The translations under genes were made by a program, and so were the position numbers. Positions 1-44,516 of a DNA stretch of 44,516 nt are shown here, piece by piece (within the stretch, counting starts at the first letter, position 1; the number at the start of each line of letters is the position of its first letter). Source of the DNA: a virus. A model generated the notes under the pieces. The model ran no database searches and was not told the origin of the DNA. It saw only the letters and a program-made list of their open reading frames with translations. The stretch spans positions 1 through 44,516 of the IMG/VR virus record IMGVR_UViG_3300047462_000707; one strand, 5' to 3'.

Positions 1-663
1 CTACGCTGAAGCGGACAGAGCCGCTTCCGATGCATATCGCGGGTCCGGCCAGCGTAACAGCACGGCCGGACCGATTTGTTCAAGCAAGTGGTCATCGACG
101 GGGTCGATACTGGGCGCCGGGCGATCGAGATCGACCAGGTCGACGATATGGCGATACGGGAAAGGCCAGTCAGGCGGCATGTCGGGAACCATGTCGCGCG
201 CATTGCGCGTGCCCAGTATGAACGGGACATGCGCGCGCACCAAGTCGCCCAATCGGGCATATCCCGGTTTAGCCGGTTCATACATGAACAGCCGGGCGAC
301 CGGAAGATCACCGACGGCGCACAACCCCGCCAATAGTCCCGCACGCATCGCGCCGAGGCTGTGCCCGACAATCGACACGTTCCCTGTCAGGTAGGGACGA
401 ATCGCCTCGAACAGAGCCGGCATACCGCGATAGGCCCCCGTATGCACCATCCCAAGCGCCCCAGCATCGCATGGCAGCATATCGGCGTCGTTTTCGAAAT
501 CAATTCTGCGCTGCGATCCAGGCAAGGCCACAACCGAATTGCCGCCGGCGTCAGTCGCCAGCCCGACCGTCAGGTCGCCGACCGTCAGCACGTGCTCGAA
601 CATCGCAGTCTGAATCGGGGAATAGATCGCCTGCGCGAACAGGAAAGCCTCGTACGGCGTCAT
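1..663 (-). CDS. Lipase class 3-like alpha/beta hydrolase in the lysis cassette
   Basis: The 220-residue product has a nucleophile elbow GHSLG (residues 100-104, Ser102) set after a strand (NVSIV), as in class 3 lipases. A plausible triad is completed by an Asp near residue 157 (RDMVPD) and His192 (DDHLL). No signal peptide is visible. It is the last gene of the run holin-like protein, endolysin, membrane protein, lipoprotein, lipase, and its start overlaps the lipoprotein stop (ATGA), so the two are translationally coupled. From the family, an acyl-ester hydrolase acting on lipids is expected; from context, it may help disrupt membrane at lysis. The substrate is unknown. Family assignment is fairly sure, the lysis role is inferred. 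Confidence 0.75.
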   Translation of the reverse strand: MTPYEAFLFAQAIYSPIQTAMFEHVLTVGDLTVGLATDAGGNSVVALPGSQRRIDFENDADMLPCDAGALGMVHTGAYRGMPALFEAIRPYLTGNVSIVGHSLGAMRAGLLAGLCAVGDLPVARLFMYEPAKPGYARLGDLVRAHVPFILGTRNARDMVPDMPPDWPFPYRHIVDLVDLDRPAPSIDPVDDHLLEQIGPAVLLRWPDPRYASEAALSASA

Positions 664-1112
664 GGCATCGAAGCTGCCTTGGCCGAAGAGGGTGCTGGTT
701 GCGTCACCGGCGAGGCTGCGGATTGCCCAGGATCGGCAATCGCGATGGCGGCCGACAGCACGACCTGCACCGCCAGGATGCGGTCCTGATCCTCCGGCGA
801 CAGAGCCGTAGCTTTGACCACATCGAGTAGGACCGGCAATGCGGTACCCTCAAGCGCCTGAAGGCTGGATAGGTCGACCGTAGCGCCGACACTGCACGCG
901 CCATTGACGATTGGCATAGCGAGCGCCAGATTCGCCTGAGTCTCAACGGGCAAACCCGGCAGCATTTGCAGCGTATCGAGCGTGGCCTGGACCGGCGGGC
1001 AAACCTGGGCGGCAATCTGTGCAGGCGTCCGCACGGATCGCGGGGAAACGTTGGCACAGCCGGCCAGTGACGCAGCAGAAAGCAGCAGCGCGCCGCATAG
1101 GGAGTTTTTCAT
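660..1112 (-). CDS. Small lipoprotein of the lysis cassette
   Basis: A 150-residue protein starting MKNSLCGALLL, with a short hydrophobic signal ending in a lipobox (LAGC, Cys at about residue 19), so it should be lipid-anchored in the envelope. A longer reading frame exists upstream, but this ATG has a good ribosome binding site (GAGGA, about 6 bases upstream) and places the signal peptide at the N terminus. The mature part is alanine/valine rich with predicted helices. It sits between a membrane protein and a lipase-like gene in the lysis block. Position suggests an outer-membrane spanin-like or lysis accessory role, but it is longer than a usual Rz1 and is not nested, so the role is not established. 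Confidence 0.7.
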   Translation of the reverse strand: MKNSLCGALLLSAASLAGCANVSPRSVRTPAQIAAQVCPPVQATLDTLQMLPGLPVETQANLALAMPIVNGACSVGATVDLSSLQALEGTALPVLLDVVKATALSPEDQDRILAVQVVLSAAIAIADPGQSAASPVTQPAPSSAKAASMP

Positions 1113-1120
1113 ATTCGTCC

Positions 1121-1504
1121 TCAAGAATGGCAATGTGAATCGCCCGGATGCCGGCCGCACCACAGAAATGGAATGGCCTGTCCAGGCAACGGAGCGGGAT
1201 GCGTCACCAGGATCGGCAACGCCAAACAAAGGGCAATCAAGCCCAGCAGCAGCGGCCGGGCGAAACCAGCCTGCGCTTGGCTCTGCCTGGCGGCAGGTAT
1301 GGCATCACCGATTTGTGCAGGGAGCGCCGGTATCGACACCGCTGGAGGCATATCGCGCAAGGCCAGGCCGATGGTGCCCACGGCCATGGCGATATTGAAT
1401 TTCAAGAAGTCGGGAAGGAGCGAACGGTCCAGGAACGCCATGCAAGCCCAGGCCGAGTAGCCAACCGTCCCGACCACAATCCGGATCCATAACCCGGCAT
1501 TCAT
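1121..1504 (-). CDS. Small multi-pass membrane protein of the lysis cassette
   Basis: A 127-residue protein starting MNAGLWIR with three hydrophobic stretches, at about residues 8-25, 34-50 and 83-103. The reading frame is open far upstream inside the endolysin gene, but the ATG at 1504 overlaps the endolysin stop (ATGA), which is the typical coupled arrangement and gives an N-terminal membrane segment. Its location directly after an endolysin makes a holin, antiholin or inner-membrane lysis role likely. The family is not recognised. The C terminus is His/Cys containing (GDSHCHS). Confidence 0.6.
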   Translation of the reverse strand: MNAGLWIRIVVGTVGYSAWACMAFLDRSLLPDFLKFNIAMAVGTIGLALRDMPPAVSIPALPAQIGDAIPAARQSQAQAGFARPLLLGLIALCLALPILVTHPAPLPGQAIPFLWCGRHPGDSHCHS

Positions 1505-2070
1505 GCCACCGGTGCTTCCAGCTCTTGCGGCAAGTCGTACCGCGTCAAGTTGTCCGAGTCGATCACGGCGATTATCCCGGCCGCATAATTCGGATCGGTG
1601 GCGTACCCCGCTTGCGCAATAGCGTGCGCAAAGGCGACCGAAACGCCAGACACCGGACCGCCGCAAAGCTTGAGCGCCGCCGCATAGCGCGGATTGCGCA
1701 AGAAAAACTGCGCGTGGTCGTTCACACAATCGGCCCAACAGGCGTACTTGCGCCACAGCGCCTCGAGCATCACACGCTCGCCGTTGATAACCTCCTCGGT
1801 CTCCATGCTCAACGTATCGCCATGCCAGGCCGCGTCGGCTTTCACCCCGAACAAGTTGCACCCCAATCGGGCCAGATCGGAATTGCCCCAGCCCGATTCC
1901 AGCGCCCCCTGCCCCAACACGAATCCCGCCGGAATGCCCGTCGCCTTTGCCGATGCCATCGCCAGCGGCGCCAGCTCCGCAAGAAACGCCTGCGGCGTCA
2001 TGCGTGGTACCGCCGGCGCCGCTGCCACTGCTGCTGCCGTTGCTTGTCCTGCCACTTCCACTGTGTTCAT
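1501..2070 (-). CDS. Endolysin, glucosaminidase (GH73/FlgJ-like)
   Basis: A 189-residue peptidoglycan hydrolase. The core has the GH73 pattern QGALESGWG (catalytic Glu about residue 58), followed by NLFGVKA and a C-terminal YATDPNYAAGI block, as in flagellar FlgJ-type beta-N-acetylglucosaminidases. The N terminus is an Ala/Val-rich linker, not a clear cleavable signal. It would cleave the glycan backbone at the end of infection. It overlaps the upstream holin-like gene by four bases and the downstream membrane protein gene by four bases, so the three are coupled. Closely related FlgJ domains also occur in flagella, but the phage context settles the role. Confidence 0.88.
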   Translation of the reverse strand: MNTVEVAGQATAAAVAAAPAVPRMTPQAFLAELAPLAMASAKATGIPAGFVLGQGALESGWGNSDLARLGCNLFGVKADAAWHGDTLSMETEEVINGERVMLEALWRKYACWADCVNDHAQFFLRNPRYAAALKLCGGPVSGVSVAFAHAIAQAGYATDPNYAAGIIAVIDSDNLTRYDLPQELEAPVA

Positions 2071-2387
2071 TCGCTACCCTTGGGCCAATGCCCATGAAAA
2101 ATCGCCCAGAGCGATCCGGTCATAAAAAGGAACCTCGACAGCCAGAAGCCGAAGCGCATCGCCAGGCGGCCGATGGCCGACAGGATTTGCGCCCCTTTCT
2201 TCGTCGCGCCGAAGGTTTCCACGATTTCCGCCGTCGAGTCGGCGATCTGCTGCGTCAAGGCCATGTTCGCGGCAAGCAGTTCCCTGTGTTCCTGTGCGCG
2301 CGCGTCGCCGGCACGGAATTGGTCGTCGACGAAAGAGCGAAATTGCCATTCGTCCATCGACAGCACTTTCAGTCGGTGTTCGTCCAT
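2067..2387 (-). CDS. Holin-like small membrane protein
   Basis: A 106-residue protein with a hydrophilic, probably coiled-coil N half (residues 10-60) and one strong membrane segment near the C terminus (about residues 76-98, RFGFWLSRFLFMTGSLWAIF), ending in a charged tail. ATG at 2387 has a good ribosome binding site (AGGTGA). It is directly upstream of the endolysin and overlaps its start, the usual place for a holin or pinholin. No specific family is recognised, so holin is a positional inference. It could also be a signal-arrest or antiholin component. Confidence 0.6.
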   Translation of the reverse strand: MDEHRLKVLSMDEWQFRSFVDDQFRAGDARAQEHRELLAANMALTQQIADSTAEIVETFGATKKGAQILSAIGRLAMRFGFWLSRFLFMTGSLWAIFHGHWPKGSE

Positions 2388-2557
2388 TTGTCACCTATTT
2401 GGTCCGTCACCCTGATTTCTGCGCCGGCGACCGGCACTGGGACCGACACCGAAGTGCCTGGTCCGCAGCCGCCGTGTCGAAGCCACAGCCGTAACAGCCA
2501 ACACCAAAATGCCGCACGCATGCCGTTCGCCGAGCTTGAGGTTAGATCGCGGCCGAC

Positions 2558-2893
2558 TTACGACACGGTGATGGTCGCCATGCCGGTCGGCACATCGACG
2601 CTGGTCGCACCTGGTGCCACGACGAACGACTGCGTTACGGCACCGCCCAAGGTATTGCCGAGACTGTCGACTGCCTGGAAGGTCGCGACGTAGGAGCCTT
2701 CGTCCACGCCGGTAAATGTCGCGCCATAGGGTGCCGGCCCGGCGACGGTTTGCGGGGTCAAGGCAGCGGCGTCGCCGCCGGTGCTGCTGATACTGAAACG
2801 AATGCCGGCGATACTCGCGCCTGCGGCGAGGACCAGCGATTGCGAGGTGATCGAAGACTGCGGAAGCGTGATGCTGACGTTGTGGAGTGCCAT
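2558..2893 (-). CDS. Small Ig-like or beta-rich virion protein, unknown role
   Basis: A 111-residue, Ser/Thr/Ala/Gly-rich, Cys-free protein whose alternating hydrophobic pattern suggests a beta-sandwich. YGATFTGVDEGSYVATFQAVD resembles a bacterial Ig-like strand pair (at about residues 52-72). The start MALHNVSI at 2893 has an AAAGG ribosome binding site, while the upstream extension is Arg-rich and unlikely. It follows the tail-fibre genes and precedes the lysis block, so a fibre-tip or decoration role is possible. A copy of the recurrent GTCGTGAC word lies 40 bases upstream of the start. Confidence 0.6.
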   Translation of the reverse strand: MALHNVSITLPQSSITSQSLVLAAGASIAGIRFSISSTGGDAAALTPQTVAGPAPYGATFTGVDEGSYVATFQAVDSLGNTLGGAVTQSFVVAPGATSVDVPTGMATITVS

Positions 2894-2933
2894 GGTGTGC
2901 CTTTCAACATTGAGGAGGAAATTACATGCTGAA

Positions 2934-2941
2934 GTCACGAC
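2934..2941 (-). promoter_or_regulatory. GTCGTGAC element, upstream of the 2893 gene
   Basis: Exact copy in the short gap between the genes ending at 2967 and starting at 2893, oriented with transcription. It is followed by TTCAGCATG, closely matching the ATCAGCATG that follows the copy at 30689. The downstream gene has its own Shine-Dalgarno. Function unknown; see the finding on this motif. Confidence 0.45.
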
Positions 2942-2966
2942 CGGTTTGCGCCGACTATTGCGCCCA

Positions 2967-3413
2967 CTACTGCGCCACGCCCGCCAGAATCTGGGGAATG
3001 CGCTCTGCCGCAATCACGGCCGGGGTTGGTGCGGTCGGGTTTGCCAGGTAATTGAGCGATTCCTGAGTCGATTTCAAATTGGGATCGATGTGCGAATTCG
3101 ATTGCACCGCCATCTGATAGGTTTGCCAGAACTCGACGATGACCGGATCCGGCGGAATGGCGGCGCTGCTCGATGTCGCTGGGACGCCATTGCCGGCCAG
3201 TGCCTTGATCAGCATGCGCTCGGCCGGTGTAAACGCCACGTAGAACTGCATGGTCGACAGGAGCGGATAGTTAGCCGGTGCGGCAAACACCGGCTGTCCC
3301 CCTTGCATGGTGACGATCCAGCCGACGTCGACGGGCGAGTTATCCGGCACTTCAAAATCGGCCGTGTCGGTGCCGGATGTCACCAGCGAGCTGGTGCCAT
3401 GGCCGATCACCAC
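2967..3413 (-). CDS. Phage tail-region protein of unknown function, start uncertain
   Basis: A 148-residue protein if translation starts at GTG 3413 (MVIGHGTSS). The middle has an Asn/Pro-rich beta part (ADFEVPDNSPVDVGWIV) and the C half is helical (FWQTYQMAVQS...LNYLANP). It lies among tail-fibre and fibre-associated genes, so a fibre chaperone or adhesin accessory is possible. No ribosome binding site precedes the GTG pair. The frame stays open upstream with no ATG, GTG or TTG, and a GAGG lies a proper distance before consecutive ATC codons near 3430-3437, so a non-standard start giving about ten more residues is conceivable. Confidence 0.6.
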   Translation of the reverse strand: MVIGHGTSSLVTSGTDTADFEVPDNSPVDVGWIVTMQGGQPVFAAPANYPLLSTMQFYVAFTPAERMLIKALAGNGVPATSSSAAIPPDPVIVEFWQTYQMAVQSNSHIDPNLKSTQESLNYLANPTAPTPAVIAAERIPQILAGVAQ

Positions 3414-3442
3414 GCCGTTTTGCGTAAAAACTGTTCTGATGA

Positions 3443-3688
3443 TTATTCCTCGATCGAAGACACGATGGCGGTACTGCTTGCCACGGTCGTCAGGGTGAAA
3501 GTCTGCCCAGCGGCCACGAAGGTATCGACCAAGCTGAGCACCGAGTTCGTCGCGATCCCGGCGACGCCATTGATGGCCACGGAAGCCGCCGCGCTTCCGT
3601 TGATGGCCGCACGCACCTTTGCGTTGGTCGCCGGCGTGTAGTTAAGTGTCGCGACACCGGATTGCGCCGCCTGGATTCCTGAAGCCAT
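3443..3688 (-). CDS. Small Ala/Ser/Thr-rich protein between tail-fibre genes
   Basis: An 81-residue protein, rich in Ala, Val, Thr and Asn, with no Cys and a two-residue acidic end. The start at 3688 has an AAGGGG ribosome binding site. It lies 9 bases after the stop of the large fibre protein and about 30 bases before the next gene, consistent with one operon. Low complexity and beta propensity fit a small virion or fibre-associated protein. Not recognised as a family. Confidence 0.6.
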   Translation of the reverse strand: MASGIQAAQSGVATLNYTPATNAKVRAAINGSAAASVAINGVAGIATNSVLSLVDTFVAAGQTFTLTTVASSTAIVSSIEE

Positions 3689-3697
3689 CTTCGCCCC

Positions 3698-5419
3698 TTA
3701 GTTGATGTTGCGCAGTGTGGTCGATTGGATGCCCTGGATGATCGCGTTCGAGCCCAGGATGTTCATCTTGACGCCCGGTGGCGAGTTATCCTGGGCGTTG
3801 ACGTTGTACGGCTGGGCAAACGGTGTCACCAAGGTGGCGCTCCCAACGTACTTGGCACTGGCCACGTTGCCTTGCGTGGCGGGCGTTTGCCACACGCCGA
3901 CCGGCACGCACGCCTGGATCGCGGTGATGATCAAGCCCATCGTGCCGCCCGTGCCAAATATGCCAAAAACCAGGCCGGCGTTCCGAGGCGTGAAACTGGG
4001 TGCGGTGATCGACAATATCGGCAGGTTGGTCTGCGTGCTGTTCGCAGGAAACCCCGCAACATTGCCGCAGCAAACGACGGCAAAGGTCGTTGCATTGAGC
4101 ACCATCAACCAATACAGGCCGGATGAGCTGAAGCCGCCGATCAGAATCAAGCCATTCGCCTGAATGACCGTGTTCATCGTGTTGACCGAGGCCGTGCCGG
4201 CGATCGGAGACGGCAGCGTGGTCGGGGCGATTTGCTGCACGCCAGCCGCGCTGTACTTGGTGTAATAGTTGAAAAACGGCGCGGCGCCGCCCGGATAGAA
4301 TGCCAGCACGCCGCCGTCCGCAGTCGGAAGCAAATTAATAGGCACGCCAACGGTACCGGTGGGCGCATACACGCTCACGAAGGCGCCCTGCAGCACCCCG
4401 GCCGCGCTGTATATCGCAAAGCCGCAAACGGCATTCGTCCAGTTCGGACAGGCGACCGCAAAGCCGCCGCCAGTCAGGGCCACCAGCGGGATGCCGCCGC
4501 CGGCGCCGCCGCCGTTCTGGTCGGTCGCGATCTGTGTTTCACCCACGGCCGCCACACCAGCGGATGTGAAGGTCTTGAAAAACGCGACACTGCCGGAGGA
4601 CGCGGTGGTAATCACGTAAGCGCAAACAAAATTGCCGCCGGTCAGCGCCACGATTGACACGCTACACGCGTATCCACCGCCGTGGATTGCCGTGACGTTC
4701 AACTGGGTAGCAGCCACCACGGTGGCGCCGGCGGCGCCAAATACCGCATAGAAGGGGGTGGCCTCAAGGGCGCCGGAAACGTTGAGTTCGGCCTGCAGTA
4801 CCACTGCGAAGCCACCGGTTGATAGGGCGGCGACGCCCAAATCCTGGGAGGCGCCGGCCGTCATGTTGACCTGCGCGTAGGCAACTGTCGGGCCGGTCAC
4901 CAAGACGCCGGTCTGGCTGAAGATGGCGAATGTCGGGATGCCGGCATACCCCGCTGCCGTGTTCGCTCCATACCAGAACAAGACGAAGTTTCCGTTGTTG
5001 AGCACCGTCACGCAGAGGCTCGTGCCCAGTCCGGCGCCGGCGACGTTCGATCCGGCGACGGTATTGATGGTGCCCTGCAAGACGCCGGCAGAGTTCCAGA
5101 ATCCAAACAGGATATTGGTGCCATTCGACCAGGCAAGCATGGTGTTGCCGGTGCCCATGGCAGCCATCGCCAGCCGGTTGAAATTCGTCCAGGCCGAAGC
5201 GCCGGTGAACGGCGTGCTAGGCGGAGCAACGAGCGCATTAACCTGGTTGGCGGGGTTAAAAATCGGCCGAGCCGCGCTAAAGGCCGTTGAAGGATCGGCG
5301 CCGTAATAGCCCAGGCCGTCAGCCCCAAGCACCGCAACCTGACCCCGTGCGACCGTTTCCCCCGCTGTGAAGGACGTTGCCGCGTCGCCGCCACCGGGCA
5401 AGAAATCACTGATATACAT
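3698..5419 (-). CDS. Large tail fibre / receptor-binding candidate with repeated Gly-rich blades
   Basis: A 573-residue protein starting MYISDFLPGGG at 5419, where the ATG overlaps the upstream stop (TAATG). After an N-terminal 60 residues, it contains several repeats of about 50 residues of the form GG-N/G-F-hydrophobic run (NGNFVLFW, TGGFAVVLQ, TGGNFVCAYV, TGGGFAVACP), as in a beta-propeller. Gene order directly after the collar-fibre gene suggests a distal fibre or receptor-binding part. The propeller fold is inferred from periodicity only, and no receptor can be named. Confidence 0.7.
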   Translation of the reverse strand: MYISDFLPGGGDAATSFTAGETVARGQVAVLGADGLGYYGADPSTAFSAARPIFNPANQVNALVAPPSTPFTGASAWTNFNRLAMAAMGTGNTMLAWSNGTNILFGFWNSAGVLQGTINTVAGSNVAGAGLGTSLCVTVLNNGNFVLFWYGANTAAGYAGIPTFAIFSQTGVLVTGPTVAYAQVNMTAGASQDLGVAALSTGGFAVVLQAELNVSGALEATPFYAVFGAAGATVVAATQLNVTAIHGGGYACSVSIVALTGGNFVCAYVITTASSGSVAFFKTFTSAGVAAVGETQIATDQNGGGAGGGIPLVALTGGGFAVACPNWTNAVCGFAIYSAAGVLQGAFVSVYAPTGTVGVPINLLPTADGGVLAFYPGGAAPFFNYYTKYSAAGVQQIAPTTLPSPIAGTASVNTMNTVIQANGLILIGGFSSSGLYWLMVLNATTFAVVCCGNVAGFPANSTQTNLPILSITAPSFTPRNAGLVFGIFGTGGTMGLIITAIQACVPVGVWQTPATQGNVASAKYVGSATLVTPFAQPYNVNAQDNSPPGVKMNILGSNAIIQGIQSTTLRNIN

Positions 5420-7104
5420 TACTGGAGTCTCCAATCGGCGCCGTTCCACCATAGGCGAAATTCCAGGCCAGACACGTTGCAAACCAGGTTGTCGAGGATT
5501 CCCATGACGGTCTTGCCGTTGTTGGCCAGGGTCAGGTTATTCGCGGCGAAGGTGCCGCCCGCGTCGATGAAATCCAATGCATCGCCATACTTTGGTGCCG
5601 CAGGCAAGGTAATCGTAATCGGACCTCCCGAGGTGTCAATCAGATAGATGCCAGGCCCGAGCGCATTGTTTGCGTTGATGACGCGCAGGGAACCACTGTT
5701 CGACAGCAGCGACCAGACGGCCGTGGCCGCCGTGCCGGTCGTGGTGCAGATCCACAGGTAATTGTCTGTCGGATCCCATACCATCGACGGCGGCGAGACG
5801 CCGACGACCGCGGCATTGCCGGACACGTGGCCGTTGGGGTTGCCGGAGTAGGAGACGATCGCCGACACGCCGCCGTTCTGGTCCGAGGCATTGAGCCGGG
5901 CCGCTGTGCCGAACTGGGAATAGACGACCGAAGTCAGGAGGAAGGACGAAGTCGGCGCATCGAAGGTAACCGTGGCCAGCGTGTCGTACGGCAAATCCCC
6001 AGGCTGCAGCGCTGCGCCGTCGCTACGCACCAGCGGCACAGGACCAGCACCGGCATTCAAGGTCGAGGCGTTGCTATTGGCGTGCGCCACGCGGAAGCGA
6101 AAGGTGTCGCCGTTCGCGTAGCCTGAGGTGACCGGCGTGGTCGCGATCACATAGGCGTTGGCGATCCCCGTATCGGTTTCGAACGCGCCCATGTCGGAAA
6201 CGGCGCGGTCGACGTAGGCAGTATTGGCCAAGGCGAGGCTATTGTCGTTCGGCGGCCGGGTAAGCGCACTGGCATTGGAGTAATACATCGCCGCGCCGTC
6301 GCTGTGGACCGTGTCCGCGTGCCCCTGCAGGATTGGCACCCCTCCCCCTCCTGCAACCGCAGCCGTCAGCGGGAAGTTGCCTGTCGTCATATTGATGACG
6401 ATCCACTTGCCGAACGCCGCCGGGAACGCGATGGTCGCCGGGGCTGCGAGCGCGCCGCTGACCTTGATCAGCGCGTTGTAAGCCTGGAGCGCAGTGATCG
6501 CGGTGACGCCGCCCGTGGTCTGCACGGAGAACTCCCAGGGACTTCCCGGATCCTGCCAGCTCATGTCGCCCGGCACCGCCGAATTTTTTTGCAACACCTG
6601 GTATTGGGTTCCGCCAGGCAGAATGGTGGCGGGCGTGACTGTGGAAAGCACCCAGGCATGCGTGGCAGTCACGACGTTCGGATCGACCGTGAAGGTGACT
6701 AATGCCGTATTCGACATGATCATGCCGAAATTGATCACCAGGTCGCTCGTGCTCCCGGATGTGGCCACGGCCTTGATCGTGTCCGGGAAATTGCAGATCG
6801 CGAACAGCGTGCCGGATGCAGTGAATACGCCAACCTCGCGCACGATGAAGCCGCCGACATTCGGTGGCAGGACCATCTCGGCCCACATCAGGTTCGCATT
6901 GCCCGCGTCGACGAAGAGATTGCTGATCGACGTGCTGTAGACCTGGTTGACCAAGGATGCCCGGCTCTTGTCAAGTGTAACGACCGCACTGCCGCCGCCA
7001 TCCCCAACCGCCATTGTCGCCAGTTGGATCGGCGTCTCGGACGCCAAGGCAGCGGCATACAACGCCGCGCCGGCATTGGTCAGTACGGCGGAATAAGTGG
7101 TCAC
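5419..7104 (-). CDS. Phage tail-collar fibre protein (gpH-like, DUF3751 N terminus)
   Basis: A 561-residue protein. The first about 150 residues match the tail-collar fibre pattern of P2 gpH-type proteins: LTNAGAAL near residue 9, TMAVGDGGG near 30, WAEMVLPPNVGGF and REVGVF near 75-95. The rest is beta-rich and variable, ending in a short C-terminal domain with Trp residues. It attaches fibres to the baseplate. The start is GTG at 7104; an in-frame stop lies just upstream and the family begins here, so no other start fits. GAGG sits almost on top of the GTG, too close for a normal ribosome binding site. A GTCGTGAC copy ends 13 bases upstream. Confidence 0.85.
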   Translation of the reverse strand: MTTYSAVLTNAGAALYAAALASETPIQLATMAVGDGGGSAVVTLDKSRASLVNQVYSTSISNLFVDAGNANLMWAEMVLPPNVGGFIVREVGVFTASGTLFAICNFPDTIKAVATSGSTSDLVINFGMIMSNTALVTFTVDPNVVTATHAWVLSTVTPATILPGGTQYQVLQKNSAVPGDMSWQDPGSPWEFSVQTTGGVTAITALQAYNALIKVSGALAAPATIAFPAAFGKWIVINMTTGNFPLTAAVAGGGGVPILQGHADTVHSDGAAMYYSNASALTRPPNDNSLALANTAYVDRAVSDMGAFETDTGIANAYVIATTPVTSGYANGDTFRFRVAHANSNASTLNAGAGPVPLVRSDGAALQPGDLPYDTLATVTFDAPTSSFLLTSVVYSQFGTAARLNASDQNGGVSAIVSYSGNPNGHVSGNAAVVGVSPPSMVWDPTDNYLWICTTTGTAATAVWSLLSNSGSLRVINANNALGPGIYLIDTSGGPITITLPAAPKYGDALDFIDAGGTFAANNLTLANNGKTVMGILDNLVCNVSGLEFRLWWNGADWRLQ

Positions 7105-7117
7105 ACCTCAGTGTGTC

Positions 7118-7125
7118 GTCACGAC
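7118..7125 (-). promoter_or_regulatory. GTCGTGAC element before the tail-fibre genes
   Basis: Exact copy 13 bases before the GTG start at 7104, in transcription orientation. It is embedded in ATGCCGTCGTGACG, a 14-base stretch identical to the one before the SNF2 gene at 35594. GTCGT-G-ACGAC forms an 11-base dyad here. The element lies in the gap between the I-like gene and the fibre genes. Confidence 0.5.
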
Positions 7126-7148
7126 GGCATAGCGGGATGAAAATCCGG

Positions 7149-8090
7149 CTAGCTATTAGGATAGATCCAGACCGTACTGCCCGCCGCGATGCAGGCACCG
7201 ACATAGGTACTGGCCTCGACCGGCGCGACAATGGACAGCACACGCATGAAGGTGCCAGCCATGCGCATTTGATTGACCGTCCCGCCAATCAGTGCCATGA
7301 AATCCGTGGTCGTGGTCGTAGCAAGCAACGCCAGGCTCGCAGAAAAATCGACGTCGAACAGGCCATAGCTGTTGTTGGTCAATTGATCGTAGTCGGACAC
7401 CGTCACGGCCAGGCCGCCGTTGAGCATGCGCAGCGCTTCGGCGATCGCGACGTTGTTGCCCAGCGGCCGGATGACGGTGGCGACGATGCGTTGCCCGTAT
7501 TGGGCGTCGAGCTCGCCAAGCTGTCGCACTACACCGAAGAATGCGCCGAGATAGTCGACCCAGGATTCGTAGGCCGTCAGTGGATTCATCATCGCCGGCA
7601 TGTTGGCGATCTGGGTGCGCGCCGTTTCCAGTTCGGCAGCGTAGGCATCCATGAAGGCCCAGGTGAGACTGGTATAGCCGAACAGGCAGTCGCCATTGGG
7701 AGCGTCTGAGTTGCCCGCCCCGTTGAGCAGGATGAACGCGGAGAGCGCCGCATAGGGTGAGGTGTCTTGATACTGCACCGAGTAGCCAGGTTGCGAGGCG
7801 ATGAAGGCGGCGAGTCCGGCGATGGTGTACGCGCCCAGGTCGATCACGAGCTCGGCTGCGCCAGCGCCGACCGGGGTAATCGTCAGGATGCTTGTCGTTG
7901 CGGGAACGGCTACCGATTGCATCTGGCCTTCCTCGCTACCCAAATCCGCCTGATCGAGCGAAGCGGGTTGATCCGCAATCGTCCAGTTGAATGGGCCGTC
8001 GGCACAGGCAATTTGCAGGGCCGGAAACGGAATCGGGTCCCGGTTGAACACACGGTGCAGGAACGACACCAGTTTTTTGGTGAGCCGCAT
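7149..8090 (-). CDS. Tail protein I-like baseplate component
   Basis: A 313-residue protein placed exactly where gpI sits in P2-like baseplate operons, between the J-like gene and the collar fibre gene. Its C half has the conserved flavour of that family: YESWVDYLGAFFGVVRQLGELD (about residues 173-194), VIRPLGNN, LRMLNGGLAVTVSDYDQL. The N terminus (residues 1-130) is an additional beta-rich domain. It connects the baseplate wedge to fibres. It starts 6 bases after the stop of the J-like gene. Assignment rests on position plus weak motif similarity. Confidence 0.65.
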   Translation of the reverse strand: MRLTKKLVSFLHRVFNRDPIPFPALQIACADGPFNWTIADQPASLDQADLGSEEGQMQSVAVPATTSILTITPVGAGAAELVIDLGAYTIAGLAAFIASQPGYSVQYQDTSPYAALSAFILLNGAGNSDAPNGDCLFGYTSLTWAFMDAYAAELETARTQIANMPAMMNPLTAYESWVDYLGAFFGVVRQLGELDAQYGQRIVATVIRPLGNNVAIAEALRMLNGGLAVTVSDYDQLTNNSYGLFDVDFSASLALLATTTTTDFMALIGGTVNQMRMAGTFMRVLSIVAPVEASTYVGACIAAGSTVWIYPNS

Positions 8091-8096
8091 GGACGG

Positions 8097-9239
8097 CTAC
8101 AGTGTGATCGTGCCAGGCATGATCTTCTGCAGTCCGGTCACGATAACGTCGGCAGAAGGCAAGGTTGGCAGGTAGTTGTAGACGCCTGGCAGCGCCATGA
8201 CCAGTGCGGTGATTTCGGCCATCAGCGCCGGCTGCTGGATCGGGCGGCTTTGCAGATACGCAAAAATGGCAGAATTTGCCAGGGTATTCAAGCCCGGCAC
8301 GGTGGCGCCATTGACGACCTGGTCAACCAGCGAGATGCCCGGCAAGGGGACGATCGTGCCGGCCACATTCACCGGGACTTCGACGGCAGTGTTGACTACC
8401 ACCTTGACGCCCGCGCCCTTATAGCCGGGCACTGCTGCACCGTTTGCATCGTAGTAGCCGAACAGGATGGCCTCGGCGGAAGACACGAGCGCTGCGGAAG
8501 TATTGCCGACACCATTGTGGATGATGCAGTTGACCAGGGAAACCGGTTGGGTATCGTCGTCCAAATAGGGTTCGATGACGTTGGCGTAGACGGCCTTTTC
8601 GATCACGTTGCCGTTCACGTCCTGCACGCTCGCCAGGCTAAGGCCGTAGTAGAGCGCGGCGACGATGCCGCGTGGCAGCGAGGCGATATAGGCGGCGAAA
8701 CGAACCTGCTGCTCGGCTGCGGTCTCCTGATCCTGGCCATTGATGAAGGCGGCCGGGTTCGATGCGCTGACAAACCCATTAGGCGATGGCGTCATCGTAA
8801 ACCAAACGTTCTGCACCAGGTTTGATGCCGCCCCTACGGCAGTTGCAGCTACGGGCACGTTCGCACTCGTAGTGCCTGCGGGAATCGTGGTCGTGCCCGT
8901 GGCAGTGTAGACGTTCGCGGTTACCGGCGAAGTAAATGCTGTGCCGGCATTGATCACCGTAGCTGCCGTTGACGCGGTGATGACGACACTGATGGAGCCG
9001 GTAGCGGCATATGCCGAGAGTGGCGGAAAATTGAACGCCTGGTAGATCGATACCGGTATCGCTTCTTTCAAGCCGTTGAACATTTGCTGGTACAGCTCGT
9101 CGATCTCAATAGCCGGTGCCTCGATCAAGGTACGATTGACCGCGCCGACATTGAAGTCGGTCAAGACGAGTTGCGTCGCCTTCATGCGGTTGATCATGGA
9201 GGCGACGATCGAGACGAAATTTTTGAGCTGAAACGCCAA
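8097..9239 (-). CDS. Baseplate J-like wedge protein
   Basis: A 380-residue protein with the baseplate J organisation: N-terminal helical part (DELYQQMFNGLKEAIPVSIYQAFNFP, about 47-72), then a repeated beta segment (GTAFTSP, YTATGTTTIPAGTTSANVPVAA, about 105-140) and a C-terminal mixed domain with the NGQDQETAAEQQVRFAAYI stretch near residue 165. It forms the wedge around the hub and triggers contraction. The start is TTG at 9239, a few bases after the stop of the LysM-gp25 gene, with no Shine-Dalgarno, so translational coupling is likely. Confidence 0.88.
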   Translation of the reverse strand: MAFQLKNFVSIVASMINRMKATQLVLTDFNVGAVNRTLIEAPAIEIDELYQQMFNGLKEAIPVSIYQAFNFPPLSAYAATGSISVVITASTAATVINAGTAFTSPVTANVYTATGTTTIPAGTTSANVPVAATAVGAASNLVQNVWFTMTPSPNGFVSASNPAAFINGQDQETAAEQQVRFAAYIASLPRGIVAALYYGLSLASVQDVNGNVIEKAVYANVIEPYLDDDTQPVSLVNCIIHNGVGNTSAALVSSAEAILFGYYDANGAAVPGYKGAGVKVVVNTAVEVPVNVAGTIVPLPGISLVDQVVNGATVPGLNTLANSAIFAYLQSRPIQQPALMAEITALVMALPGVYNYLPTLPSADVIVTGLQKIMPGTITL

Positions 9240-9248
9240 GTTCGACCG

Positions 9249-9863
9249 TCAGAATGTAACGCTGGTCGATGTCGGTGCGCCCTGCACCGTGACAGCCTGC
9301 ACGACAACCTGCAGACCGTCGCCAACGGGAATTCCCGTGGCGCCGGACACATCGCTTATTCTTGGGTCGGCTGCTATTGGATCCTTGGCGTATTCGGCGG
9401 CCAGCAAGGCGGCGGTCGGGCCGTTTTTTGTGCCGATCAGCATGCGGATCAAGGTGCCGTAATCCTGGTGGAACAGCAATTCGCCCTGGTCGGTTTGGAG
9501 CAGGTTCTGTAAAGCCTGGTTCAGGTTGTCGACGCCGTCGACCAGGGCGAGGTCGCCATTCACCACTGTGAGCACGCCGCCTGTCAGCAGAATGTCACGG
9601 CCAAAGACAGCCGCTGGATCGCTGGTGGAGGCGCCGGGCGCGGAAGCCGGGATGGTGATATAGGAACCGTTGAGAAACACACCGGCGGTGGCCGCGCTTG
9701 GATCGTCCGTCAAATATGGCGGCACCATCTGGTTCAAGACGATGATTTCCGTCCAGAGGCTGGCGTCGCCAAGGTAGCGCGCCGCGACTTTCTGTAGTGT
9801 GTCGCCGTGCTCGGTCTGCACGAAGCGATAACCGGCCAGCGGCCGATCGAAAGGCGTCGTCAT
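9249..9863 (-). CDS. Baseplate protein with LysM domain fused to gp25-like wedge domain
   Basis: A 204-residue protein. Residues about 10-60 resemble a LysM module (RFVQTEHGDTLQKVAARYLGDASLWTEIIVLNQM). Residues about 85-200 carry a gp25/gpW-type wedge domain (GDLALVDGVDNLNQALQNLLQTDQGELLFHQDYG, with the conserved GELLF..DYG at about 130-141). In most contractile tails these are separate proteins, so here the peptidoglycan-binding-type adaptor and wedge are joined. It overlaps the preceding gene by four bases and is followed closely by the J-like gene. Confidence 0.82.
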   Translation of the reverse strand: MTTPFDRPLAGYRFVQTEHGDTLQKVAARYLGDASLWTEIIVLNQMVPPYLTDDPSAATAGVFLNGSYITIPASAPGASTSDPAAVFGRDILLTGGVLTVVNGDLALVDGVDNLNQALQNLLQTDQGELLFHQDYGTLIRMLIGTKNGPTAALLAAEYAKDPIAADPRISDVSGATGIPVGDGLQVVVQAVTVQGAPTSTSVTF

Positions 9864-11065
9864 TTGATGGCAATGCCTGCGGCAACGCTGCCAGCCAGGA
9901 GGCCGAGCGCAGCCGAGTTGATTGGTGCCAATACCGGATCGGCACTGTTGATTTGTACCAGGGCTTGTTGCGCCTGCGGCGAAACGGAGACCGTCGGAAC
10001 CGGCGAGCTCAGAGTGGCGATTGCCGGTGCGGTTGCCGGCGTGACGAGCGGTGCCGGCGCGTTCTGCGGCGCGCCCATGACGGCATAGAACGGATTGGTA
10101 TCGGCGTAGGGGCTCTCCGGACTGCCACCCGCCGTTGAGCTACAGTTCGAGGCGCCGTACAGCGGGGTATAGTCCGGGTAGATGGTTTGCTGGTTGACCG
10201 CGTTGTTGAGCAGGCAAAGGATGTTCGAATATTCCGACGAGACCATCATTGCGGCTGCGATCTGGTCGGTGGAATTGCCTGGCGCCGCAGCGATCGTCGC
10301 GAACATCGCATTGCCGGCCTGTGCCATCGATTTCGCGGTATTGAGCAGCGTCAGGGGGATGGATTGTGCGCTGCTGATCAGGTTCGATACGGAGCTGAAT
10401 ATGGCTTTCGTGGAATTCATGAAGGCCACGACCGGCCCGACGATCGAGGATTTCACGAAATTCACTGCGCTGGCGACGGCGCTGACGATGTTCGCAATCG
10501 ACTTGAGCATGCTGGTCAAACCGGACAGCGCCGATCCGATACCGGAATAGGAAGACGACGGATTGAATATCTTGCCGCGATAGGCAATCATCGAGATATT
10601 GAACTGCATCAGCAGCGGCCTGCTCCTGGAGCGGCGTAGCGTGAAGCTCATCGGTATCACGAGATCGATCGTAGAGTCGAGTGCATCGGCAAAAGCCACG
10701 CTGACCTTGCCGGGATCAAGCCCGGCCTTTACCGCTGCATTGCGGCGGCTATGCCATTCGGTAAAGACCTGGTTCTTGAGCTGCGCAAACTGGTCCATGC
10801 CGTCGCTGTTGCCAAACTGCGCGCCGCGCCAACCAGTATGACCACTGATGTTGATGTTCGCCAAACCGGGACCGAAATCGTCGGCCCAGCCACCGCCGAG
10901 CGTCTGCTGCACGGTTGCGCGCGTGACGTCGGTTCGCGTCAGCTCCTCGGGGCGGATCACCATGTCCAGGGTACGGCCGAGTGCCGGGGAGACGGTCAGG
11001 TCGGTCAGAACGAAACTGATCGGACGGTCGCCGGCTTTCTGGCTGGTTGGAGGCAGGACGGACAT
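9860..11065 (-). CDS. Baseplate hub adaptor-like tail protein
   Basis: A 401-residue protein directly before the LysM-gp25 gene (four-base overlap). The N half (to about 170) is conserved-looking: PEELTRTDVTRATVQQTLGG, INISGHTGWRG, FTEWHSRR, LVIPMSFTLRRS and LMQFNISMIAY, similar in style to the N-terminal part of XkdP-type LysM tail proteins that bridge hub and tube. The C half is Ala/Ser/Pro-rich and probably extended. The start MSVLPPTSQ has no Shine-Dalgarno, and a GTCGTGAC copy ends 14 bases upstream. The family link is inferred. Confidence 0.6.
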   Translation of the reverse strand: MSVLPPTSQKAGDRPISFVLTDLTVSPALGRTLDMVIRPEELTRTDVTRATVQQTLGGGWADDFGPGLANINISGHTGWRGAQFGNSDGMDQFAQLKNQVFTEWHSRRNAAVKAGLDPGKVSVAFADALDSTIDLVIPMSFTLRRSRSRPLLMQFNISMIAYRGKIFNPSSSYSGIGSALSGLTSMLKSIANIVSAVASAVNFVKSSIVGPVVAFMNSTKAIFSSVSNLISSAQSIPLTLLNTAKSMAQAGNAMFATIAAAPGNSTDQIAAAMMVSSEYSNILCLLNNAVNQQTIYPDYTPLYGASNCSSTAGGSPESPYADTNPFYAVMGAPQNAPAPLVTPATAPAIATLSSPVPTVSVSPQAQQALVQINSADPVLAPINSAALGLLAGSVAAGIAIK

Positions 11066-11079
11066 GACGCGATTGTTAG

Positions 11080-11087
11080 GTCACGAC
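11080..11087 (-). promoter_or_regulatory. GTCGTGAC element before the hub adaptor gene
   Basis: Exact copy ending 14 bases before the ATG at 11065, same orientation as the gene. The bases between motif and start lack any Shine-Dalgarno. It would start the baseplate/fibre transcription unit downstream of the accessory island. Confidence 0.5.
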
Positions 11088-11180
11088 CTTCGGCAGCAAT
11101 AATGGGCACAAAGTGCTACTTCAAAATATGCCTGCCAAGTGCGCATAGCGACAATGTGCCACTTGCCGCGCAGTCGCAAC

Positions 11181-11217
11181 TGCATATTCGCATCAACATT
11201 GCCGCCCTTACGCGTTT
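11181..11217 (+). repeat. Left inverted repeat arm of the accessory island
   Basis: Contains TGCATATTCGCATCAAC, then 13 unrelated bases, then CGCGTTT. The same 17-mer, 13-base gap and 7-mer occur in opposite orientation at 11915-11951. Both arms face inward and enclose the gene at 11389-11736, as terminal inverted repeats of a 771-base unit would. Confidence 0.55.
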
Positions 11218-11344
11218 ACTTGAAATGCAAGCAATTTGAATGCCGCTCGTCGGCAACCCCTCAAACCGGTCGTCGGCAGCGGGCTGTTGGCGGGAACAAA
11301 CATTTGACAATCGACCGGCCGGTCTTCGAAGTGCAGACGGACTC

Positions 11345-11354
11345 TTCACGACCC
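11345..11354 (-). promoter_or_regulatory. Variant GGGTCGTGAA element in the island
   Basis: Differs from the main word by A in the last position, like the plus-strand copy at 39888. It lies between the stop of the 11736 gene and the island's left repeat. No start codon follows within a short distance, so it may be non-functional. Confidence 0.3.
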
Positions 11355-11388
11355 GTTGTGGACGCCGCCCATTCGTAAAACCGGCCAC

Positions 11389-11736
11389 TCATGAGACCAC
11401 CGAACTTCGTAGCTTCAAAAGCTTGCGTTTCCATTGAATCAAATGCCGCTGAGTGTGTGCTTCACCGAAAGCTACCGACCACTTACCATGACAAACCTTT
11501 ACAAGAGCAAACCCTTCCTCAGTAAGCTGAGATTCGCGAAATTCAAATTCCATCCAATCGCTGACATCCAGTCCAAGACCTACGTCTCGCAACAAGCCGT
11601 TCTCACGCATGAACTCGAGGAGCACAGAATATCGTTCACGAAAATGATCAAGCGCCCTTTGTCTGTAAATTGTGGCTTCGGCATCCACGTGCCAACGGCA
11701 TGCATCGATAAGAAGATTTTCCACCGTGAAAGTCAA
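11389..11736 (-). CDS. Hypothetical accessory protein in the island
   Basis: A 115-residue soluble protein with Trp- and Glu-rich helices (RWHVDAEATIYRQRALDHFRERYSVLLEFM, then VSDWMEFEFRESQLTEEGFALVKVCHGKW). Composition is markedly more AT-rich than the phage genes around it. Translation probably starts at TTG 11736, two bases after the stop of a preceding membrane-protein fragment, which suggests coupling to that gene. The family is not recognised. It lies between baseplate spike and adaptor genes and is enclosed by inverted repeats, so it looks like acquired cargo. Confidence 0.6.
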   Translation of the reverse strand: MTFTVENLLIDACRWHVDAEATIYRQRALDHFRERYSVLLEFMRENGLLRDVGLGLDVSDWMEFEFRESQLTEEGFALVKVCHGKWSVAFGEAHTQRHLIQWKRKLLKLRSSVVS

Positions 11737-11738
11737 CT

Positions 11739-11837
11739 TTAAAAATAAGGATGATATTTTTCAGCGAATGCCAGTGCAGGAAGTAAATACACAATCAGAT
11801 TGACAACGGCACCGATGGCCGCTAATGGCCGAAGGCG
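11739..11837 (-). pseudogene. C-terminal fragment of a membrane protein
   Basis: A 32-codon open stretch without a start codon reads as a membrane segment with a natural-looking end (AIGAVVNLIVYLLPALAFAE, then KYHPYF and stop). It is in another frame from the small membrane protein ending at 11987. The roughly 150 bases between the two hold the right inverted repeat. One reading is that a single membrane-protein gene was split by an insertion. The fragment ends two bases before the TTG start of the next gene. Confidence 0.35.
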
Positions 11838-11914
11838 TCATTGATATGCGAATAGTTTGCAAGCTGCAAGCGCGCGAACCCGGCGGGTTTGAAATGCGCG
11901 GGTTAACAATATTG

Positions 11915-11951
11915 AAACGCGATAGCGTGAAAAGGTTGATGCGAATATGCA
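11915..11951 (-). repeat. Right inverted repeat arm of the accessory island
   Basis: On the minus strand it reads TGCATATTCGCATCAAC, 13 other bases, then CGCGTTT, matching the left arm at 11181-11217. A looser third copy (TATTCGCATATCAATG on the minus strand) lies at 11839-11855. Confidence 0.55.
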
Positions 11952-11986
11952 TAACCTGGGCTGTCGCCCCCATGGGCTGGAAACTT

Positions 11987-12241
11987 TTACTTGTGTGAGG
12001 GTACGGAAGAATTTGACAGTGGCGCGACAACAATCGAAGGCGCTACCCACATTAAGATAAGCCAAGCTGTGAATGAAATAATACGCGCCAGCGACAAAAA
12101 ACAAAGAAAGTAAACGAGCCATTGATAAATGCCGTAACCTCCGATTGCTAGCCCAGCTGCAGAAAGCAATTTTGTCACGATCAACGCGGATATCACGCAG
12201 CATGGACCGGCGAACCACCATTTACGTTCGATTTGCGACAT
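11987..12241 (-). CDS. Small membrane protein, possibly truncated
   Basis: An 84-residue protein starting MSQIERKWW at 12241 with a good ribosome binding site (GAGG, 6 bases). It has two or three hydrophobic segments (about 9-30, 36-52, 55-75) and an abrupt polar end (PLSNSSVPSHK) that may be read-through into inserted sequence. It is AT-rich compared with phage genes. No family is recognised. It could be a small exclusion or inner-membrane protein. See the fragment at 11739-11837, which may be its lost C terminus. Confidence 0.5.
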   Translation of the reverse strand: MSQIERKWWFAGPCCVISALIVTKLLSAAGLAIGGYGIYQWLVYFLCFLSLARIISFTAWLILMWVAPSIVVAPLSNSSVPSHK

Positions 12242-12332
12242 AGTTCGCCTCAATCAATGATTTTAAGGAAGCAACGAGCTAAATTTTGAGCCTAGCCCGA
12301 CGCATTAGGTTACAAATATACCACTAAATAAA

Positions 12333-12368
12333 GCGGTTTCCGCGATCATTCCTGTGGTCGCAAACCGC
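12333..12368. terminator. Bulged hairpin, possible terminator
   Basis: GCGGTTTCCGCGA pairs with TCGCAAACCGC, leaving a CC bulge and a loop of about 12 bases. A short run of T follows on the plus strand after a further TGGTATGG. On the minus strand it lies between the spike gene and the island genes. Terminator function is uncertain. Confidence 0.3.
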
Positions 12369-12430
12369 CGAATGGTATGGTTTTTGCTAGGCCGCAATGG
12401 CGTGACCTCTGATAATTTTCATTTATTCGT

Positions 12431-12539
12431 CTTAAGGAAGTGCTGATTTAATCGCTTTTTCGAGACGAGACCGCACGTAAGTCATTGATCTGCAAAGCAC
12501 TCGATTTCGGGAAATTGAATAAATCAGCGGTTCCTTAAG
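12431..12539. mobile_element. 109-base MITE-like element with terminal inverted repeats
   Basis: Both ends begin CTTAAGGAA read inward. The left end continues GTGCTGATTTAATC and the right end CCGCTGATTTATTC, so 20 of 23 bases match. The inside has no coding capacity. Size and ends fit a non-autonomous insertion element whose parent insertion sequence is not in the window. A simple large hairpin is the alternative. Confidence 0.45.
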
Positions 12540-12559
12540 CCGAGCCGGACCGCCTCGCG

Positions 12560-13429
12560 CTATATCGGCCACCCGGTATCACCTTGCCCATTCTGAACGT
12601 TGCCGTGCTGATGCTTGACACCCGACTTGCCGCCGAACGACACATCCGATGTGCCAACCAGGTTCGGTGCAGTAATAGTACTGGAGCCGGCGATAGTCCC
12701 GTTGACCGTGGTGGCGCCGTTGATGGCGGTCGTACCGTTCAGCGTGATTTGCGGCGCCGTGATGCTTAGAGCACCAGCCGAATTGATCGTCGTCGTCCCC
12801 GACACAGTAGCCGCCAAACTACCACCTACCGAGGCATTTAGGTTGCCCGCGCTTTGCAGGATGACATTGCCGCTCGGATCGATATCGACCGTAGCGACGA
12901 CATCGCCCGCGTTGGCAACGACTAGGCGGGCATGCACGGCGGATTCGATGTTTTGATCGATCATCCATTTCTTGTCGTAGTCCTGCCTAGTCAAGTCTTC
13001 ATGTGCTGGTGACGCGCCAATACGAAAATAAGTACCGCTAGGGTGGTACGTCTCCATGTCGCCGGCGGCGTTGATAGTCGAATAGACGTCCGAAGCATGC
13101 CTGTTGACCCTGAAATTCTTGCGTTGGAATGTCATTTCAGATACCTGCGGCAGCAGGAAGCCAATGCAAACGGGAATCCCCCGGTAAGACGCCAGCACGG
13201 CACGCAGAGTACGCTCGACCGGCAAAGTGATATTCCAGCGAGTATCGTCCGCCGCTGCGCCGACATCGGGCAGATCGAGCAGCCCAGTGTCCGACGAGCC
13301 GGCAGGCACCATGACCTGGATATTGCTCAGGCGACTGCCATCTTCCGGCAGCAGCACGTCAATCGACTGTCCCTCCGGATAAGTCGCTACAACGACGCCA
13401 ATCGTGATACTGTCGGCAAGCGCAAACAT
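12560..13429 (-). CDS. Baseplate spike (gpV-like)
   Basis: A 289-residue protein with an N-terminal OB-fold-like part (residues 5-105, IGVVVATYPEGQSIDVLLPEDG), a linker, then a repetitive Ser/Thr/Asn/Gly stretch (about 190-265) typical of a trimeric beta-helix. The end has KHQHGNVQNG, an H-x-H site as used to bind iron at the tip of P2-like spikes. It punctures the outer membrane on contraction. It overlaps the hub gene stop by one base. The spike assignment is strong from the C-terminal pattern plus position. Confidence 0.82.
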   Translation of the reverse strand: MFALADSITIGVVVATYPEGQSIDVLLPEDGSRLSNIQVMVPAGSSDTGLLDLPDVGAAADDTRWNITLPVERTLRAVLASYRGIPVCIGFLLPQVSEMTFQRKNFRVNRHASDVYSTINAAGDMETYHPSGTYFRIGASPAHEDLTRQDYDKKWMIDQNIESAVHARLVVANAGDVVATVDIDPSGNVILQSAGNLNASVGGSLAATVSGTTTINSAGALSITAPQITLNGTTAINGATTVNGTIAGSSTITAPNLVGTSDVSFGGKSGVKHQHGNVQNGQGDTGWPI

Positions 13430-14931
13430 CAGGTATCGACCATTTCAGCCAGGTAGGGAGAATCACTGCCGGCATTGCGTTGAATCCGATCGGCGAAGTT
13501 CGAGCCGCGCTCGAATTGCACGGACGTGAAATATGAGCCATACGGCTGGCAATCATGTTCGACCGCAACGGCGTAGTAGCGCGAGCGCATATCGCCGGCA
13601 TCGTAGGCAACATAGGTGCCGGCACGGATCCTCTCGTTACCCTTCAAGCGCATCACGCCTTTTTCAAAAATAACGTTGTCCTTGTTTTGCGCATACAGAT
13701 CTAAGCGCCGCTGGGTCATCCAGGAAATGGCATCGCCTTGGTTGTTTTCACGCGCGGGGCCGTCCGGCGTACCATTGCCGTTGTCCGTCTCCAGCATGCC
13801 GCCCTGACTGGTTTGCTCCCACATCTTGCGCGCGCCGTAGAGTGTGGGATCGACGTTGGCATAATCGGTGACATAGGGCGATTGGCCGGTACTGGATGCC
13901 TGGAACGCGAGCGCGCGTACCGTATCCGTGTAATTCAGGTTGAAGCGCGGAGCATCGACCCAGAAGTAATTCGCCACGTCTTCGTCGCTGCGCTCCGGCT
14001 CGATGTTGACCACATCTTCCCTGCCAATCACGGTTTGCACCGGAAACTTCCCATACGGATAGGCAAAGATGGGCGCGCCGTTGATATCGTAAAACGGATT
14101 CGGCCTGTACACCGCGTAGGGCGCATCCTCGCGGTCTTCGATGAAAAATTCGTTCCAAGGTCCAATATCGCCGTTCGATTGCAGCAGGTTGTAGATCGTC
14201 CCTCCCCGCCACCCACCGGTGCCAAACGGCGAAACCTGCCCGGCGTCCACCACGATGTCCGTGCTGATCGGCAAGAGCGGCGACGGGCTGGGCGCGCCGC
14301 TCGGGTATTTCCGCATATTGGCAATGTAGGGATTGACGACTTTGTCGAACACCTGCTGAAAGAACGTACTGGCATTCTGGATGTTGCTACCCAGGCCGAA
14401 GGTCGAGAAAAAAGGGAAGCTGGTCATGTAATTCGCATCCTGCGGTGCGCCGGGCATGTAGAACACCTGCAGGATCTGCAAAATCTTGCCGTAGTCCTGG
14501 CCGCTCACGACGACGCTGCGCTGCGGCTGGCCGTTTGCTCCCATGGTTTCCTGCTTCCTCACTTTGGACACGAAGCCGCGCATCATCATGGGTGGATTGG
14601 CCGCGCCGTTCTTGGCGCTCTTGTAGGCATTGCCCGTCATGCGGATTTCGATGGTATCCATCGGCTCGATCAGGCCGTACAGGGAGTCGCCATAGCTGTT
14701 CTTGCCGATGTAGAACAACTCGTCCGTCAGCGACACCGAAAACGAGCCAGCCGGCTCACGCACCGACTTTCTCACCCGCACGCCATTGTGCTCGCCCATG
14801 TAGGGCGTGAGGTCGATCGGCTGCGACGCACTCGGGCGATTGCCAACCGGCGTGACGCCGTTCAAGCTGGTACGAACCACGTTCTTGATGAGCGTGACCC
14901 GCAAGGCCGGTTTGCGGTTGTCGAATTTCAT
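13429..14931 (-). CDS. Baseplate hub protein (gpD/gp27-like)
   Basis: A 500-residue protein located between tape measure and spike, the usual hub position. The N third resembles hub beta-barrels: VRVRKSVREPAGSFSVSLTDE (about 51-71), DTIEIRMTG, RGFVSKVRKQ, VVSGQDYGKILQI (about 145-157). The C part is a second barrel (KGNERIRAGTYVAYDAG...YYAVAVEHDCQPYGSYFTSVQFERG). It links tube to spike. Its start overlaps the tape-measure stop by four bases. The long central insert (160-400) is larger than in small hubs. Confidence 0.75.
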   Translation of the reverse strand: MKFDNRKPALRVTLIKNVVRTSLNGVTPVGNRPSASQPIDLTPYMGEHNGVRVRKSVREPAGSFSVSLTDELFYIGKNSYGDSLYGLIEPMDTIEIRMTGNAYKSAKNGAANPPMMMRGFVSKVRKQETMGANGQPQRSVVVSGQDYGKILQILQVFYMPGAPQDANYMTSFPFFSTFGLGSNIQNASTFFQQVFDKVVNPYIANMRKYPSGAPSPSPLLPISTDIVVDAGQVSPFGTGGWRGGTIYNLLQSNGDIGPWNEFFIEDREDAPYAVYRPNPFYDINGAPIFAYPYGKFPVQTVIGREDVVNIEPERSDEDVANYFWVDAPRFNLNYTDTVRALAFQASSTGQSPYVTDYANVDPTLYGARKMWEQTSQGGMLETDNGNGTPDGPARENNQGDAISWMTQRRLDLYAQNKDNVIFEKGVMRLKGNERIRAGTYVAYDAGDMRSRYYAVAVEHDCQPYGSYFTSVQFERGSNFADRIQRNAGSDSPYLAEMVDT

Positions 14932-17876
14932 TGGCTTACTTGGCCTAGTGCGACGTTTTGCACACCGGAGCCGCGCGGTACCGAAACCTGGGTCTGCAGG
15001 TTGTGTTGGACCGTTGCCCCCTGTTGGTTTCGGCTAGTCGACGACAGAGTGATATTCAGGTTTACCGTATCCTGCACACCGCCATCGCGCGCTGCGCCGC
15101 TTCCCCCATTGGCGATCTTTGTGGGTTTATCGCCCAACGCCTCCTCGACGCCCCGGTCGATTTGGTCGCTGGTCACGGAATTACTCGTGTTTTCGTTCTT
15201 GAGGATCGCGATGCCGACCGCACGCAATACCTTGGCGTCGTGCAGATCGATTTTTTGATCGGCACCTAACCCCGTCATCTTGGACACGCTCGCGATATAG
15301 GCACCGGTGTCGTTATGATCTCTTTTGGGCGCATAGGCGCCGATCAGTTTGGAGATCGTATTGCGGCCGTAGTGATCCTGGGCGTACAGCAGGTTCTTGA
15401 AACCGCCGGTGACGCCGGCCTGCATGCTGTCGAATTTCAGGAAGCCACCCGACCGCGCCTGGTTGGCTTTCCACGGCCGCATGTCGAACGGGTTGTTGTT
15501 GCGTTCGCCGATCGCACGACTATCTGTCGCGGACGGAGCGGTGTCCTCCGTGGCCGTCGGTTGCACGGCGGCAGGCGGGTTGAGCGCCATGCGTTCGTTT
15601 TTCTCGCGCACGTCGACATCGGCCAGGGCGGTGCCACGTTGGTTCTGGATGCCGGCAAGATCCTGATCGCGCCGGTCCTTGATCGTTTTCATTTGCGCGT
15701 CGATCGCGGCGATTTGCTTGGTCACGGTCTCGCGACTTTGGCCGCGCAGGTAGAGCGCGCCGGTCACCGGGTTATAGAGCTTGGCCCTTTGCTCTTCCAA
15801 ATCGTTCAATTTGGTCAGAGCGTCATTTTTGATACCACCCGCTTGCTCGTCGAATCCGGCATTCGCTTCGTCGCGTTCGGCCTGGTAGGCGGCTTTGCGC
15901 AAGCTGCCGGCCGTTGCCGACTTGCCGTCGACACCGGCGAGCTTCAAGAGCGCGTCGCGCATCACGTTCAGCGGACCGATCATCTTGTCGCCTATTGCTG
16001 TCTGGACTGTCTCCAGGTCCTTGATGCCGGCACGCAGCTTGGATCCCTCGGTCTCTTGCTGATCCTTGCCGGCCATGATCTTGACCAACGCGTCGCGAAA
16101 GTCTTCGGTGCCACCCTTTTGGGCAGCGTCCAGGGTCTTACGCTCATCCGCCGTCAGGGAGCCATTGCCGGTACGTTTGCCGATGTCGGTGTAGACGGCA
16201 TCCAAATCCGCATGACTGCCGGCGGCGCCGATACTGGACAAGGTGGCGATGCCGCCAGCGTTGACGTCGTTGAGCTTGACGCCGGCGCGGCTGAGCATCT
16301 TGCCGAGTCCGCCGTACTGCTCCGGATCGAGATTCAGCATGGCAGCCGCCTGCTCGGGCGAGCTCAGGCCGAACAGGTTTTGCGCGCCGTCCAGGCGCAC
16401 GTAAGGATCCTGGTATTGCCGTTCCAGGTTGGCGCGAATCGCCTGGAAGTTGGTCACGTCGCGGTTGGCCGCCGTGACGGTGCCGTCCGACAATGGATCG
16501 ACGCCGTGGCCGCGCAGATACTTGCTCAGTTCGGTATCGGCGCCGAAGGTTGCGCCACGCGTACCGAAAAGACCACTTGCGGCCTGGGCACGGGCGGCAA
16601 CCGGGTTCAAAGTGCCTTGCGCATTGAGCGAGCCCATGATGAAGTTCTGCCCGGCCTCACCCGCGTTGCCCATACCTGATATGGCGCTGTTTGCTTGTCC
16701 AAGAATCGCAGCGGCATTGTCGGCCGTCATGCCGGGCGAGCCGCCGTGAAGCATCGAACCGAACGCGGTGGCATAGGCGTCTGTATTGGGTGCGGAAAGG
16801 CTTAGCCGAGCCGTGGTGGCTGCGAATGACTGTACCAGGCGCATGACGTCATCAGCCATGGCGCGACCGCCCGAGCGGTTGACCGCTTCGCCGATCTGCA
16901 GCGCCAACTCGCGGTTGTTTTGTTTCGGGTCGAGTTGCTTCATGCCGGCAAAGAAATTGACGCCGGCAGAAGGATCGAGGCCGTAGCCACGACCAAACGC
17001 GACGGAAGTGCGTACGTCGCCCATCAGGCCGTCGGCCGACTTGTCGGGGTTATGGCTGATTTTGTTGTACTGCTCGGCGAATTGAACAAATTCCTTGGAG
17101 TTGATGCCCAGCCCCTGGCTGGCGAGATCGCTCATGGCCTTGAGCCCGGTAAAACTGATACCGAGATCGCCCATTTGTCGCTTCAACGTATCCAGGCTGA
17201 GATCGCGGTCTTTCGCCATGCCATAGCCGTCGGCCACCGATTGGCCGGCCTTGAACAAGCCAAACAGCCCCGCGCCGACCAAGCCCCCCTTAAGCAGTCC
17301 CCCCAACCCACCGAGCAAACCGCCCGAATCCGCTTCGGACGCGCCATTCGCAGCACCGTTCGCAGCACCGTTGATGGCGCCATTGGCGATTTGTCCGAAT
17401 CCACCACCGACGCCGCTGGCAAAGGATTTGCCGGCCCGCTTCAAGATGCTGCCAGCCTCCTCTCTCGGACGAAGCTGCTTGCGCGGTTGCGGCGGCGTTG
17501 CCGGCAGTGGCGCAAAATTACCCACATCCCAGGCGGTACCGCGCGCGGAGTAACCAAATGCCTTGTCGCGCATGCGCTGCGACACTGCAGGATCGACGCT
17601 CAACTTGCGGAAATCGACATCCTGAATGGCGCGGCCGGTCTGGCCGGTGGCCTTGAGTGCATCGCGGAGTGACTTCGATCGCCGTGACGCAATCTCGAAT
17701 TGCTGGTTCAGCGTCTGCAGATCGCGGCTAGCGGCTTGTACGTCGACCGGCTTGAACTTGACTTTGCCGGCATCCGCTACCGCTTTTGCGAGCGTATTGA
17801 CGGAATCGGTGATGTCGTCGATTGCCTTGGAGACATTGCTGCCATCCGCGTTGACGCCGATTTTTACGTCAGCCAA
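14928..17876 (-). CDS. Tape measure protein with C-terminal lysozyme-like domain
   Basis: A 982-residue protein: N-terminal coiled coil (about 10-75), Gly/Ala hydrophobic segment (about 185-215, GGLLGGLGGLLKGG), a long helical centre, and a C-terminal muralytic-type domain (about 785-915; ERNNNPFDMRPW, LLYAQDHYGRNTISKLIGAYAP, DTGAYIASVSKMTGLG). The last domain is of the lysozyme-like kind found in virion proteins and could open the cell wall at DNA entry. Length sets tail length; at roughly 1.5 angstrom per residue the tail would be near 145 nm. It overlaps the chaperone frame by eight bases. Confidence 0.88.
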   Translation of the reverse strand: MADVKIGVNADGSNVSKAIDDITDSVNTLAKAVADAGKVKFKPVDVQAASRDLQTLNQQFEIASRRSKSLRDALKATGQTGRAIQDVDFRKLSVDPAVSQRMRDKAFGYSARGTAWDVGNFAPLPATPPQPRKQLRPREEAGSILKRAGKSFASGVGGGFGQIANGAINGAANGAANGASEADSGGLLGGLGGLLKGGLVGAGLFGLFKAGQSVADGYGMAKDRDLSLDTLKRQMGDLGISFTGLKAMSDLASQGLGINSKEFVQFAEQYNKISHNPDKSADGLMGDVRTSVAFGRGYGLDPSAGVNFFAGMKQLDPKQNNRELALQIGEAVNRSGGRAMADDVMRLVQSFAATTARLSLSAPNTDAYATAFGSMLHGGSPGMTADNAAAILGQANSAISGMGNAGEAGQNFIMGSLNAQGTLNPVAARAQAASGLFGTRGATFGADTELSKYLRGHGVDPLSDGTVTAANRDVTNFQAIRANLERQYQDPYVRLDGAQNLFGLSSPEQAAAMLNLDPEQYGGLGKMLSRAGVKLNDVNAGGIATLSSIGAAGSHADLDAVYTDIGKRTGNGSLTADERKTLDAAQKGGTEDFRDALVKIMAGKDQQETEGSKLRAGIKDLETVQTAIGDKMIGPLNVMRDALLKLAGVDGKSATAGSLRKAAYQAERDEANAGFDEQAGGIKNDALTKLNDLEEQRAKLYNPVTGALYLRGQSRETVTKQIAAIDAQMKTIKDRRDQDLAGIQNQRGTALADVDVREKNERMALNPPAAVQPTATEDTAPSATDSRAIGERNNNPFDMRPWKANQARSGGFLKFDSMQAGVTGGFKNLLYAQDHYGRNTISKLIGAYAPKRDHNDTGAYIASVSKMTGLGADQKIDLHDAKVLRAVGIAILKNENTSNSVTSDQIDRGVEEALGDKPTKIANGGSGAARDGGVQDTVNLNITLSSTSRNQQGATVQHNLQTQVSVPRGSGVQNVALGQVSQ

Positions 17877-18237
17877 GCGTCACCTCTTCCCAATCGTCCT
17901 CGGGATTCGCGGAATGCGGTGCCGCGTTGGCCTGTGCTTCGAATTCGGCCAACACGGCGGCGAGGTCGAAATCCTCGTCTTCGATTTCGTCTTGCACCTT
18001 GTTGTCCTGGTATTGGTAAGCCCAGTATTCGGCTTCGATTTCTTCCGGCGTCGCGCTTAAGAAGCGCGGATCGGTTGGCGCAAGACCGTATTTGTTACGG
18101 AACCACAGCTCATAGGTGTTCGCCAGTTCCCGACCGCGTCGCTTGGCCAGCTTCCTTCGGTTGCGGTCGAAAGGAGAGCTCCTTGTCGCGCAGTGCGCGC
18201 CAGATCGATAGGAGCTTGGTGTCGAAGTCGTCGTCAA
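17869..18237 (-). CDS. Tail assembly chaperone, frameshift extension (gpT-like part)
   Basis: This frame overlaps the chaperone frame at 18110-18481 by 128 bases. Only the part after about 18169 looks like protein (RNRRKLAKRRGRELANTYEL, AEYWAYQYQDN, acidic end DDWEEVTLG). The N-terminal 23 codons are an antisense-like Ser/Thr run and the only start is a TTG without ribosome binding site. It is therefore most likely made as a 203-residue fusion by frameshifting within the upstream gene. This G/GT arrangement, just before the tape measure gene, is standard for long-tailed phages and coats the tape measure during assembly. Confidence 0.7.
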   Translation of the reverse strand: MTTTSTPSSYRSGAHCATRSSPFDRNRRKLAKRRGRELANTYELWFRNKYGLAPTDPRFLSATPEEIEAEYWAYQYQDNKVQDEIEDEDFDLAAVLAEFEAQANAAPHSANPEDDWEEVTLG

Positions 18238-18481
18238 CCAACGGATCGAGCGCTTCGAGGTCGAAACCTTCCGGCCCCGACACCAGCAAGGTCTGGATCG
18301 TGACGAAGGCTAGCGCGACCAGGTCGGCCATACGACCTTCGGCGTCGTAAAAACCTTCGGTCAATTGGTTGTAGCGGCCACGGATTTTGAAGACGTCGCC
18401 GATCTGGCGGCGGGCGAAATTAAAGCCGCCCAAGTTGGGAACATCGACAAAAAAGTCGGTTGCATTGGCACTACGGTGCAT
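18110..18481 (-). CDS. Tail assembly chaperone (gpG-like)
   Basis: A 123-residue protein starting MHRSANATDFF at 18481 with an AAGG ribosome binding site. The body is FVDVPNLGGFNFARRQIGDVFKIRGRYNQL, then a helical region (MADLVALAFVTIQTLLVSGP) and DPLVDDDFDTKLLSIWRALRDKE. The last about 19 residues after the slip site are likely used only in the unshifted product. It lies between tube (past the SEFIR insertion) and tape measure, the canonical chaperone place. Confidence 0.75.
   Translation of the reverse strand: MHRSANATDFFVDVPNLGGFNFARRQIGDVFKIRGRYNQLTEGFYDAEGRMADLVALAFVTIQTLLVSGPEGFDLEALDPLVDDDFDTKLLSIWRALRDKELSFRPQPKEAGQATRSGTGEHL
18167..18175 (-). other. Candidate programmed frameshift site, TCC TTT CGA
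   Basis: Within the overlap of the two chaperone frames. The downstream frame is +1 (equal to -2) relative to the upstream one. TTT at 18172-18170 followed by C lets tRNA-Phe slip forward to TTC while the slow codon CGA waits, giving a +1 shift. A -2 slip of tRNA-Ser from TCC to the preceding TCT is the alternative. No -1 slippery heptamer fits the frame relation. Confidence 0.5.
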
Positions 18482-18523
18482 GTTACCTTTTTATGAATCC
18501 ACTATGGCGAAAGGCATTGTGGA

Positions 18524-18531
18524 ATCACGAC
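18524..18531 (-). promoter_or_regulatory. GTCGTGAT element before the tail chaperone gene
   Basis: One base different from the main word, 42 bases before the chaperone ATG (18481), which has its own Shine-Dalgarno. It is part of a dyad ACGAC-CGTA-GTCGT (18527-18540). The other arm points towards the plus-strand SEFIR gene, so the site may serve both directions. Confidence 0.4.
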
Positions 18532-18604
18532 CGTAGTCGTCAAGCGTAATTACTGCGGCTCACGCAGGCGGGAAAGAAAAAGCAATTAAAAAGACAGGGA
18601 AGCC

Positions 18605-20026
18605 ATGAATCCACCGAAGGCATTTATATCCTATAGCTGGACAAATCAAGCGCACGAAGAATGGGTCATTAAACTGGCCAGCAATTTGAAAGAATGTGGC
18701 ATTGCCGTTTCTCTGGATAAGTGGCATTTGAAGGAAGGCCATGAGGCAAACGCATTTATGGAGAAAATGGTCTCCGATCCCGACATCAAGAAAGTCCTCC
18801 TAATTTGCGACAAGGCCTATGCCGAGAAAGCGACAGCAAGGCGAGGCGGTGTCGGCACGGAAGCGCAGATCATTTCACCGGAAGTCTATAAACAGCAACA
18901 ACAGCACAAGTTTGTGGCCATCGTCCGAGAGCGCGACGAGAATGGCGAACCGTATTTGCCGGTTTATATCAAAGGGCGCGTATGGATCGACATGAGCAAC
19001 GAGGAAGCCGAAGCGACAAACTTCGAGAAGATTCTCCGCTGGATCTATGACAAACCGCTGCATGTGGAACCGCCGCTGGGGAAAATGCCCGCCTTTTTGG
19101 CGGAAAACACCAACCACATCGCGTTGGGCACTTCTACGCGACAAACGCGAGCTGTAGCCGCTATCAAGGCTGGCCAGCCAAACGCCATGCCGTTCACCAC
19201 AGAATATTTCGATACACTGGTCGGTGAAATGTCCCGTTTCGAGATTTCCGGTAGCGAAAGCGATTTCGACGAGCGCGTGGTCCAGAACATCGAGGATTTT
19301 TTGCCGTATCGAAATGAAGCGCTTGAGGTCTTCCTTGCCTTGGCGTCTTTCTGTGATACGCAAGAAATGCCCGTGATTCTGCACAAATTTTTCGAGAAGC
19401 TTCTGGCTCTATACGAAAAACCCGCGAGCGACCGGGTTAATACCTGGGACAGGGACAATTTCAAATTTCTGGCTCACGAACTTTTTCTTTATGCGATAGC
19501 GGCGTTGATTCGCCATGAACGCTTTGCGGCGGTGAAATATTTGCTGGATACCGGTTTTTACTTGAGGAAAGACTTCTACTCCGGCAGTGACCCTCTGGTC
19601 GACTTCAGCAAATTTTATCAATATATGCGTTCCCTGAACCACAGAAACGATCGGCTTGGCCTGCGCCGTCTTTCGATACGCGCGGATATGCTTAAACATC
19701 GGTCTGTCGGAACCGGATTTGAATTCCGTGATCTGATGCAGGCGGATTTCGTACTTTTCCTGAAAGGCTTCACCGACAACACAGATCAATTCGGCAATTG
19801 GATCCCGGATACCCTGGTGTACAGGGAAAGCTCAGCACCTTTCGAGATCTTTGCTCGCGCTCGATCCACCGCTTATTTCAATAAAATAGGCCCAATGCTT
19901 GGAATACAGTCTAAGGAGGATTTGGAAGCAAAACTGAACAGTTCAAAGAAATTCCAACCTCGCTGGGAATTCCAGGTAGTGTCTTTCAAGACACTCATCG
20001 GTGAAAAGCTTTGTACCACGCCATGA
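18605..20026 (+). CDS. SEFIR (TIR-like) domain protein, putative anti-phage effector
   Basis: A 473-residue protein. Residues 4-150 form a SEFIR/TIR-like domain: AFISYSW (6-12), GIAVSLDKWHLKEGHE (32-47, with Glu44 and Glu47 as candidate catalytic acids), VLLICDKAYAEKA (64-76) and a later VWIDMSNEE. The rest (about 170-473) is helical with no known motif and could sense infection. SEFIR proteins have been reported among bacterial single-gene defence systems, and TIR-like effectors often destroy NAD+. It reads against the tail operon, between tube and chaperone genes, has its own ribosome binding site (AGGGA) and is less GC-rich, so it looks like cargo. The NADase activity is inferred. Confidence 0.82.
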   Translation: MNPPKAFISYSWTNQAHEEWVIKLASNLKECGIAVSLDKWHLKEGHEANAFMEKMVSDPDIKKVLLICDKAYAEKATARRGGVGTEAQIISPEVYKQQQQHKFVAIVRERDENGEPYLPVYIKGRVWIDMSNEEAEATNFEKILRWIYDKPLHVEPPLGKMPAFLAENTNHIALGTSTRQTRAVAAIKAGQPNAMPFTTEYFDTLVGEMSRFEISGSESDFDERVVQNIEDFLPYRNEALEVFLALASFCDTQEMPVILHKFFEKLLALYEKPASDRVNTWDRDNFKFLAHELFLYAIAALIRHERFAAVKYLLDTGFYLRKDFYSGSDPLVDFSKFYQYMRSLNHRNDRLGLRRLSIRADMLKHRSVGTGFEFRDLMQADFVLFLKGFTDNTDQFGNWIPDTLVYRESSAPFEIFARARSTAYFNKIGPMLGIQSKEDLEAKLNSSKKFQPRWEFQVVSFKTLIGEKLCTTP

Positions 20027-20028
20027 TG

Positions 20029-20463
20029 CTAAATGGCCGCCCCGACGACATCCAATGCATTAAACTGCCCGGATTGCATAACAATCGCATGTTTGGTGAT
20101 CTCGATGTCCCCTGAAGCGTAAGAACAGCCGACATATTTGCGCAACAGCGTACCGTCTGGTAACGAATAATGCTCGATGTCAAATACCAGACCTTGCAAC
20201 ATTGCATCGCCGTTTTCCGCAGCGGCCCCGGCTGCAATCATCGATCCCTTGTTCAAGGCCATAGCCTGCACGCTGATCGTGTGCCGCGCCATGGTCGGCA
20301 CATATTCCTGAACATGGATATCACCGATGCCACTGGCCGGCTCCGGCGCGTAGTCGTCGTTCAGACGCACCGACTGCAGCAGTCCAATCTGCACGCCGCC
20401 GAAGGTCACCGCGATCTTATTACCGGTCCGGGTCTTTAAATTTGAAGTCGCCGCAATTGCCAT
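20029..20463 (-). CDS. Tail tube protein
   Basis: A 144-residue protein directly after the sheath gene, in the usual sheath-tube order. It has tube-like features: KIAVTFGGVQIGLLQSVRLNDDYAPEP (about 15-41), VQEYVPTMARHTISVQAMAL, and a C-terminal beta part with DIEITKHAIVMQSGQFNALDV. It polymerises into the inner tube. The ribosome binding site is AAGAG, 7-8 bases upstream. It ends two bases from the stop of the converging SEFIR gene, with no clear terminator between. Confidence 0.75.
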   Translation of the reverse strand: MAIAATSNLKTRTGNKIAVTFGGVQIGLLQSVRLNDDYAPEPASGIGDIHVQEYVPTMARHTISVQAMALNKGSMIAAGAAAENGDAMLQGLVFDIEHYSLPDGTLLRKYVGCSYASGDIEITKHAIVMQSGQFNALDVVGAAI

Positions 20464-20474
20464 GATTTATGCTC

Positions 20475-22205
20475 TTACGCTGTCGCCGTGCCAGAGAACG
20501 GCACCGAAAAAACCGTAACCGGGATGAAATTCACGCCTAACACCGGCGAGCATTGGAACGACACCGCCAAGGCATCGGCGACGGTCGAAGCCGTGATGCC
20601 CTGGTAAGCCGGGCTGTCCGCGTCGCCAGTCAAGACGCCCGGCCCCTGCGGCTCCGGCGTAGCCAAGATTCGAAGTTGCGATTCCGTGATGCTGACGGCG
20701 CGCGACATCGTGATCGGCGTATTCTTGGAACCGCGCAGCACGTCGAGCGCATTGCGCACGTTCTGCACCGTGAAATCGAGCGCCCAGCCGACACTCTGTT
20801 CGACCTTGTCGTAGTTGTTGTTGACCAGCCAAGTGCTGATCGATTGCACGACCTTGTAGCCGTTCGGCGTCGATTCGAAGCACAGGATGCCGGCCTGGAT
20901 CAACGGATCGGTATTGGTCGGGTTCAGCAGGATCCGCTCCAGTCCGCTGAAGGCCAGTGCCTTGTTCGTCATCGGCGTGCCTGGATTCAGCCCCGAGAAA
21001 GCGCCCGAAACAGCGGCTGCGGCCTGGTATGGCGCATACAACTGCAGGCCGCTCAATTGTCCCGTCAGGTCGTAACCGTAGTAGCCGACGTGCACCAGCG
21101 AAGTTCGGTCGCTATTGATCGCCAGCGCGGCGGCGATCGCTTCGGCGTCGGTTGTGCCGAGCGCCATGCCGCAGATAGAGCGCCGCTCGCTTCGGCCGAC
21201 CGTCGACATGTACTGGACATGCGCATCGGTCATGGCGATCACGGACAAATTCGAGGTAACCGGCGTCAACCATTGGACGGATCGGGTTTGCAGCGTGGCA
21301 AAAGCGTCACTCCAGTTCTGGTTCGTGGTGATGCCGTCTGACCCACCGGTGAGATAGGTAAATGGCAGCGGTGCCGGCGGCTGGCCGGCGCCCAGAGCAC
21401 GCGCAGCCACCACCAACGATTGCGCCGGACTGTTGAGCCAGTTGATGACTGCCTGCAGCGTCGCCGTGGCTGAATACGGCGCGGTCTTGATATCTTGCCG
21501 GTTCAGCGCATCGAGTCCGTTCAAGGCCGGCTGTGGGCCCGCGCCACCCTGCACCGCTGCTGTGAAATTGGCATGGGAATTGATATTGTCGACCAGTTCC
21601 TGGATGGTCGGAAAGGTCGCGAGGTCGATCGTAGCGACAACCGTGCCGATCGGAGCCTCAAGTGTCACCGTAGCGTCGGTGATGCTCATGGCAGCGCTGG
21701 CCAGCAGCCCGGTGTACTGGACGCTAAATGGTGCAGCATACAGATTGTCTTGCGAGTAGACCGCCGACCCGAGCTGGGTGGTCACATGCACGCCTTGCGT
21801 GGATCCAGCTGCGAACGACACCTTGATCTGGTTCGTGCGAAGACCGTAATCGGCCGAGCTGAGATTGATGCTCGGCGTCGACGAAGCATCGTTGACAACG
21901 AGCGCCGATTGCATAGCTGGATTGACGCGGATCGCCACGACGGTCGACGGTCCACCGGTCTCATTGCTTGGATTGAAGGCTTTCAGGACGGCCTGCAGCA
22001 GTTCGCCACCCACCAGGGTCGCCTGCGCCTGTGACGGACTGCCGAAGACCAGCGGCGTGTTGGGTTGGCCGCCGGCGGATTGGCCGATGTAGGCCGCGAC
22101 ATTGCCGACCGACAGGCTCTGGCTGACCATGGCGGAGTCGTCGACCATCGACATGGTTGCCGGTGAAATCCATTGCCTTCCATTGAAAAAATACTCAGCG
22201 GACAT
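20475..22205 (-). CDS. Tail sheath protein
   Basis: A 576-residue protein with sheath-style organisation: N-terminal part MSAEYFFNGRQWISPATMS, a long beta-rich middle (to about 270), SVIAMTDAHVQYMSTVGRSERRSICGMALGTTDAEAIAAAL (about 325-365), and a C-terminal assembly domain with LERILLNPTNTDPLIQAGILCFE, VQNVRNALDVLRGSKNTP. Contracts to drive the tube through the envelope. Good ribosome binding site (AAGGAG). The tube gene follows after 11 bases. It could be described as a DUF3383-type sheath; the sheath role is well supported by order. Confidence 0.8.
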   Translation of the reverse strand: MSAEYFFNGRQWISPATMSMVDDSAMVSQSLSVGNVAAYIGQSAGGQPNTPLVFGSPSQAQATLVGGELLQAVLKAFNPSNETGGPSTVVAIRVNPAMQSALVVNDASSTPSINLSSADYGLRTNQIKVSFAAGSTQGVHVTTQLGSAVYSQDNLYAAPFSVQYTGLLASAAMSITDATVTLEAPIGTVVATIDLATFPTIQELVDNINSHANFTAAVQGGAGPQPALNGLDALNRQDIKTAPYSATATLQAVINWLNSPAQSLVVAARALGAGQPPAPLPFTYLTGGSDGITTNQNWSDAFATLQTRSVQWLTPVTSNLSVIAMTDAHVQYMSTVGRSERRSICGMALGTTDAEAIAAALAINSDRTSLVHVGYYGYDLTGQLSGLQLYAPYQAAAAVSGAFSGLNPGTPMTNKALAFSGLERILLNPTNTDPLIQAGILCFESTPNGYKVVQSISTWLVNNNYDKVEQSVGWALDFTVQNVRNALDVLRGSKNTPITMSRAVSITESQLRILATPEPQGPGVLTGDADSPAYQGITASTVADALAVSFQCSPVLGVNFIPVTVFSVPFSGTATA

Positions 22206-22222
22206 GCGGCTCCTTAACTATC

Positions 22223-22516
22223 TCAGGCGGGCTGATCGGCGAACGCGTCGAAGCGGGTCAAATAGTTGGTCTTGGTATCCTTGAAATGCTTGGCCTGCCT
22301 TTCGGCGAACACGAAGGCATTGAGCAATTCCACGCGCTTGTCGCGATGCGACAACTCAATGCCGAACTGGTCGAGCGTCACTTCAGGTTCTGCCGGTGGC
22401 GCCGACTGCGCTACCGGTTGCGTACTTGCGGTCGCAGAAGGTACTGCCAGGCTTGTTGCAGATTGCATTGCGGGTGCAACAGTAGCGGAAGCGACGGATT
22501 GGTTGTCGTCGGACAT
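22223..22516 (-). CDS. Small acidic tail-region protein, unknown
   Basis: A 97-residue protein with a disordered Ala/Ser/Pro/Thr/Val-rich N half (1-45) and a charged helical C half (VTLDQFGIELSHRDKRVELLNAFVFAERQAKHFKDT). It lies between the terminator-like gene and sheath with an AAGGA ribosome binding site. It could be a sheath or tail-assembly accessory. Family not recognised. Confidence 0.6.
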   Translation of the reverse strand: MSDDNQSVASATVAPAMQSATSLAVPSATASTQPVAQSAPPAEPEVTLDQFGIELSHRDKRVELLNAFVFAERQAKHFKDTKTNYLTRFDAFADQPA

Positions 22517-22525
22517 GGTTTTCCT

Positions 22526-23374
22526 TTAAAAGGTGGAATGGATAGTGGGATTGGCGACCTCGGTCGTGAGCGAGACGTTCTGCGACACGCCGGCGGGCGC
22601 TTCGCATGAGAAGGTGCACATGACCTGATAGACCGGTGCCGGGTAGCTGGACAGTTCGTCGACGTCCTGCTGCGAGAAATCGATGTGAATCATCCCCGCG
22701 CCATCGAACACGTCGAGATTGCCGATGACGATCTTGCGCAACGCTTTGCGCAAGGCGATACGTTCGTCGGGGTTCTTGCTCCAGCCGACAATGGCTAGCT
22801 GCACGCGCGCGAGCCAACCCTGCGCTTCGCTCCATTGGGCCGATACGGGATTCAACGCGTCAGGAAACACCAGTTCCCCGACGCCCCGTTCGCCGCTGCC
22901 GTCCGAGGCCACATGCACGGTGACTACCGGCCAGCAAGTTTCTTCGAAGATGGGCGGCGCGTTCAATACGGCGATGACGCCAGAAGACGGCGATAGATTG
23001 CCCAGCAGGACTTCGTTTTGCAGGCCGCAATCGAGGCGATCACGTACGGCGCAAAGCACATCGACACTTTGGTCCGCATAGGTGCTGACTGGGACTGCCG
23101 ATACAGCGGTGCTCGGCGTCCATTCAACCCCGTCAAAATAAAAGACGTAGTAGCAATACGGTGTACCGTTGACCAAGCGATCGCTGTCCATCACGCACGT
23201 CAAATCATTGCCGCTGTAGAGACAAACCGACGCAGGATCGCCCTGATCAGAAAACGTGCCGGATTCGTTGCGCAGCAGACGCCACCAAATTGCGCCGGCC
23301 GGCGGCACCAGAAATATCTGGAGCGCATTGCCGACGGCGACCGGAACTATCTGCGAGATCATGAATGGGATCAT
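22526..23374 (-). CDS. Tail terminator-like protein with N-terminal Ig/FN3-like domain
   Basis: A 282-residue protein. Residues 5-95 look like an FN3-type sandwich (VAVGNALQIFLVPPAG...TPYCYYVFYFDGVEWTPSTAV). Residues 100-270 have the style of tail-terminator/completion proteins (VRDRLDCGLQNEVLLGNLSP, ARVQLAIVGWSKNPDERIALRKALRKIVIGN, HIDFSQQDVDEL). It sits before the sheath gene, at the head-tail junction group. ATG at 23374 or the in-frame ATG at 23362 could start it; neither has a Shine-Dalgarno, and a GTCGTGAC copy ends 15 bases before the second. Function inferred from position. Confidence 0.55.
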   Translation of the reverse strand: MIPFMISQIVPVAVGNALQIFLVPPAGAIWWRLLRNESGTFSDQGDPASVCLYSGNDLTCVMDSDRLVNGTPYCYYVFYFDGVEWTPSTAVSAVPVSTYADQSVDVLCAVRDRLDCGLQNEVLLGNLSPSSGVIAVLNAPPIFEETCWPVVTVHVASDGSGERGVGELVFPDALNPVSAQWSEAQGWLARVQLAIVGWSKNPDERIALRKALRKIVIGNLDVFDGAGMIHIDFSQQDVDELSSYPAPVYQVMCTFSCEAPAGVSQNVSLTTEVANPTIHSTF

Positions 23375-23377
23375 GGC

Positions 23378-23385
23378 GTCACGAC
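23378..23385 (-). promoter_or_regulatory. GTCGTGAC element, minus arm of divergent pair
   Basis: Exact copy ending 3 bases before ATG 23374 and 15 before the in-frame ATG 23362. Together with the plus-strand copy at 23400-23407 it forms an 8-base inverted repeat (GCGTCACG ... CGTGACGC, spacing 18), one arm pointing at each divergent gene. Confidence 0.5.
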
Positions 23386-23399
23386 CAAGCCCCGCAGGT

Positions 23400-23407
23400 G
23401 CCGTGAC
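23400..23407 (+). promoter_or_regulatory. GCCGTGAC element, plus arm of divergent pair
   Basis: Variant copy (C for T at the second position) pointing at the plus-strand gene that starts 28 bases downstream with a strong ribosome binding site. It is the mirror of the element at 23378. Confidence 0.4.
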
Positions 23408-23435
23408 GCTAGGATCGATGCATGGGAGGAATCAC

Positions 23436-24278
23436 ATGACGCAATACACGTTTTCGCTCGATCTGCCGTCGAATGGCGATATCAAGAAGGTCGTCGACGG
23501 TGCCGTACTGCCCAGGATCACCCAGGCAGTACACGCCATTGCCCAGCAGGCGCGCGTCAACTGGCAGGAAGCAGTAATGCAGGCGCGGATATGGAGCGGC
23601 GAAAAAATCCCTTATGTCGCGTCGATCAAGATGGAGATGACCGGAGCGCTTTCTGCGTTAGTGAGCACGGACTACAAGTACGCCGACGAGATTGAAACGG
23701 GACGGCCGCCGCGCGACCTGAAGAAGATGCTCGACACCAGCAGCAAGGTACGTCGCACGAAGGACGGGCGACGCTTTCTGGTCATTCCCATGCGCCACAA
23801 CACGCCGGGCAGCGAGGCGCTTGCGCCGGCCATGCCCACGGACGTCTACCAGATGGCGAAGGGGTTGTCCGCCAGTTCGGTCACCGGAAGTGGAACGCGA
23901 CCATCCGGGGAAGTGACCATCCTATCTAACAAGAGGGGCATGCGCGCAGCGAACACGCAAACACCCTACCTTTCACATATCAAGAGTGGCGGCCACTACC
24001 TCGTCAACAAGAGCAGCTATGCCTGGGGTGGCCGTCTGACGCCGGCAATGCTGCAGGGACAGTCGAAGGTGAATCAGCAGAGATATGCAGGCATGACGCG
24101 ATTCAAAACCTCGACCGGCGGATCAAGCTATTTGACCTTCAGGATCATGATGGAAGGATCGCCTGGTTGGGTTATCCCTGCGCAACCAGGAAAATTTCTC
24201 GCAAGGCAAGTCGTAAATAGCTTGGCGCCGGTGGTGGGGAAAATAATTACGGAGGCTTTGAAGCACTCTGCAGATTAG
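23436..24278 (+). CDS. Tail-completion/minor structural protein on the opposite strand
   Basis: A 280-residue protein starting MTQYTFSLDLPSN at 23436 with a strong GGGAGGA ribosome binding site; the longer upstream frame runs antisense through the neighbouring gene. The stretch YADEIETGRPPRDLKKMLDTSSKVRRTKDGRRFLVIPMRHNTPG (about 90-132) is of the kind seen in HK97 gp10/virion-morphogenesis proteins that complete head-tail joining. It is transcribed against the rest of the morphogenesis genes, which is unusual for such a gene. It could have its own promoter. The product family is inferred. Confidence 0.6.
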   Translation: MTQYTFSLDLPSNGDIKKVVDGAVLPRITQAVHAIAQQARVNWQEAVMQARIWSGEKIPYVASIKMEMTGALSALVSTDYKYADEIETGRPPRDLKKMLDTSSKVRRTKDGRRFLVIPMRHNTPGSEALAPAMPTDVYQMAKGLSASSVTGSGTRPSGEVTILSNKRGMRAANTQTPYLSHIKSGGHYLVNKSSYAWGGRLTPAMLQGQSKVNQQRYAGMTRFKTSTGGSSYLTFRIMMEGSPGWVIPAQPGKFLARQVVNSLAPVVGKIITEALKHSAD

Positions 24279-24331
24279 CAATTCATTCCTGGAAATGCAG
24301 TAGGCACTCGAATCCAAGGCACAAGGTTAAA

Positions 24332-25315
24332 CTAGAACGTATATTGCACCATATGATGATCGCGAAACCCCACATCCGCCGTCCCAACCTTTCCAAAAAC
24401 ACCATCGAGTCCGACCTCAGCGAGCAAGCCCGTATATCCGGCACCTTTCACCTTTTTCGAAATTAGATCAGTTTTCGTGATATCTGAATCGACAAATTCT
24501 TTATTGAATTTCTTGTGCTTGATGAAATAATTAATCAAGGCGGCTTCCGTTGCCTCTGTTGCAGTTTCTATGCTCAATTCAGATTCGTCACGATGTATAA
24601 AGCTGAACCCTTCAATACTTTCGTGATTGAGAAACGATTTATCGATCTCCAAAAAATAGACAAGAAACTCATCGTCCTGCTTCACGTGTTCCGTGAGAAG
24701 CCCCCACTTATTATGATCGTATATCCGGCGCCACGTATCGTCATTGCTCTTCCCGATATAAAGAATTTCAAGCGGCTGCAGGCAGTCAACATCGAATGCA
24801 TTGATAATCTGGTGTATCCCTATCCGCATTTCCGGCATGCGCCCTTGGGAAATGCTGTGATATAGCGCGCACCTAATGGCGAGCTTATCTGCGGTCGAAT
24901 TCTCCACATTGACGTGCGATACCTCAATGTATTTTTGGTCGTTACTCATCCCCGCCGCAGCAGGCCCTCCCCACTGTTTCATGCAGTAGTCAGTCAGCTC
25001 GGTAACAGTTTTGAATTTTTCCTTCAACAATTGCTGCCCATGAAGCATGCGAGCGGTATCAAATGCAACGGCGTGAGATTTGCCGGCAACTTCGACTTTT
25101 CCACGGATTGTATAATTTCTCCCGATTTCAAATGACTTGGGCAGGAAACTGACCTTCTTCGTTCTGACGATGAAATACAACGTCGCCTGATGGCGATTAA
25201 ATTCACTGATGCGATATTTCGCATCATCATCGTAAATCGAAGACTTCGGGAAAAATTGAAACTTCTTTACGTATGTATGAAGAATCTTTTCCAAGTCATT
25301 TCTCCCTATCGACAA
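24332..25315 (-). CDS. AT-rich accessory protein with GIY-YIG-like nuclease motif
   Basis: A 327-residue protein, Lys/Ile/Asp-rich and much lower in GC than its neighbours. Residues 183-270 resemble the second half of a GIY-YIG nuclease: LEILYIGKS (183-190), Arg196/197 and His201 (WRRIYDH), and Glu254/257 before a helix (TEATEAALINYFIKHKKFN). The N terminal 180 residues are of unknown type. The frame opens at TTG 25315; a better supported start is TTG 25294, seven bases after GGGAG. It sits between connector and tail genes and looks like an acquired cargo gene. Nuclease activity is inferred from a short motif. Confidence 0.6.
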   Translation of the reverse strand: MSIGRNDLEKILHTYVKKFQFFPKSSIYDDDAKYRISEFNRHQATLYFIVRTKKVSFLPKSFEIGRNYTIRGKVEVAGKSHAVAFDTARMLHGQQLLKEKFKTVTELTDYCMKQWGGPAAAGMSNDQKYIEVSHVNVENSTADKLAIRCALYHSISQGRMPEMRIGIHQIINAFDVDCLQPLEILYIGKSNDDTWRRIYDHNKWGLLTEHVKQDDEFLVYFLEIDKSFLNHESIEGFSFIHRDESELSIETATEATEAALINYFIKHKKFNKEFVDSDITKTDLISKKVKGAGYTGLLAEVGLDGVFGKVGTADVGFRDHHMVQYTF

Positions 25316-25448
25316 AGGACGAAGTGCCTGCGCAAATCGTCGCGAATCTACATGCTTCGTTGATCAAATTCGGCCTATGGTTTCGATACCGCGATGGCAG
25401 TGTCGAATCTTTTACAACGCATTGACGCCATGGATCAGGCTATCAAGC

Positions 25449-25465
25449 TTGACATACCATGTCAA
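25449..25465. promoter_or_regulatory. Dyad TTGACAT-ACC-ATGTCAA, possible operator/promoter
   Basis: A perfect 7-base inverted repeat with 3-base spacer, about 135-170 bases upstream of the accessory gene's start. On the minus strand it begins with TTGACA, a consensus -35, but the box 17 bases on (TAGCCT, 25437-25442) is a poor -10. A repressor-type operator is plausible. Confidence 0.35.
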
Positions 25466-25514
25466 CTCTTCTTGAAATATCTGTTTGACATCTTTGGAAG
25501 TTACGTCAGTTGGA

Positions 25515-26153
25515 CTAACGATTGAACAGGTCGAAATCACGCAACACTATCCGCTTAGGAAGCGGCGAGCCGCTTTGCATATTCCGGTTCGAGGCAAAAT
25601 CGCCATAGCAAAAATACTCCAGCAACTTCGTCCCCGACACTGTGTATTTCGCGCCGGCAGGCGGAGTGCCTCCGTTCGGCCAAGACAACATACCGTTCGC
25701 TGCAACTAGCGGGATACCGCCGTCGATAGTCAAAGTGCCATCCTGCATCAACCAGAATACACGGTCAATGGACGCCACGGTCATCAGCAGCCTTTCACCC
25801 TGTGCTCCGTGGGTCAGTACAACAGAAAATGCATTCGTCGCGTTCAACGCCGTCACCCGATCAAACTGACCAATCCCATACATCGGCGAATCGCTACCGA
25901 TCGTCATCACCACATCGCCACTCTCGTAGACGCCGAACTGCGCCCATTCGCGCTGCATCTTTGCGCCGGCCATGCCGGCGACGCCATTGATCGGTGCATT
26001 CCATTGCCGTCCCTTGCCGGCACACAGCGGGCACGACGGTCTGGCCGCACCCGAGTGCGGATCAATACAAGGACAGGCATAGGATTTGCGCCAGGCATAC
26101 TGTTGCCCGATGGCGGCCAGGTGCGCATTGAACGCCGCCGGCGAGAACTGCAC
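25515..26153 (-). CDS. Head-tail connector-region protein with Cys4 metal-binding motif
   Basis: A 212-residue protein with CPC-x11-CPLC (Cys27, Cys29, Cys41, Cys44) embedded in ACPCIDPHSGAARPSCPLCAGKG, a small zinc-ribbon-like element seen in some phage structural proteins. The remainder is beta-rich. GTG start at 26153 overlaps the stop of the previous connector gene (TAGTG), so it is coupled. Position between gp6-like connector and tail genes suggests a head-completion or stopper role. Function not certain. Confidence 0.6.
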   Translation of the reverse strand: MQFSPAAFNAHLAAIGQQYAWRKSYACPCIDPHSGAARPSCPLCAGKGRQWNAPINGVAGMAGAKMQREWAQFGVYESGDVVMTIGSDSPMYGIGQFDRVTALNATNAFSVVLTHGAQGERLLMTVASIDRVFWLMQDGTLTIDGGIPLVAANGMLSWPNGGTPPAGAKYTVSGTKLLEYFCYGDFASNRNMQSGSPLPKRIVLRDFDLFNR

Positions 26154-26914
26154 TACAATACGCCGAAGGTCAAGCCGTTGATGCGCTGGCGCAGGTTTTC
26201 CAGATCGGCATCGATGGCGTCCTGGTATTTCGCAGTATCCATGCTCATCGACTGCGACAACCCGTCGGCCGATATCGATCCCGACTGCGGGATGAAGGCG
26301 TCGAGCAGGATGCGCAATACCGCCAGGCGTAAAACGAGGTTGCGTACGTCGCGAAACGTCGAATGTTGCGGCGTCAGGCCGGCCGTGTATTTGACGCGGA
26401 TCATCTGCGGCACGGTCCGTCCGAACGTGAACACGTTCATCGCAATGATGGCACCCGGCAATCCGCCCGCCGTCGGTGCCGCCGTAAATTGAAGGATGGC
26501 GCTTTTATAGTCGGGATAAATCCAGTCCGGCGGCACGATGTACACCGTCTCATTCAATCCTGGATAGACGAATTTCACCTCCTGCACCGAAATCAGCGGC
26601 CGTAAATTCAACTGCAGGGTATCCCACTGCCACAAGCCCTGAAATCCGCCGCCGTCATAGCCTGGCTCAACCAGGTAGGGGCTGTCACCCAGTGCGGCCA
26701 ACTCGTCCGGCGTTGGCCCGCCGACAGAAAACACCCTGGTCGGCTCCAAGGGCACGGCAAGGCGCCGCGCCACTTCTTCCTCGGCCGCCAGAACCTGGCT
26801 CCACAGGTAGGCGTCGGCAAGCGTCGCGCCGTTGAAGTAGGTAGCCGGCACCAAAGCAAGCTTACCACCCCGCAATTCGGCGAGCGTCGCCGCCTGATCG
26901 GTAAAAATCGTCAC
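26153..26914 (-). CDS. Head-tail connector (gp6-like adaptor candidate)
   Basis: A 253-residue protein: helical N part with YLWSQVLAAEEEVARRLAVPLEPTRV (about 37-62), a central beta part (VQEVKFVYPGLNETVYIVPPDWIYPDY), and a C-terminal helical region (DVRNLVLRLAVLRILLDAF). This layout resembles portal-adaptor connectors. The start is GTG at 26914 (GTG ACG), with no clear ribosome binding site. It follows capsid genes and overlaps the Cys4 protein gene. Confidence 0.6.
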   Translation of the reverse strand: MTIFTDQAATLAELRGGKLALVPATYFNGATLADAYLWSQVLAAEEEVARRLAVPLEPTRVFSVGGPTPDELAALGDSPYLVEPGYDGGGFQGLWQWDTLQLNLRPLISVQEVKFVYPGLNETVYIVPPDWIYPDYKSAILQFTAAPTAGGLPGAIIAMNVFTFGRTVPQMIRVKYTAGLTPQHSTFRDVRNLVLRLAVLRILLDAFIPQSGSISADGLSQSMSMDTAKYQDAIDADLENLRQRINGLTFGVL

Positions 26915-26935
26915 GCGGATTCCGACGCCCCGGTT

Positions 26936-27193
26936 TTACTCGACCGGATCGAGCGGTGCAATTGGATTGGCAACCGGATAGTTTGGTACACCGTTGTCCG
27001 CGACGAAACCGTGAGTGGTGAGGCCGGCTTCCGCATCGAGTTTCGCCAGCGTCCCGCTATAGGCAGTCGTCAAAGCGGCGAGTTGTTGATCTTGCGCATT
27101 GACGCGGGCAATCAGCTCGGCAAGCAGGTCGCCCAACATCACGCGTTGAGCGATCGGCATGCTTCTGTTCAAATGGTCTTGATTGAATCCCAT
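26936..27193 (-). CDS. Small coiled-coil protein downstream of the capsid gene
   Basis: An 85-residue protein with a helical coiled-coil stretch (GDLLAELIARVNAQDQQLAALTTAYSGTLAKLDAE, about 21-55) and a Pro/Asn-rich tail. No clear Shine-Dalgarno precedes the ATG. Location suggests a capsid-related small protein. Family not recognised. Confidence 0.6.
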   Translation of the reverse strand: MGFNQDHLNRSMPIAQRVMLGDLLAELIARVNAQDQQLAALTTAYSGTLAKLDAEAGLTTHGFVADNGVPNYPVANPIAPLDPVE

Positions 27194-27249
27194 GGGTTTC
27201 GTCTGTCCGGTTTGTCGTTCTGGCTATTGGTATTGCTTGTTGGTCCTGC

Positions 27250-27468
27250 TTATTTCTTCTTGATCGTGAGCTTTGGCCGGACAGCCGGCGCGCCGCTGGT
27301 CCCAGTCGCCGGTACCTCGGCATGATCGATGTAACCATCGATCCGAAGGAAGGCGTCGGCGCGATCCTGCTCGATTTCTTCCGACACCACACCCAGTTCG
27401 TGCGGCACGAACGCCACGCCGCTGATCGACGCCGAGGCGTTCGGCAAGGTGCAAATGACTTTCGGCAT
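27250..27468 (-). CDS. Small protein directly after the major capsid gene
   Basis: A 72-residue protein starting MPKVICTLPNASASISGVAF at 27468, two bases after the capsid stop codon, ending in KKK. The frame is open far into the capsid gene, but this ATG gives a natural coupled start. It looks like a small beta-hairpin protein with a basic end; a capsid decoration or head-closure accessory is possible. Not recognised. Confidence 0.55.
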   Translation of the reverse strand: MPKVICTLPNASASISGVAFVPHELGVVSEEIEQDRADAFLRIDGYIDHAEVPATGTSGAPAVRPKLTIKKK

Positions 27469-27470
27469 CG

Positions 27471-28946
27471 CTAGCCAAACGGCTTCCACTTCGCGCCATT
27501 GGGCACGATGTTGACGATGACGGCGTGCTGCGCCCGTTTGGTAATCCGCAGATAGCCGCAGATCATCTGGAGCCAGGGGATGATCGGGCTGTTGACCGCC
27601 GCCATGGGGATTTTCATCATGGGGAGGAACTGGCGCCAGGCGATGGCATGGTCCGAGGGCAAGAGGTTCAAAACGAAGGCCGAGGTCGAGCCTGGCAGCA
27701 TGCGGTTCTTGTCGACGTAGGTCGTCGTGGCAGCGTTGGTGGCTTTCGGTACGCGGTCCATCTCGCGCAAGTCCCACAGGTTGTTCGTGCCGTTCATGCG
27801 GCTGCGGTAGATCACGTATCCGGTCTCGGTACCGCCGGCGGACGCGCCGATCACAATCGAAACCTGCTGGCCGGCCGCGACTGCCACCTGGGCCGACAAC
27901 ACGCCCGCCGATTCGCCGTTCTGGTTGATGCCGGTGACGAAATAGTAGTAGTTGCCGGCCTGCCCCGCCGTCCAGGCCGAATCCGCGTCGCCCGCTCCTG
28001 CAGTCAGCACGACACTGGTCGGCATGAAGCTCACGTTGGCGGCGGCCACGGCCGCATGGATCTGGTTGCGGATCTGGAACGGTTTCTTGAGCTTTTCGTC
28101 GCGGATGAAGACGTCGTTGCGTGTCTTGATTTCGCCGTAGCTGGTTTGCACGCCGGCCACGTGCGTGCCGCGCACGGTGGCGTTGGCATTGGCGTTCAAT
28201 GCAATGCGGAAGGCCGGATCGAGGTCCATGTTCAGGTCGGTCTGCACCGACGGCGGCAAGAAAATGTCGGTCGCGCGGCCGAACGAGCCGAAGCCGAAGA
28301 TGTTTTCCGCCGCCTTGGCGATGGGGTCGATGTTCGACAAGGCTTGGCCGGCCATGTCGATGATGTTGTCCGTGCTTTGCAGCGTCTCCAGCTGGCGCCG
28401 GATGCCGGGAAACGACAATGGGCACACCGTGTCGTCACCCTCGAACAAGCCGACCTCGATGTCGGTCAGGAGCTGCTTGGTGCCGTTGGTGGTTTCCAGC
28501 GTGATGGCATCAACGATATTGTTTTGCGCGCTCAACACCACCGGAACCTTGCGGTAGGTGGTCATGTACTTGACCATGCCGACCATGCGGTTGTATTCGC
28601 CGTTGGTTTCCATCGCCGGGCCATCCTGCGCATTGAAGGTGCCGCCGAAGAACCCACCGATACTGTGCTGCTCGGTCCATTCGTCGAGCACCGCCGTGGC
28701 CTTGGGTTTGGCCAGCATGTTGAACAGGGCGAAGTGCTGGTTGTCCTGCACCGTGGCCTGCATGGTGGTGTCGAGCGACTGGATCCGCAGGGCGCTGCCG
28801 CCGGTCAAGGTGGCGACGTCGGAGCCGTAACCGGCCTCAAGCGACTTCTGTAACGCTTCGAAATCCGCGTTGCCCATATGGCCGGCGATCGATATGCCAG
28901 ACGCAGCGCCGCCGGCACCGCCGGTGTTCAATAATTGTTCAAGCAT
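27471..28946 (-). CDS. Major capsid protein
   Basis: A 491-residue protein following protease and scaffold genes. N terminus: flexible Gly/Ala region, then AGYGSDVATLTGGSALR (38-54) and LDTTMQATVQDNQHFALFNML, a stretch of the kind found in HK97-fold capsid proteins of some myoviruses. The central part (about 60-310) is the shell domain. Residues about 320-390 resemble an FN3/Ig-like insert (GNYYYFVTGINQNGESAGVL ... TGYVIYRSRMNG), followed by the rest of the shell domain. A ribosome binding site (GAGAAG) precedes ATG 28946. It is the most abundant head protein expected. Confidence 0.87.
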   Translation of the reverse strand: MLEQLLNTGGAGGAASGISIAGHMGNADFEALQKSLEAGYGSDVATLTGGSALRIQSLDTTMQATVQDNQHFALFNMLAKPKATAVLDEWTEQHSIGGFFGGTFNAQDGPAMETNGEYNRMVGMVKYMTTYRKVPVVLSAQNNIVDAITLETTNGTKQLLTDIEVGLFEGDDTVCPLSFPGIRRQLETLQSTDNIIDMAGQALSNIDPIAKAAENIFGFGSFGRATDIFLPPSVQTDLNMDLDPAFRIALNANANATVRGTHVAGVQTSYGEIKTRNDVFIRDEKLKKPFQIRNQIHAAVAAANVSFMPTSVVLTAGAGDADSAWTAGQAGNYYYFVTGINQNGESAGVLSAQVAVAAGQQVSIVIGASAGGTETGYVIYRSRMNGTNNLWDLREMDRVPKATNAATTTYVDKNRMLPGSTSAFVLNLLPSDHAIAWRQFLPMMKIPMAAVNSPIIPWLQMICGYLRITKRAQHAVIVNIVPNGAKWKPFG

Positions 28947-29000
28947 GGCTTCTCTGTTTTCTCCTTGGTTCCTACTTGTTGTCGGCCTGCTGTCGGTTCG

Positions 29001-29714
29001 TCAGTTGCATACCCTGGCGACCAGTTCGGGATCGACCGCGATCCCCATGCGTATGCGGTTTTCGATGCCGGATGCTTCCAGGCCGGTGATCCGGCCGGCT
29101 TTCATGGCGCCCAAGGCCTTGGCGATCAGTTCTTCGCCGCCCATGGCGGCAGGCTGGGACTTGGCAACCGTCTCCAGCTGCGGCTTGTCGGCGACAGTGA
29201 GTACGCTGACCCGGCCGCGCCCGGTCTTGCCCAAGGCGTCGACCCTGGCCTGCAGCGACTTGATCAAATCGCCTTGGTCTTTCAATTGCACCGATTGCGC
29301 AGAGACCAGGTCGACGGCAGCATTCAAGGACTTGAGGACTTGCGCTTCGTTCTGCTTTTGCGCGGATTCGGCGGCTTGTACACGCTCGTTGAGCGATTTG
29401 ATCAATTCAGCACCGTCGAAGGCTTCCATTTCGGTACCGTCGTCCAGGGTCAGCCGGAACGATTTGGCAACAGGCTCGTCCTGGTTCGTTTCGCCGCCTT
29501 GGTCGCCTTTAGGCTTGTCCCCTTCCCCATCACCTTCGCCCGCGTCCGCGTCGTCGCCTTCGTCACTGTCTTCTGCCTCGGGGCCGGCCTTGGCCGCCAG
29601 GCTTTGGTCGCCGCTGGCGTTATCGCCACCCGGTTTCTTATTGCCGGCGGCCGGTAGTGATTTGGCCAGTGTCGCGGCCTGCGCGATCCTTCCCAGTAAC
29701 TGCTCGAAACTCAT
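29001..29714 (-). CDS. Scaffold-like acidic coiled-coil protein
   Basis: A 237-residue protein with a highly acidic, disordered segment (about 45-80, Asp/Glu/Gly-rich), and a long coiled coil (about 105-165, SLNERVQAAESAQKQNEAQV and LKDQGDLIKSLQARVDAL). It lies between protease and capsid, as scaffolds do. ATG 29714 has a strong AAGGAG ribosome binding site and overlaps the protease stop (ATGA). The function is from context and composition. Confidence 0.75.
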   Translation of the reverse strand: MSFEQLLGRIAQAATLAKSLPAAGNKKPGGDNASGDQSLAAKAGPEAEDSDEGDDADAGEGDGEGDKPKGDQGGETNQDEPVAKSFRLTLDDGTEMEAFDGAELIKSLNERVQAAESAQKQNEAQVLKSLNAAVDLVSAQSVQLKDQGDLIKSLQARVDALGKTGRGRVSVLTVADKPQLETVAKSQPAAMGGEELIAKALGAMKAGRITGLEASGIENRIRMGIAVDPELVARVCN

Positions 29715-30682
29715 GTGTTCTCCTTCTGTGTGCGTTCTTGCATCCCGCGTTGTAAATCGTCGAGAAACCGTTCGACGTATTCGGATGCGACCGACCTGGA
29801 AAGCTGGAAACGCGAACTGGCTTCCAGGACCATGTCCTTGACGCCGTGCGAGACTTCCCCCGTCATGACCAGTTGCGCGAACCGGTCGCGGAAATTCCAG
29901 TAGGCGAGGACACCGCCGTTATCCATCCCAGCGGCGTCGCCGTTTCCCTGACGAAGGGCGGATCCGCCTGTCAGAGTCGCGGAATCGGTTCCGTAGCCGG
30001 CGGTCAAGGTCTTGCGCAAATCGAGTCCCTGAGCACTCCAGGACTTCGCCAATACGCCGATGGGGATGGTCGATACCTCTGGGACATCCGGGTTGACGGG
30101 GGTCTTGCTGAAACCGATATTGGTCCAGCGCACTTTTTTGATCACGGGGTAGGCCGCGCCAGTGGAAGCATCGATTGCGGTACTTTTTTCCAGGACGGCG
30201 CCACCGACCGAGGGATACCAGACTTGCGGCGGGTTCAATTCGGTCAGCGAGGACCAGAACAGGTTGGCCTTTTCGGCCGCAGGGCCGATCCCGGAACTGA
30301 TGTGTCCCTTGACGAACATGCGTTTGCCGTCGATACGGGCGTCCACCGGGCGGCCGATCTCGAACCATTCGTAGTTCGGAATGCCGGGCCAATTCTTCGC
30401 CGGGTTCGGTTTGCCGATCTGCGTGTAATGGTCGAGATCGAGGTTGCCGTATTTGAGGTAATAGTCAGCGGAATCGGCGAGCGCCTGCGCCAGGATCACT
30501 TCGTTCTGATAGTCGCGCGCCTCGTTTGATGCTTCCAGGTAGACGAAGCGCTGGCCGCCTTCGGTTACCGGCTGGGCCTTGAGCACGTGCGAGATACTGA
30601 TATGCGACGGCAGTGAATCGAGCAGCGCCTGGTGGCGAAGTTCGATGGGGTGTGCTGCCATGTCCGAGTTCATGACCGCCAT
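29711..30682 (-). CDS. Prohead protease
   Basis: A 323-residue protein from ATG 30682 (MAVMNSD); the in-frame ATG at 30673 is an alternative. The serine-protease core has a His85 context (NLDLDHYTQIG, 80-90) and a candidate Ser158 (WYPSVGGAVLEK), with the IGRPVDARIDGKRMFVKGH strand pair between, as in HK97/T4-type prohead proteases. The C part carries TAGYGTDSATLTGGSALR (227-244), nearly the same as capsid residues 38-54, suggesting a shared cleavage or assembly peptide. It matures the prohead by removing scaffold and N termini. It overlaps the scaffold gene. Confidence 0.82.
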   Translation of the reverse strand: MAVMNSDMAAHPIELRHQALLDSLPSHISISHVLKAQPVTEGGQRFVYLEASNEARDYQNEVILAQALADSADYYLKYGNLDLDHYTQIGKPNPAKNWPGIPNYEWFEIGRPVDARIDGKRMFVKGHISSGIGPAAEKANLFWSSLTELNPPQVWYPSVGGAVLEKSTAIDASTGAAYPVIKKVRWTNIGFSKTPVNPDVPEVSTIPIGVLAKSWSAQGLDLRKTLTAGYGTDSATLTGGSALRQGNGDAAGMDNGGVLAYWNFRDRFAQLVMTGEVSHGVKDMVLEASSRFQLSRSVASEYVERFLDDLQRGMQERTQKENT

Positions 30683-30688
30683 GCTGAT

Positions 30689-30696
30689 GTCACGAC
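30689..30696 (-). promoter_or_regulatory. GTCGTGAC element before the protease gene
   Basis: Exact copy ending 6 bases before ATG 30682 and 15 before in-frame ATG 30673, followed by ATCAGCATG. It overlaps the stop region of the preceding small gene. No strong Shine-Dalgarno separates motif and start. Confidence 0.5.
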
Positions 30697-30968
30697 CCGG
30701 ACGACGGCCTCTGTGTATTCGTCGATTGGCTGTTTTGCGCGAGGAGGCGTTGCAAACCGGCACGCTGCATGATCCAGGATTGGTAGGCTTCGGCCTGGCT
30801 ATCGTCGGTGAGTACCCCAGCGTACGAGACGCAGTCGATCAATTTGGATAGGCGCTCGCACTCCGCCTCGGCGGCGGCATAGAGGTTTTGTTGAACGCGG
30901 CGCGCGTGGCGCGATAGCGTCGCATTCTTGCCGACCATGTCGCATAACTTGTCGAACGAAGGCGCCAT
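30690..30968 (-). CDS. Small helical protein upstream of the protease
   Basis: A 92-residue protein, mostly helical with Cys residues (LCDMVGKNATLSRHARRVQQ, AAEAECERLSKLIDCVSY) and a polar tail. The start MAPSFDKL has no Shine-Dalgarno; a GTCGTGAC copy ends 14 bases upstream. It is located between SNF2 protein and protease in the head operon. Family not recognised. Confidence 0.6.
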   Translation of the reverse strand: MAPSFDKLCDMVGKNATLSRHARRVQQNLYAAAEAECERLSKLIDCVSYAGVLTDDSQAEAYQSWIMQRAGLQRLLAQNSQSTNTQRPSSGS

Positions 30969-30982
30969 GGCCGCATTGAAGC

Positions 30983-30990
30983 GTCACGAC
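30983..30990 (-). promoter_or_regulatory. GTCGTGAC element before the 30968 gene
   Basis: Exact copy ending 14 bases before ATG 30968, in the 33-base gap after the SNF2 gene's stop. Same spacing as the copy at 35594. Confidence 0.5.
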
Positions 30991-31001
30991 GGACCGCAGC
31001 T

Positions 31002-34000
31002 TCAGAACGTCGCCGTCTGCGCCGACTGCTGCTTGTGGAACAGGAAGGCCGCCAGACCGGTATCGTCCAGGCCGTCCAACGGGTTGGTGACGACCTCGCG
31101 CAGAGCCGACTTGCGCGCCAGGCGGGTGCGCGCGCGTCGTTCCTGCGCATGGTTTGCAACCAAGTCGTGCAAGTCGATATTGTTCTGTTGACCGATGCGG
31201 TCGATACGTCCGGCGCGCTGGGCATGGACCATGGCGGTGTCGGGCGTGTCGAATTGCGCCAGCCAGGATCCCGATTGCAGGTTGGCGCCGACCGCGCCGG
31301 CATCCGAGCAGACGACGATGTCGGCTTTGCGAGGACCGGAGTCGGGGTTGAAGGCGCGGATCTTGGCCGCCTTGTCCTTCGACGAGTCCTTGCCGGTGAC
31401 GACGATGACGCGGTGGCCTTCGGCTTCCAGGCGTGACTTGATTTGACCGACCGCATCGAGCGAGCGTGCGAAGACCACGCCGGGACGGCCGCCGTGTTCC
31501 TGCGCCAGGCTGGCGACCTTGTTAAGTTTTCCGGAATCGGGGTGGGCATTGAGCGCGCGGTTGATTGCCGCGTTCTTGATCACGCCCAAGGCCTTGGTCA
31601 GGCTATGCGCCACCGCTTCGTCCCGCGTCTCGTCGGCGCCGAACGATTCGGGAGACAGCGCTTTCAAGGCGGCAACGTCGGCGCCGCCGGCCATCTTGGC
31701 GATGCGCGCCGCCGCCACGTGGCGATCCACCGCATCGAGCGCCGCCCGTTGCGAATCGGTCAGCTCGACCTGGTGAACGTGCCGCGTCACGTTGACGTCG
31801 GGCGCGATGCGCGCGGTGTAGGCATGGCGCGCGAGTTCACGGCGTAGTCCATCTTGCGCGTACACGGTGTCGCCGCCGTAACGGCGCATGAAGGCCGCCC
31901 GATCACGGTAGCGCCCCGCATCCATTTTTGCGAGCAGGTCGAACGCTTCCGAGGCATCGTTCTTGACCGGATCACCCGAGGCGTGGACGTAGTAATCGGC
32001 GTTGTCGGTCACACCTTGCACGGCATTGGACATGCGACTGTTCTCTTTGCCTTCGCGGTTGAGCAGGCCGTGCCCTTCGTCGGCCATGGCATAGTCGAAG
32101 GCAATACCCTCCTTGTCCAAGGCGGCCTTGACATAAGCTTTGCGCTCGGCTTGGCTCATGCCGTCGAGTTTCGCTGCGACTGTGTCCGGCGTGGCGCCTT
32201 CCTGTCCGGCGGCAATCTTGAGGATGTCGTCGCGGAACGACTGATGGGTCACCACATGAAAATGCGTGCCGGGATCCTTGTATGCAGCCAACCGTTCCTC
32301 GTTCGTGGCGCCTGGCTGGCAATGCCAGTTGAATTGACCTGGCTGCAGGAAGCGCAAGGCTTCGGCGCCGAACTGGCCTTGCACGATGGACGGAACCACG
32401 AACACGCCCTTCTTGATCTTGCCCTCGCTGTGCAAGTCGGCAAACGCGCCCAGGCCGATGCCGGTCTTGCCGGAACCGACACCCAGACCCATGATGGCGC
32501 GCTTGTTGGCCTTGATGAACTTGATGGCGCGCTGGCGCTTGATGCCGTCTTTGCCCGACATCGAGGCATGGAACAGTTTGACGGGCTGGCCGGGCACAAA
32601 ATTGCGGCCGGCGACACCCATCATGGCCGCCAGCTTGTTCTCGGCAGCCTGGCCGATGGTATGTCGTTCGTCCGGCCCAAGCGGCTTGCGCTGTTCGTCC
32701 GCGCCCCGATGCGCCCCTTCGGCACTAGCGGCGGGCGCCTGCTCTGCGGAAAAGAAACCCATTTGGGCCTGTTCGAATGCTGCCTTGCTCTCTTTGGCGG
32801 CATCGAGCTTGTCCGCCACCTTGCCCGCTGCGTAGGCGCCGTTGGCGTCTCGCTCGCGCAAGCCGTCGATCAACTTGCGCTCGGACCGGATACGCGCTTC
32901 GCGTGCCGCCGGGTCGACGGCGTCGAGGTGGTTCAGGTTGCCGCGAATGACGGTTTTACCGAGTTTTAGCGGCTGACCGGGTACCAGCGTGTTGTAGTGC
33001 CGGGCGAACTCGCTGGAAACCTTTGAGCGAACCAGGTCCTGGATTGCGGCGTAGGCCTTATTTTGGCCGCGCATGGTCTTTGCGTAGTCGGGCCAGGTGA
33101 GGCCGCTGCCACGCAGCTTGTCGGTCAATTCCCTGCGCGCCGACTCCCATGCCTGGTGGTTTGGATTGGCGGTTGTTTCGTCGAACATATCGACGACGGT
33201 TTTGTGCGGCTCCTGCGCCATGTGTTGGTCAAGCTCGTCACGCAGGCGCGCGTGCTCCGATGACTCCTTGGCGACATGGGTGCGGAAATAGCTGCGCAGC
33301 GCACGCCGGTCGCCATCGTGCAATTCCCCGATCTGCTTGTAGGCAGAAGAACCGACCGGCTCTGCCGATAGCGCACGATGAAGCGCTTCCTGCACCACCT
33401 TGTCGGCCACGAAGGTCTGGCTATTCAAGGTGGAGCGTGTGCCGCCCCATCGGTTCTTGACGAAGTCGTCCGCGTAGTCGTTGAACAGGGGCGCCAGCTC
33501 CTCGGCACGCTGCAATTGCTTGCCGCCGGGCTGCTTGTTGGGTGCAACCTGGTCGAGCGCGGCGCGATAGTCGATGGCGCGTTCCGCGCCGACCCTCTGG
33601 AAATAGTCGGCCGACTGCAGGTCGCACAAAATGTCGGCCGGCATGTCGCCGTCGGCCGTGCGGCTGCCGATATGGTCCCGTAGCGACTGCGCCAGGTCGG
33701 CTCCCGGTGCAAAAGGCTCGGCCATCGACATGGCGACGCCCGGCTGCACTTTCAGCGCCAGGTCGGCACGGTTGGCGAATCCCTTGGGCAACCAGTCGTC
33801 TTCGTCCTCGGCGCCCTTCATGATGGCCAGGTTGCGTCGTACGCGCTCGATGCCGGCAGCATCGACCGGCTGGGCCAGGCGCTCCATGCCAGACGCGGCT
33901 ATCGTGACCACGTGGCTGGTGCCGGCTTTTTCCAATTTGTAGTCCCCCTTCTTGAGTCCGATGGCACGCAATTGCTTGATGGCAGACACGAGCGGGGTGT

Positions 34001-35579
34001 CGCCCAGCGAAACGGGTACGGCATCGCGCGATTTCTCGCGCAAAGCCATGACCAGGGCAGCATTGGCTTCCATTTCGCCCAATGCTCGACCCAGCACCTT
34101 GTCGGCATCGGCCAAGGCTTCCATACGTTTGCGGTTCAGTTCGGCTTTGACCAGGACGTCTTCTGCACCGGCGGCCGGATCAAATTCCATCGCCGCCGCC
34201 TGTTCCTGCAGGGCGGCAACATCGGCTAACGCCGAAGCAGACAATTCCTGGTGATGCTGCAGGTGGTAAGCGGCCATGGAGTCGGCAATCTCGTTGATCC
34301 GCTCGCCACCGAGATCGGTATGCAGTCGTCGCGCCAGGATCTGCGCGGCAGCGGCGGCGCCCAGGACGTCCACCACAGAGCGATCGAGCAGCGCCTCGCC
34401 GCCGGCCGCGAGTGCCAGGGCATTGAGTGCATTGAAGGCGCCGGCGGCGCCGTGGTGTTCCAGTTCGGTTCCCTGGGGATCGCGCTTGCTGACAGCGGCG
34501 AGGAAGGTTCTGGTTTGCGCCGTGCGCAGGCTGTCGGCAATACTTCTCTCGATATCGCCATCCGGAATTGGGGTGCTAAGCGGCGTGCTTTCCAACACGT
34601 AGGCCTGCGGCTCGGTTGAGCGCTCGATGGCGGCATTGGCGGCGCGCGCGGATTGTTCGATGGCGGCAAGCTGTTTTTGCGCCTTGAGTAGCGCTACCGC
34701 CTGCTTGACATCGACCAGGAGGGCGCGCAAATCCGGCTGGCCGATGTTGACCTTGTCCAGTTCGGCTTTGATTTGTTGCGCGACGCTCGGGTGCTTCGGT
34801 GGCGTGGCGCCCGGCTTGTCGACCTCGCTGGGCGAGGCTTGCGCTTGAACGGTGTCTTTTTCTGCCTGGATTTCTTCGGGCGTCACGCCGGCCGCGTCGG
34901 CGCGCGCCTGGTATTGCGGATCGAATCCCAGGCCGTGGTTGCCGCGCACGGGATCGAGGTCGGCGACCGACAGTTGCGTGACGTCGTCGGTGTGCAGCGG
35001 CATTTCTCCCGTGAAGGCTTGCTGCCTCGCGTCGGCGTCGATCAATAGGCGTTTGCGCTGGAGTTGCACCGCTTCGCGCGCAGCGCCGAGCAAGGTGCGG
35101 TGATGTTGCTTTTGCGCCTTGACGCGCGCCGCCTCGGACAGGTCTGCGTGCAATGCGTCGTCGAACGCAAGCGCTTCACTGTCCCAGCCCATGGCCTCGG
35201 CGACGGTATGGATAAAGGCATGCTCGGCGGCTCGCTTCTTGAGCGCAAGGTCTTTGCGCGCTTCTTTCTTGATGCCGGCAACGCCAAGCTCCGCATCCTT
35301 TTTACGCTGCAAGGCTGCGGCGACACGGCGCTGTTTGCCGCGCTCAGCGGATTCCTTGGCATAGGCGCCGGCGGATTTGACGCCGGTCAGTTTCAAATAG
35401 TTGAGTTTGCCGCCGGCGCCGCCGATGACGTGGACTGTTGCCGACCCTGGCGCGACAGGCTGTACCAGTACCGGCTGTCCCTTGCCGTCGCCATGGGGAT
35501 GTACCGTGATCCAGCGCGCGCCGGGCGGGATGTCCGAGGATTTGAGAAAAAATAAGGCAAAATTCGCAGGACACACCAT
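31002..35579 (-). CDS. Giant SNF2-family helicase protein in the head operon
   Basis: A 1525-residue protein. The C-terminal about 500 residues are a SNF2-type two-lobe ATPase: motif I GVGSGKTG (about 1030-1040), motif II DEGH (about 1165), and the motif V/VI region with SDAGAVGANLQ then QRAGRIDRIGQ (about 1450). The N terminus has a WITVHPHGDGKGQPVLV element and the centre is long and helical, with no seen methylase motif. Its place between minor head protein and protease suggests a virion-packaged internal protein, as with P1 DarB-type anti-restriction factors, but it could act on DNA in the cell. It lacks a Shine-Dalgarno and has the GTCGTGAC element 14 bases upstream. Confidence 0.8.
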   Translation of the reverse strand: MVCPANFALFFLKSSDIPPGARWITVHPHGDGKGQPVLVQPVAPGSATVHVIGGAGGKLNYLKLTGVKSAGAYAKESAERGKQRRVAAALQRKKDAELGVAGIKKEARKDLALKKRAAEHAFIHTVAEAMGWDSEALAFDDALHADLSEAARVKAQKQHHRTLLGAAREAVQLQRKRLLIDADARQQAFTGEMPLHTDDVTQLSVADLDPVRGNHGLGFDPQYQARADAAGVTPEEIQAEKDTVQAQASPSEVDKPGATPPKHPSVAQQIKAELDKVNIGQPDLRALLVDVKQAVALLKAQKQLAAIEQSARAANAAIERSTEPQAYVLESTPLSTPIPDGDIERSIADSLRTAQTRTFLAAVSKRDPQGTELEHHGAAGAFNALNALALAAGGEALLDRSVVDVLGAAAAAQILARRLHTDLGGERINEIADSMAAYHLQHHQELSASALADVAALQEQAAAMEFDPAAGAEDVLVKAELNRKRMEALADADKVLGRALGEMEANAALVMALREKSRDAVPVSLGDTPLVSAIKQLRAIGLKKGDYKLEKAGTSHVVTIAASGMERLAQPVDAAGIERVRRNLAIMKGAEDEDDWLPKGFANRADLALKVQPGVAMSMAEPFAPGADLAQSLRDHIGSRTADGDMPADILCDLQSADYFQRVGAERAIDYRAALDQVAPNKQPGGKQLQRAEELAPLFNDYADDFVKNRWGGTRSTLNSQTFVADKVVQEALHRALSAEPVGSSAYKQIGELHDGDRRALRSYFRTHVAKESSEHARLRDELDQHMAQEPHKTVVDMFDETTANPNHQAWESARRELTDKLRGSGLTWPDYAKTMRGQNKAYAAIQDLVRSKVSSEFARHYNTLVPGQPLKLGKTVIRGNLNHLDAVDPAAREARIRSERKLIDGLRERDANGAYAAGKVADKLDAAKESKAAFEQAQMGFFSAEQAPAASAEGAHRGADEQRKPLGPDERHTIGQAAENKLAAMMGVAGRNFVPGQPVKLFHASMSGKDGIKRQRAIKFIKANKRAIMGLGVGSGKTGIGLGAFADLHSEGKIKKGVFVVPSIVQGQFGAEALRFLQPGQFNWHCQPGATNEERLAAYKDPGTHFHVVTHQSFRDDILKIAAGQEGATPDTVAAKLDGMSQAERKAYVKAALDKEGIAFDYAMADEGHGLLNREGKENSRMSNAVQGVTDNADYYVHASGDPVKNDASEAFDLLAKMDAGRYRDRAAFMRRYGGDTVYAQDGLRRELARHAYTARIAPDVNVTRHVHQVELTDSQRAALDAVDRHVAAARIAKMAGGADVAALKALSPESFGADETRDEAVAHSLTKALGVIKNAAINRALNAHPDSGKLNKVASLAQEHGGRPGVVFARSLDAVGQIKSRLEAEGHRVIVVTGKDSSKDKAAKIRAFNPDSGPRKADIVVCSDAGAVGANLQSGSWLAQFDTPDTAMVHAQRAGRIDRIGQQNNIDLHDLVANHAQERRARTRLARKSALREVVTNPLDGLDDTGLAAFLFHKQQSAQTATF

Positions 35580-35593
35580 GCGGCGATGGTTGC

Positions 35594-35601
35594 GTCACGA
35601 C
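35594..35601 (-). promoter_or_regulatory. GTCGTGAC element before the SNF2 gene
   Basis: Exact copy ending 14 bases before ATG 35579. Upstream it is joined to a hairpin CGGCATT-tgag-AATGCCG (35601-35618). The 14-base context ATGCCGTCGTGACG equals that of the copy at 7118. Confidence 0.5.
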
Positions 35602-35618
35602 GGCATTTGAGAATGCCG
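35601..35618. other. Short hairpin abutting the regulatory element
   Basis: Seven-base perfect stem with a four-base loop directly upstream of the GTCGTGAC copy. It could be an RNA end structure of the upstream transcript or part of a binding site. No T run follows. Confidence 0.35.
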
Positions 35619-35652
35619 GAAATTGAAGGATCAGGGAAAGTCCAAGCGGAGC

Positions 35653-35668
35653 GGGAATTGCAATTCCC
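35653..35668. promoter_or_regulatory. 16-base palindrome GGGAATTGCAATTCCC
   Basis: Perfect self-complementary sequence in the gap between the AT-hook gene's end and the SNF2 gene's start. Its symmetry suggests a dimeric repressor's operator. The neighbouring AT-hook/winged-helix protein is an obvious candidate, but nothing shows binding. Confidence 0.4.
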
Positions 35669-35673
35669 TACGT

Positions 35674-35698
35674 CAGGGCCATGCGCGGCATGGCCCTG
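35674..35698 (-). terminator. Strong hairpin downstream of the AT-hook gene
   Basis: CAGGGCCATG pairs perfectly with CATGGCCCTG around a five-base loop, 31 bases after the stop of the minus-strand AT-hook gene. It lacks a following U run, so it may be a weak or factor-dependent terminator or an RNA-stabilising hairpin. Confidence 0.35.
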
Positions 35699-35728
35699 TT
35701 CGTACAAGGCGAGAAACGGAGCGACTAC

Positions 35729-36247
35729 TTATTTGAAATAGCGCCGCTCGCGGCCGACGCCCGAATCCTGGATCTTCTTCGTCTTGACCAGAGAATTCAA
35801 TACGAACACCATGCGCTGCTGCAGCTTCTTGACCTGCTCGGGCGTAGGCTCAAAACCGAGTCCGGCAACCGACGCCTTCAGGATGTCTTTTGCCGTCTGC
35901 GGTTCGCTAGTGACCAGGTCGAACCAATAATCGCCGCCCGTAAATGGCAAGTCGTGCGCGCCCTTGGCCGAACGTGCCTTCGCCTCCTTCGGCGCCTTCG
36001 TCACCTTCACCGGCTTGGCTGCCTTGGGCGGCCTGCCGCGTCTTGCTTGCGCTTCCGGCGCTGCCTTCTCGCCTTTGGGTTCGCGTTTCCCCTTGGTTGC
36101 CACCACAGCCGCATTGCCGAAATTGCGCAATTGGCCCAAGGTGGTTTCCAGCGCCGTAACCTGCGCTTGATAGTAGGCCAGGCCCTGCTTCGCCAGACCG
36201 ATCTCGGCCTCGATTGCTTTTCTTGCCAATTCCAGATTCGACGTCAT
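35729..36247 (-). CDS. AT-hook / winged-helix-like DNA-binding protein
   Basis: A 172-residue protein starting MTSNLELARKAI at 36247 (AGGAG ribosome binding site). It has an N-terminal coiled coil (about 3-45), a basic linker rich in Lys/Ala/Pro with an AT-hook core RRGRPPK (about 70-76), and a C-terminal helix-turn-helix-style domain (residues about 105-172; TAKDILKASV, VFVLNSLVKTKKIQDSG, RERRYF). This layout is like a nucleoid-associated or H-NS-type regulator. It has its own extended -10 promoter candidate, unlike neighbours with the GTCGTGAC element. Likely a regulator of phage or host genes; target unknown. Confidence 0.65.
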   Translation of the reverse strand: MTSNLELARKAIEAEIGLAKQGLAYYQAQVTALETTLGQLRNFGNAAVVATKGKREPKGEKAAPEAQARRGRPPKAAKPVKVTKAPKEAKARSAKGAHDLPFTGGDYWFDLVTSEPQTAKDILKASVAGLGFEPTPEQVKKLQQRMVFVLNSLVKTKKIQDSGVGRERRYFK

Positions 36248-36284
36248 GAACACTCCTAGAACAATAGATTTTTAATGAAGGCGA

Positions 36285-36293
36285 ATTCTAGCA
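36285..36293 (-). promoter_or_regulatory. Extended -10 promoter TGCTAGAAT for the AT-hook gene
   Basis: A TGn extended -10 with TAGAAT (5 of 6 bases of TATAAT), about 38 bases before the ATG. The -35 position (around 36308-36313) is weak, which is usual for extended -10 promoters. It would be read by the host sigma-70 enzyme. Confidence 0.45.
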
Positions 36294-36459
36294 TTGTTTA
36301 CTTTTCGCAGCGGGTGCCAAATCAGGACGAGTCACTGTCAGTTTACAAAACTTCTATGTGTTCCACGCATCGGAAATTTACATATCGCCAATCGATTGCG
36401 CATCTGAGGTATCTGTCGGCACTGAAATTCCTGTCGATCTCAAGCATGGTGAAAAACAG

Positions 36460-37641
36460 CTAATTTTCAGATTTAGACAAATTCTTTTCGAGCCAAGCCT
36501 GGAAAACCGGATCGGCGCCGGGCAGCGGGCCATCCACGACGCTCCACATGCCTCGGCAATGCGGATGGACCGTCCCGGCCGGCACCCACCAACGCTCCGT
36601 CACATCGCGCTCGACCAGCTCGTTGCCGACCCTCTTGCGCGGCGCCGCCGCGCGCCCGATATTGTTCTTGCCGACCCATACCTGGGTTTCTCCATTCTTG
36701 TTGCGCGCCTTCGAGTCGACGACGGTCAGAACCCGGCCATTGATTTTGCGGCAGTAAGGACAGGCACCACGGTATTGTTCCATGCGCCTGACCTTGGTTC
36801 CAGGCGCCAGGGAAGCAATCAAGCCCTGGTTGGCGTTCTCGCCCGCCTCGGTCACGGCGATGCGGCGCCAGTCCCGGTTCAAGGCGGAGAACGCATCGAA
36901 CAACCGGGTTTGCAGTGCTGATTGGGAGCCCGCCGTGCCGGCCGTTTTCTGTTCCTGCCAATCGAGGACAACCCGTTTCAGGCGATGCCGGGCGTTTTCT
37001 CTCAATTGGGTTACCTGCTCGGCGCACCGCAGTTGGCCAAATTCCAGGATATGGCTCAGCAGCGTATCCCCTCCAGGATCGAAGGCTTGCCGGGCCGCGT
37101 CGACCGTCAACGGAAGCGAACCCATCACGGCATCCGCCTGCGCCACACCGATCTTGCCGTCCAGGCTGGATTGCACCTTGCCCATGATTGCCGCGCGCAC
37201 CGTTAGCCATTCAGCTTCCGAGGCCAATGCGCCCGCCGGCAAATAGCGTTGCACCAGGTAATCGACCACCAGCGCCCAGTCGGATGGCTTGAACGTACCG
37301 GGCGGCAGATTTTCCAGGTAGATTCTTACCAGGGAGAGCTCGTCAGGCGTCCAGTGCAATGCCGATGGCTCGGGCCGAGCTTCGTGCGCTTTTCCTGCCG
37401 GCTGATGATATTTTCCGGCCAGCCAGGCATTCAATTCGGTTTTGACCTTTTCCAGGCGCAGCAAGCCACGCGAGGAAAAGAGTTCGACCAGGGATTGGAT
37501 GAACGGGCTTTGGTGCCGCGCCCAGATATCCGGCCCGGTTTCGTCTTCACCCGACATAGCCTTGGCCAGCGCTTCCAATGCGCGATCGGTACAGTCGCAG
37601 GATAGCGCGCCGACGTCGACCAGGACTTGACTACGCCGCAT
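36460..37641 (-). CDS. Minor head protein (gpF/SPP1 gp7-like)
   Basis: A 393-residue protein from ATG 37641 (MRRSQVLVD), overlapping the preceding stop by 11 bases; a longer frame opens at 37737. The C-terminal part has CPYCRKINGRVLTV and, further on, WVPAGTVHPHCRGMW, the metal-binding-like signature of gpF-type minor head proteins. The middle is helical with ALNRDWRRIAVTEAGENANQG, typical of the family. It helps assemble and seal heads around the portal. It follows portal and the small SH3-like gene, as expected. Confidence 0.78.
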   Translation of the reverse strand: MRRSQVLVDVGALSCDCTDRALEALAKAMSGEDETGPDIWARHQSPFIQSLVELFSSRGLLRLEKVKTELNAWLAGKYHQPAGKAHEARPEPSALHWTPDELSLVRIYLENLPPGTFKPSDWALVVDYLVQRYLPAGALASEAEWLTVRAAIMGKVQSSLDGKIGVAQADAVMGSLPLTVDAARQAFDPGGDTLLSHILEFGQLRCAEQVTQLRENARHRLKRVVLDWQEQKTAGTAGSQSALQTRLFDAFSALNRDWRRIAVTEAGENANQGLIASLAPGTKVRRMEQYRGACPYCRKINGRVLTVVDSKARNKNGETQVWVGKNNIGRAAAPRKRVGNELVERDVTERWWVPAGTVHPHCRGMWSVVDGPLPGADPVFQAWLEKNLSKSEN

Positions 37642-38050
37642 CGCGTTTCTTTGCGGCGCTGGTCCGACGCGCACCGTCTTTGTAATGCCCGGCCGCGAAA
37701 TGGCCGGTGACTTCGCGCCAATGGACGCGATGCTCACGCCGCTTGTCGTCTGCGACCATCAACCCGTCGCGGCCGGTGGCGGCGACCTTGCCCGCGCCCA
37801 CATAAGAGCCGGCGGCGAACGCGACATGATGGCCGACCGCAACGTTGTGCTGGCCGAAGTCGCCCCCTGGAAGACGTTCCGCCAGCAGGGCAAGCAATAG
37901 GCTGAATTGCCCGATGTCCGGCGCCTGCGCCGGCTTGTCTGTCTTCTTGCCTGTCTTCTTACCTGAATGCAGTGGTTTCCTGACTTTGATGGCCGAGGGC
38001 TCGCTTGTCGCTGCCGGCGCCTTCAAGGATTTGACGAAGAATGGGAACAT
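37631..38050 (-). CDS. Small SH3/KOW-like protein next to the portal gene
   Basis: A 139-residue protein starting MFPFFVKSLKAPA at ATG 38050, overlapping the portal stop (TGATG), with GAGG close upstream. The N part is Lys/Pro-rich. The C part (about 70-120) has VAVGHHVAFAAGSYVGAGKVAATGRDGLMVADDKRREHRVHWREVTG, which looks like a small KOW/SH3-type barrel. It is likely a portal- or head-associated accessory. The family name is not known to me. Confidence 0.55.
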   Translation of the reverse strand: MFPFFVKSLKAPAATSEPSAIKVRKPLHSGKKTGKKTDKPAQAPDIGQFSLLLALLAERLPGGDFGQHNVAVGHHVAFAAGSYVGAGKVAATGRDGLMVADDKRREHRVHWREVTGHFAAGHYKDGARRTSAAKKRDAA

Positions 38051-39791
38051 CACACCTCATCCAGGGCGAATACCGGCGGCAGACCGAACGCCTTGCCGAA
38101 ATCCGGGGTGCGCGCTTCGTCGCCGAATTGCGGGGTAGATGCCGCGCCGCTGTCTTCGCGACCAGCGATACCCTGCGCTTCCACTGGTCTCTGTCCGCTC
38201 TCGTCGGCCGTGTCAGGCGATTGTCGCGGTGTTTGTTGGGGCGACTCCTGATCCGCCGCATCCGGCAGATTGACTTGCAGCCACGGCTGGATCAGCGAAG
38301 GGTTGACGGGCGCATCGCCGATCGGCCCATCCATGGCCTGATAGCCCTCTTCCGCGCGGATTTCATTGACGGTCAAGACCAGCTTGCGCATTTCCTGCTT
38401 GTTGTCCGTATCTTCGGGATCGAGTCCGGTCCAGCGAAACACGAAGTCCTCGGAAAACTCGGCGACGATGAAGTCGGAGAAGGTGTTTTCGTAAGAGGAC
38501 AGCAACGGCCGGAGTCCTTGGACGCAGCAAGCTTTTCTTCGGTATCCGCCCCGGATAGCGGCGAGCTGTTGCCGCCCGAGAACGAGTCGAAATTGATTTC
38601 CGCCGGCGACATGCCGTACAGCGCGCAAATGATCGACGTCAGGAACGTCATCCACTTGGAGAAATACATCTCGTTGAATTCGACGCCGAAGCGCTCGAAG
38701 CTTGCCTTCGATTCCTGGTCTTTCGAGATCATCACCGGCAGGGACCAGGCGTTGTTGATGCCCTTGACCATGGCATTCCAATACATCTTGAATGCCTGCA
38801 GATCCTTGGCATCGTAATTGCCGGTCAGGTGCAGCATGCCCTTGGGGATCGCGTTCGAATCGAAACCCTTGATGTTGTAGGTCATGGCATTGATGTAGCC
38901 GGTGACGACGCGGATCAACAATTCCGTTTCGGACAGCCCGTAACCGCCGACCGTGACGTCGGCACGAGGGTTGCGGCATTCGTAGACCAGGTCCTCGTGG
39001 GTATAGGCCGTGGTGATTTGTCCTTGGACGAGCTGAAGCGCGAAGATTTCGTCGTCGCCCCAGTAGCCCTCCTCGGTACAGAGACGGATCGTGGCGCCAT
39101 CGACGGCATAGAAGCCGTCTATGCCCTGTTTCATGTCGCGCTTCCATTCCAGCTCGATACCCGTCGAATCCATGGTAAGCGAGTCGCGCACCGAACGCGC
39201 CATGAACTGGCCGAAGGCGTCGCGGCGCAGTGCCTTGCGCAGGCGTGGCTTGAATTCCCAGCCGCAGTTCATCATGAAACGGTTCAGGCGATTGCGCGCC
39301 TCCTTTTCCGATTTTGTCAACTGATGGTCGCGATCGACGTGGCGAATCTCGAATCCGGGCATCTCGTTACTCGAGTCGGCGATCCGGCAAAAGCGCTGCA
39401 CCTGGCGGCTGCGGGTCATGATGACGGCGTTCAGGATCGGCGTCTGGCCAACCATCATGCGCAGGGAGTCGAACGACAAGCCCGACGGCCGCTCCCAGAA
39501 GTCGCCGTGGATGTTCACTTGCCAGTCGTCGAGCATGACCGACTTCATGCCCGGCTTGTTCAGTTTCAGGTTGCGCGATGGGAACGGCACGATGTTGGCG
39601 TCAATGGCCTTGTGAATCGACGCTTCTTCGAATTGGTGCACCGCTTCGTCGATGATGCGCCGGACGTTTTCTGGCGGGAGCAAGTCGGTTGCCGTCGGCA
39701 GGTGCTCGCGCTGCAGTTGCGAGAGCGCATCGGTACGTTCATCGTGTGGCGCCGCCGGGTCAAATGCAGCGACAGTGGCGGGGTCGGACAT
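38050..39791 (-). pseudogene. Portal protein, interrupted by a frameshift
   Basis: Reading from ATG 39791 (MSDPATVAAF, AAGGG ribosome binding site), the frame gives a portal-type protein for about 425 residues: IIDEAVHQFEEASIHKAI, VMLDDWQVNIHGDFWERPS, YEFRHVD-type loop, LRKALRRDAFGQF, TYNIKGFDSNAIPKG, ICALYGMSPAEINFDSFSGGNS. After EEKLAASKD (about 38514) the frame degenerates, while the -1 frame continues with LRPLLSSYENTFSDFIVAEFSEDFVFRWTG and runs to 38050. No slippery heptamer is at the junction, so a deleted base (or sequencing error) is more likely than programmed frameshifting. Without repair the portal would lack its C-terminal part and the phage would not assemble. Confidence 0.75.
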
Positions 39792-39822
39792 CGGTTTCCC
39801 TTCATTATCCGAAAAGGGTAGT

Positions 39823-39830
39823 GTCACGAC
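39823..39830 (-). promoter_or_regulatory. GTCGTGAC element before the portal gene
   Basis: Exact copy ending 31 bases before the portal ATG 39791, which also has a Shine-Dalgarno. The GTG inside the motif is in frame with the portal reading frame, so an alternative start there cannot be excluded. It faces the divergent copy at 39888. Confidence 0.5.
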
Positions 39831-39887
39831 CCCGTTTCCCGCAGGCGCTCGCCTTCCCGCCCCTTCCTACTCCGTTGAAACTTCCGG

Positions 39888-39895
39888 GTCGTGAA
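39888..39895 (+). promoter_or_regulatory. GTCGTGAA element before the plus-strand small gene
   Basis: One base different from the main word, 43 bases before ATG 39939, pointing along the plus strand. Forms a divergent pair with the copy at 39823. Confidence 0.4.
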
Positions 39896-39938
39896 ACGAG
39901 CATCGTCCGAACCTCATGGGATAGGCAGACGGAACAAA

Positions 39939-40193
39939 ATGGAAAACGCAATGGCGCAAACCGCAATGCTCGACAAGAATTCGGAAGCCTGGCGCCACGA
40001 ATGTGAGGCACGCGCGATATTGGCCTTGCCGACGCCTTCCGCCCGCAACGGGCACTTATCCAAGATCGAGAAGGCGCGCGGCGCGACAGTGCGCGAGCGA
40101 CTGGAAAGCACGGTCTATTCGCTGCGCGAACAACAAATCGCCGCCGGCCGCGCCGCACTGAAGCAAATCAAATCACTCGGTCAAAAGAAGTAG
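39939..40193 (+). CDS. Small DUF7696-like phage protein
   Basis: An 84-residue protein (MENAMAQTAMLDKNS) with WRHECEARAILALP (about 16-29) and a helical basic C half (LSKIEKARGATVRERLESTVYSLREQQIAAG). Such small WRHECE..ALP proteins are common near phage terminase or portal genes; the DUF number is from memory. The ATG at 39951 (MAQTAM) could be the real start. It reads away from the portal gene. Confidence 0.6.
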   Translation: MENAMAQTAMLDKNSEAWRHECEARAILALPTPSARNGHLSKIEKARGATVRERLESTVYSLREQQIAAGRAALKQIKSLGQKK

Positions 40194-40272
40194 TAGCAAA
40201 AGACGCCTTCACCTACTACCGGCCGTGAATGTAGCCGGGCCGGCGCCTAAACGTACGCTTCATCTTTCCGCA

Positions 40273-40291
40273 GCAAGTTCCATCAACTTGC
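40273..40291. terminator. Hairpin after the small plus-strand gene
   Basis: GCAAGTT pairs with AACTTGC around CCATC, 80 bases after the stop at 40193. No clear T run follows, so termination is uncertain. Confidence 0.3.
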
Positions 40292-40323
40292 GGCGCCATT
40301 GTCGCTTGCCGGCGACGCGTCAT

Positions 40324-40352
40324 TTGTCTTCCTCATTTCGGCATGCTATTTT
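40324..40352 (+). promoter_or_regulatory. Sigma-70-like promoter for the GIY-YIG gene
   Basis: TTGTCT, 17 bases, TATTTT, with a TGC just before the -10 (extended -10). It lies about 80 bases before the start at 40435 in a relatively AT-rich stretch. Confidence 0.4.
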
Positions 40353-40406
40353 TATAACCAACTTGTGCGACATATCGCCATTCCTCCAACCGGCCGGAGT
40401 AAGACT

Positions 40407-40413
40407 TCGTGAC
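40407..40413 (+). promoter_or_regulatory. TCGTGAC element before the GIY-YIG gene
   Basis: Core of the recurrent word (TTCGTGAC) pointing along the plus strand, 21 bases before ATG 40435 and followed by TACAGCAT, recalling the TTCAGCAT and ATCAGCAT after other copies. Confidence 0.35.
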
Positions 40414-40434
40414 TACAGCATCCGTGGCAACGGC

Positions 40435-41922
40435 ATGAGCAAGCGACTTCCAGCGGCAGAGAGCATCCATCTTCGTTCGCTTATCGAATCCGGCCACATC
40501 GCCAGCAAAGAACAACTCCTTGAAGAAGTGCGCCGTCAAGGCTGGAACATTTCCCTGATCGGCGACGATTTCATCTCCATCCGCATCTCGGGCGGACGCG
40601 CCTTTCGCTTCCGGTTTTGCCTGGACGGCGCGCAAGAGGTAGGCTGGGTTTATGCGCTGATCGCGACGGACGCTGATCAACGCGCTTGCTACATCGGCAG
40701 TACGAAAGATTTTCAAAGGCGCATGGCCGAACACGTTCGCGTCCAGCAGTTGGCGCACCTCTTTTTACTCGGCGGCTCGACCGAGTTTTTCCGTTGGGCG
40801 GCGCAGAGGAATTTGACAGTGCGCAGCTTGTTGCTGGAGAAAGTGTTCGGCCCGAGCAACCTGGCGTACCGGGAATCGTGCTGGACCGCTGCGGCGCAAT
40901 ACGAGGGATGGACATTACCCGGCGTCGAGCGGTGGGGCCGCAAAAACAACCGCGAGATTGCCCGCCCCTCCGAAAGCGAATATGTTCCGTATCAGGAAAC
41001 CTATTTGCAAGCCTTCGACCTTTCCAAAGCCAAGACCTTGCGCCACCACGTTCTGGGCCGCGATGACGCGGTAAAAGATCATCCTGACCCTGCCGAATCG
41101 GCGCAAGCTCACCTACCCGCGAACAGTGAACTTCAGATGGACAATTCCGACGCAAGCCAATTCGATCGATACACGATTTATCTTCTCGTCAACCCGCTCA
41201 ATCGGCGCCCGTTTTTCGTCGGACTGACGAACGGCCAGGAGAGCGGTATCGTCGTGTTCGATCGGGCTCCAGCTGATATTGCACGAAATCAGATCATGCG
41301 GGCCATCTACGAAAGCGACAAACAAATACAGGCTGTCGAGGTTGACCACGCACCTGACCAGAGCCGTGCCACGACGCTACGAACATTCTGGATCGAATTG
41401 ATGCTGCGATCCGGCGCCGATATTGTCAACGCCGAGGCGGGCCACAATATGCGTAACCGGGCGGTGCAAGTACATCTTGCCGCGTGCGGCAAATCCTTGC
41501 ACGAAATGCCGCTGCCGTTCGCAGCAAGCACGGGACCTATCCAGGTATCCACGGAAAACGGCGAGGCAGCACCAAAGGCCCGGACGCGCCGACGCAGGAA
41601 ATCACGGAAAGAGCCGGACTCGGAGGCCGCAACGAAAGCCCAGAATCTGCCCGCACGGCACGGCGAGCGCTGGCATACAAATGAGCAGGAAACCGTGGCG
41701 CAACGTTATTTGCAGGGACACACGCCAAAGGATATCGCCTCCGACCAACAGCGCAAGGAGTCGAGCATTCTTGCAAAGCTCGCACAGATGGCGGCGAAGG
41801 ACAAACGCATTCGGCACCGTTTGGTTGCGGACGGCTTAACCGACGCCAGTGGTCAATTGTTTATCCTCGATCGCGCCGGCAATCGCGTCGAAACTGACCC
41901 GTTGCGGGATGCGAATGTGTGA
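40435..41922 (+). CDS. Tandem GIY-YIG nuclease-like protein with DNA-binding ends
   Basis: A 495-residue protein starting MSKRLPAAES at 40435; the upstream frame extension is unlikely. N terminus (10-64) resembles a winged-helix element known from relaxase C-terminal regions (HLRSLIESGHIASKEQLLEE ... DDFISIRISGGRAFRFR). First GIY-YIG domain: WVYALIAT (71-78), CYIGST (85-90), Arg95, His100, Glu147. A second, degenerate one (about 243-345): TIYLLVNP, FFVGLT, then FWIELMLRSGADIVN with Glu and Asn in the right places. The C terminus is a basic linker and a helix-turn-helix (VAQRYLQGHTPKDIASDQQ). It could be a homing or defence nuclease. It reads against the terminase gene. Confidence 0.7.
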   Translation: MSKRLPAAESIHLRSLIESGHIASKEQLLEEVRRQGWNISLIGDDFISIRISGGRAFRFRFCLDGAQEVGWVYALIATDADQRACYIGSTKDFQRRMAEHVRVQQLAHLFLLGGSTEFFRWAAQRNLTVRSLLLEKVFGPSNLAYRESCWTAAAQYEGWTLPGVERWGRKNNREIARPSESEYVPYQETYLQAFDLSKAKTLRHHVLGRDDAVKDHPDPAESAQAHLPANSELQMDNSDASQFDRYTIYLLVNPLNRRPFFVGLTNGQESGIVVFDRAPADIARNQIMRAIYESDKQIQAVEVDHAPDQSRATTLRTFWIELMLRSGADIVNAEAGHNMRNRAVQVHLAACGKSLHEMPLPFAASTGPIQVSTENGEAAPKARTRRRRKSRKEPDSEAATKAQNLPARHGERWHTNEQETVAQRYLQGHTPKDIASDQQRKESSILAKLAQMAAKDKRIRHRLVADGLTDASGQLFILDRAGNRVETDPLRDANV

Positions 41923-41945
41923 GCGCGGCGCAATCCATTGATCGT

Positions 41946-44516
41946 TCAAGCTGTTGCGAATAGGTCACAACCCACATCGTTCTCTTTGACACGTAGGAAG
42001 CGCAAGGTACAAGTTCCCAGTTCGTATGCCAGGCATGCGCCGCAGGTATTCGCGCCCATCGTTGCAGTTTGACGGCGCATCATGTGAATGACCGGGTTGG
42101 CCGAAAGACCGCCGGGTATCTCAATCAGGCCTGGTTCGTTCGCCGCGTCCGGCAACAGGAACGATGTCGTGCCATGCGCTCGCGCCCAGGCAACGTTCAA
42201 TAGCATGTAGGCATAGGAAAAGTGCGGATCGATCCCGACCTTGACGACGCGTCGCCGGTATTTGTTCTGTTCCTCGTCCTTTTCCGCGATCAGGGCGGTG
42301 CGCGTGAAATGCACGAACACCCGGTCCTTGAGGATTGGCGCCAGCCGCTTCTCGCCACGGATTCCACCCTTTTCCGTGATCTCCTGCAGCAAGCCTTCGG
42401 GATCGGGGAATACCGTTGTCAACTTCTGCACGCGCGCCATGGCAACCTGCATGCATTTGTACTGGTCGAGCGTTACGGTATAGCGGTCGCGCTCCGCCTC
42501 ATCGGTCTTGCGCTCGGACCTGGTCGGCACCGCGTCGCCCCAACGCAGCATGTCCTCTCGCATGTCGGCATAGCCAGCCAGGAAGACCTTGCCCGGATGG
42601 CGATTGGCGAAGCGCTTGGCGTCGTTGTAGTTCGGCAGCGTTTCCACGCAACAGACGGCGATACGGTAGACGCGCATCAGTTCATCGCAGCGGGCGAAAG
42701 GGTCGAGGTCGTAAATTTCCTCGGCGTGCACGATCGCCATGTGGCCTGACTGCAGGCGCTTTGCCACAAGGACAACGTTGAACGCCCCCATCTGGTCGAT
42801 GCCCATGAAATACCCGTCGCCGCGCTGTTCCCACTTGACGCCCAGCCTCACGCCTTCCCTGGCGCAGTTGTTGAGCATTTCCAGGTTAACCGGCACTTGG
42901 GAGGGATCGACGTAGGGCTTCCCAAGTTTCCGGTTATAAAAATTCTTCATATCGTCGGCGTTGTAGTATGCCTCGATGATGTTGCGCGCCGAGATGGTCG
43001 GTGAGAGGAACTGCGGAAAGTGGATCGAGACGTTACGCGCCTCGGGATCCTGGGCGATCCAGGTGCCGTCCTGCGGATCAATCAGGAACGCGCCGCACGG
43101 CTTGCAAACGTAGCGGTAGTCGCCAACTTCCGCGTCGAACTTGATGCACTCGGGGAAGTATTCGTCGAGCACGTTGCCGGCGCCGCAGGCCGGGCAGCGC
43201 GAATGAAACTGGTGCCGGGTGCCGCGCTTATAGAGGAAGTGGATATCGCGGTCGGGCCAATTGGCGGTCGAGCCGGCCAGCGTGAATTTTATACGGGAAG
43301 CGGACAGGCGTTCAGCCACCTTTTCCATATCGGCGACCTGCATTTCCTGCACCTCGTCCAGCGCCAGGATGTCCATCGGCACCGATTCGGTCGCGCCCTT
43401 GCCCGAAGTCCAGAGGAAGAAGAACTTGGAGCCGCCGAGGTTGCGGATCATGACGTTGCCCTCGCCGCCCCTGCCCTTGCTTTCCGGGTCGACCATCAGC
43501 TTGTAGGCGTCAGGGATGGTCCGCAGGATGGGCATGAAGCGCTCGGTCGATTTCACGCCGGCCAGCTTCATATCGGGCAAAAACATGCCGACCGTAACCG
43601 GCATGAATTTCAGGGACATGTAAATCATGCCCAGGATTTCCATGACGGTGAAACCGACCTGGGCGCACTTCATCAGGACGACCGATTTTTCGTGCGCCTC
43701 TTCGATCGAACTGGGAATCTGGTCATAGATGAACCACATTGCCGGACGGTCGTCCACCGAGAATGCGTGGCCGTCGACCTTCAGGCCGTCGGCCGCCAGG
43801 CGCTGGCACCACATCCTGAAGGTCTCGTCGCGCCCGATCAGCGTCTGTGTGGCCGACAATTCGATGGGGGTATCGACGAATTCGGCACCGCGCTCCTGCA
43901 GGAACACTTCCGGCGCCATGGACATGCGGTCGCGCTCGAGCTCGGTACGCTCGAAATGGGGATTGGCCTCGGTCGGAAGCTGGAAGGACCGATAGCGCGA
44001 ATCCGACTCCTGCAACGCATATAGCTTGGCGAAGCCATTCCTGACGCCTTGAGGTTTGCCGAACAGCCAGGCCCGCCCTCGATGCCGCGCCAGCATCGGC
44101 TGAAGCGCATGCAACCATATGTCGGCGATGCGTTCGATCTTGTGGCAATCGTCTACCACGACGAGCGCGAGCTGGTCCCATAGCTCATGGGTTTCGGCAT
44201 CGAGTGCGAAGAAACTGATCGAACCGCCATTAAGGAGTTCGACGCGAGTGCGATCCAGACGGCCGCTCAATAGCGGTTGGATCAGGGCGAAGATGCGCCG
44301 TTTGGCCATCGATATCGCGTCGCCGTCCGGCAGGAACAAGCCGACCGGGAAGCCGTTTAACGCACCAAAGTCTGATACGAGCAGCGCGTCTAGAGCAGCA
44401 GTAGTCTTGCCCCCGTCTCTCGCTCCAGCGACGATGGTAAAGCGCGCCTTAGAGGCAAGAATCTCCTCCTGCTTCGGAAACGGCGCCGGAAATGGGATGC
44501 GGAATTCTTTTGCCAA
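41946..44516 (-). CDS. Large terminase subunit (GpA-like) with an extra N-terminal ATPase domain
   Basis: An 856-residue or longer protein; the only start at the window edge is TTG, so it may continue outside. Residues about 15-210 form a terminase-like ATPase: Walker A GARDGGKT (31-38), Walker B LALVVVDD (116-123) and coupling motif FGKPQGVRNGFAKLY. From about 255 a second, GpA-type core follows: KCAQVGFT (283-290), DILALDEVQ (382-390), a Cys4 ribbon (CPACG 441, CKPC 471) and the nuclease part beginning YFMGIDQMG. The end is Cys-rich (CGACLAYELGTCTLR ... GCDLF). It packages DNA into proheads. The double ATPase is unusual. Confidence 0.85.
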   Translation of the reverse strand: MAKEFRIPFPAPFPKQEEILASKARFTIVAGARDGGKTTAALDALLVSDFGALNGFPVGLFLPDGDAISMAKRRIFALIQPLLSGRLDRTRVELLNGGSISFFALDAETHELWDQLALVVVDDCHKIERIADIWLHALQPMLARHRGRAWLFGKPQGVRNGFAKLYALQESDSRYRSFQLPTEANPHFERTELERDRMSMAPEVFLQERGAEFVDTPIELSATQTLIGRDETFRMWCQRLAADGLKVDGHAFSVDDRPAMWFIYDQIPSSIEEAHEKSVVLMKCAQVGFTVMEILGMIYMSLKFMPVTVGMFLPDMKLAGVKSTERFMPILRTIPDAYKLMVDPESKGRGGEGNVMIRNLGGSKFFFLWTSGKGATESVPMDILALDEVQEMQVADMEKVAERLSASRIKFTLAGSTANWPDRDIHFLYKRGTRHQFHSRCPACGAGNVLDEYFPECIKFDAEVGDYRYVCKPCGAFLIDPQDGTWIAQDPEARNVSIHFPQFLSPTISARNIIEAYYNADDMKNFYNRKLGKPYVDPSQVPVNLEMLNNCAREGVRLGVKWEQRGDGYFMGIDQMGAFNVVLVAKRLQSGHMAIVHAEEIYDLDPFARCDELMRVYRIAVCCVETLPNYNDAKRFANRHPGKVFLAGYADMREDMLRWGDAVPTRSERKTDEAERDRYTVTLDQYKCMQVAMARVQKLTTVFPDPEGLLQEITEKGGIRGEKRLAPILKDRVFVHFTRTALIAEKDEEQNKYRRRVVKVGIDPHFSYAYMLLNVAWARAHGTTSFLLPDAANEPGLIEIPGGLSANPVIHMMRRQTATMGANTCGACLAYELGTCTLRFLRVKENDVGCDLFATA

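What the first reader, a model, noticed from the sequence alone, without database searches (positions are those of the whole stretch)
2934..40413. Recurrent directional GTCGTGAC word at phage gene starts: candidate novel promoter or leader element
The exact word occurs nine times on the minus strand (2934, 6668, 7118, 11080, 23378, 30689, 30983, 35594, 39823). Eight of these are at or between gene boundaries although about nine tenths of the window is coding. All eight read with transcription, 3-40 bases before a start codon. One-base variants sit at 11345 and 18524 (minus) and before the plus-strand genes (23400, 39888, 40407). By chance one would expect roughly one to two copies on both strands together in 44.5 kb, mostly inside genes. 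It matches no sigma-70 box and no Shine-Dalgarno. A phage-specific promoter, an operator of a phage regulator, or an RNA leader signal would all fit.
Basis: partly seen in the sequence, partly recalled or inferred. Interest (0 to 1): 0.85.

Follow-up and report, generated by a model that had tools for sequence, protein, structure and literature searches.

The report
New phage promoter starting leaderless genes
The repeated word is most likely the core of a promoter, a "start copying here" signal, shared by a wide group of bacterial viruses; it lies just ahead of many virus genes and seems to make messages that begin right at the first letter of the protein code, probably with the help of a virus protein still to be found.

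Summary
GTCGTGAC occurs 9 times, all on the minus strand (expected 1.9 on both strands; 0 of 100 shuffles reach 9). It is one block of a longer element, [G]TCGTGA[C/T]-NNN-A-NN-[A/C]T, often followed 7 nt on by a start codon or an A. The element occurs in 36 of 36 clade records tested, window included (481 matches, 448 on the majority strand; reversed control 2), and in 11 of 11 bacterial-contig loci with the same capsid gene. Its A and T are spaced like A-11 and T-7 of a bacterial -10 box, which puts the start of transcription at offset 22. Two results support this: 105 of 247 sites have a start codon at offset 22 or 23 (mean 2.9 at ten nearby offsets), and the 126 sites without an ATG there still have A in 51% (background 20%). 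GTCGTGAC thus lies at -22 to -15, upstream of the RNA, with no conserved -35. Best reading: a phage-specific promoter class, many copies giving leaderless mRNA, read by host RNA polymerase with a phage-encoded specificity factor. The factor is not identified; two adjacent Cys-rich early proteins present in 16 of 16 genomes are the lead. No transcript was measured.

The parts
2926..2941 (-). promoter element (GTCGTGAC + A/T pair); predicted start near 2919; gene start ATG 2893 with an AAAGG ribosome site
   Evidence: 18.4 bits
7110..7125 (-). promoter element upstream of the tail-fibre gene 5419-7104; GTG start at offset 21 (leaderless class)
   Evidence: 21.8 bits; Phage_tail_fib
11072..11087 (-). 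promoter element upstream of gene 9860-11065 (phrog_1011 virion structural protein); ATG at offset 22 (leaderless class)
   Evidence: 17.6 bits
18516..18531 (-). promoter element (GTCGTGAT variant) upstream of gene 18110-18481; ATG at offset 50 with an AAAAAGG site
   Evidence: 20.8 bits
23370..23385 (-). promoter element upstream of gene 22526-23362; ATG at offset 23 (leaderless class)
   Evidence: 23.7 bits
23400..23415 (+). divergent promoter element (GCCGTGAC) for the inverted gene 23436-24278; start with a GGAGGA site
   Evidence: 11.8 bits; own-strand motif in 28 of 30 inverted cases, this one included
23436..24278 (+). gene of unknown function (phrog_16819), inverted within the structural operon
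30681..30696 (-). promoter element upstream of gene 29711-30673 (orthologue of genes annotated as prohead or capsid maturation protease in Mecenats66 and Dolphis); ATG at offset 23 (leaderless class)
   Evidence: 19.9 bits
30975..30990 (-). promoter element with T in place of the conserved A; ATG at offset 22 for gene 30690-30968
   Evidence: 16.1 bits
35586..35601 (-). promoter element upstream of the helicase gene 31002-35579; ATG at offset 22 (leaderless class)
   Evidence: 21.3 bits
39815..39830 (-). promoter element upstream of the portal gene 38373-39791; ATG at offset 39 with a GAAGGG site
   Evidence: 18.6 bits
39888..39903 (+). divergent promoter element (GTCGTGAA); its gene was not settled
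   Evidence: 15.9 bits
40406..40421 (+). promoter element (TTCGTGAC) upstream of gene 40435-41922 (GIY-YIG domain)
   Evidence: 16.7 bits
6668..6675 (-). exact word inside the tail-fibre gene, without the A/T pair: taken as a chance copy
   Evidence: not among the matrix hits

Best explanation
The word is the upstream half of a phage-specific promoter, consensus GTCGTGA(C/T)-G-N-C-A-N-N-(A/C)-T, with transcription starting about 7 nt after the last T. Shown from sequence: the extended motif, its strand and gene-start bias, its spread through the clade, and a start-site base signature at offset 22. Inferred: the A and T act as A-11 and T-7 of a -10 element opened by the host's multisubunit RNA polymerase. 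GTCGTGAC then lies at -22 to -15, replaces the missing -35, and is read by a phage-encoded specificity factor (an activator or a divergent sigma). About 43% of sites put the start codon on the predicted first transcribed base, giving leaderless mRNA; others give short leaders, often with a ribosome site. It stands ahead of structural genes above all (12 of 21 PHB04 sites above 14 bits lie at 1-39.2 or 88-94 kb, the structural and lysis blocks), so a late promoter is likely, though timing was not measured. Least certain: the factor. The lead is a pair of adjacent genes at the head of the early region, a ~175-aa Cys-rich protein and a ~95-aa zinc-ribbon protein.
For: Word and strand bias. Extended motif in 138 then 247 non-identical sites. 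36 of 36 clade records (window included) carry it, with reversed control 2 in those records, and 0 of 4 outgroup records. Start codon at offset 22/23 in 105 of 247 sites, mean 2.9 at ten nearby offsets; A at offset 22 in 51% of 126 sites without an ATG at 21-24, p about 1e-14. Depositors' own gene starts fall at offset 21-23 in 8 of 21 PHB04 sites and 8 of 17 Touem01 sites above 14 bits (one search read by eye). SD-like 4-mers precede the ATG in 7 of 111 sites with ATG at 22/23 but in 43 of 97 with the first ATG at 32-59. Terminators end at -12 to 0 in 18 of 247 sites against 4 of 4,940 random positions. Inverted-gene test: own-strand motif in 28 of 30 inverted cases and in 0 of 3 co-directional ones. 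In seven bacterial genomes 33 of 38 pattern-plus-ATG matches lie in the phage contig or prophage region. No column from -60 to -1 before the word exceeds 0.06 bits.
Against: No 5' RNA end has been measured. No sigma-70 region 2 match in any of 16 genomes and no identified factor; co-occurrence of the Cys-rich pair with the motif is a single clade-level correlation. The T at -12 of a normal -10 box is not conserved (C or G instead). Offset 16 shows a weak G excess (44% against 30% in non-ATG sites), which a start further upstream could explain. 46 of 247 sites have no ATG opening an ORF of 30 codons or more at offsets 18-59, and a few high-scoring sites seem to lie inside genes (e.g. PHB04 77017). 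Mecenats66 has only 2 pattern matches. Random positions for the terminator control were not limited to intergenic DNA. Many loci are close relatives, so counts are not independent.
Confidence: 0.82

Rival explanations
1. Promoter of a phage-encoded RNA polymerase (single-subunit or another divergent type) that reads the whole 16-bp block; transcription would start next to the block, at offset 16-17, leaving 5-6 nt before the ATG.
For: One compact block with no -35; weak G excess at offset 16.
Against: Strong start signature at offset 22, little at 16-17; A/T spacing fits a sigma-type -10; no PF00940 match in 16 records (no control genome rang, so inconclusive); seven large or unknown proteins of Dolphis, Touem01 and PHB04 gave no polymerase family in Pfam.
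Confidence: 0.09
2. Operator or stoperator: a directional repressor-binding site that controls or silences phage transcription.
For: Short asymmetric directional site at gene starts; several relatives may be temperate: integrase annotated in PHB04, Touem01, ST4 and Dolphis; one paper predicts three temperate phages, naming Touem01 among them (PMC11256456, passages).
Against: An operator need not carry a -10-like A/T pair at fixed spacing with a start signature 7 nt on, nor put the start codon at one fixed offset.
Confidence: 0.05
3. RNA leader or translation-start signal acting in the mRNA, like the start-associated sequences of cluster K mycobacteriophages (recalled, not looked up).
For: Close to start codons; 6 of 9 minus-strand window elements within 15 nt of a start.
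Against: The word lies upstream of the inferred start of transcription; it holds no ribosome-binding sequence; in the second class of sites the start codon is further off and often has its own SD-like site (43 of 97).
Confidence: 0.03
4. Chance or composition artefact.
For: Synonymous shuffles give a mean of 2.1 exact words inside ORFs, 5 observed.
Against: Reversed-pattern control 2 against 481 in 36 records; reversed and column-permuted matrices average below 1 hit per genome above 14 bits.
Confidence: 0.01

Closest known systems
Phage sigma-factor promoters of phiEco32 and 7-11 (PMC4331800, abstract and passages read)
   Same: One short block upstream of phage genes with no -35 described, about ten copies in 7-11, found there by computation.
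   Different: Their motifs are AT-rich (TAATGTATA in phiEco32) and a phage sigma is known; here the block is GTCGTGAC plus a degenerate -10, and no sigma was recognised.
Late promoters of jumbo phages AR9 and phiKZ (PMC5312081, abstract and passages read)
   Same: A short consensus at a fixed small distance from the start; that paper states phage transcripts are often leaderless, so leaderless phage mRNA is not new in itself.
   Different: Those are read by a phage multisubunit RNA polymerase (AACA-6N-TA/G; TATG); none was recognised here (one family search and nine proteins only), and AR9 leaders are 26-491 nt.
Extended -10 sigma-70 promoters (recalled)
   Same: A-11 and T-7 spacing, start about 7 nt downstream, no -35 needed.
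   Different: No TG at -15/-14 (C/T then mostly G), T-12 not conserved, and a near-invariant CGTGA at -20 to -16.
Activator-dependent phage promoters: T4 MotA, P2 Ogr, Mu C (recalled)
   Same: A phage protein redirects host polymerase with a weak or absent -35.
   Different: Their sites lie around -30 or further upstream; here the site abuts the -10 element.
Mycobacteriophage stoperators and start-associated sequences (recalled)
   Same: Directional repeated words at gene starts.
   Different: This word carries promoter geometry and lies upstream of the inferred RNA start.

Membership tests
sigma-type (-10 element) promoter | conserved A and T four positions apart, as A-11 and T-7 | tested here: met
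   A11 in 122 of 138 and T15 in 122 of 138 exact-word sites, chosen without using these positions
sigma-type (-10 element) promoter | start base about 7 nt downstream of T-7, purine preferred | tested here: met
   A in 51% of 126 sites without an ATG at offset 21-24, background 20%; base composition only, no RNA
sigma-type (-10 element) promoter | -35 hexamer | tested here: not met
   no column from -60 to -1 before the word above 0.06 bits; promoters with an extended -10 can lack it
classical extended -10 promoter | TG at -15/-14 | tested here: not met
   offset 7 is C (80%) or T (20%), offset 8 is G in 57% (the pattern itself allowed only C or T at offset 7, while all 138 exact-word sites have C)
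phage-sigma promoter (phiEco32/7-11 kind) | sigma factor encoded in the genome | tested here: inconclusive
   PF04542 0 of 16 genomes; a divergent phage sigma could be missed
single-subunit RNA polymerase promoter | T7-type RNA polymerase gene | tested here: inconclusive
   PF00940 0 of 16, but nothing rang in the 14 control genomes
leaderless mRNA | start codon at the first transcribed base | tested here: inconclusive
   start codon at inferred +1 in 105 of 247 sites and SD-like 4-mer in only 7 of 111; needs RNA mapping
P2 Ogr-type zinc-finger activator | candidate factor belongs to a described activator family | tested here: not met
   one representative of each candidate protein scanned: no Pfam family above its cut-off; one is a zinc ribbon by predicted fold
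start-associated sequence | element includes the ribosome-binding site | tested here: not met
   no SD in the word; SD-like sites lie downstream of it in the led class

The most novel reading that the evidence does not exclude
A new kind of transcription-initiation control. A phage-encoded pair of Cys-rich/zinc-ribbon proteins, made from adjacent early genes, docks on host RNA polymerase and reads GTCGTGAC at -22 to -15 in place of the -35. It works across alpha-, beta- and gammaproteobacterial hosts and yields a regulon rich in leaderless mRNA, insulated in part by terminators that abut or overlap the promoter.
Probability: 0.22. Interest if true: 0.82.

Novelty: new variant of a known kind. 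Interest (0 to 1): 0.64.

Why it matters
It supplies a ready promoter map for a broad, little-studied clade of ~90-kb proteobacterial myoviruses and likely temperate relatives (36 records here). It suggests that some annotated start codons need revision, and it predicts leaderless translation as a routine strategy at about 43% of the sites rather than as a curiosity. The near-invariant CGTGA at -20 to -16 points to an unidentified phage factor that reprograms host RNA polymerase in three classes of Proteobacteria. Two concrete candidate genes make that testable.

Tried and rejected
AraC-family activator as the factor: rejected as general, present in 6 of 16 genomes although all 16 have the motif. 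Small Cro-like HTH protein upstream of the helicase: 11 of 16, weaker. TraR/DksA-like and excisionase-like proteins: clusters in 4 of 6 named phages (functions), not pursued. The inverted gene as a regulator: no Pfam match; I came to use it as a natural test instead. Host sigma-70 promoters ahead of the candidate pair: none at 10 of 12 or better within 700 nt in 6 of 6 phages, so how the early genes start is open. Hexamers enriched near ORF starts without the motif model gave nothing clear beyond GTCGTG, first in PHB04 and third in L024; the method did not recover it in the window. Fold of the Cys-rich protein: no match with E <= 0.001 and best second-look Z 2.6 over 44 residues. Zinc-ribbon protein: rows headed by Elf1, RNA polymerase and TFIIS-type ribbons and topoisomerase I, but Z <= 4.7 and Foldseek E >= 0.5; a lead only. 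PDB by sequence: nothing for the first at E <= 1; for the second only weak hits, best E 0.017 to a ribosomal ribbon. Literature: no paper seen that reports the motif (GTCGTGAC with phage, 20 of 240 hits listed, phage names, 9 papers listed; passages of PMC9503643 and PMC11256456; listings). The library holds no bioRxiv preprints and few subscription papers.

Rows dropped: sites within 60 nt of a locus start or 120 nt of its end, and sites identical over 50 nt; L019 (gene cut at its start) from the inverted-gene count; loci L001-L008, L050-L072 and L120-L125 from site counts because they repeat other stretches or are stubs. Near-identical loci remain (L030/L031, L022/L023, L020/L021/L032/L036, L127/L128), and L126 is the same contig as L016.
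Full report
CHECK. The exact word is at the nine stated places, all on the minus strand, none on the plus strand; 100 dinucleotide-preserving shuffles average 1.91 and never reach 9. With one mismatch there are 64 against 44 expected, so loose variants are mostly noise. Aligned on the word, most copies at gene boundaries share a second part: A at offset 11 and T at offset 15 (offset 0 is the first G). The copy at 6668, inside the tail-fibre gene, lacks it; the copy at 30983 has T for A. The variants at 18524 (minus) and 23400, 39888 and 40406 (plus) have it; the variant at 11345 does not.

WHAT THE WINDOW IS. A 44.5-kb virus record carrying the structural genes of a contractile-tailed phage: terminase, portal, capsid, sheath, baseplate, tail fibre, and a large helicase. 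Its capsid relatives include Touem01, Mecenats66, PHB04, ST4, Dolphis, Jeremy, phiT5282EW and fHe-Yen8-01, then Thermus phages and SPO1-like phages at lower identity. PHB04 and Touem01 are about 92-94 kb, so by comparison the window lacks the other half.

THE ELEMENT IN RELATIVES. Of 31 further loci (29 viral contigs and the two halves of PHB04), 28 hold the word, 25 of them on one strand only, the strand of the capsid gene in the viral contigs. Over 138 non-identical exact-word sites, A11 and T15 are each present in 122, with A or C at 14 in 120, G common at 8, and A and T common at 22 and 23. A matrix built from these gives sharply separated scores: above 14 bits there are 21 sites in PHB04, 17 in Touem01, 12 in ST4, 15 in Dolphis, 8 in fHe-Yen8-01, 3 in Mecenats66 and 11 in the window, while reversed and column-permuted matrices average below 1 per genome. 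The matrix was trained on these genomes too, so the fixed pattern is the cleaner count: TCGTGAYNNNANNMT hits 36 of 36 clade records, window included (2 to 24 each, 481 in all, 448 on the majority strand); the reversed pattern hits twice in those records; three Thermus phages and a SPO1-like phage have none. In 11 of 11 loci from bacterial contigs with the capsid gene (alpha-, beta- and gammaproteobacteria by the record names, including a Microvirga chromosome; one, L126, is the contig of L016) the element is present, 1 to 6 copies. In seven of those bacterial genomes, 33 of 38 pattern-plus-ATG matches fall in the phage contig or prophage region (placed by comparing coordinates, one of them 26 kb from the capsid gene in Methylovulum); the reversed control hit once. 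So it is not a host regulon.

WHERE TRANSCRIPTION STARTS. Among 247 non-identical sites in 89 loci, a start codon of an ORF of 50 aa or more lies at offset 22 in 69 and at 23 in 36; ten neighbouring offsets average 2.9; 46 sites have no ATG with an ORF of 30 codons or more at offsets 18-59. Depositors' own gene calls agree: an annotated start at offset 21-23 in 8 of 21 PHB04 and 8 of 17 Touem01 sites above 14 bits (one search read by eye). An independent test uses the 126 sites with no ATG at 21-24: there offset 22 is A in 51% (background 20%, p about 1e-14) and offset 21 is C in 46%. This is what a start site 7 nt after T-7 should look like. SD-like 4-mers precede 7 of 111 ATGs at 22/23 but 43 of 97 first ATGs at 32-59, as expected if the first class is leaderless and the second has short leaders. 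In the window six of nine minus-strand elements are of the leaderless class (7118 with GTG, 11080, 23378, 30689, 30983, 35594) and three have leaders (2934, 18524, 39823).

PROMOTER CONTEXT. A terminator hairpin plus T-run ends within 12 nt before the element in 18 of 247 sites, against 4 of 4,940 random positions, which were not restricted to intergenic DNA. In four cases from named phages the hairpin instead begins at offset 16-17 and its T-run runs up to the ATG, so the inferred start lies inside the left arm. I infer that read-through RNA would terminate while new RNA would escape. One gene (window 23436-24278, phrog_16819) is inverted within the operon in 30 of 33 loci examined. 28 of these 30 have an element on its own strand (9.4 bits or more; exceptions L013 and Mecenats66) and 30 of 30 have one for the opposite gene (16.9 bits or more); in the 3 loci where the gene is co-directional (L030, L031, L035; two nearly identical) neither is there. 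Promoters are expected to behave so; codon or packaging signals are not.

MECHANISM. Shown: motif, spacing, strand, clade conservation, start signature. Inferred: A11 and T15 are A-11 and T-7 of a -10 element, hence host-type polymerase; GTCGTGAC at -22 to -15 stands in for the -35, of which no trace was seen, and is read by a phage factor, since the core holds across hosts of three classes. No sigma region 2 match in 16 of 16 genomes; no T7-type polymerase match, but without a positive control. AraC proteins occur in only 6 of 16. Two adjacent genes at the head of the early region occur in 16 of 16: a ~175-aa protein with eight invariant Cys in the six named phages, and a ~95-aa protein with seven. 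In the phage collection both match only the same nine records of this clade. The second has a match just downstream of the first in 46 of 47 viral loci (the 47th, L108, ends just past the first). The first occurs in 6 of 7 bacterial genomes with the capsid gene; in the Methylovulum genome it lies on another contig than the capsid gene. The ~95-aa protein is predicted with confidence (pLDDT 90.7) as a zinc ribbon; second-look rows are headed by Elf1, RNA polymerase and TFIIS-like ribbons, at Z of 4.7 or less. The other (pLDDT 84.1) has no clear relative among the chains compared. This is correlation, not proof.

KNOWN OR NEW. Short single-block promoters read by a phage factor are a known kind (phiEco32, 7-11; AR9, phiKZ), and leaderless phage mRNA is known (AR9 paper). 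This sequence, its position directly upstream of a -10-like element, and its link to leaderless genes in this clade were not found in the searches made. I therefore file it as a new variant of a known kind.

Noticed in passing
window 18605-20026 (+): Gene with SEFIR/TIR domain (PF08357 E 9e-20; phrog_11745) inserted against the operon in a lower-GC stretch (51%) between tail genes; a possible phage-borne defence or exclusion gene.
   Followed up: partly
window 40225-41922 (+): GIY-YIG domain protein (PF01541), divergent from the portal gene, with its own element at 40406; the true start is probably 40435.
   Followed up: partly
window 24332-25315 (-): Low-GC gene (about 48% in its 2-kb bin) with no Pfam match at E 0.01, between the inverted gene and the next structural gene; looks like an insertion.
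   Followed up: no
window 1-663 (-): Lipase/alpha-beta hydrolase-like protein (PF01764) at the window's edge.
   Followed up: no
L044 3890, L046 28081, L048 30137, L049 13974: Terminator hairpin overlapping the element: left arm begins within two bases after the conserved T and the T-run abuts the ATG.
   Followed up: partly
L047 37375-41043 (+), L040 14216-17833 (+): Large (~1,200 aa) phage proteins with a C-terminal ADP-ribosyltransferase domain (PF03496), each with a leaderless-class element ahead; possibly proteins acting on the bacterial host.
   Followed up: partly
L135 (Microvirga lupini contig 734779-756203): Relative lying inside a 1.44-Mb bacterial contig, with the pattern-plus-ATG at 6 places over about 37 kb: a candidate prophage.
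   Followed up: no
phage records OR261032 and MT711888: Annotated starts lie 30 codons (ST4 portal) and 54 codons (Dolphis 14482) downstream of the in-frame leaderless start predicted by the element; gene starts in this clade may need revision.
   Followed up: partly

What the first reader, a model, noticed from the sequence alone, without database searches (positions are those of the whole stretch)
41946..44516. Terminase large subunit with two ATPase modules in one chain
The N-terminal about 210 residues contain a complete-looking terminase ATPase signature (GARDGGKT, VVVDD, GKPQGVRNGF) but no nuclease. They are followed by a full GpA-type terminase with its own P-loop region (KCAQVGFT), DEVQ Walker B, zinc ribbon and nuclease. 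A typical large terminase has one ATPase. The extra module could regulate packaging, act as a built-in small-subunit substitute, or be a relic of fusion between two terminase types.
Basis: partly seen in the sequence, partly recalled or inferred. Interest (0 to 1): 0.75.

Follow-up and report, generated by a model that had tools for sequence, protein, structure and literature searches.

The report
Terminase carrying a dead second motor
A family of roughly 90-kb tailed phages makes its DNA-packaging enzyme as one chain with a second, apparently non-hydrolysing motor domain fused in front of the working one, at the place where sister phages carry a separate small gene that is probably the usual small subunit, so it looks like a broken motor reused as a built-in control part.

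Summary
The 856-aa ORF at 44516-41946 (-) is a terminase ATPase domain (residues 1-215) fused to a complete GpA-type terminase (about 229-856). It is not an error: seven isolated phages match over at least 99% of its length, as do dozens of IMG/VR contigs and five bacterial-genome contigs. AlphaFold2 plus Foldseek place residues 1-226 on the P74-26 and T4 gp17 terminase ATPase domains.

The interpretation needs changing. The first module is ATPase-like but probably does not hydrolyse ATP. The catalytic Walker B glutamate is absent in 67/67 fused proteins (D, N or G) and present in 11/11 free relatives. The Walker A arginine is lost in nearly all, though the window keeps it. The GpA motor residues are invariant in 88/88. 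Low dN/dS in close pairs argues against a relic.

Unfused relatives (about 690 aa) carry a roughly 220-aa helix-turn-helix, helical gene upstream (29 of 30 loci). It was not found in 23 fused genomes, nor the N-module in 7 unfused ones. On a GpA tree the two states switched at least three times.

Best reading: a degenerate terminase ATPase domain, captured once and then swapped between phages, standing in for the small terminase subunit. That function is inferred.

The parts
41946..44516 (-). Fused terminase, 856 aa (N-terminal ATPase-like module + GpA-type terminase); TTG at the contig edge
43872..44516 (-). N-module, residues 1-215: TerL ATPase domain of the T4 gp17 / P74-26 kind, ending where the nuclease of a free TerL would begin
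   Evidence: PHROG, tblastn to free TerLs over residues 11-215 only, AF2 pLDDT 91.9 / pTM 0.88, Foldseek to P74-26 TerL ATPase E=3e-12 and T4 gp17 E=7e-10
44403..44426 (-). N-module Walker A GARDGGKT (res 31-38); Lys37 present, Arg33 retained here but lost in most relatives
44148..44165 (-). N-module Walker B LVVVDD (res 118-123); catalytic Glu position 123 is Asp
   Evidence: 67/67 fused without E, 11/11 free TerLs with E
44031..44060 (-). N-module motif C-like segment GKPQGVRNGF (res 153-162)
   Evidence: alignment with free TerLs
41946..43832 (-). GpA-type terminase part (res about 229-856), shared with the unfused relatives
   Evidence: phrog_675 5e-86, Pfam PF05876 3e-16; unfused homologues about 690 aa
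43647..43670 (-). GpA Walker A-like KCAQVGFT (res 283-290); K283 invariant
   Evidence: 88/88
43347..43358 (-). GpA Walker B DEVQ (res 387-390); D387 and E388 invariant
   Evidence: 88/88
43095..43196 (-). Zinc-ribbon Cys pairs (res 441-474) between GpA ATPase and nuclease
   Evidence: C441, C444, C471 invariant in 7
42228..42797 (-). Nuclease carboxylates D574, E625, D763
   Evidence: invariant in 7; role assigned from knowledge of GpA/TerL nucleases

Best explanation
A single-chain terminase. The GpA part (residues about 229-856) is the working DNA-translocating ATPase and nuclease. The N-terminal 215 residues are the ATPase domain of a T4-type large terminase that lost its own nuclease and its catalytic glutamate. 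It probably still binds ATP but hydrolyses it poorly or not at all. It was captured once from a free TerL, then exchanged between phages. It occupies the place of the roughly 220-aa HTH/helical, probable small-subunit gene (plus the about 40-residue N-terminal segment of GpA) of the unfused relatives, and most likely does that subunit's job: nucleotide-gated recognition or holding of DNA and regulation of the GpA ATPase and nuclease. Shown: the fusion, its conservation, the fold prediction, loss of the catalytic residue, selection, mutual exclusion with the upstream gene, and repeated switching. Inferred: ATP binding without hydrolysis, that the upstream gene is a small terminase, and the functional replacement.
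For: Full-length homologues in 7 isolates and many IMG/VR contigs, with 5 in bacterial-genome contigs. Fold. Catalytic Glu absent 67/67 fused against present 11/11 free; Walker A Arg R in 3 of 66 fused against 10/10 free; GpA K283 and D387-E388 88/88. In T4 gp17 even Asp/Glu swaps in Walker B abolish packaging, and the DE-to-ED mutant binds ATP more tightly without hydrolysing it (PMC3012670). Mutual exclusion: upstream gene in 29 of 30 unfused loci; whole genomes 7/7 unfused against 0/23 fused with only two sub-14-bit partial hits; N-module 0/7 unfused, 5/5 fused. GpA tree needs at least 3 switches, 0% of bootstrap trees with one; AU test rejects one fused clade, p=0.0005. N-modules are one clade, 99% SH-aLRT, next to free TerLs L131/L132 that keep GRRFGKT and DEAA. 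N-module dN/dS 0.03-0.12 in close pairs. Mecenats66, a member, packages by headful from a preferred pac site although no small subunit was found (PMC9503643).
Against: The upstream gene matches no Pfam or PHROG small-terminase family and no known fold significantly, so calling it a small terminase rests on position, size, HTH-like N-terminus and helical content. One unfused locus (L078) lacks it. An unrelated small subunit elsewhere in the fused genomes is not excluded. No DNA-binding domain that would replace the HTH was identified in the fused chain. Asp at the catalytic position might leave slow hydrolysis. The whole chain was not folded.
Confidence: 0.55

Rival explanations
1. Two working ATPases: the N-module hydrolyses ATP as a second motor ring or clamp that takes turns with the GpA ring.
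For: Walker A Lys retained in 61 of 66 fused members, Walker B Asp122 67/67, motif C-like segment retained, predicted fold of an active TerL ATPase; the window itself keeps the Walker A Arg.
Against: Catalytic Glu absent in 67/67, including N or G in four; Walker A Lys lost in five (L013, L023, L025, L026, L054) whose GpA parts remain intact. In T4 the E/D swap is fatal to packaging (PMC3012670).
Confidence: 0.12
2. Structural or docking accessory: the N-module no longer needs nucleotide and serves as a fixed scaffold, for example at the portal or between terminase subunits, without taking over small-subunit functions.
For: N-module evolves faster than GpA (median 36% against 62% pairwise identity), and the Walker A Lys is lost in some members.
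Against: Walker A GK[TS] is still kept in most members, and the module alternates with the upstream HTH/helical gene, which a pure scaffold would not predict.
Confidence: 0.2
3. Non-functional relic of a fusion between two terminase genes.
For: Loss of the catalytic Glu and in most members of the Walker A Arg.
Against: Low dN/dS in close pairs (0.03-0.12), full-length retention in every fused member recovered complete, repeated exchange between GpA backgrounds.
Confidence: 0.05
4. Sequencing or assembly error that joined two genes.
For: The contig ends at the start codon and the portal gene in the same contig looks frameshifted.
Against: The same architecture at full length in 7 independently sequenced isolates and in many contigs.
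Confidence: 0.01

Closest known systems
Morganella phage Mecenats66 terminase (UIS74616, 873 aa) and its kin in phages Dolphis, Jeremy, ST4, Touem01, phiT5282EW, fHe-Yen8-01
   Same: Same two-module architecture over >=99% of the length. Mecenats66 packaging was shown experimentally to be headful with a preferred pac site (PMC9503643).
   Different: That paper reported only the GpA domain and no small subunit, and grouped it with PHB04, whose protein (698 aa) lacks the N-module. The second ATPase domain is not mentioned in the passages read.
[quoted passage not shown]
   Same: GpA part 45.5% identical to the window.
   Different: No N-module; a separate 217-aa gene overlaps the GpA start.
T4 gp17 / P74-26 TerL (classical large terminase)
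   Same: ATPase-domain fold of the N-module.
   Different: They have the catalytic Glu and their own nuclease; the N-module has neither and is followed by GpA.
Lambda gpA (GpA-type terminase) with gpNu1
   Same: GpA-type ATPase, zinc ribbon and nuclease. From memory, a Walker A with Lys in the early position, as in KCAQVGFT.
   Different: Lambda uses a separate small subunit gpNu1; here a degenerate TerL ATPase domain is fused instead.
Free TerLs in IMG/VR contigs L131 and L132
   Same: Closest free relatives of the N-module (hmmsearch 1e-53 and 1e-56), aligned from the start to the nuclease boundary.
   Different: Ordinary about 400-aa TerLs with GRRFGKT and DEAA and a nuclease; an HTH gene upstream and a portal-like gene downstream were seen for L132.

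Membership tests
Large terminase, TerL ATPase domain (N-module) | Terminase ATPase fold | tested here: met
   AF2 pLDDT 91.9; Foldseek 3e-12 to P74-26 TerL, 7e-10 to T4 gp17
Large terminase, TerL ATPase domain (N-module) | Walker A GK[TS] and Walker B Asp | tested here: met
   present in window; K 61/66, D 67/67 in fused set
Large terminase, TerL ATPase domain (N-module) | Catalytic glutamate after Walker B | tested here: not met
   D/N/G in 67/67 fused, E in 11/11 free TerLs
Large terminase, TerL ATPase domain (N-module) | Followed by its own RNase H-like nuclease | tested here: not met
   similarity to free TerLs stops at residue about 215, then GpA begins
GpA-type large terminase (C-terminal part) | Match to GpA ATPase family above curated cut-off | tested here: met
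   PF05876 60.3 bits against cut-off 25.6; phrog_675 5e-86
GpA-type large terminase (C-terminal part) | Conserved ATPase and nuclease residues | tested here: met
   K283, D387, E388 88/88; D574, E625, D763 invariant in 7
Small terminase (TerS) role for the N-module | Alternates with a TerS gene at the same locus | tested here: inconclusive
   alternation with an HTH/helical gene, but that gene is not proven to be TerS
Small terminase (TerS) role for the N-module | Binds pac/cos DNA and stimulates the large subunit | not testable with these tools
   biochemistry needed

The most novel reading that the evidence does not exclude
A single-chain terminase holoenzyme: a dead motor domain from one terminase class has been recruited as the nucleotide-sensing small subunit of another class, and phages repeatedly swap it for the ordinary small-subunit gene.
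Probability: 0.4. Interest if true: 0.78.

Novelty: new variant of a known kind. Interest (0 to 1): 0.62.

Why it matters
How the small terminase subunit controls the packaging motor is poorly understood, and in lambda and T4 it also binds nucleotide, in T4 for no known purpose (PMC9611059, PMC3012670). A lineage in which that role seems to have passed to a fused, non-hydrolysing motor domain would give a natural one-chain terminase, a fixed 1:1 stoichiometry to study, and a test of what the small subunit must do. It could also explain why no small subunit was found in a pac-type phage (Mecenats66). Terminase trees used to predict packaging strategy should treat the two modules separately.

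Tried and rejected
1) I first guessed that the 217-aa gene upstream of PHB04 GpA was the split N-module. It is not: no similarity by blastp; it is HTH/helical and absent from fused phages. 2) search for related loci with the N-module alone gave nothing; the full alignment and the N-module alignment worked. 3) Chimeric assembly or sequencing error: rejected. 4) Linking the upstream gene to known TerS by Pfam, PHROG, hmmsearch against four TerS or TerS-position proteins (SSU5, hairong, QDWS, EcS1) and the HTH gene beside L132, or fold search: no significant match. 5) A conserved substitute gene upstream of the fused terminases: none common to all. 6) Literature searches for a two-ATPase terminase: none found; only open-licence papers are held. 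7) L013 as a chimera of L025-type and L017-type sequence: both flanks match L026 at 98%, so recombination is likelier, but not proven.

Full report
CHECK OF THE OBSERVATION. The window is a whole IMG/VR contig. The ORF runs from its last base, 44516 (TTG), to 41946 on the minus strand, 856 codons without a stop. Residues 1-214 alone match terminase PHROGs (phrog_7579 3e-11, phrog_2 8e-10), and residues 244-783 match phrog_675 (5e-86); Pfam GpA_ATPase scores 60 bits against a cut-off of 25.6. tblastn finds seven isolated phages whose single place covers >=99% of the chain at 39-54% identity: Aeromonas ST4, Pseudomonas Touem01, Jeremy and Dolphis, Enterobacter phiT5282EW, Yersinia fHe-Yen8-01 and Morganella Mecenats66. 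So the fusion is real and the start is at most a few residues off.

WHAT THE FIRST MODULE IS. Against free terminases the N-module matches only over residues 11-215 (PdC23 4e-13, Hardycor1 2e-11), and the match stops where a free TerL goes on into its nuclease. An AlphaFold2 model of residues 1-226 from 41 aligned sequences has pLDDT 91.9 and pTM 0.88. Its best solved matches are all terminase ATPase domains: P74-26 (3e-12), T4 gp17 (7e-10), D6E, Sf6. So it is the ATPase domain of a classical TerL without the nuclease.

IT IS PROBABLY NOT A SECOND MOTOR. Across 67 fused proteins the residue after the Walker B Asp, the catalytic Glu of terminases, is D (63), N (2) or G (2), never E; in 11 free TerLs it is always E. 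The Walker A Arg is R in 3 of 66 fused (the window is one) and in 10 of 10 free TerLs. The Walker A Lys is kept in 61 of 66. In the GpA part, K283, D387 and E388 are the same in all 88 fused and unfused sequences. In T4 gp17 even Asp/Glu swaps in Walker B abolish packaging, and the DE-to-ED mutant binds ATP more tightly without hydrolysing it (PMC3012670). Inference: the N-module binds ATP but does not turn it over usefully. It is under selection: dN/dS 0.03-0.12 in close pairs such as L049/L050, L033/L035, L043/L046 and L013/L025, rising to 0.34 in L015/L053. More distant pairs are saturated or recombinant and were not relied on. The N-module diverges faster than GpA (median 36% against 62% identity).

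WHAT STANDS IN ITS PLACE ELSEWHERE. An IMG/VR scan gave 80 loci; with 8 reference sequences the set has 57 fused (about 870 aa) and 31 unfused (about 690 aa) proteins, near-copies included. In 29 of the 30 unfused cases with upstream sequence there is a 160-280-aa gene upstream, in most overlapping or touching the GpA start; L078 is the exception. This family has an HTH-like N-terminus and a helical remainder (model pLDDT 78, pTM 0.40), as a small terminase would, but no Pfam, PHROG, PDB or BFVD match reaches significance. In whole genomes its profile is found in 7 of 7 unfused and in none of 23 fused records except two partial hits under 14 bits. The N-module is found in none of the 7 unfused and in 5 of 5 fused. 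Of seven unfused loci with upstream sequence in bacterial-genome contigs, five carry the gene and two have a divergent gene of the same size in the same place.

EVOLUTION. The N-modules form one clade (99% SH-aLRT) next to the free TerLs L131 and L132, which keep GRRFGKT and DEAA: one capture. On the GpA tree the fused/unfused label changes 4 times (at least 3 forced by supported branches, 0% of bootstrap trees with one), and an AU test rejects a single fused clade (p=0.0005, quick tree, long branches present). L013 and L026 share 98% DNA on both flanks and 94% of the N-module but only 58% of GpA, a likely direct view of module exchange.

HOW IT PROBABLY WORKS. GpA-type terminases normally work with a small subunit that recognises DNA and regulates the ATPase and nuclease. 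Here that partner gene, and the about 40-residue N-terminal segment of unfused GpA, are replaced by a nucleotide-binding but catalytically degenerate ATPase domain in the same chain. The simplest reading is a cis-acting small-subunit substitute, with ATP binding as the switch. Mecenats66, a member, packages by headful from a preferred pac site although its authors found no small subunit and noted only the GpA domain (PMC9503643). The replacement itself is inferred, not shown; a scaffold role or a separate undetected small subunit remain possible.

NOVELTY. No paper in the searchable library was found that describes a terminase with two ATPase domains, with the limit that only open-licence papers are held. 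The proteins are deposited as 'terminase', 'terminase large subunit' or 'hypothetical protein'. I rate it a new variant of a known kind.

Noticed in passing
window 38278-39695 (-): The portal gene appears frameshifted: similarity to the ST4 portal passes from one minus frame to another near 38508-38520. It may be a sequencing error or a broken gene.
   Followed up: partly
window 40225-41922 (+): A 565-aa ORF with a weak GIY-YIG nuclease match (7.9e-5) lies on the opposite strand between terminase and portal.
   Followed up: no
window 31002-35579 (-): A 1525-aa helicase-like protein (phrog_62, 1e-148) lies between portal and head protease; Mecenats66 has a gene annotated helicase in the same place.
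   Followed up: no
L003:11222-11875 and the 20 members of alignment A2: A family of about 220-aa HTH/helical proteins upstream of unfused GpA terminases has no significant Pfam or PHROG model; it is a candidate new small-terminase family.
   Followed up: partly
window 41967-42044 (-): The C-terminal tail has invariant cysteines C825, C828, C836, C850, a possible second zinc site, also in PHB04.
   Followed up: no
L013, L025, L026: Near-identical flanks and N-module but a different GpA part: apparent replacement of GpA by recombination within the gene.
   Followed up: partly
L004:1-3367 and L005:628-7068: A large protein annotated ADP-ribosyltransferase lies a few kb upstream of the terminase in ST4 and fHe-Yen8-01; in the latter both it and the terminase are annotated as particle-associated.
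   Followed up: no
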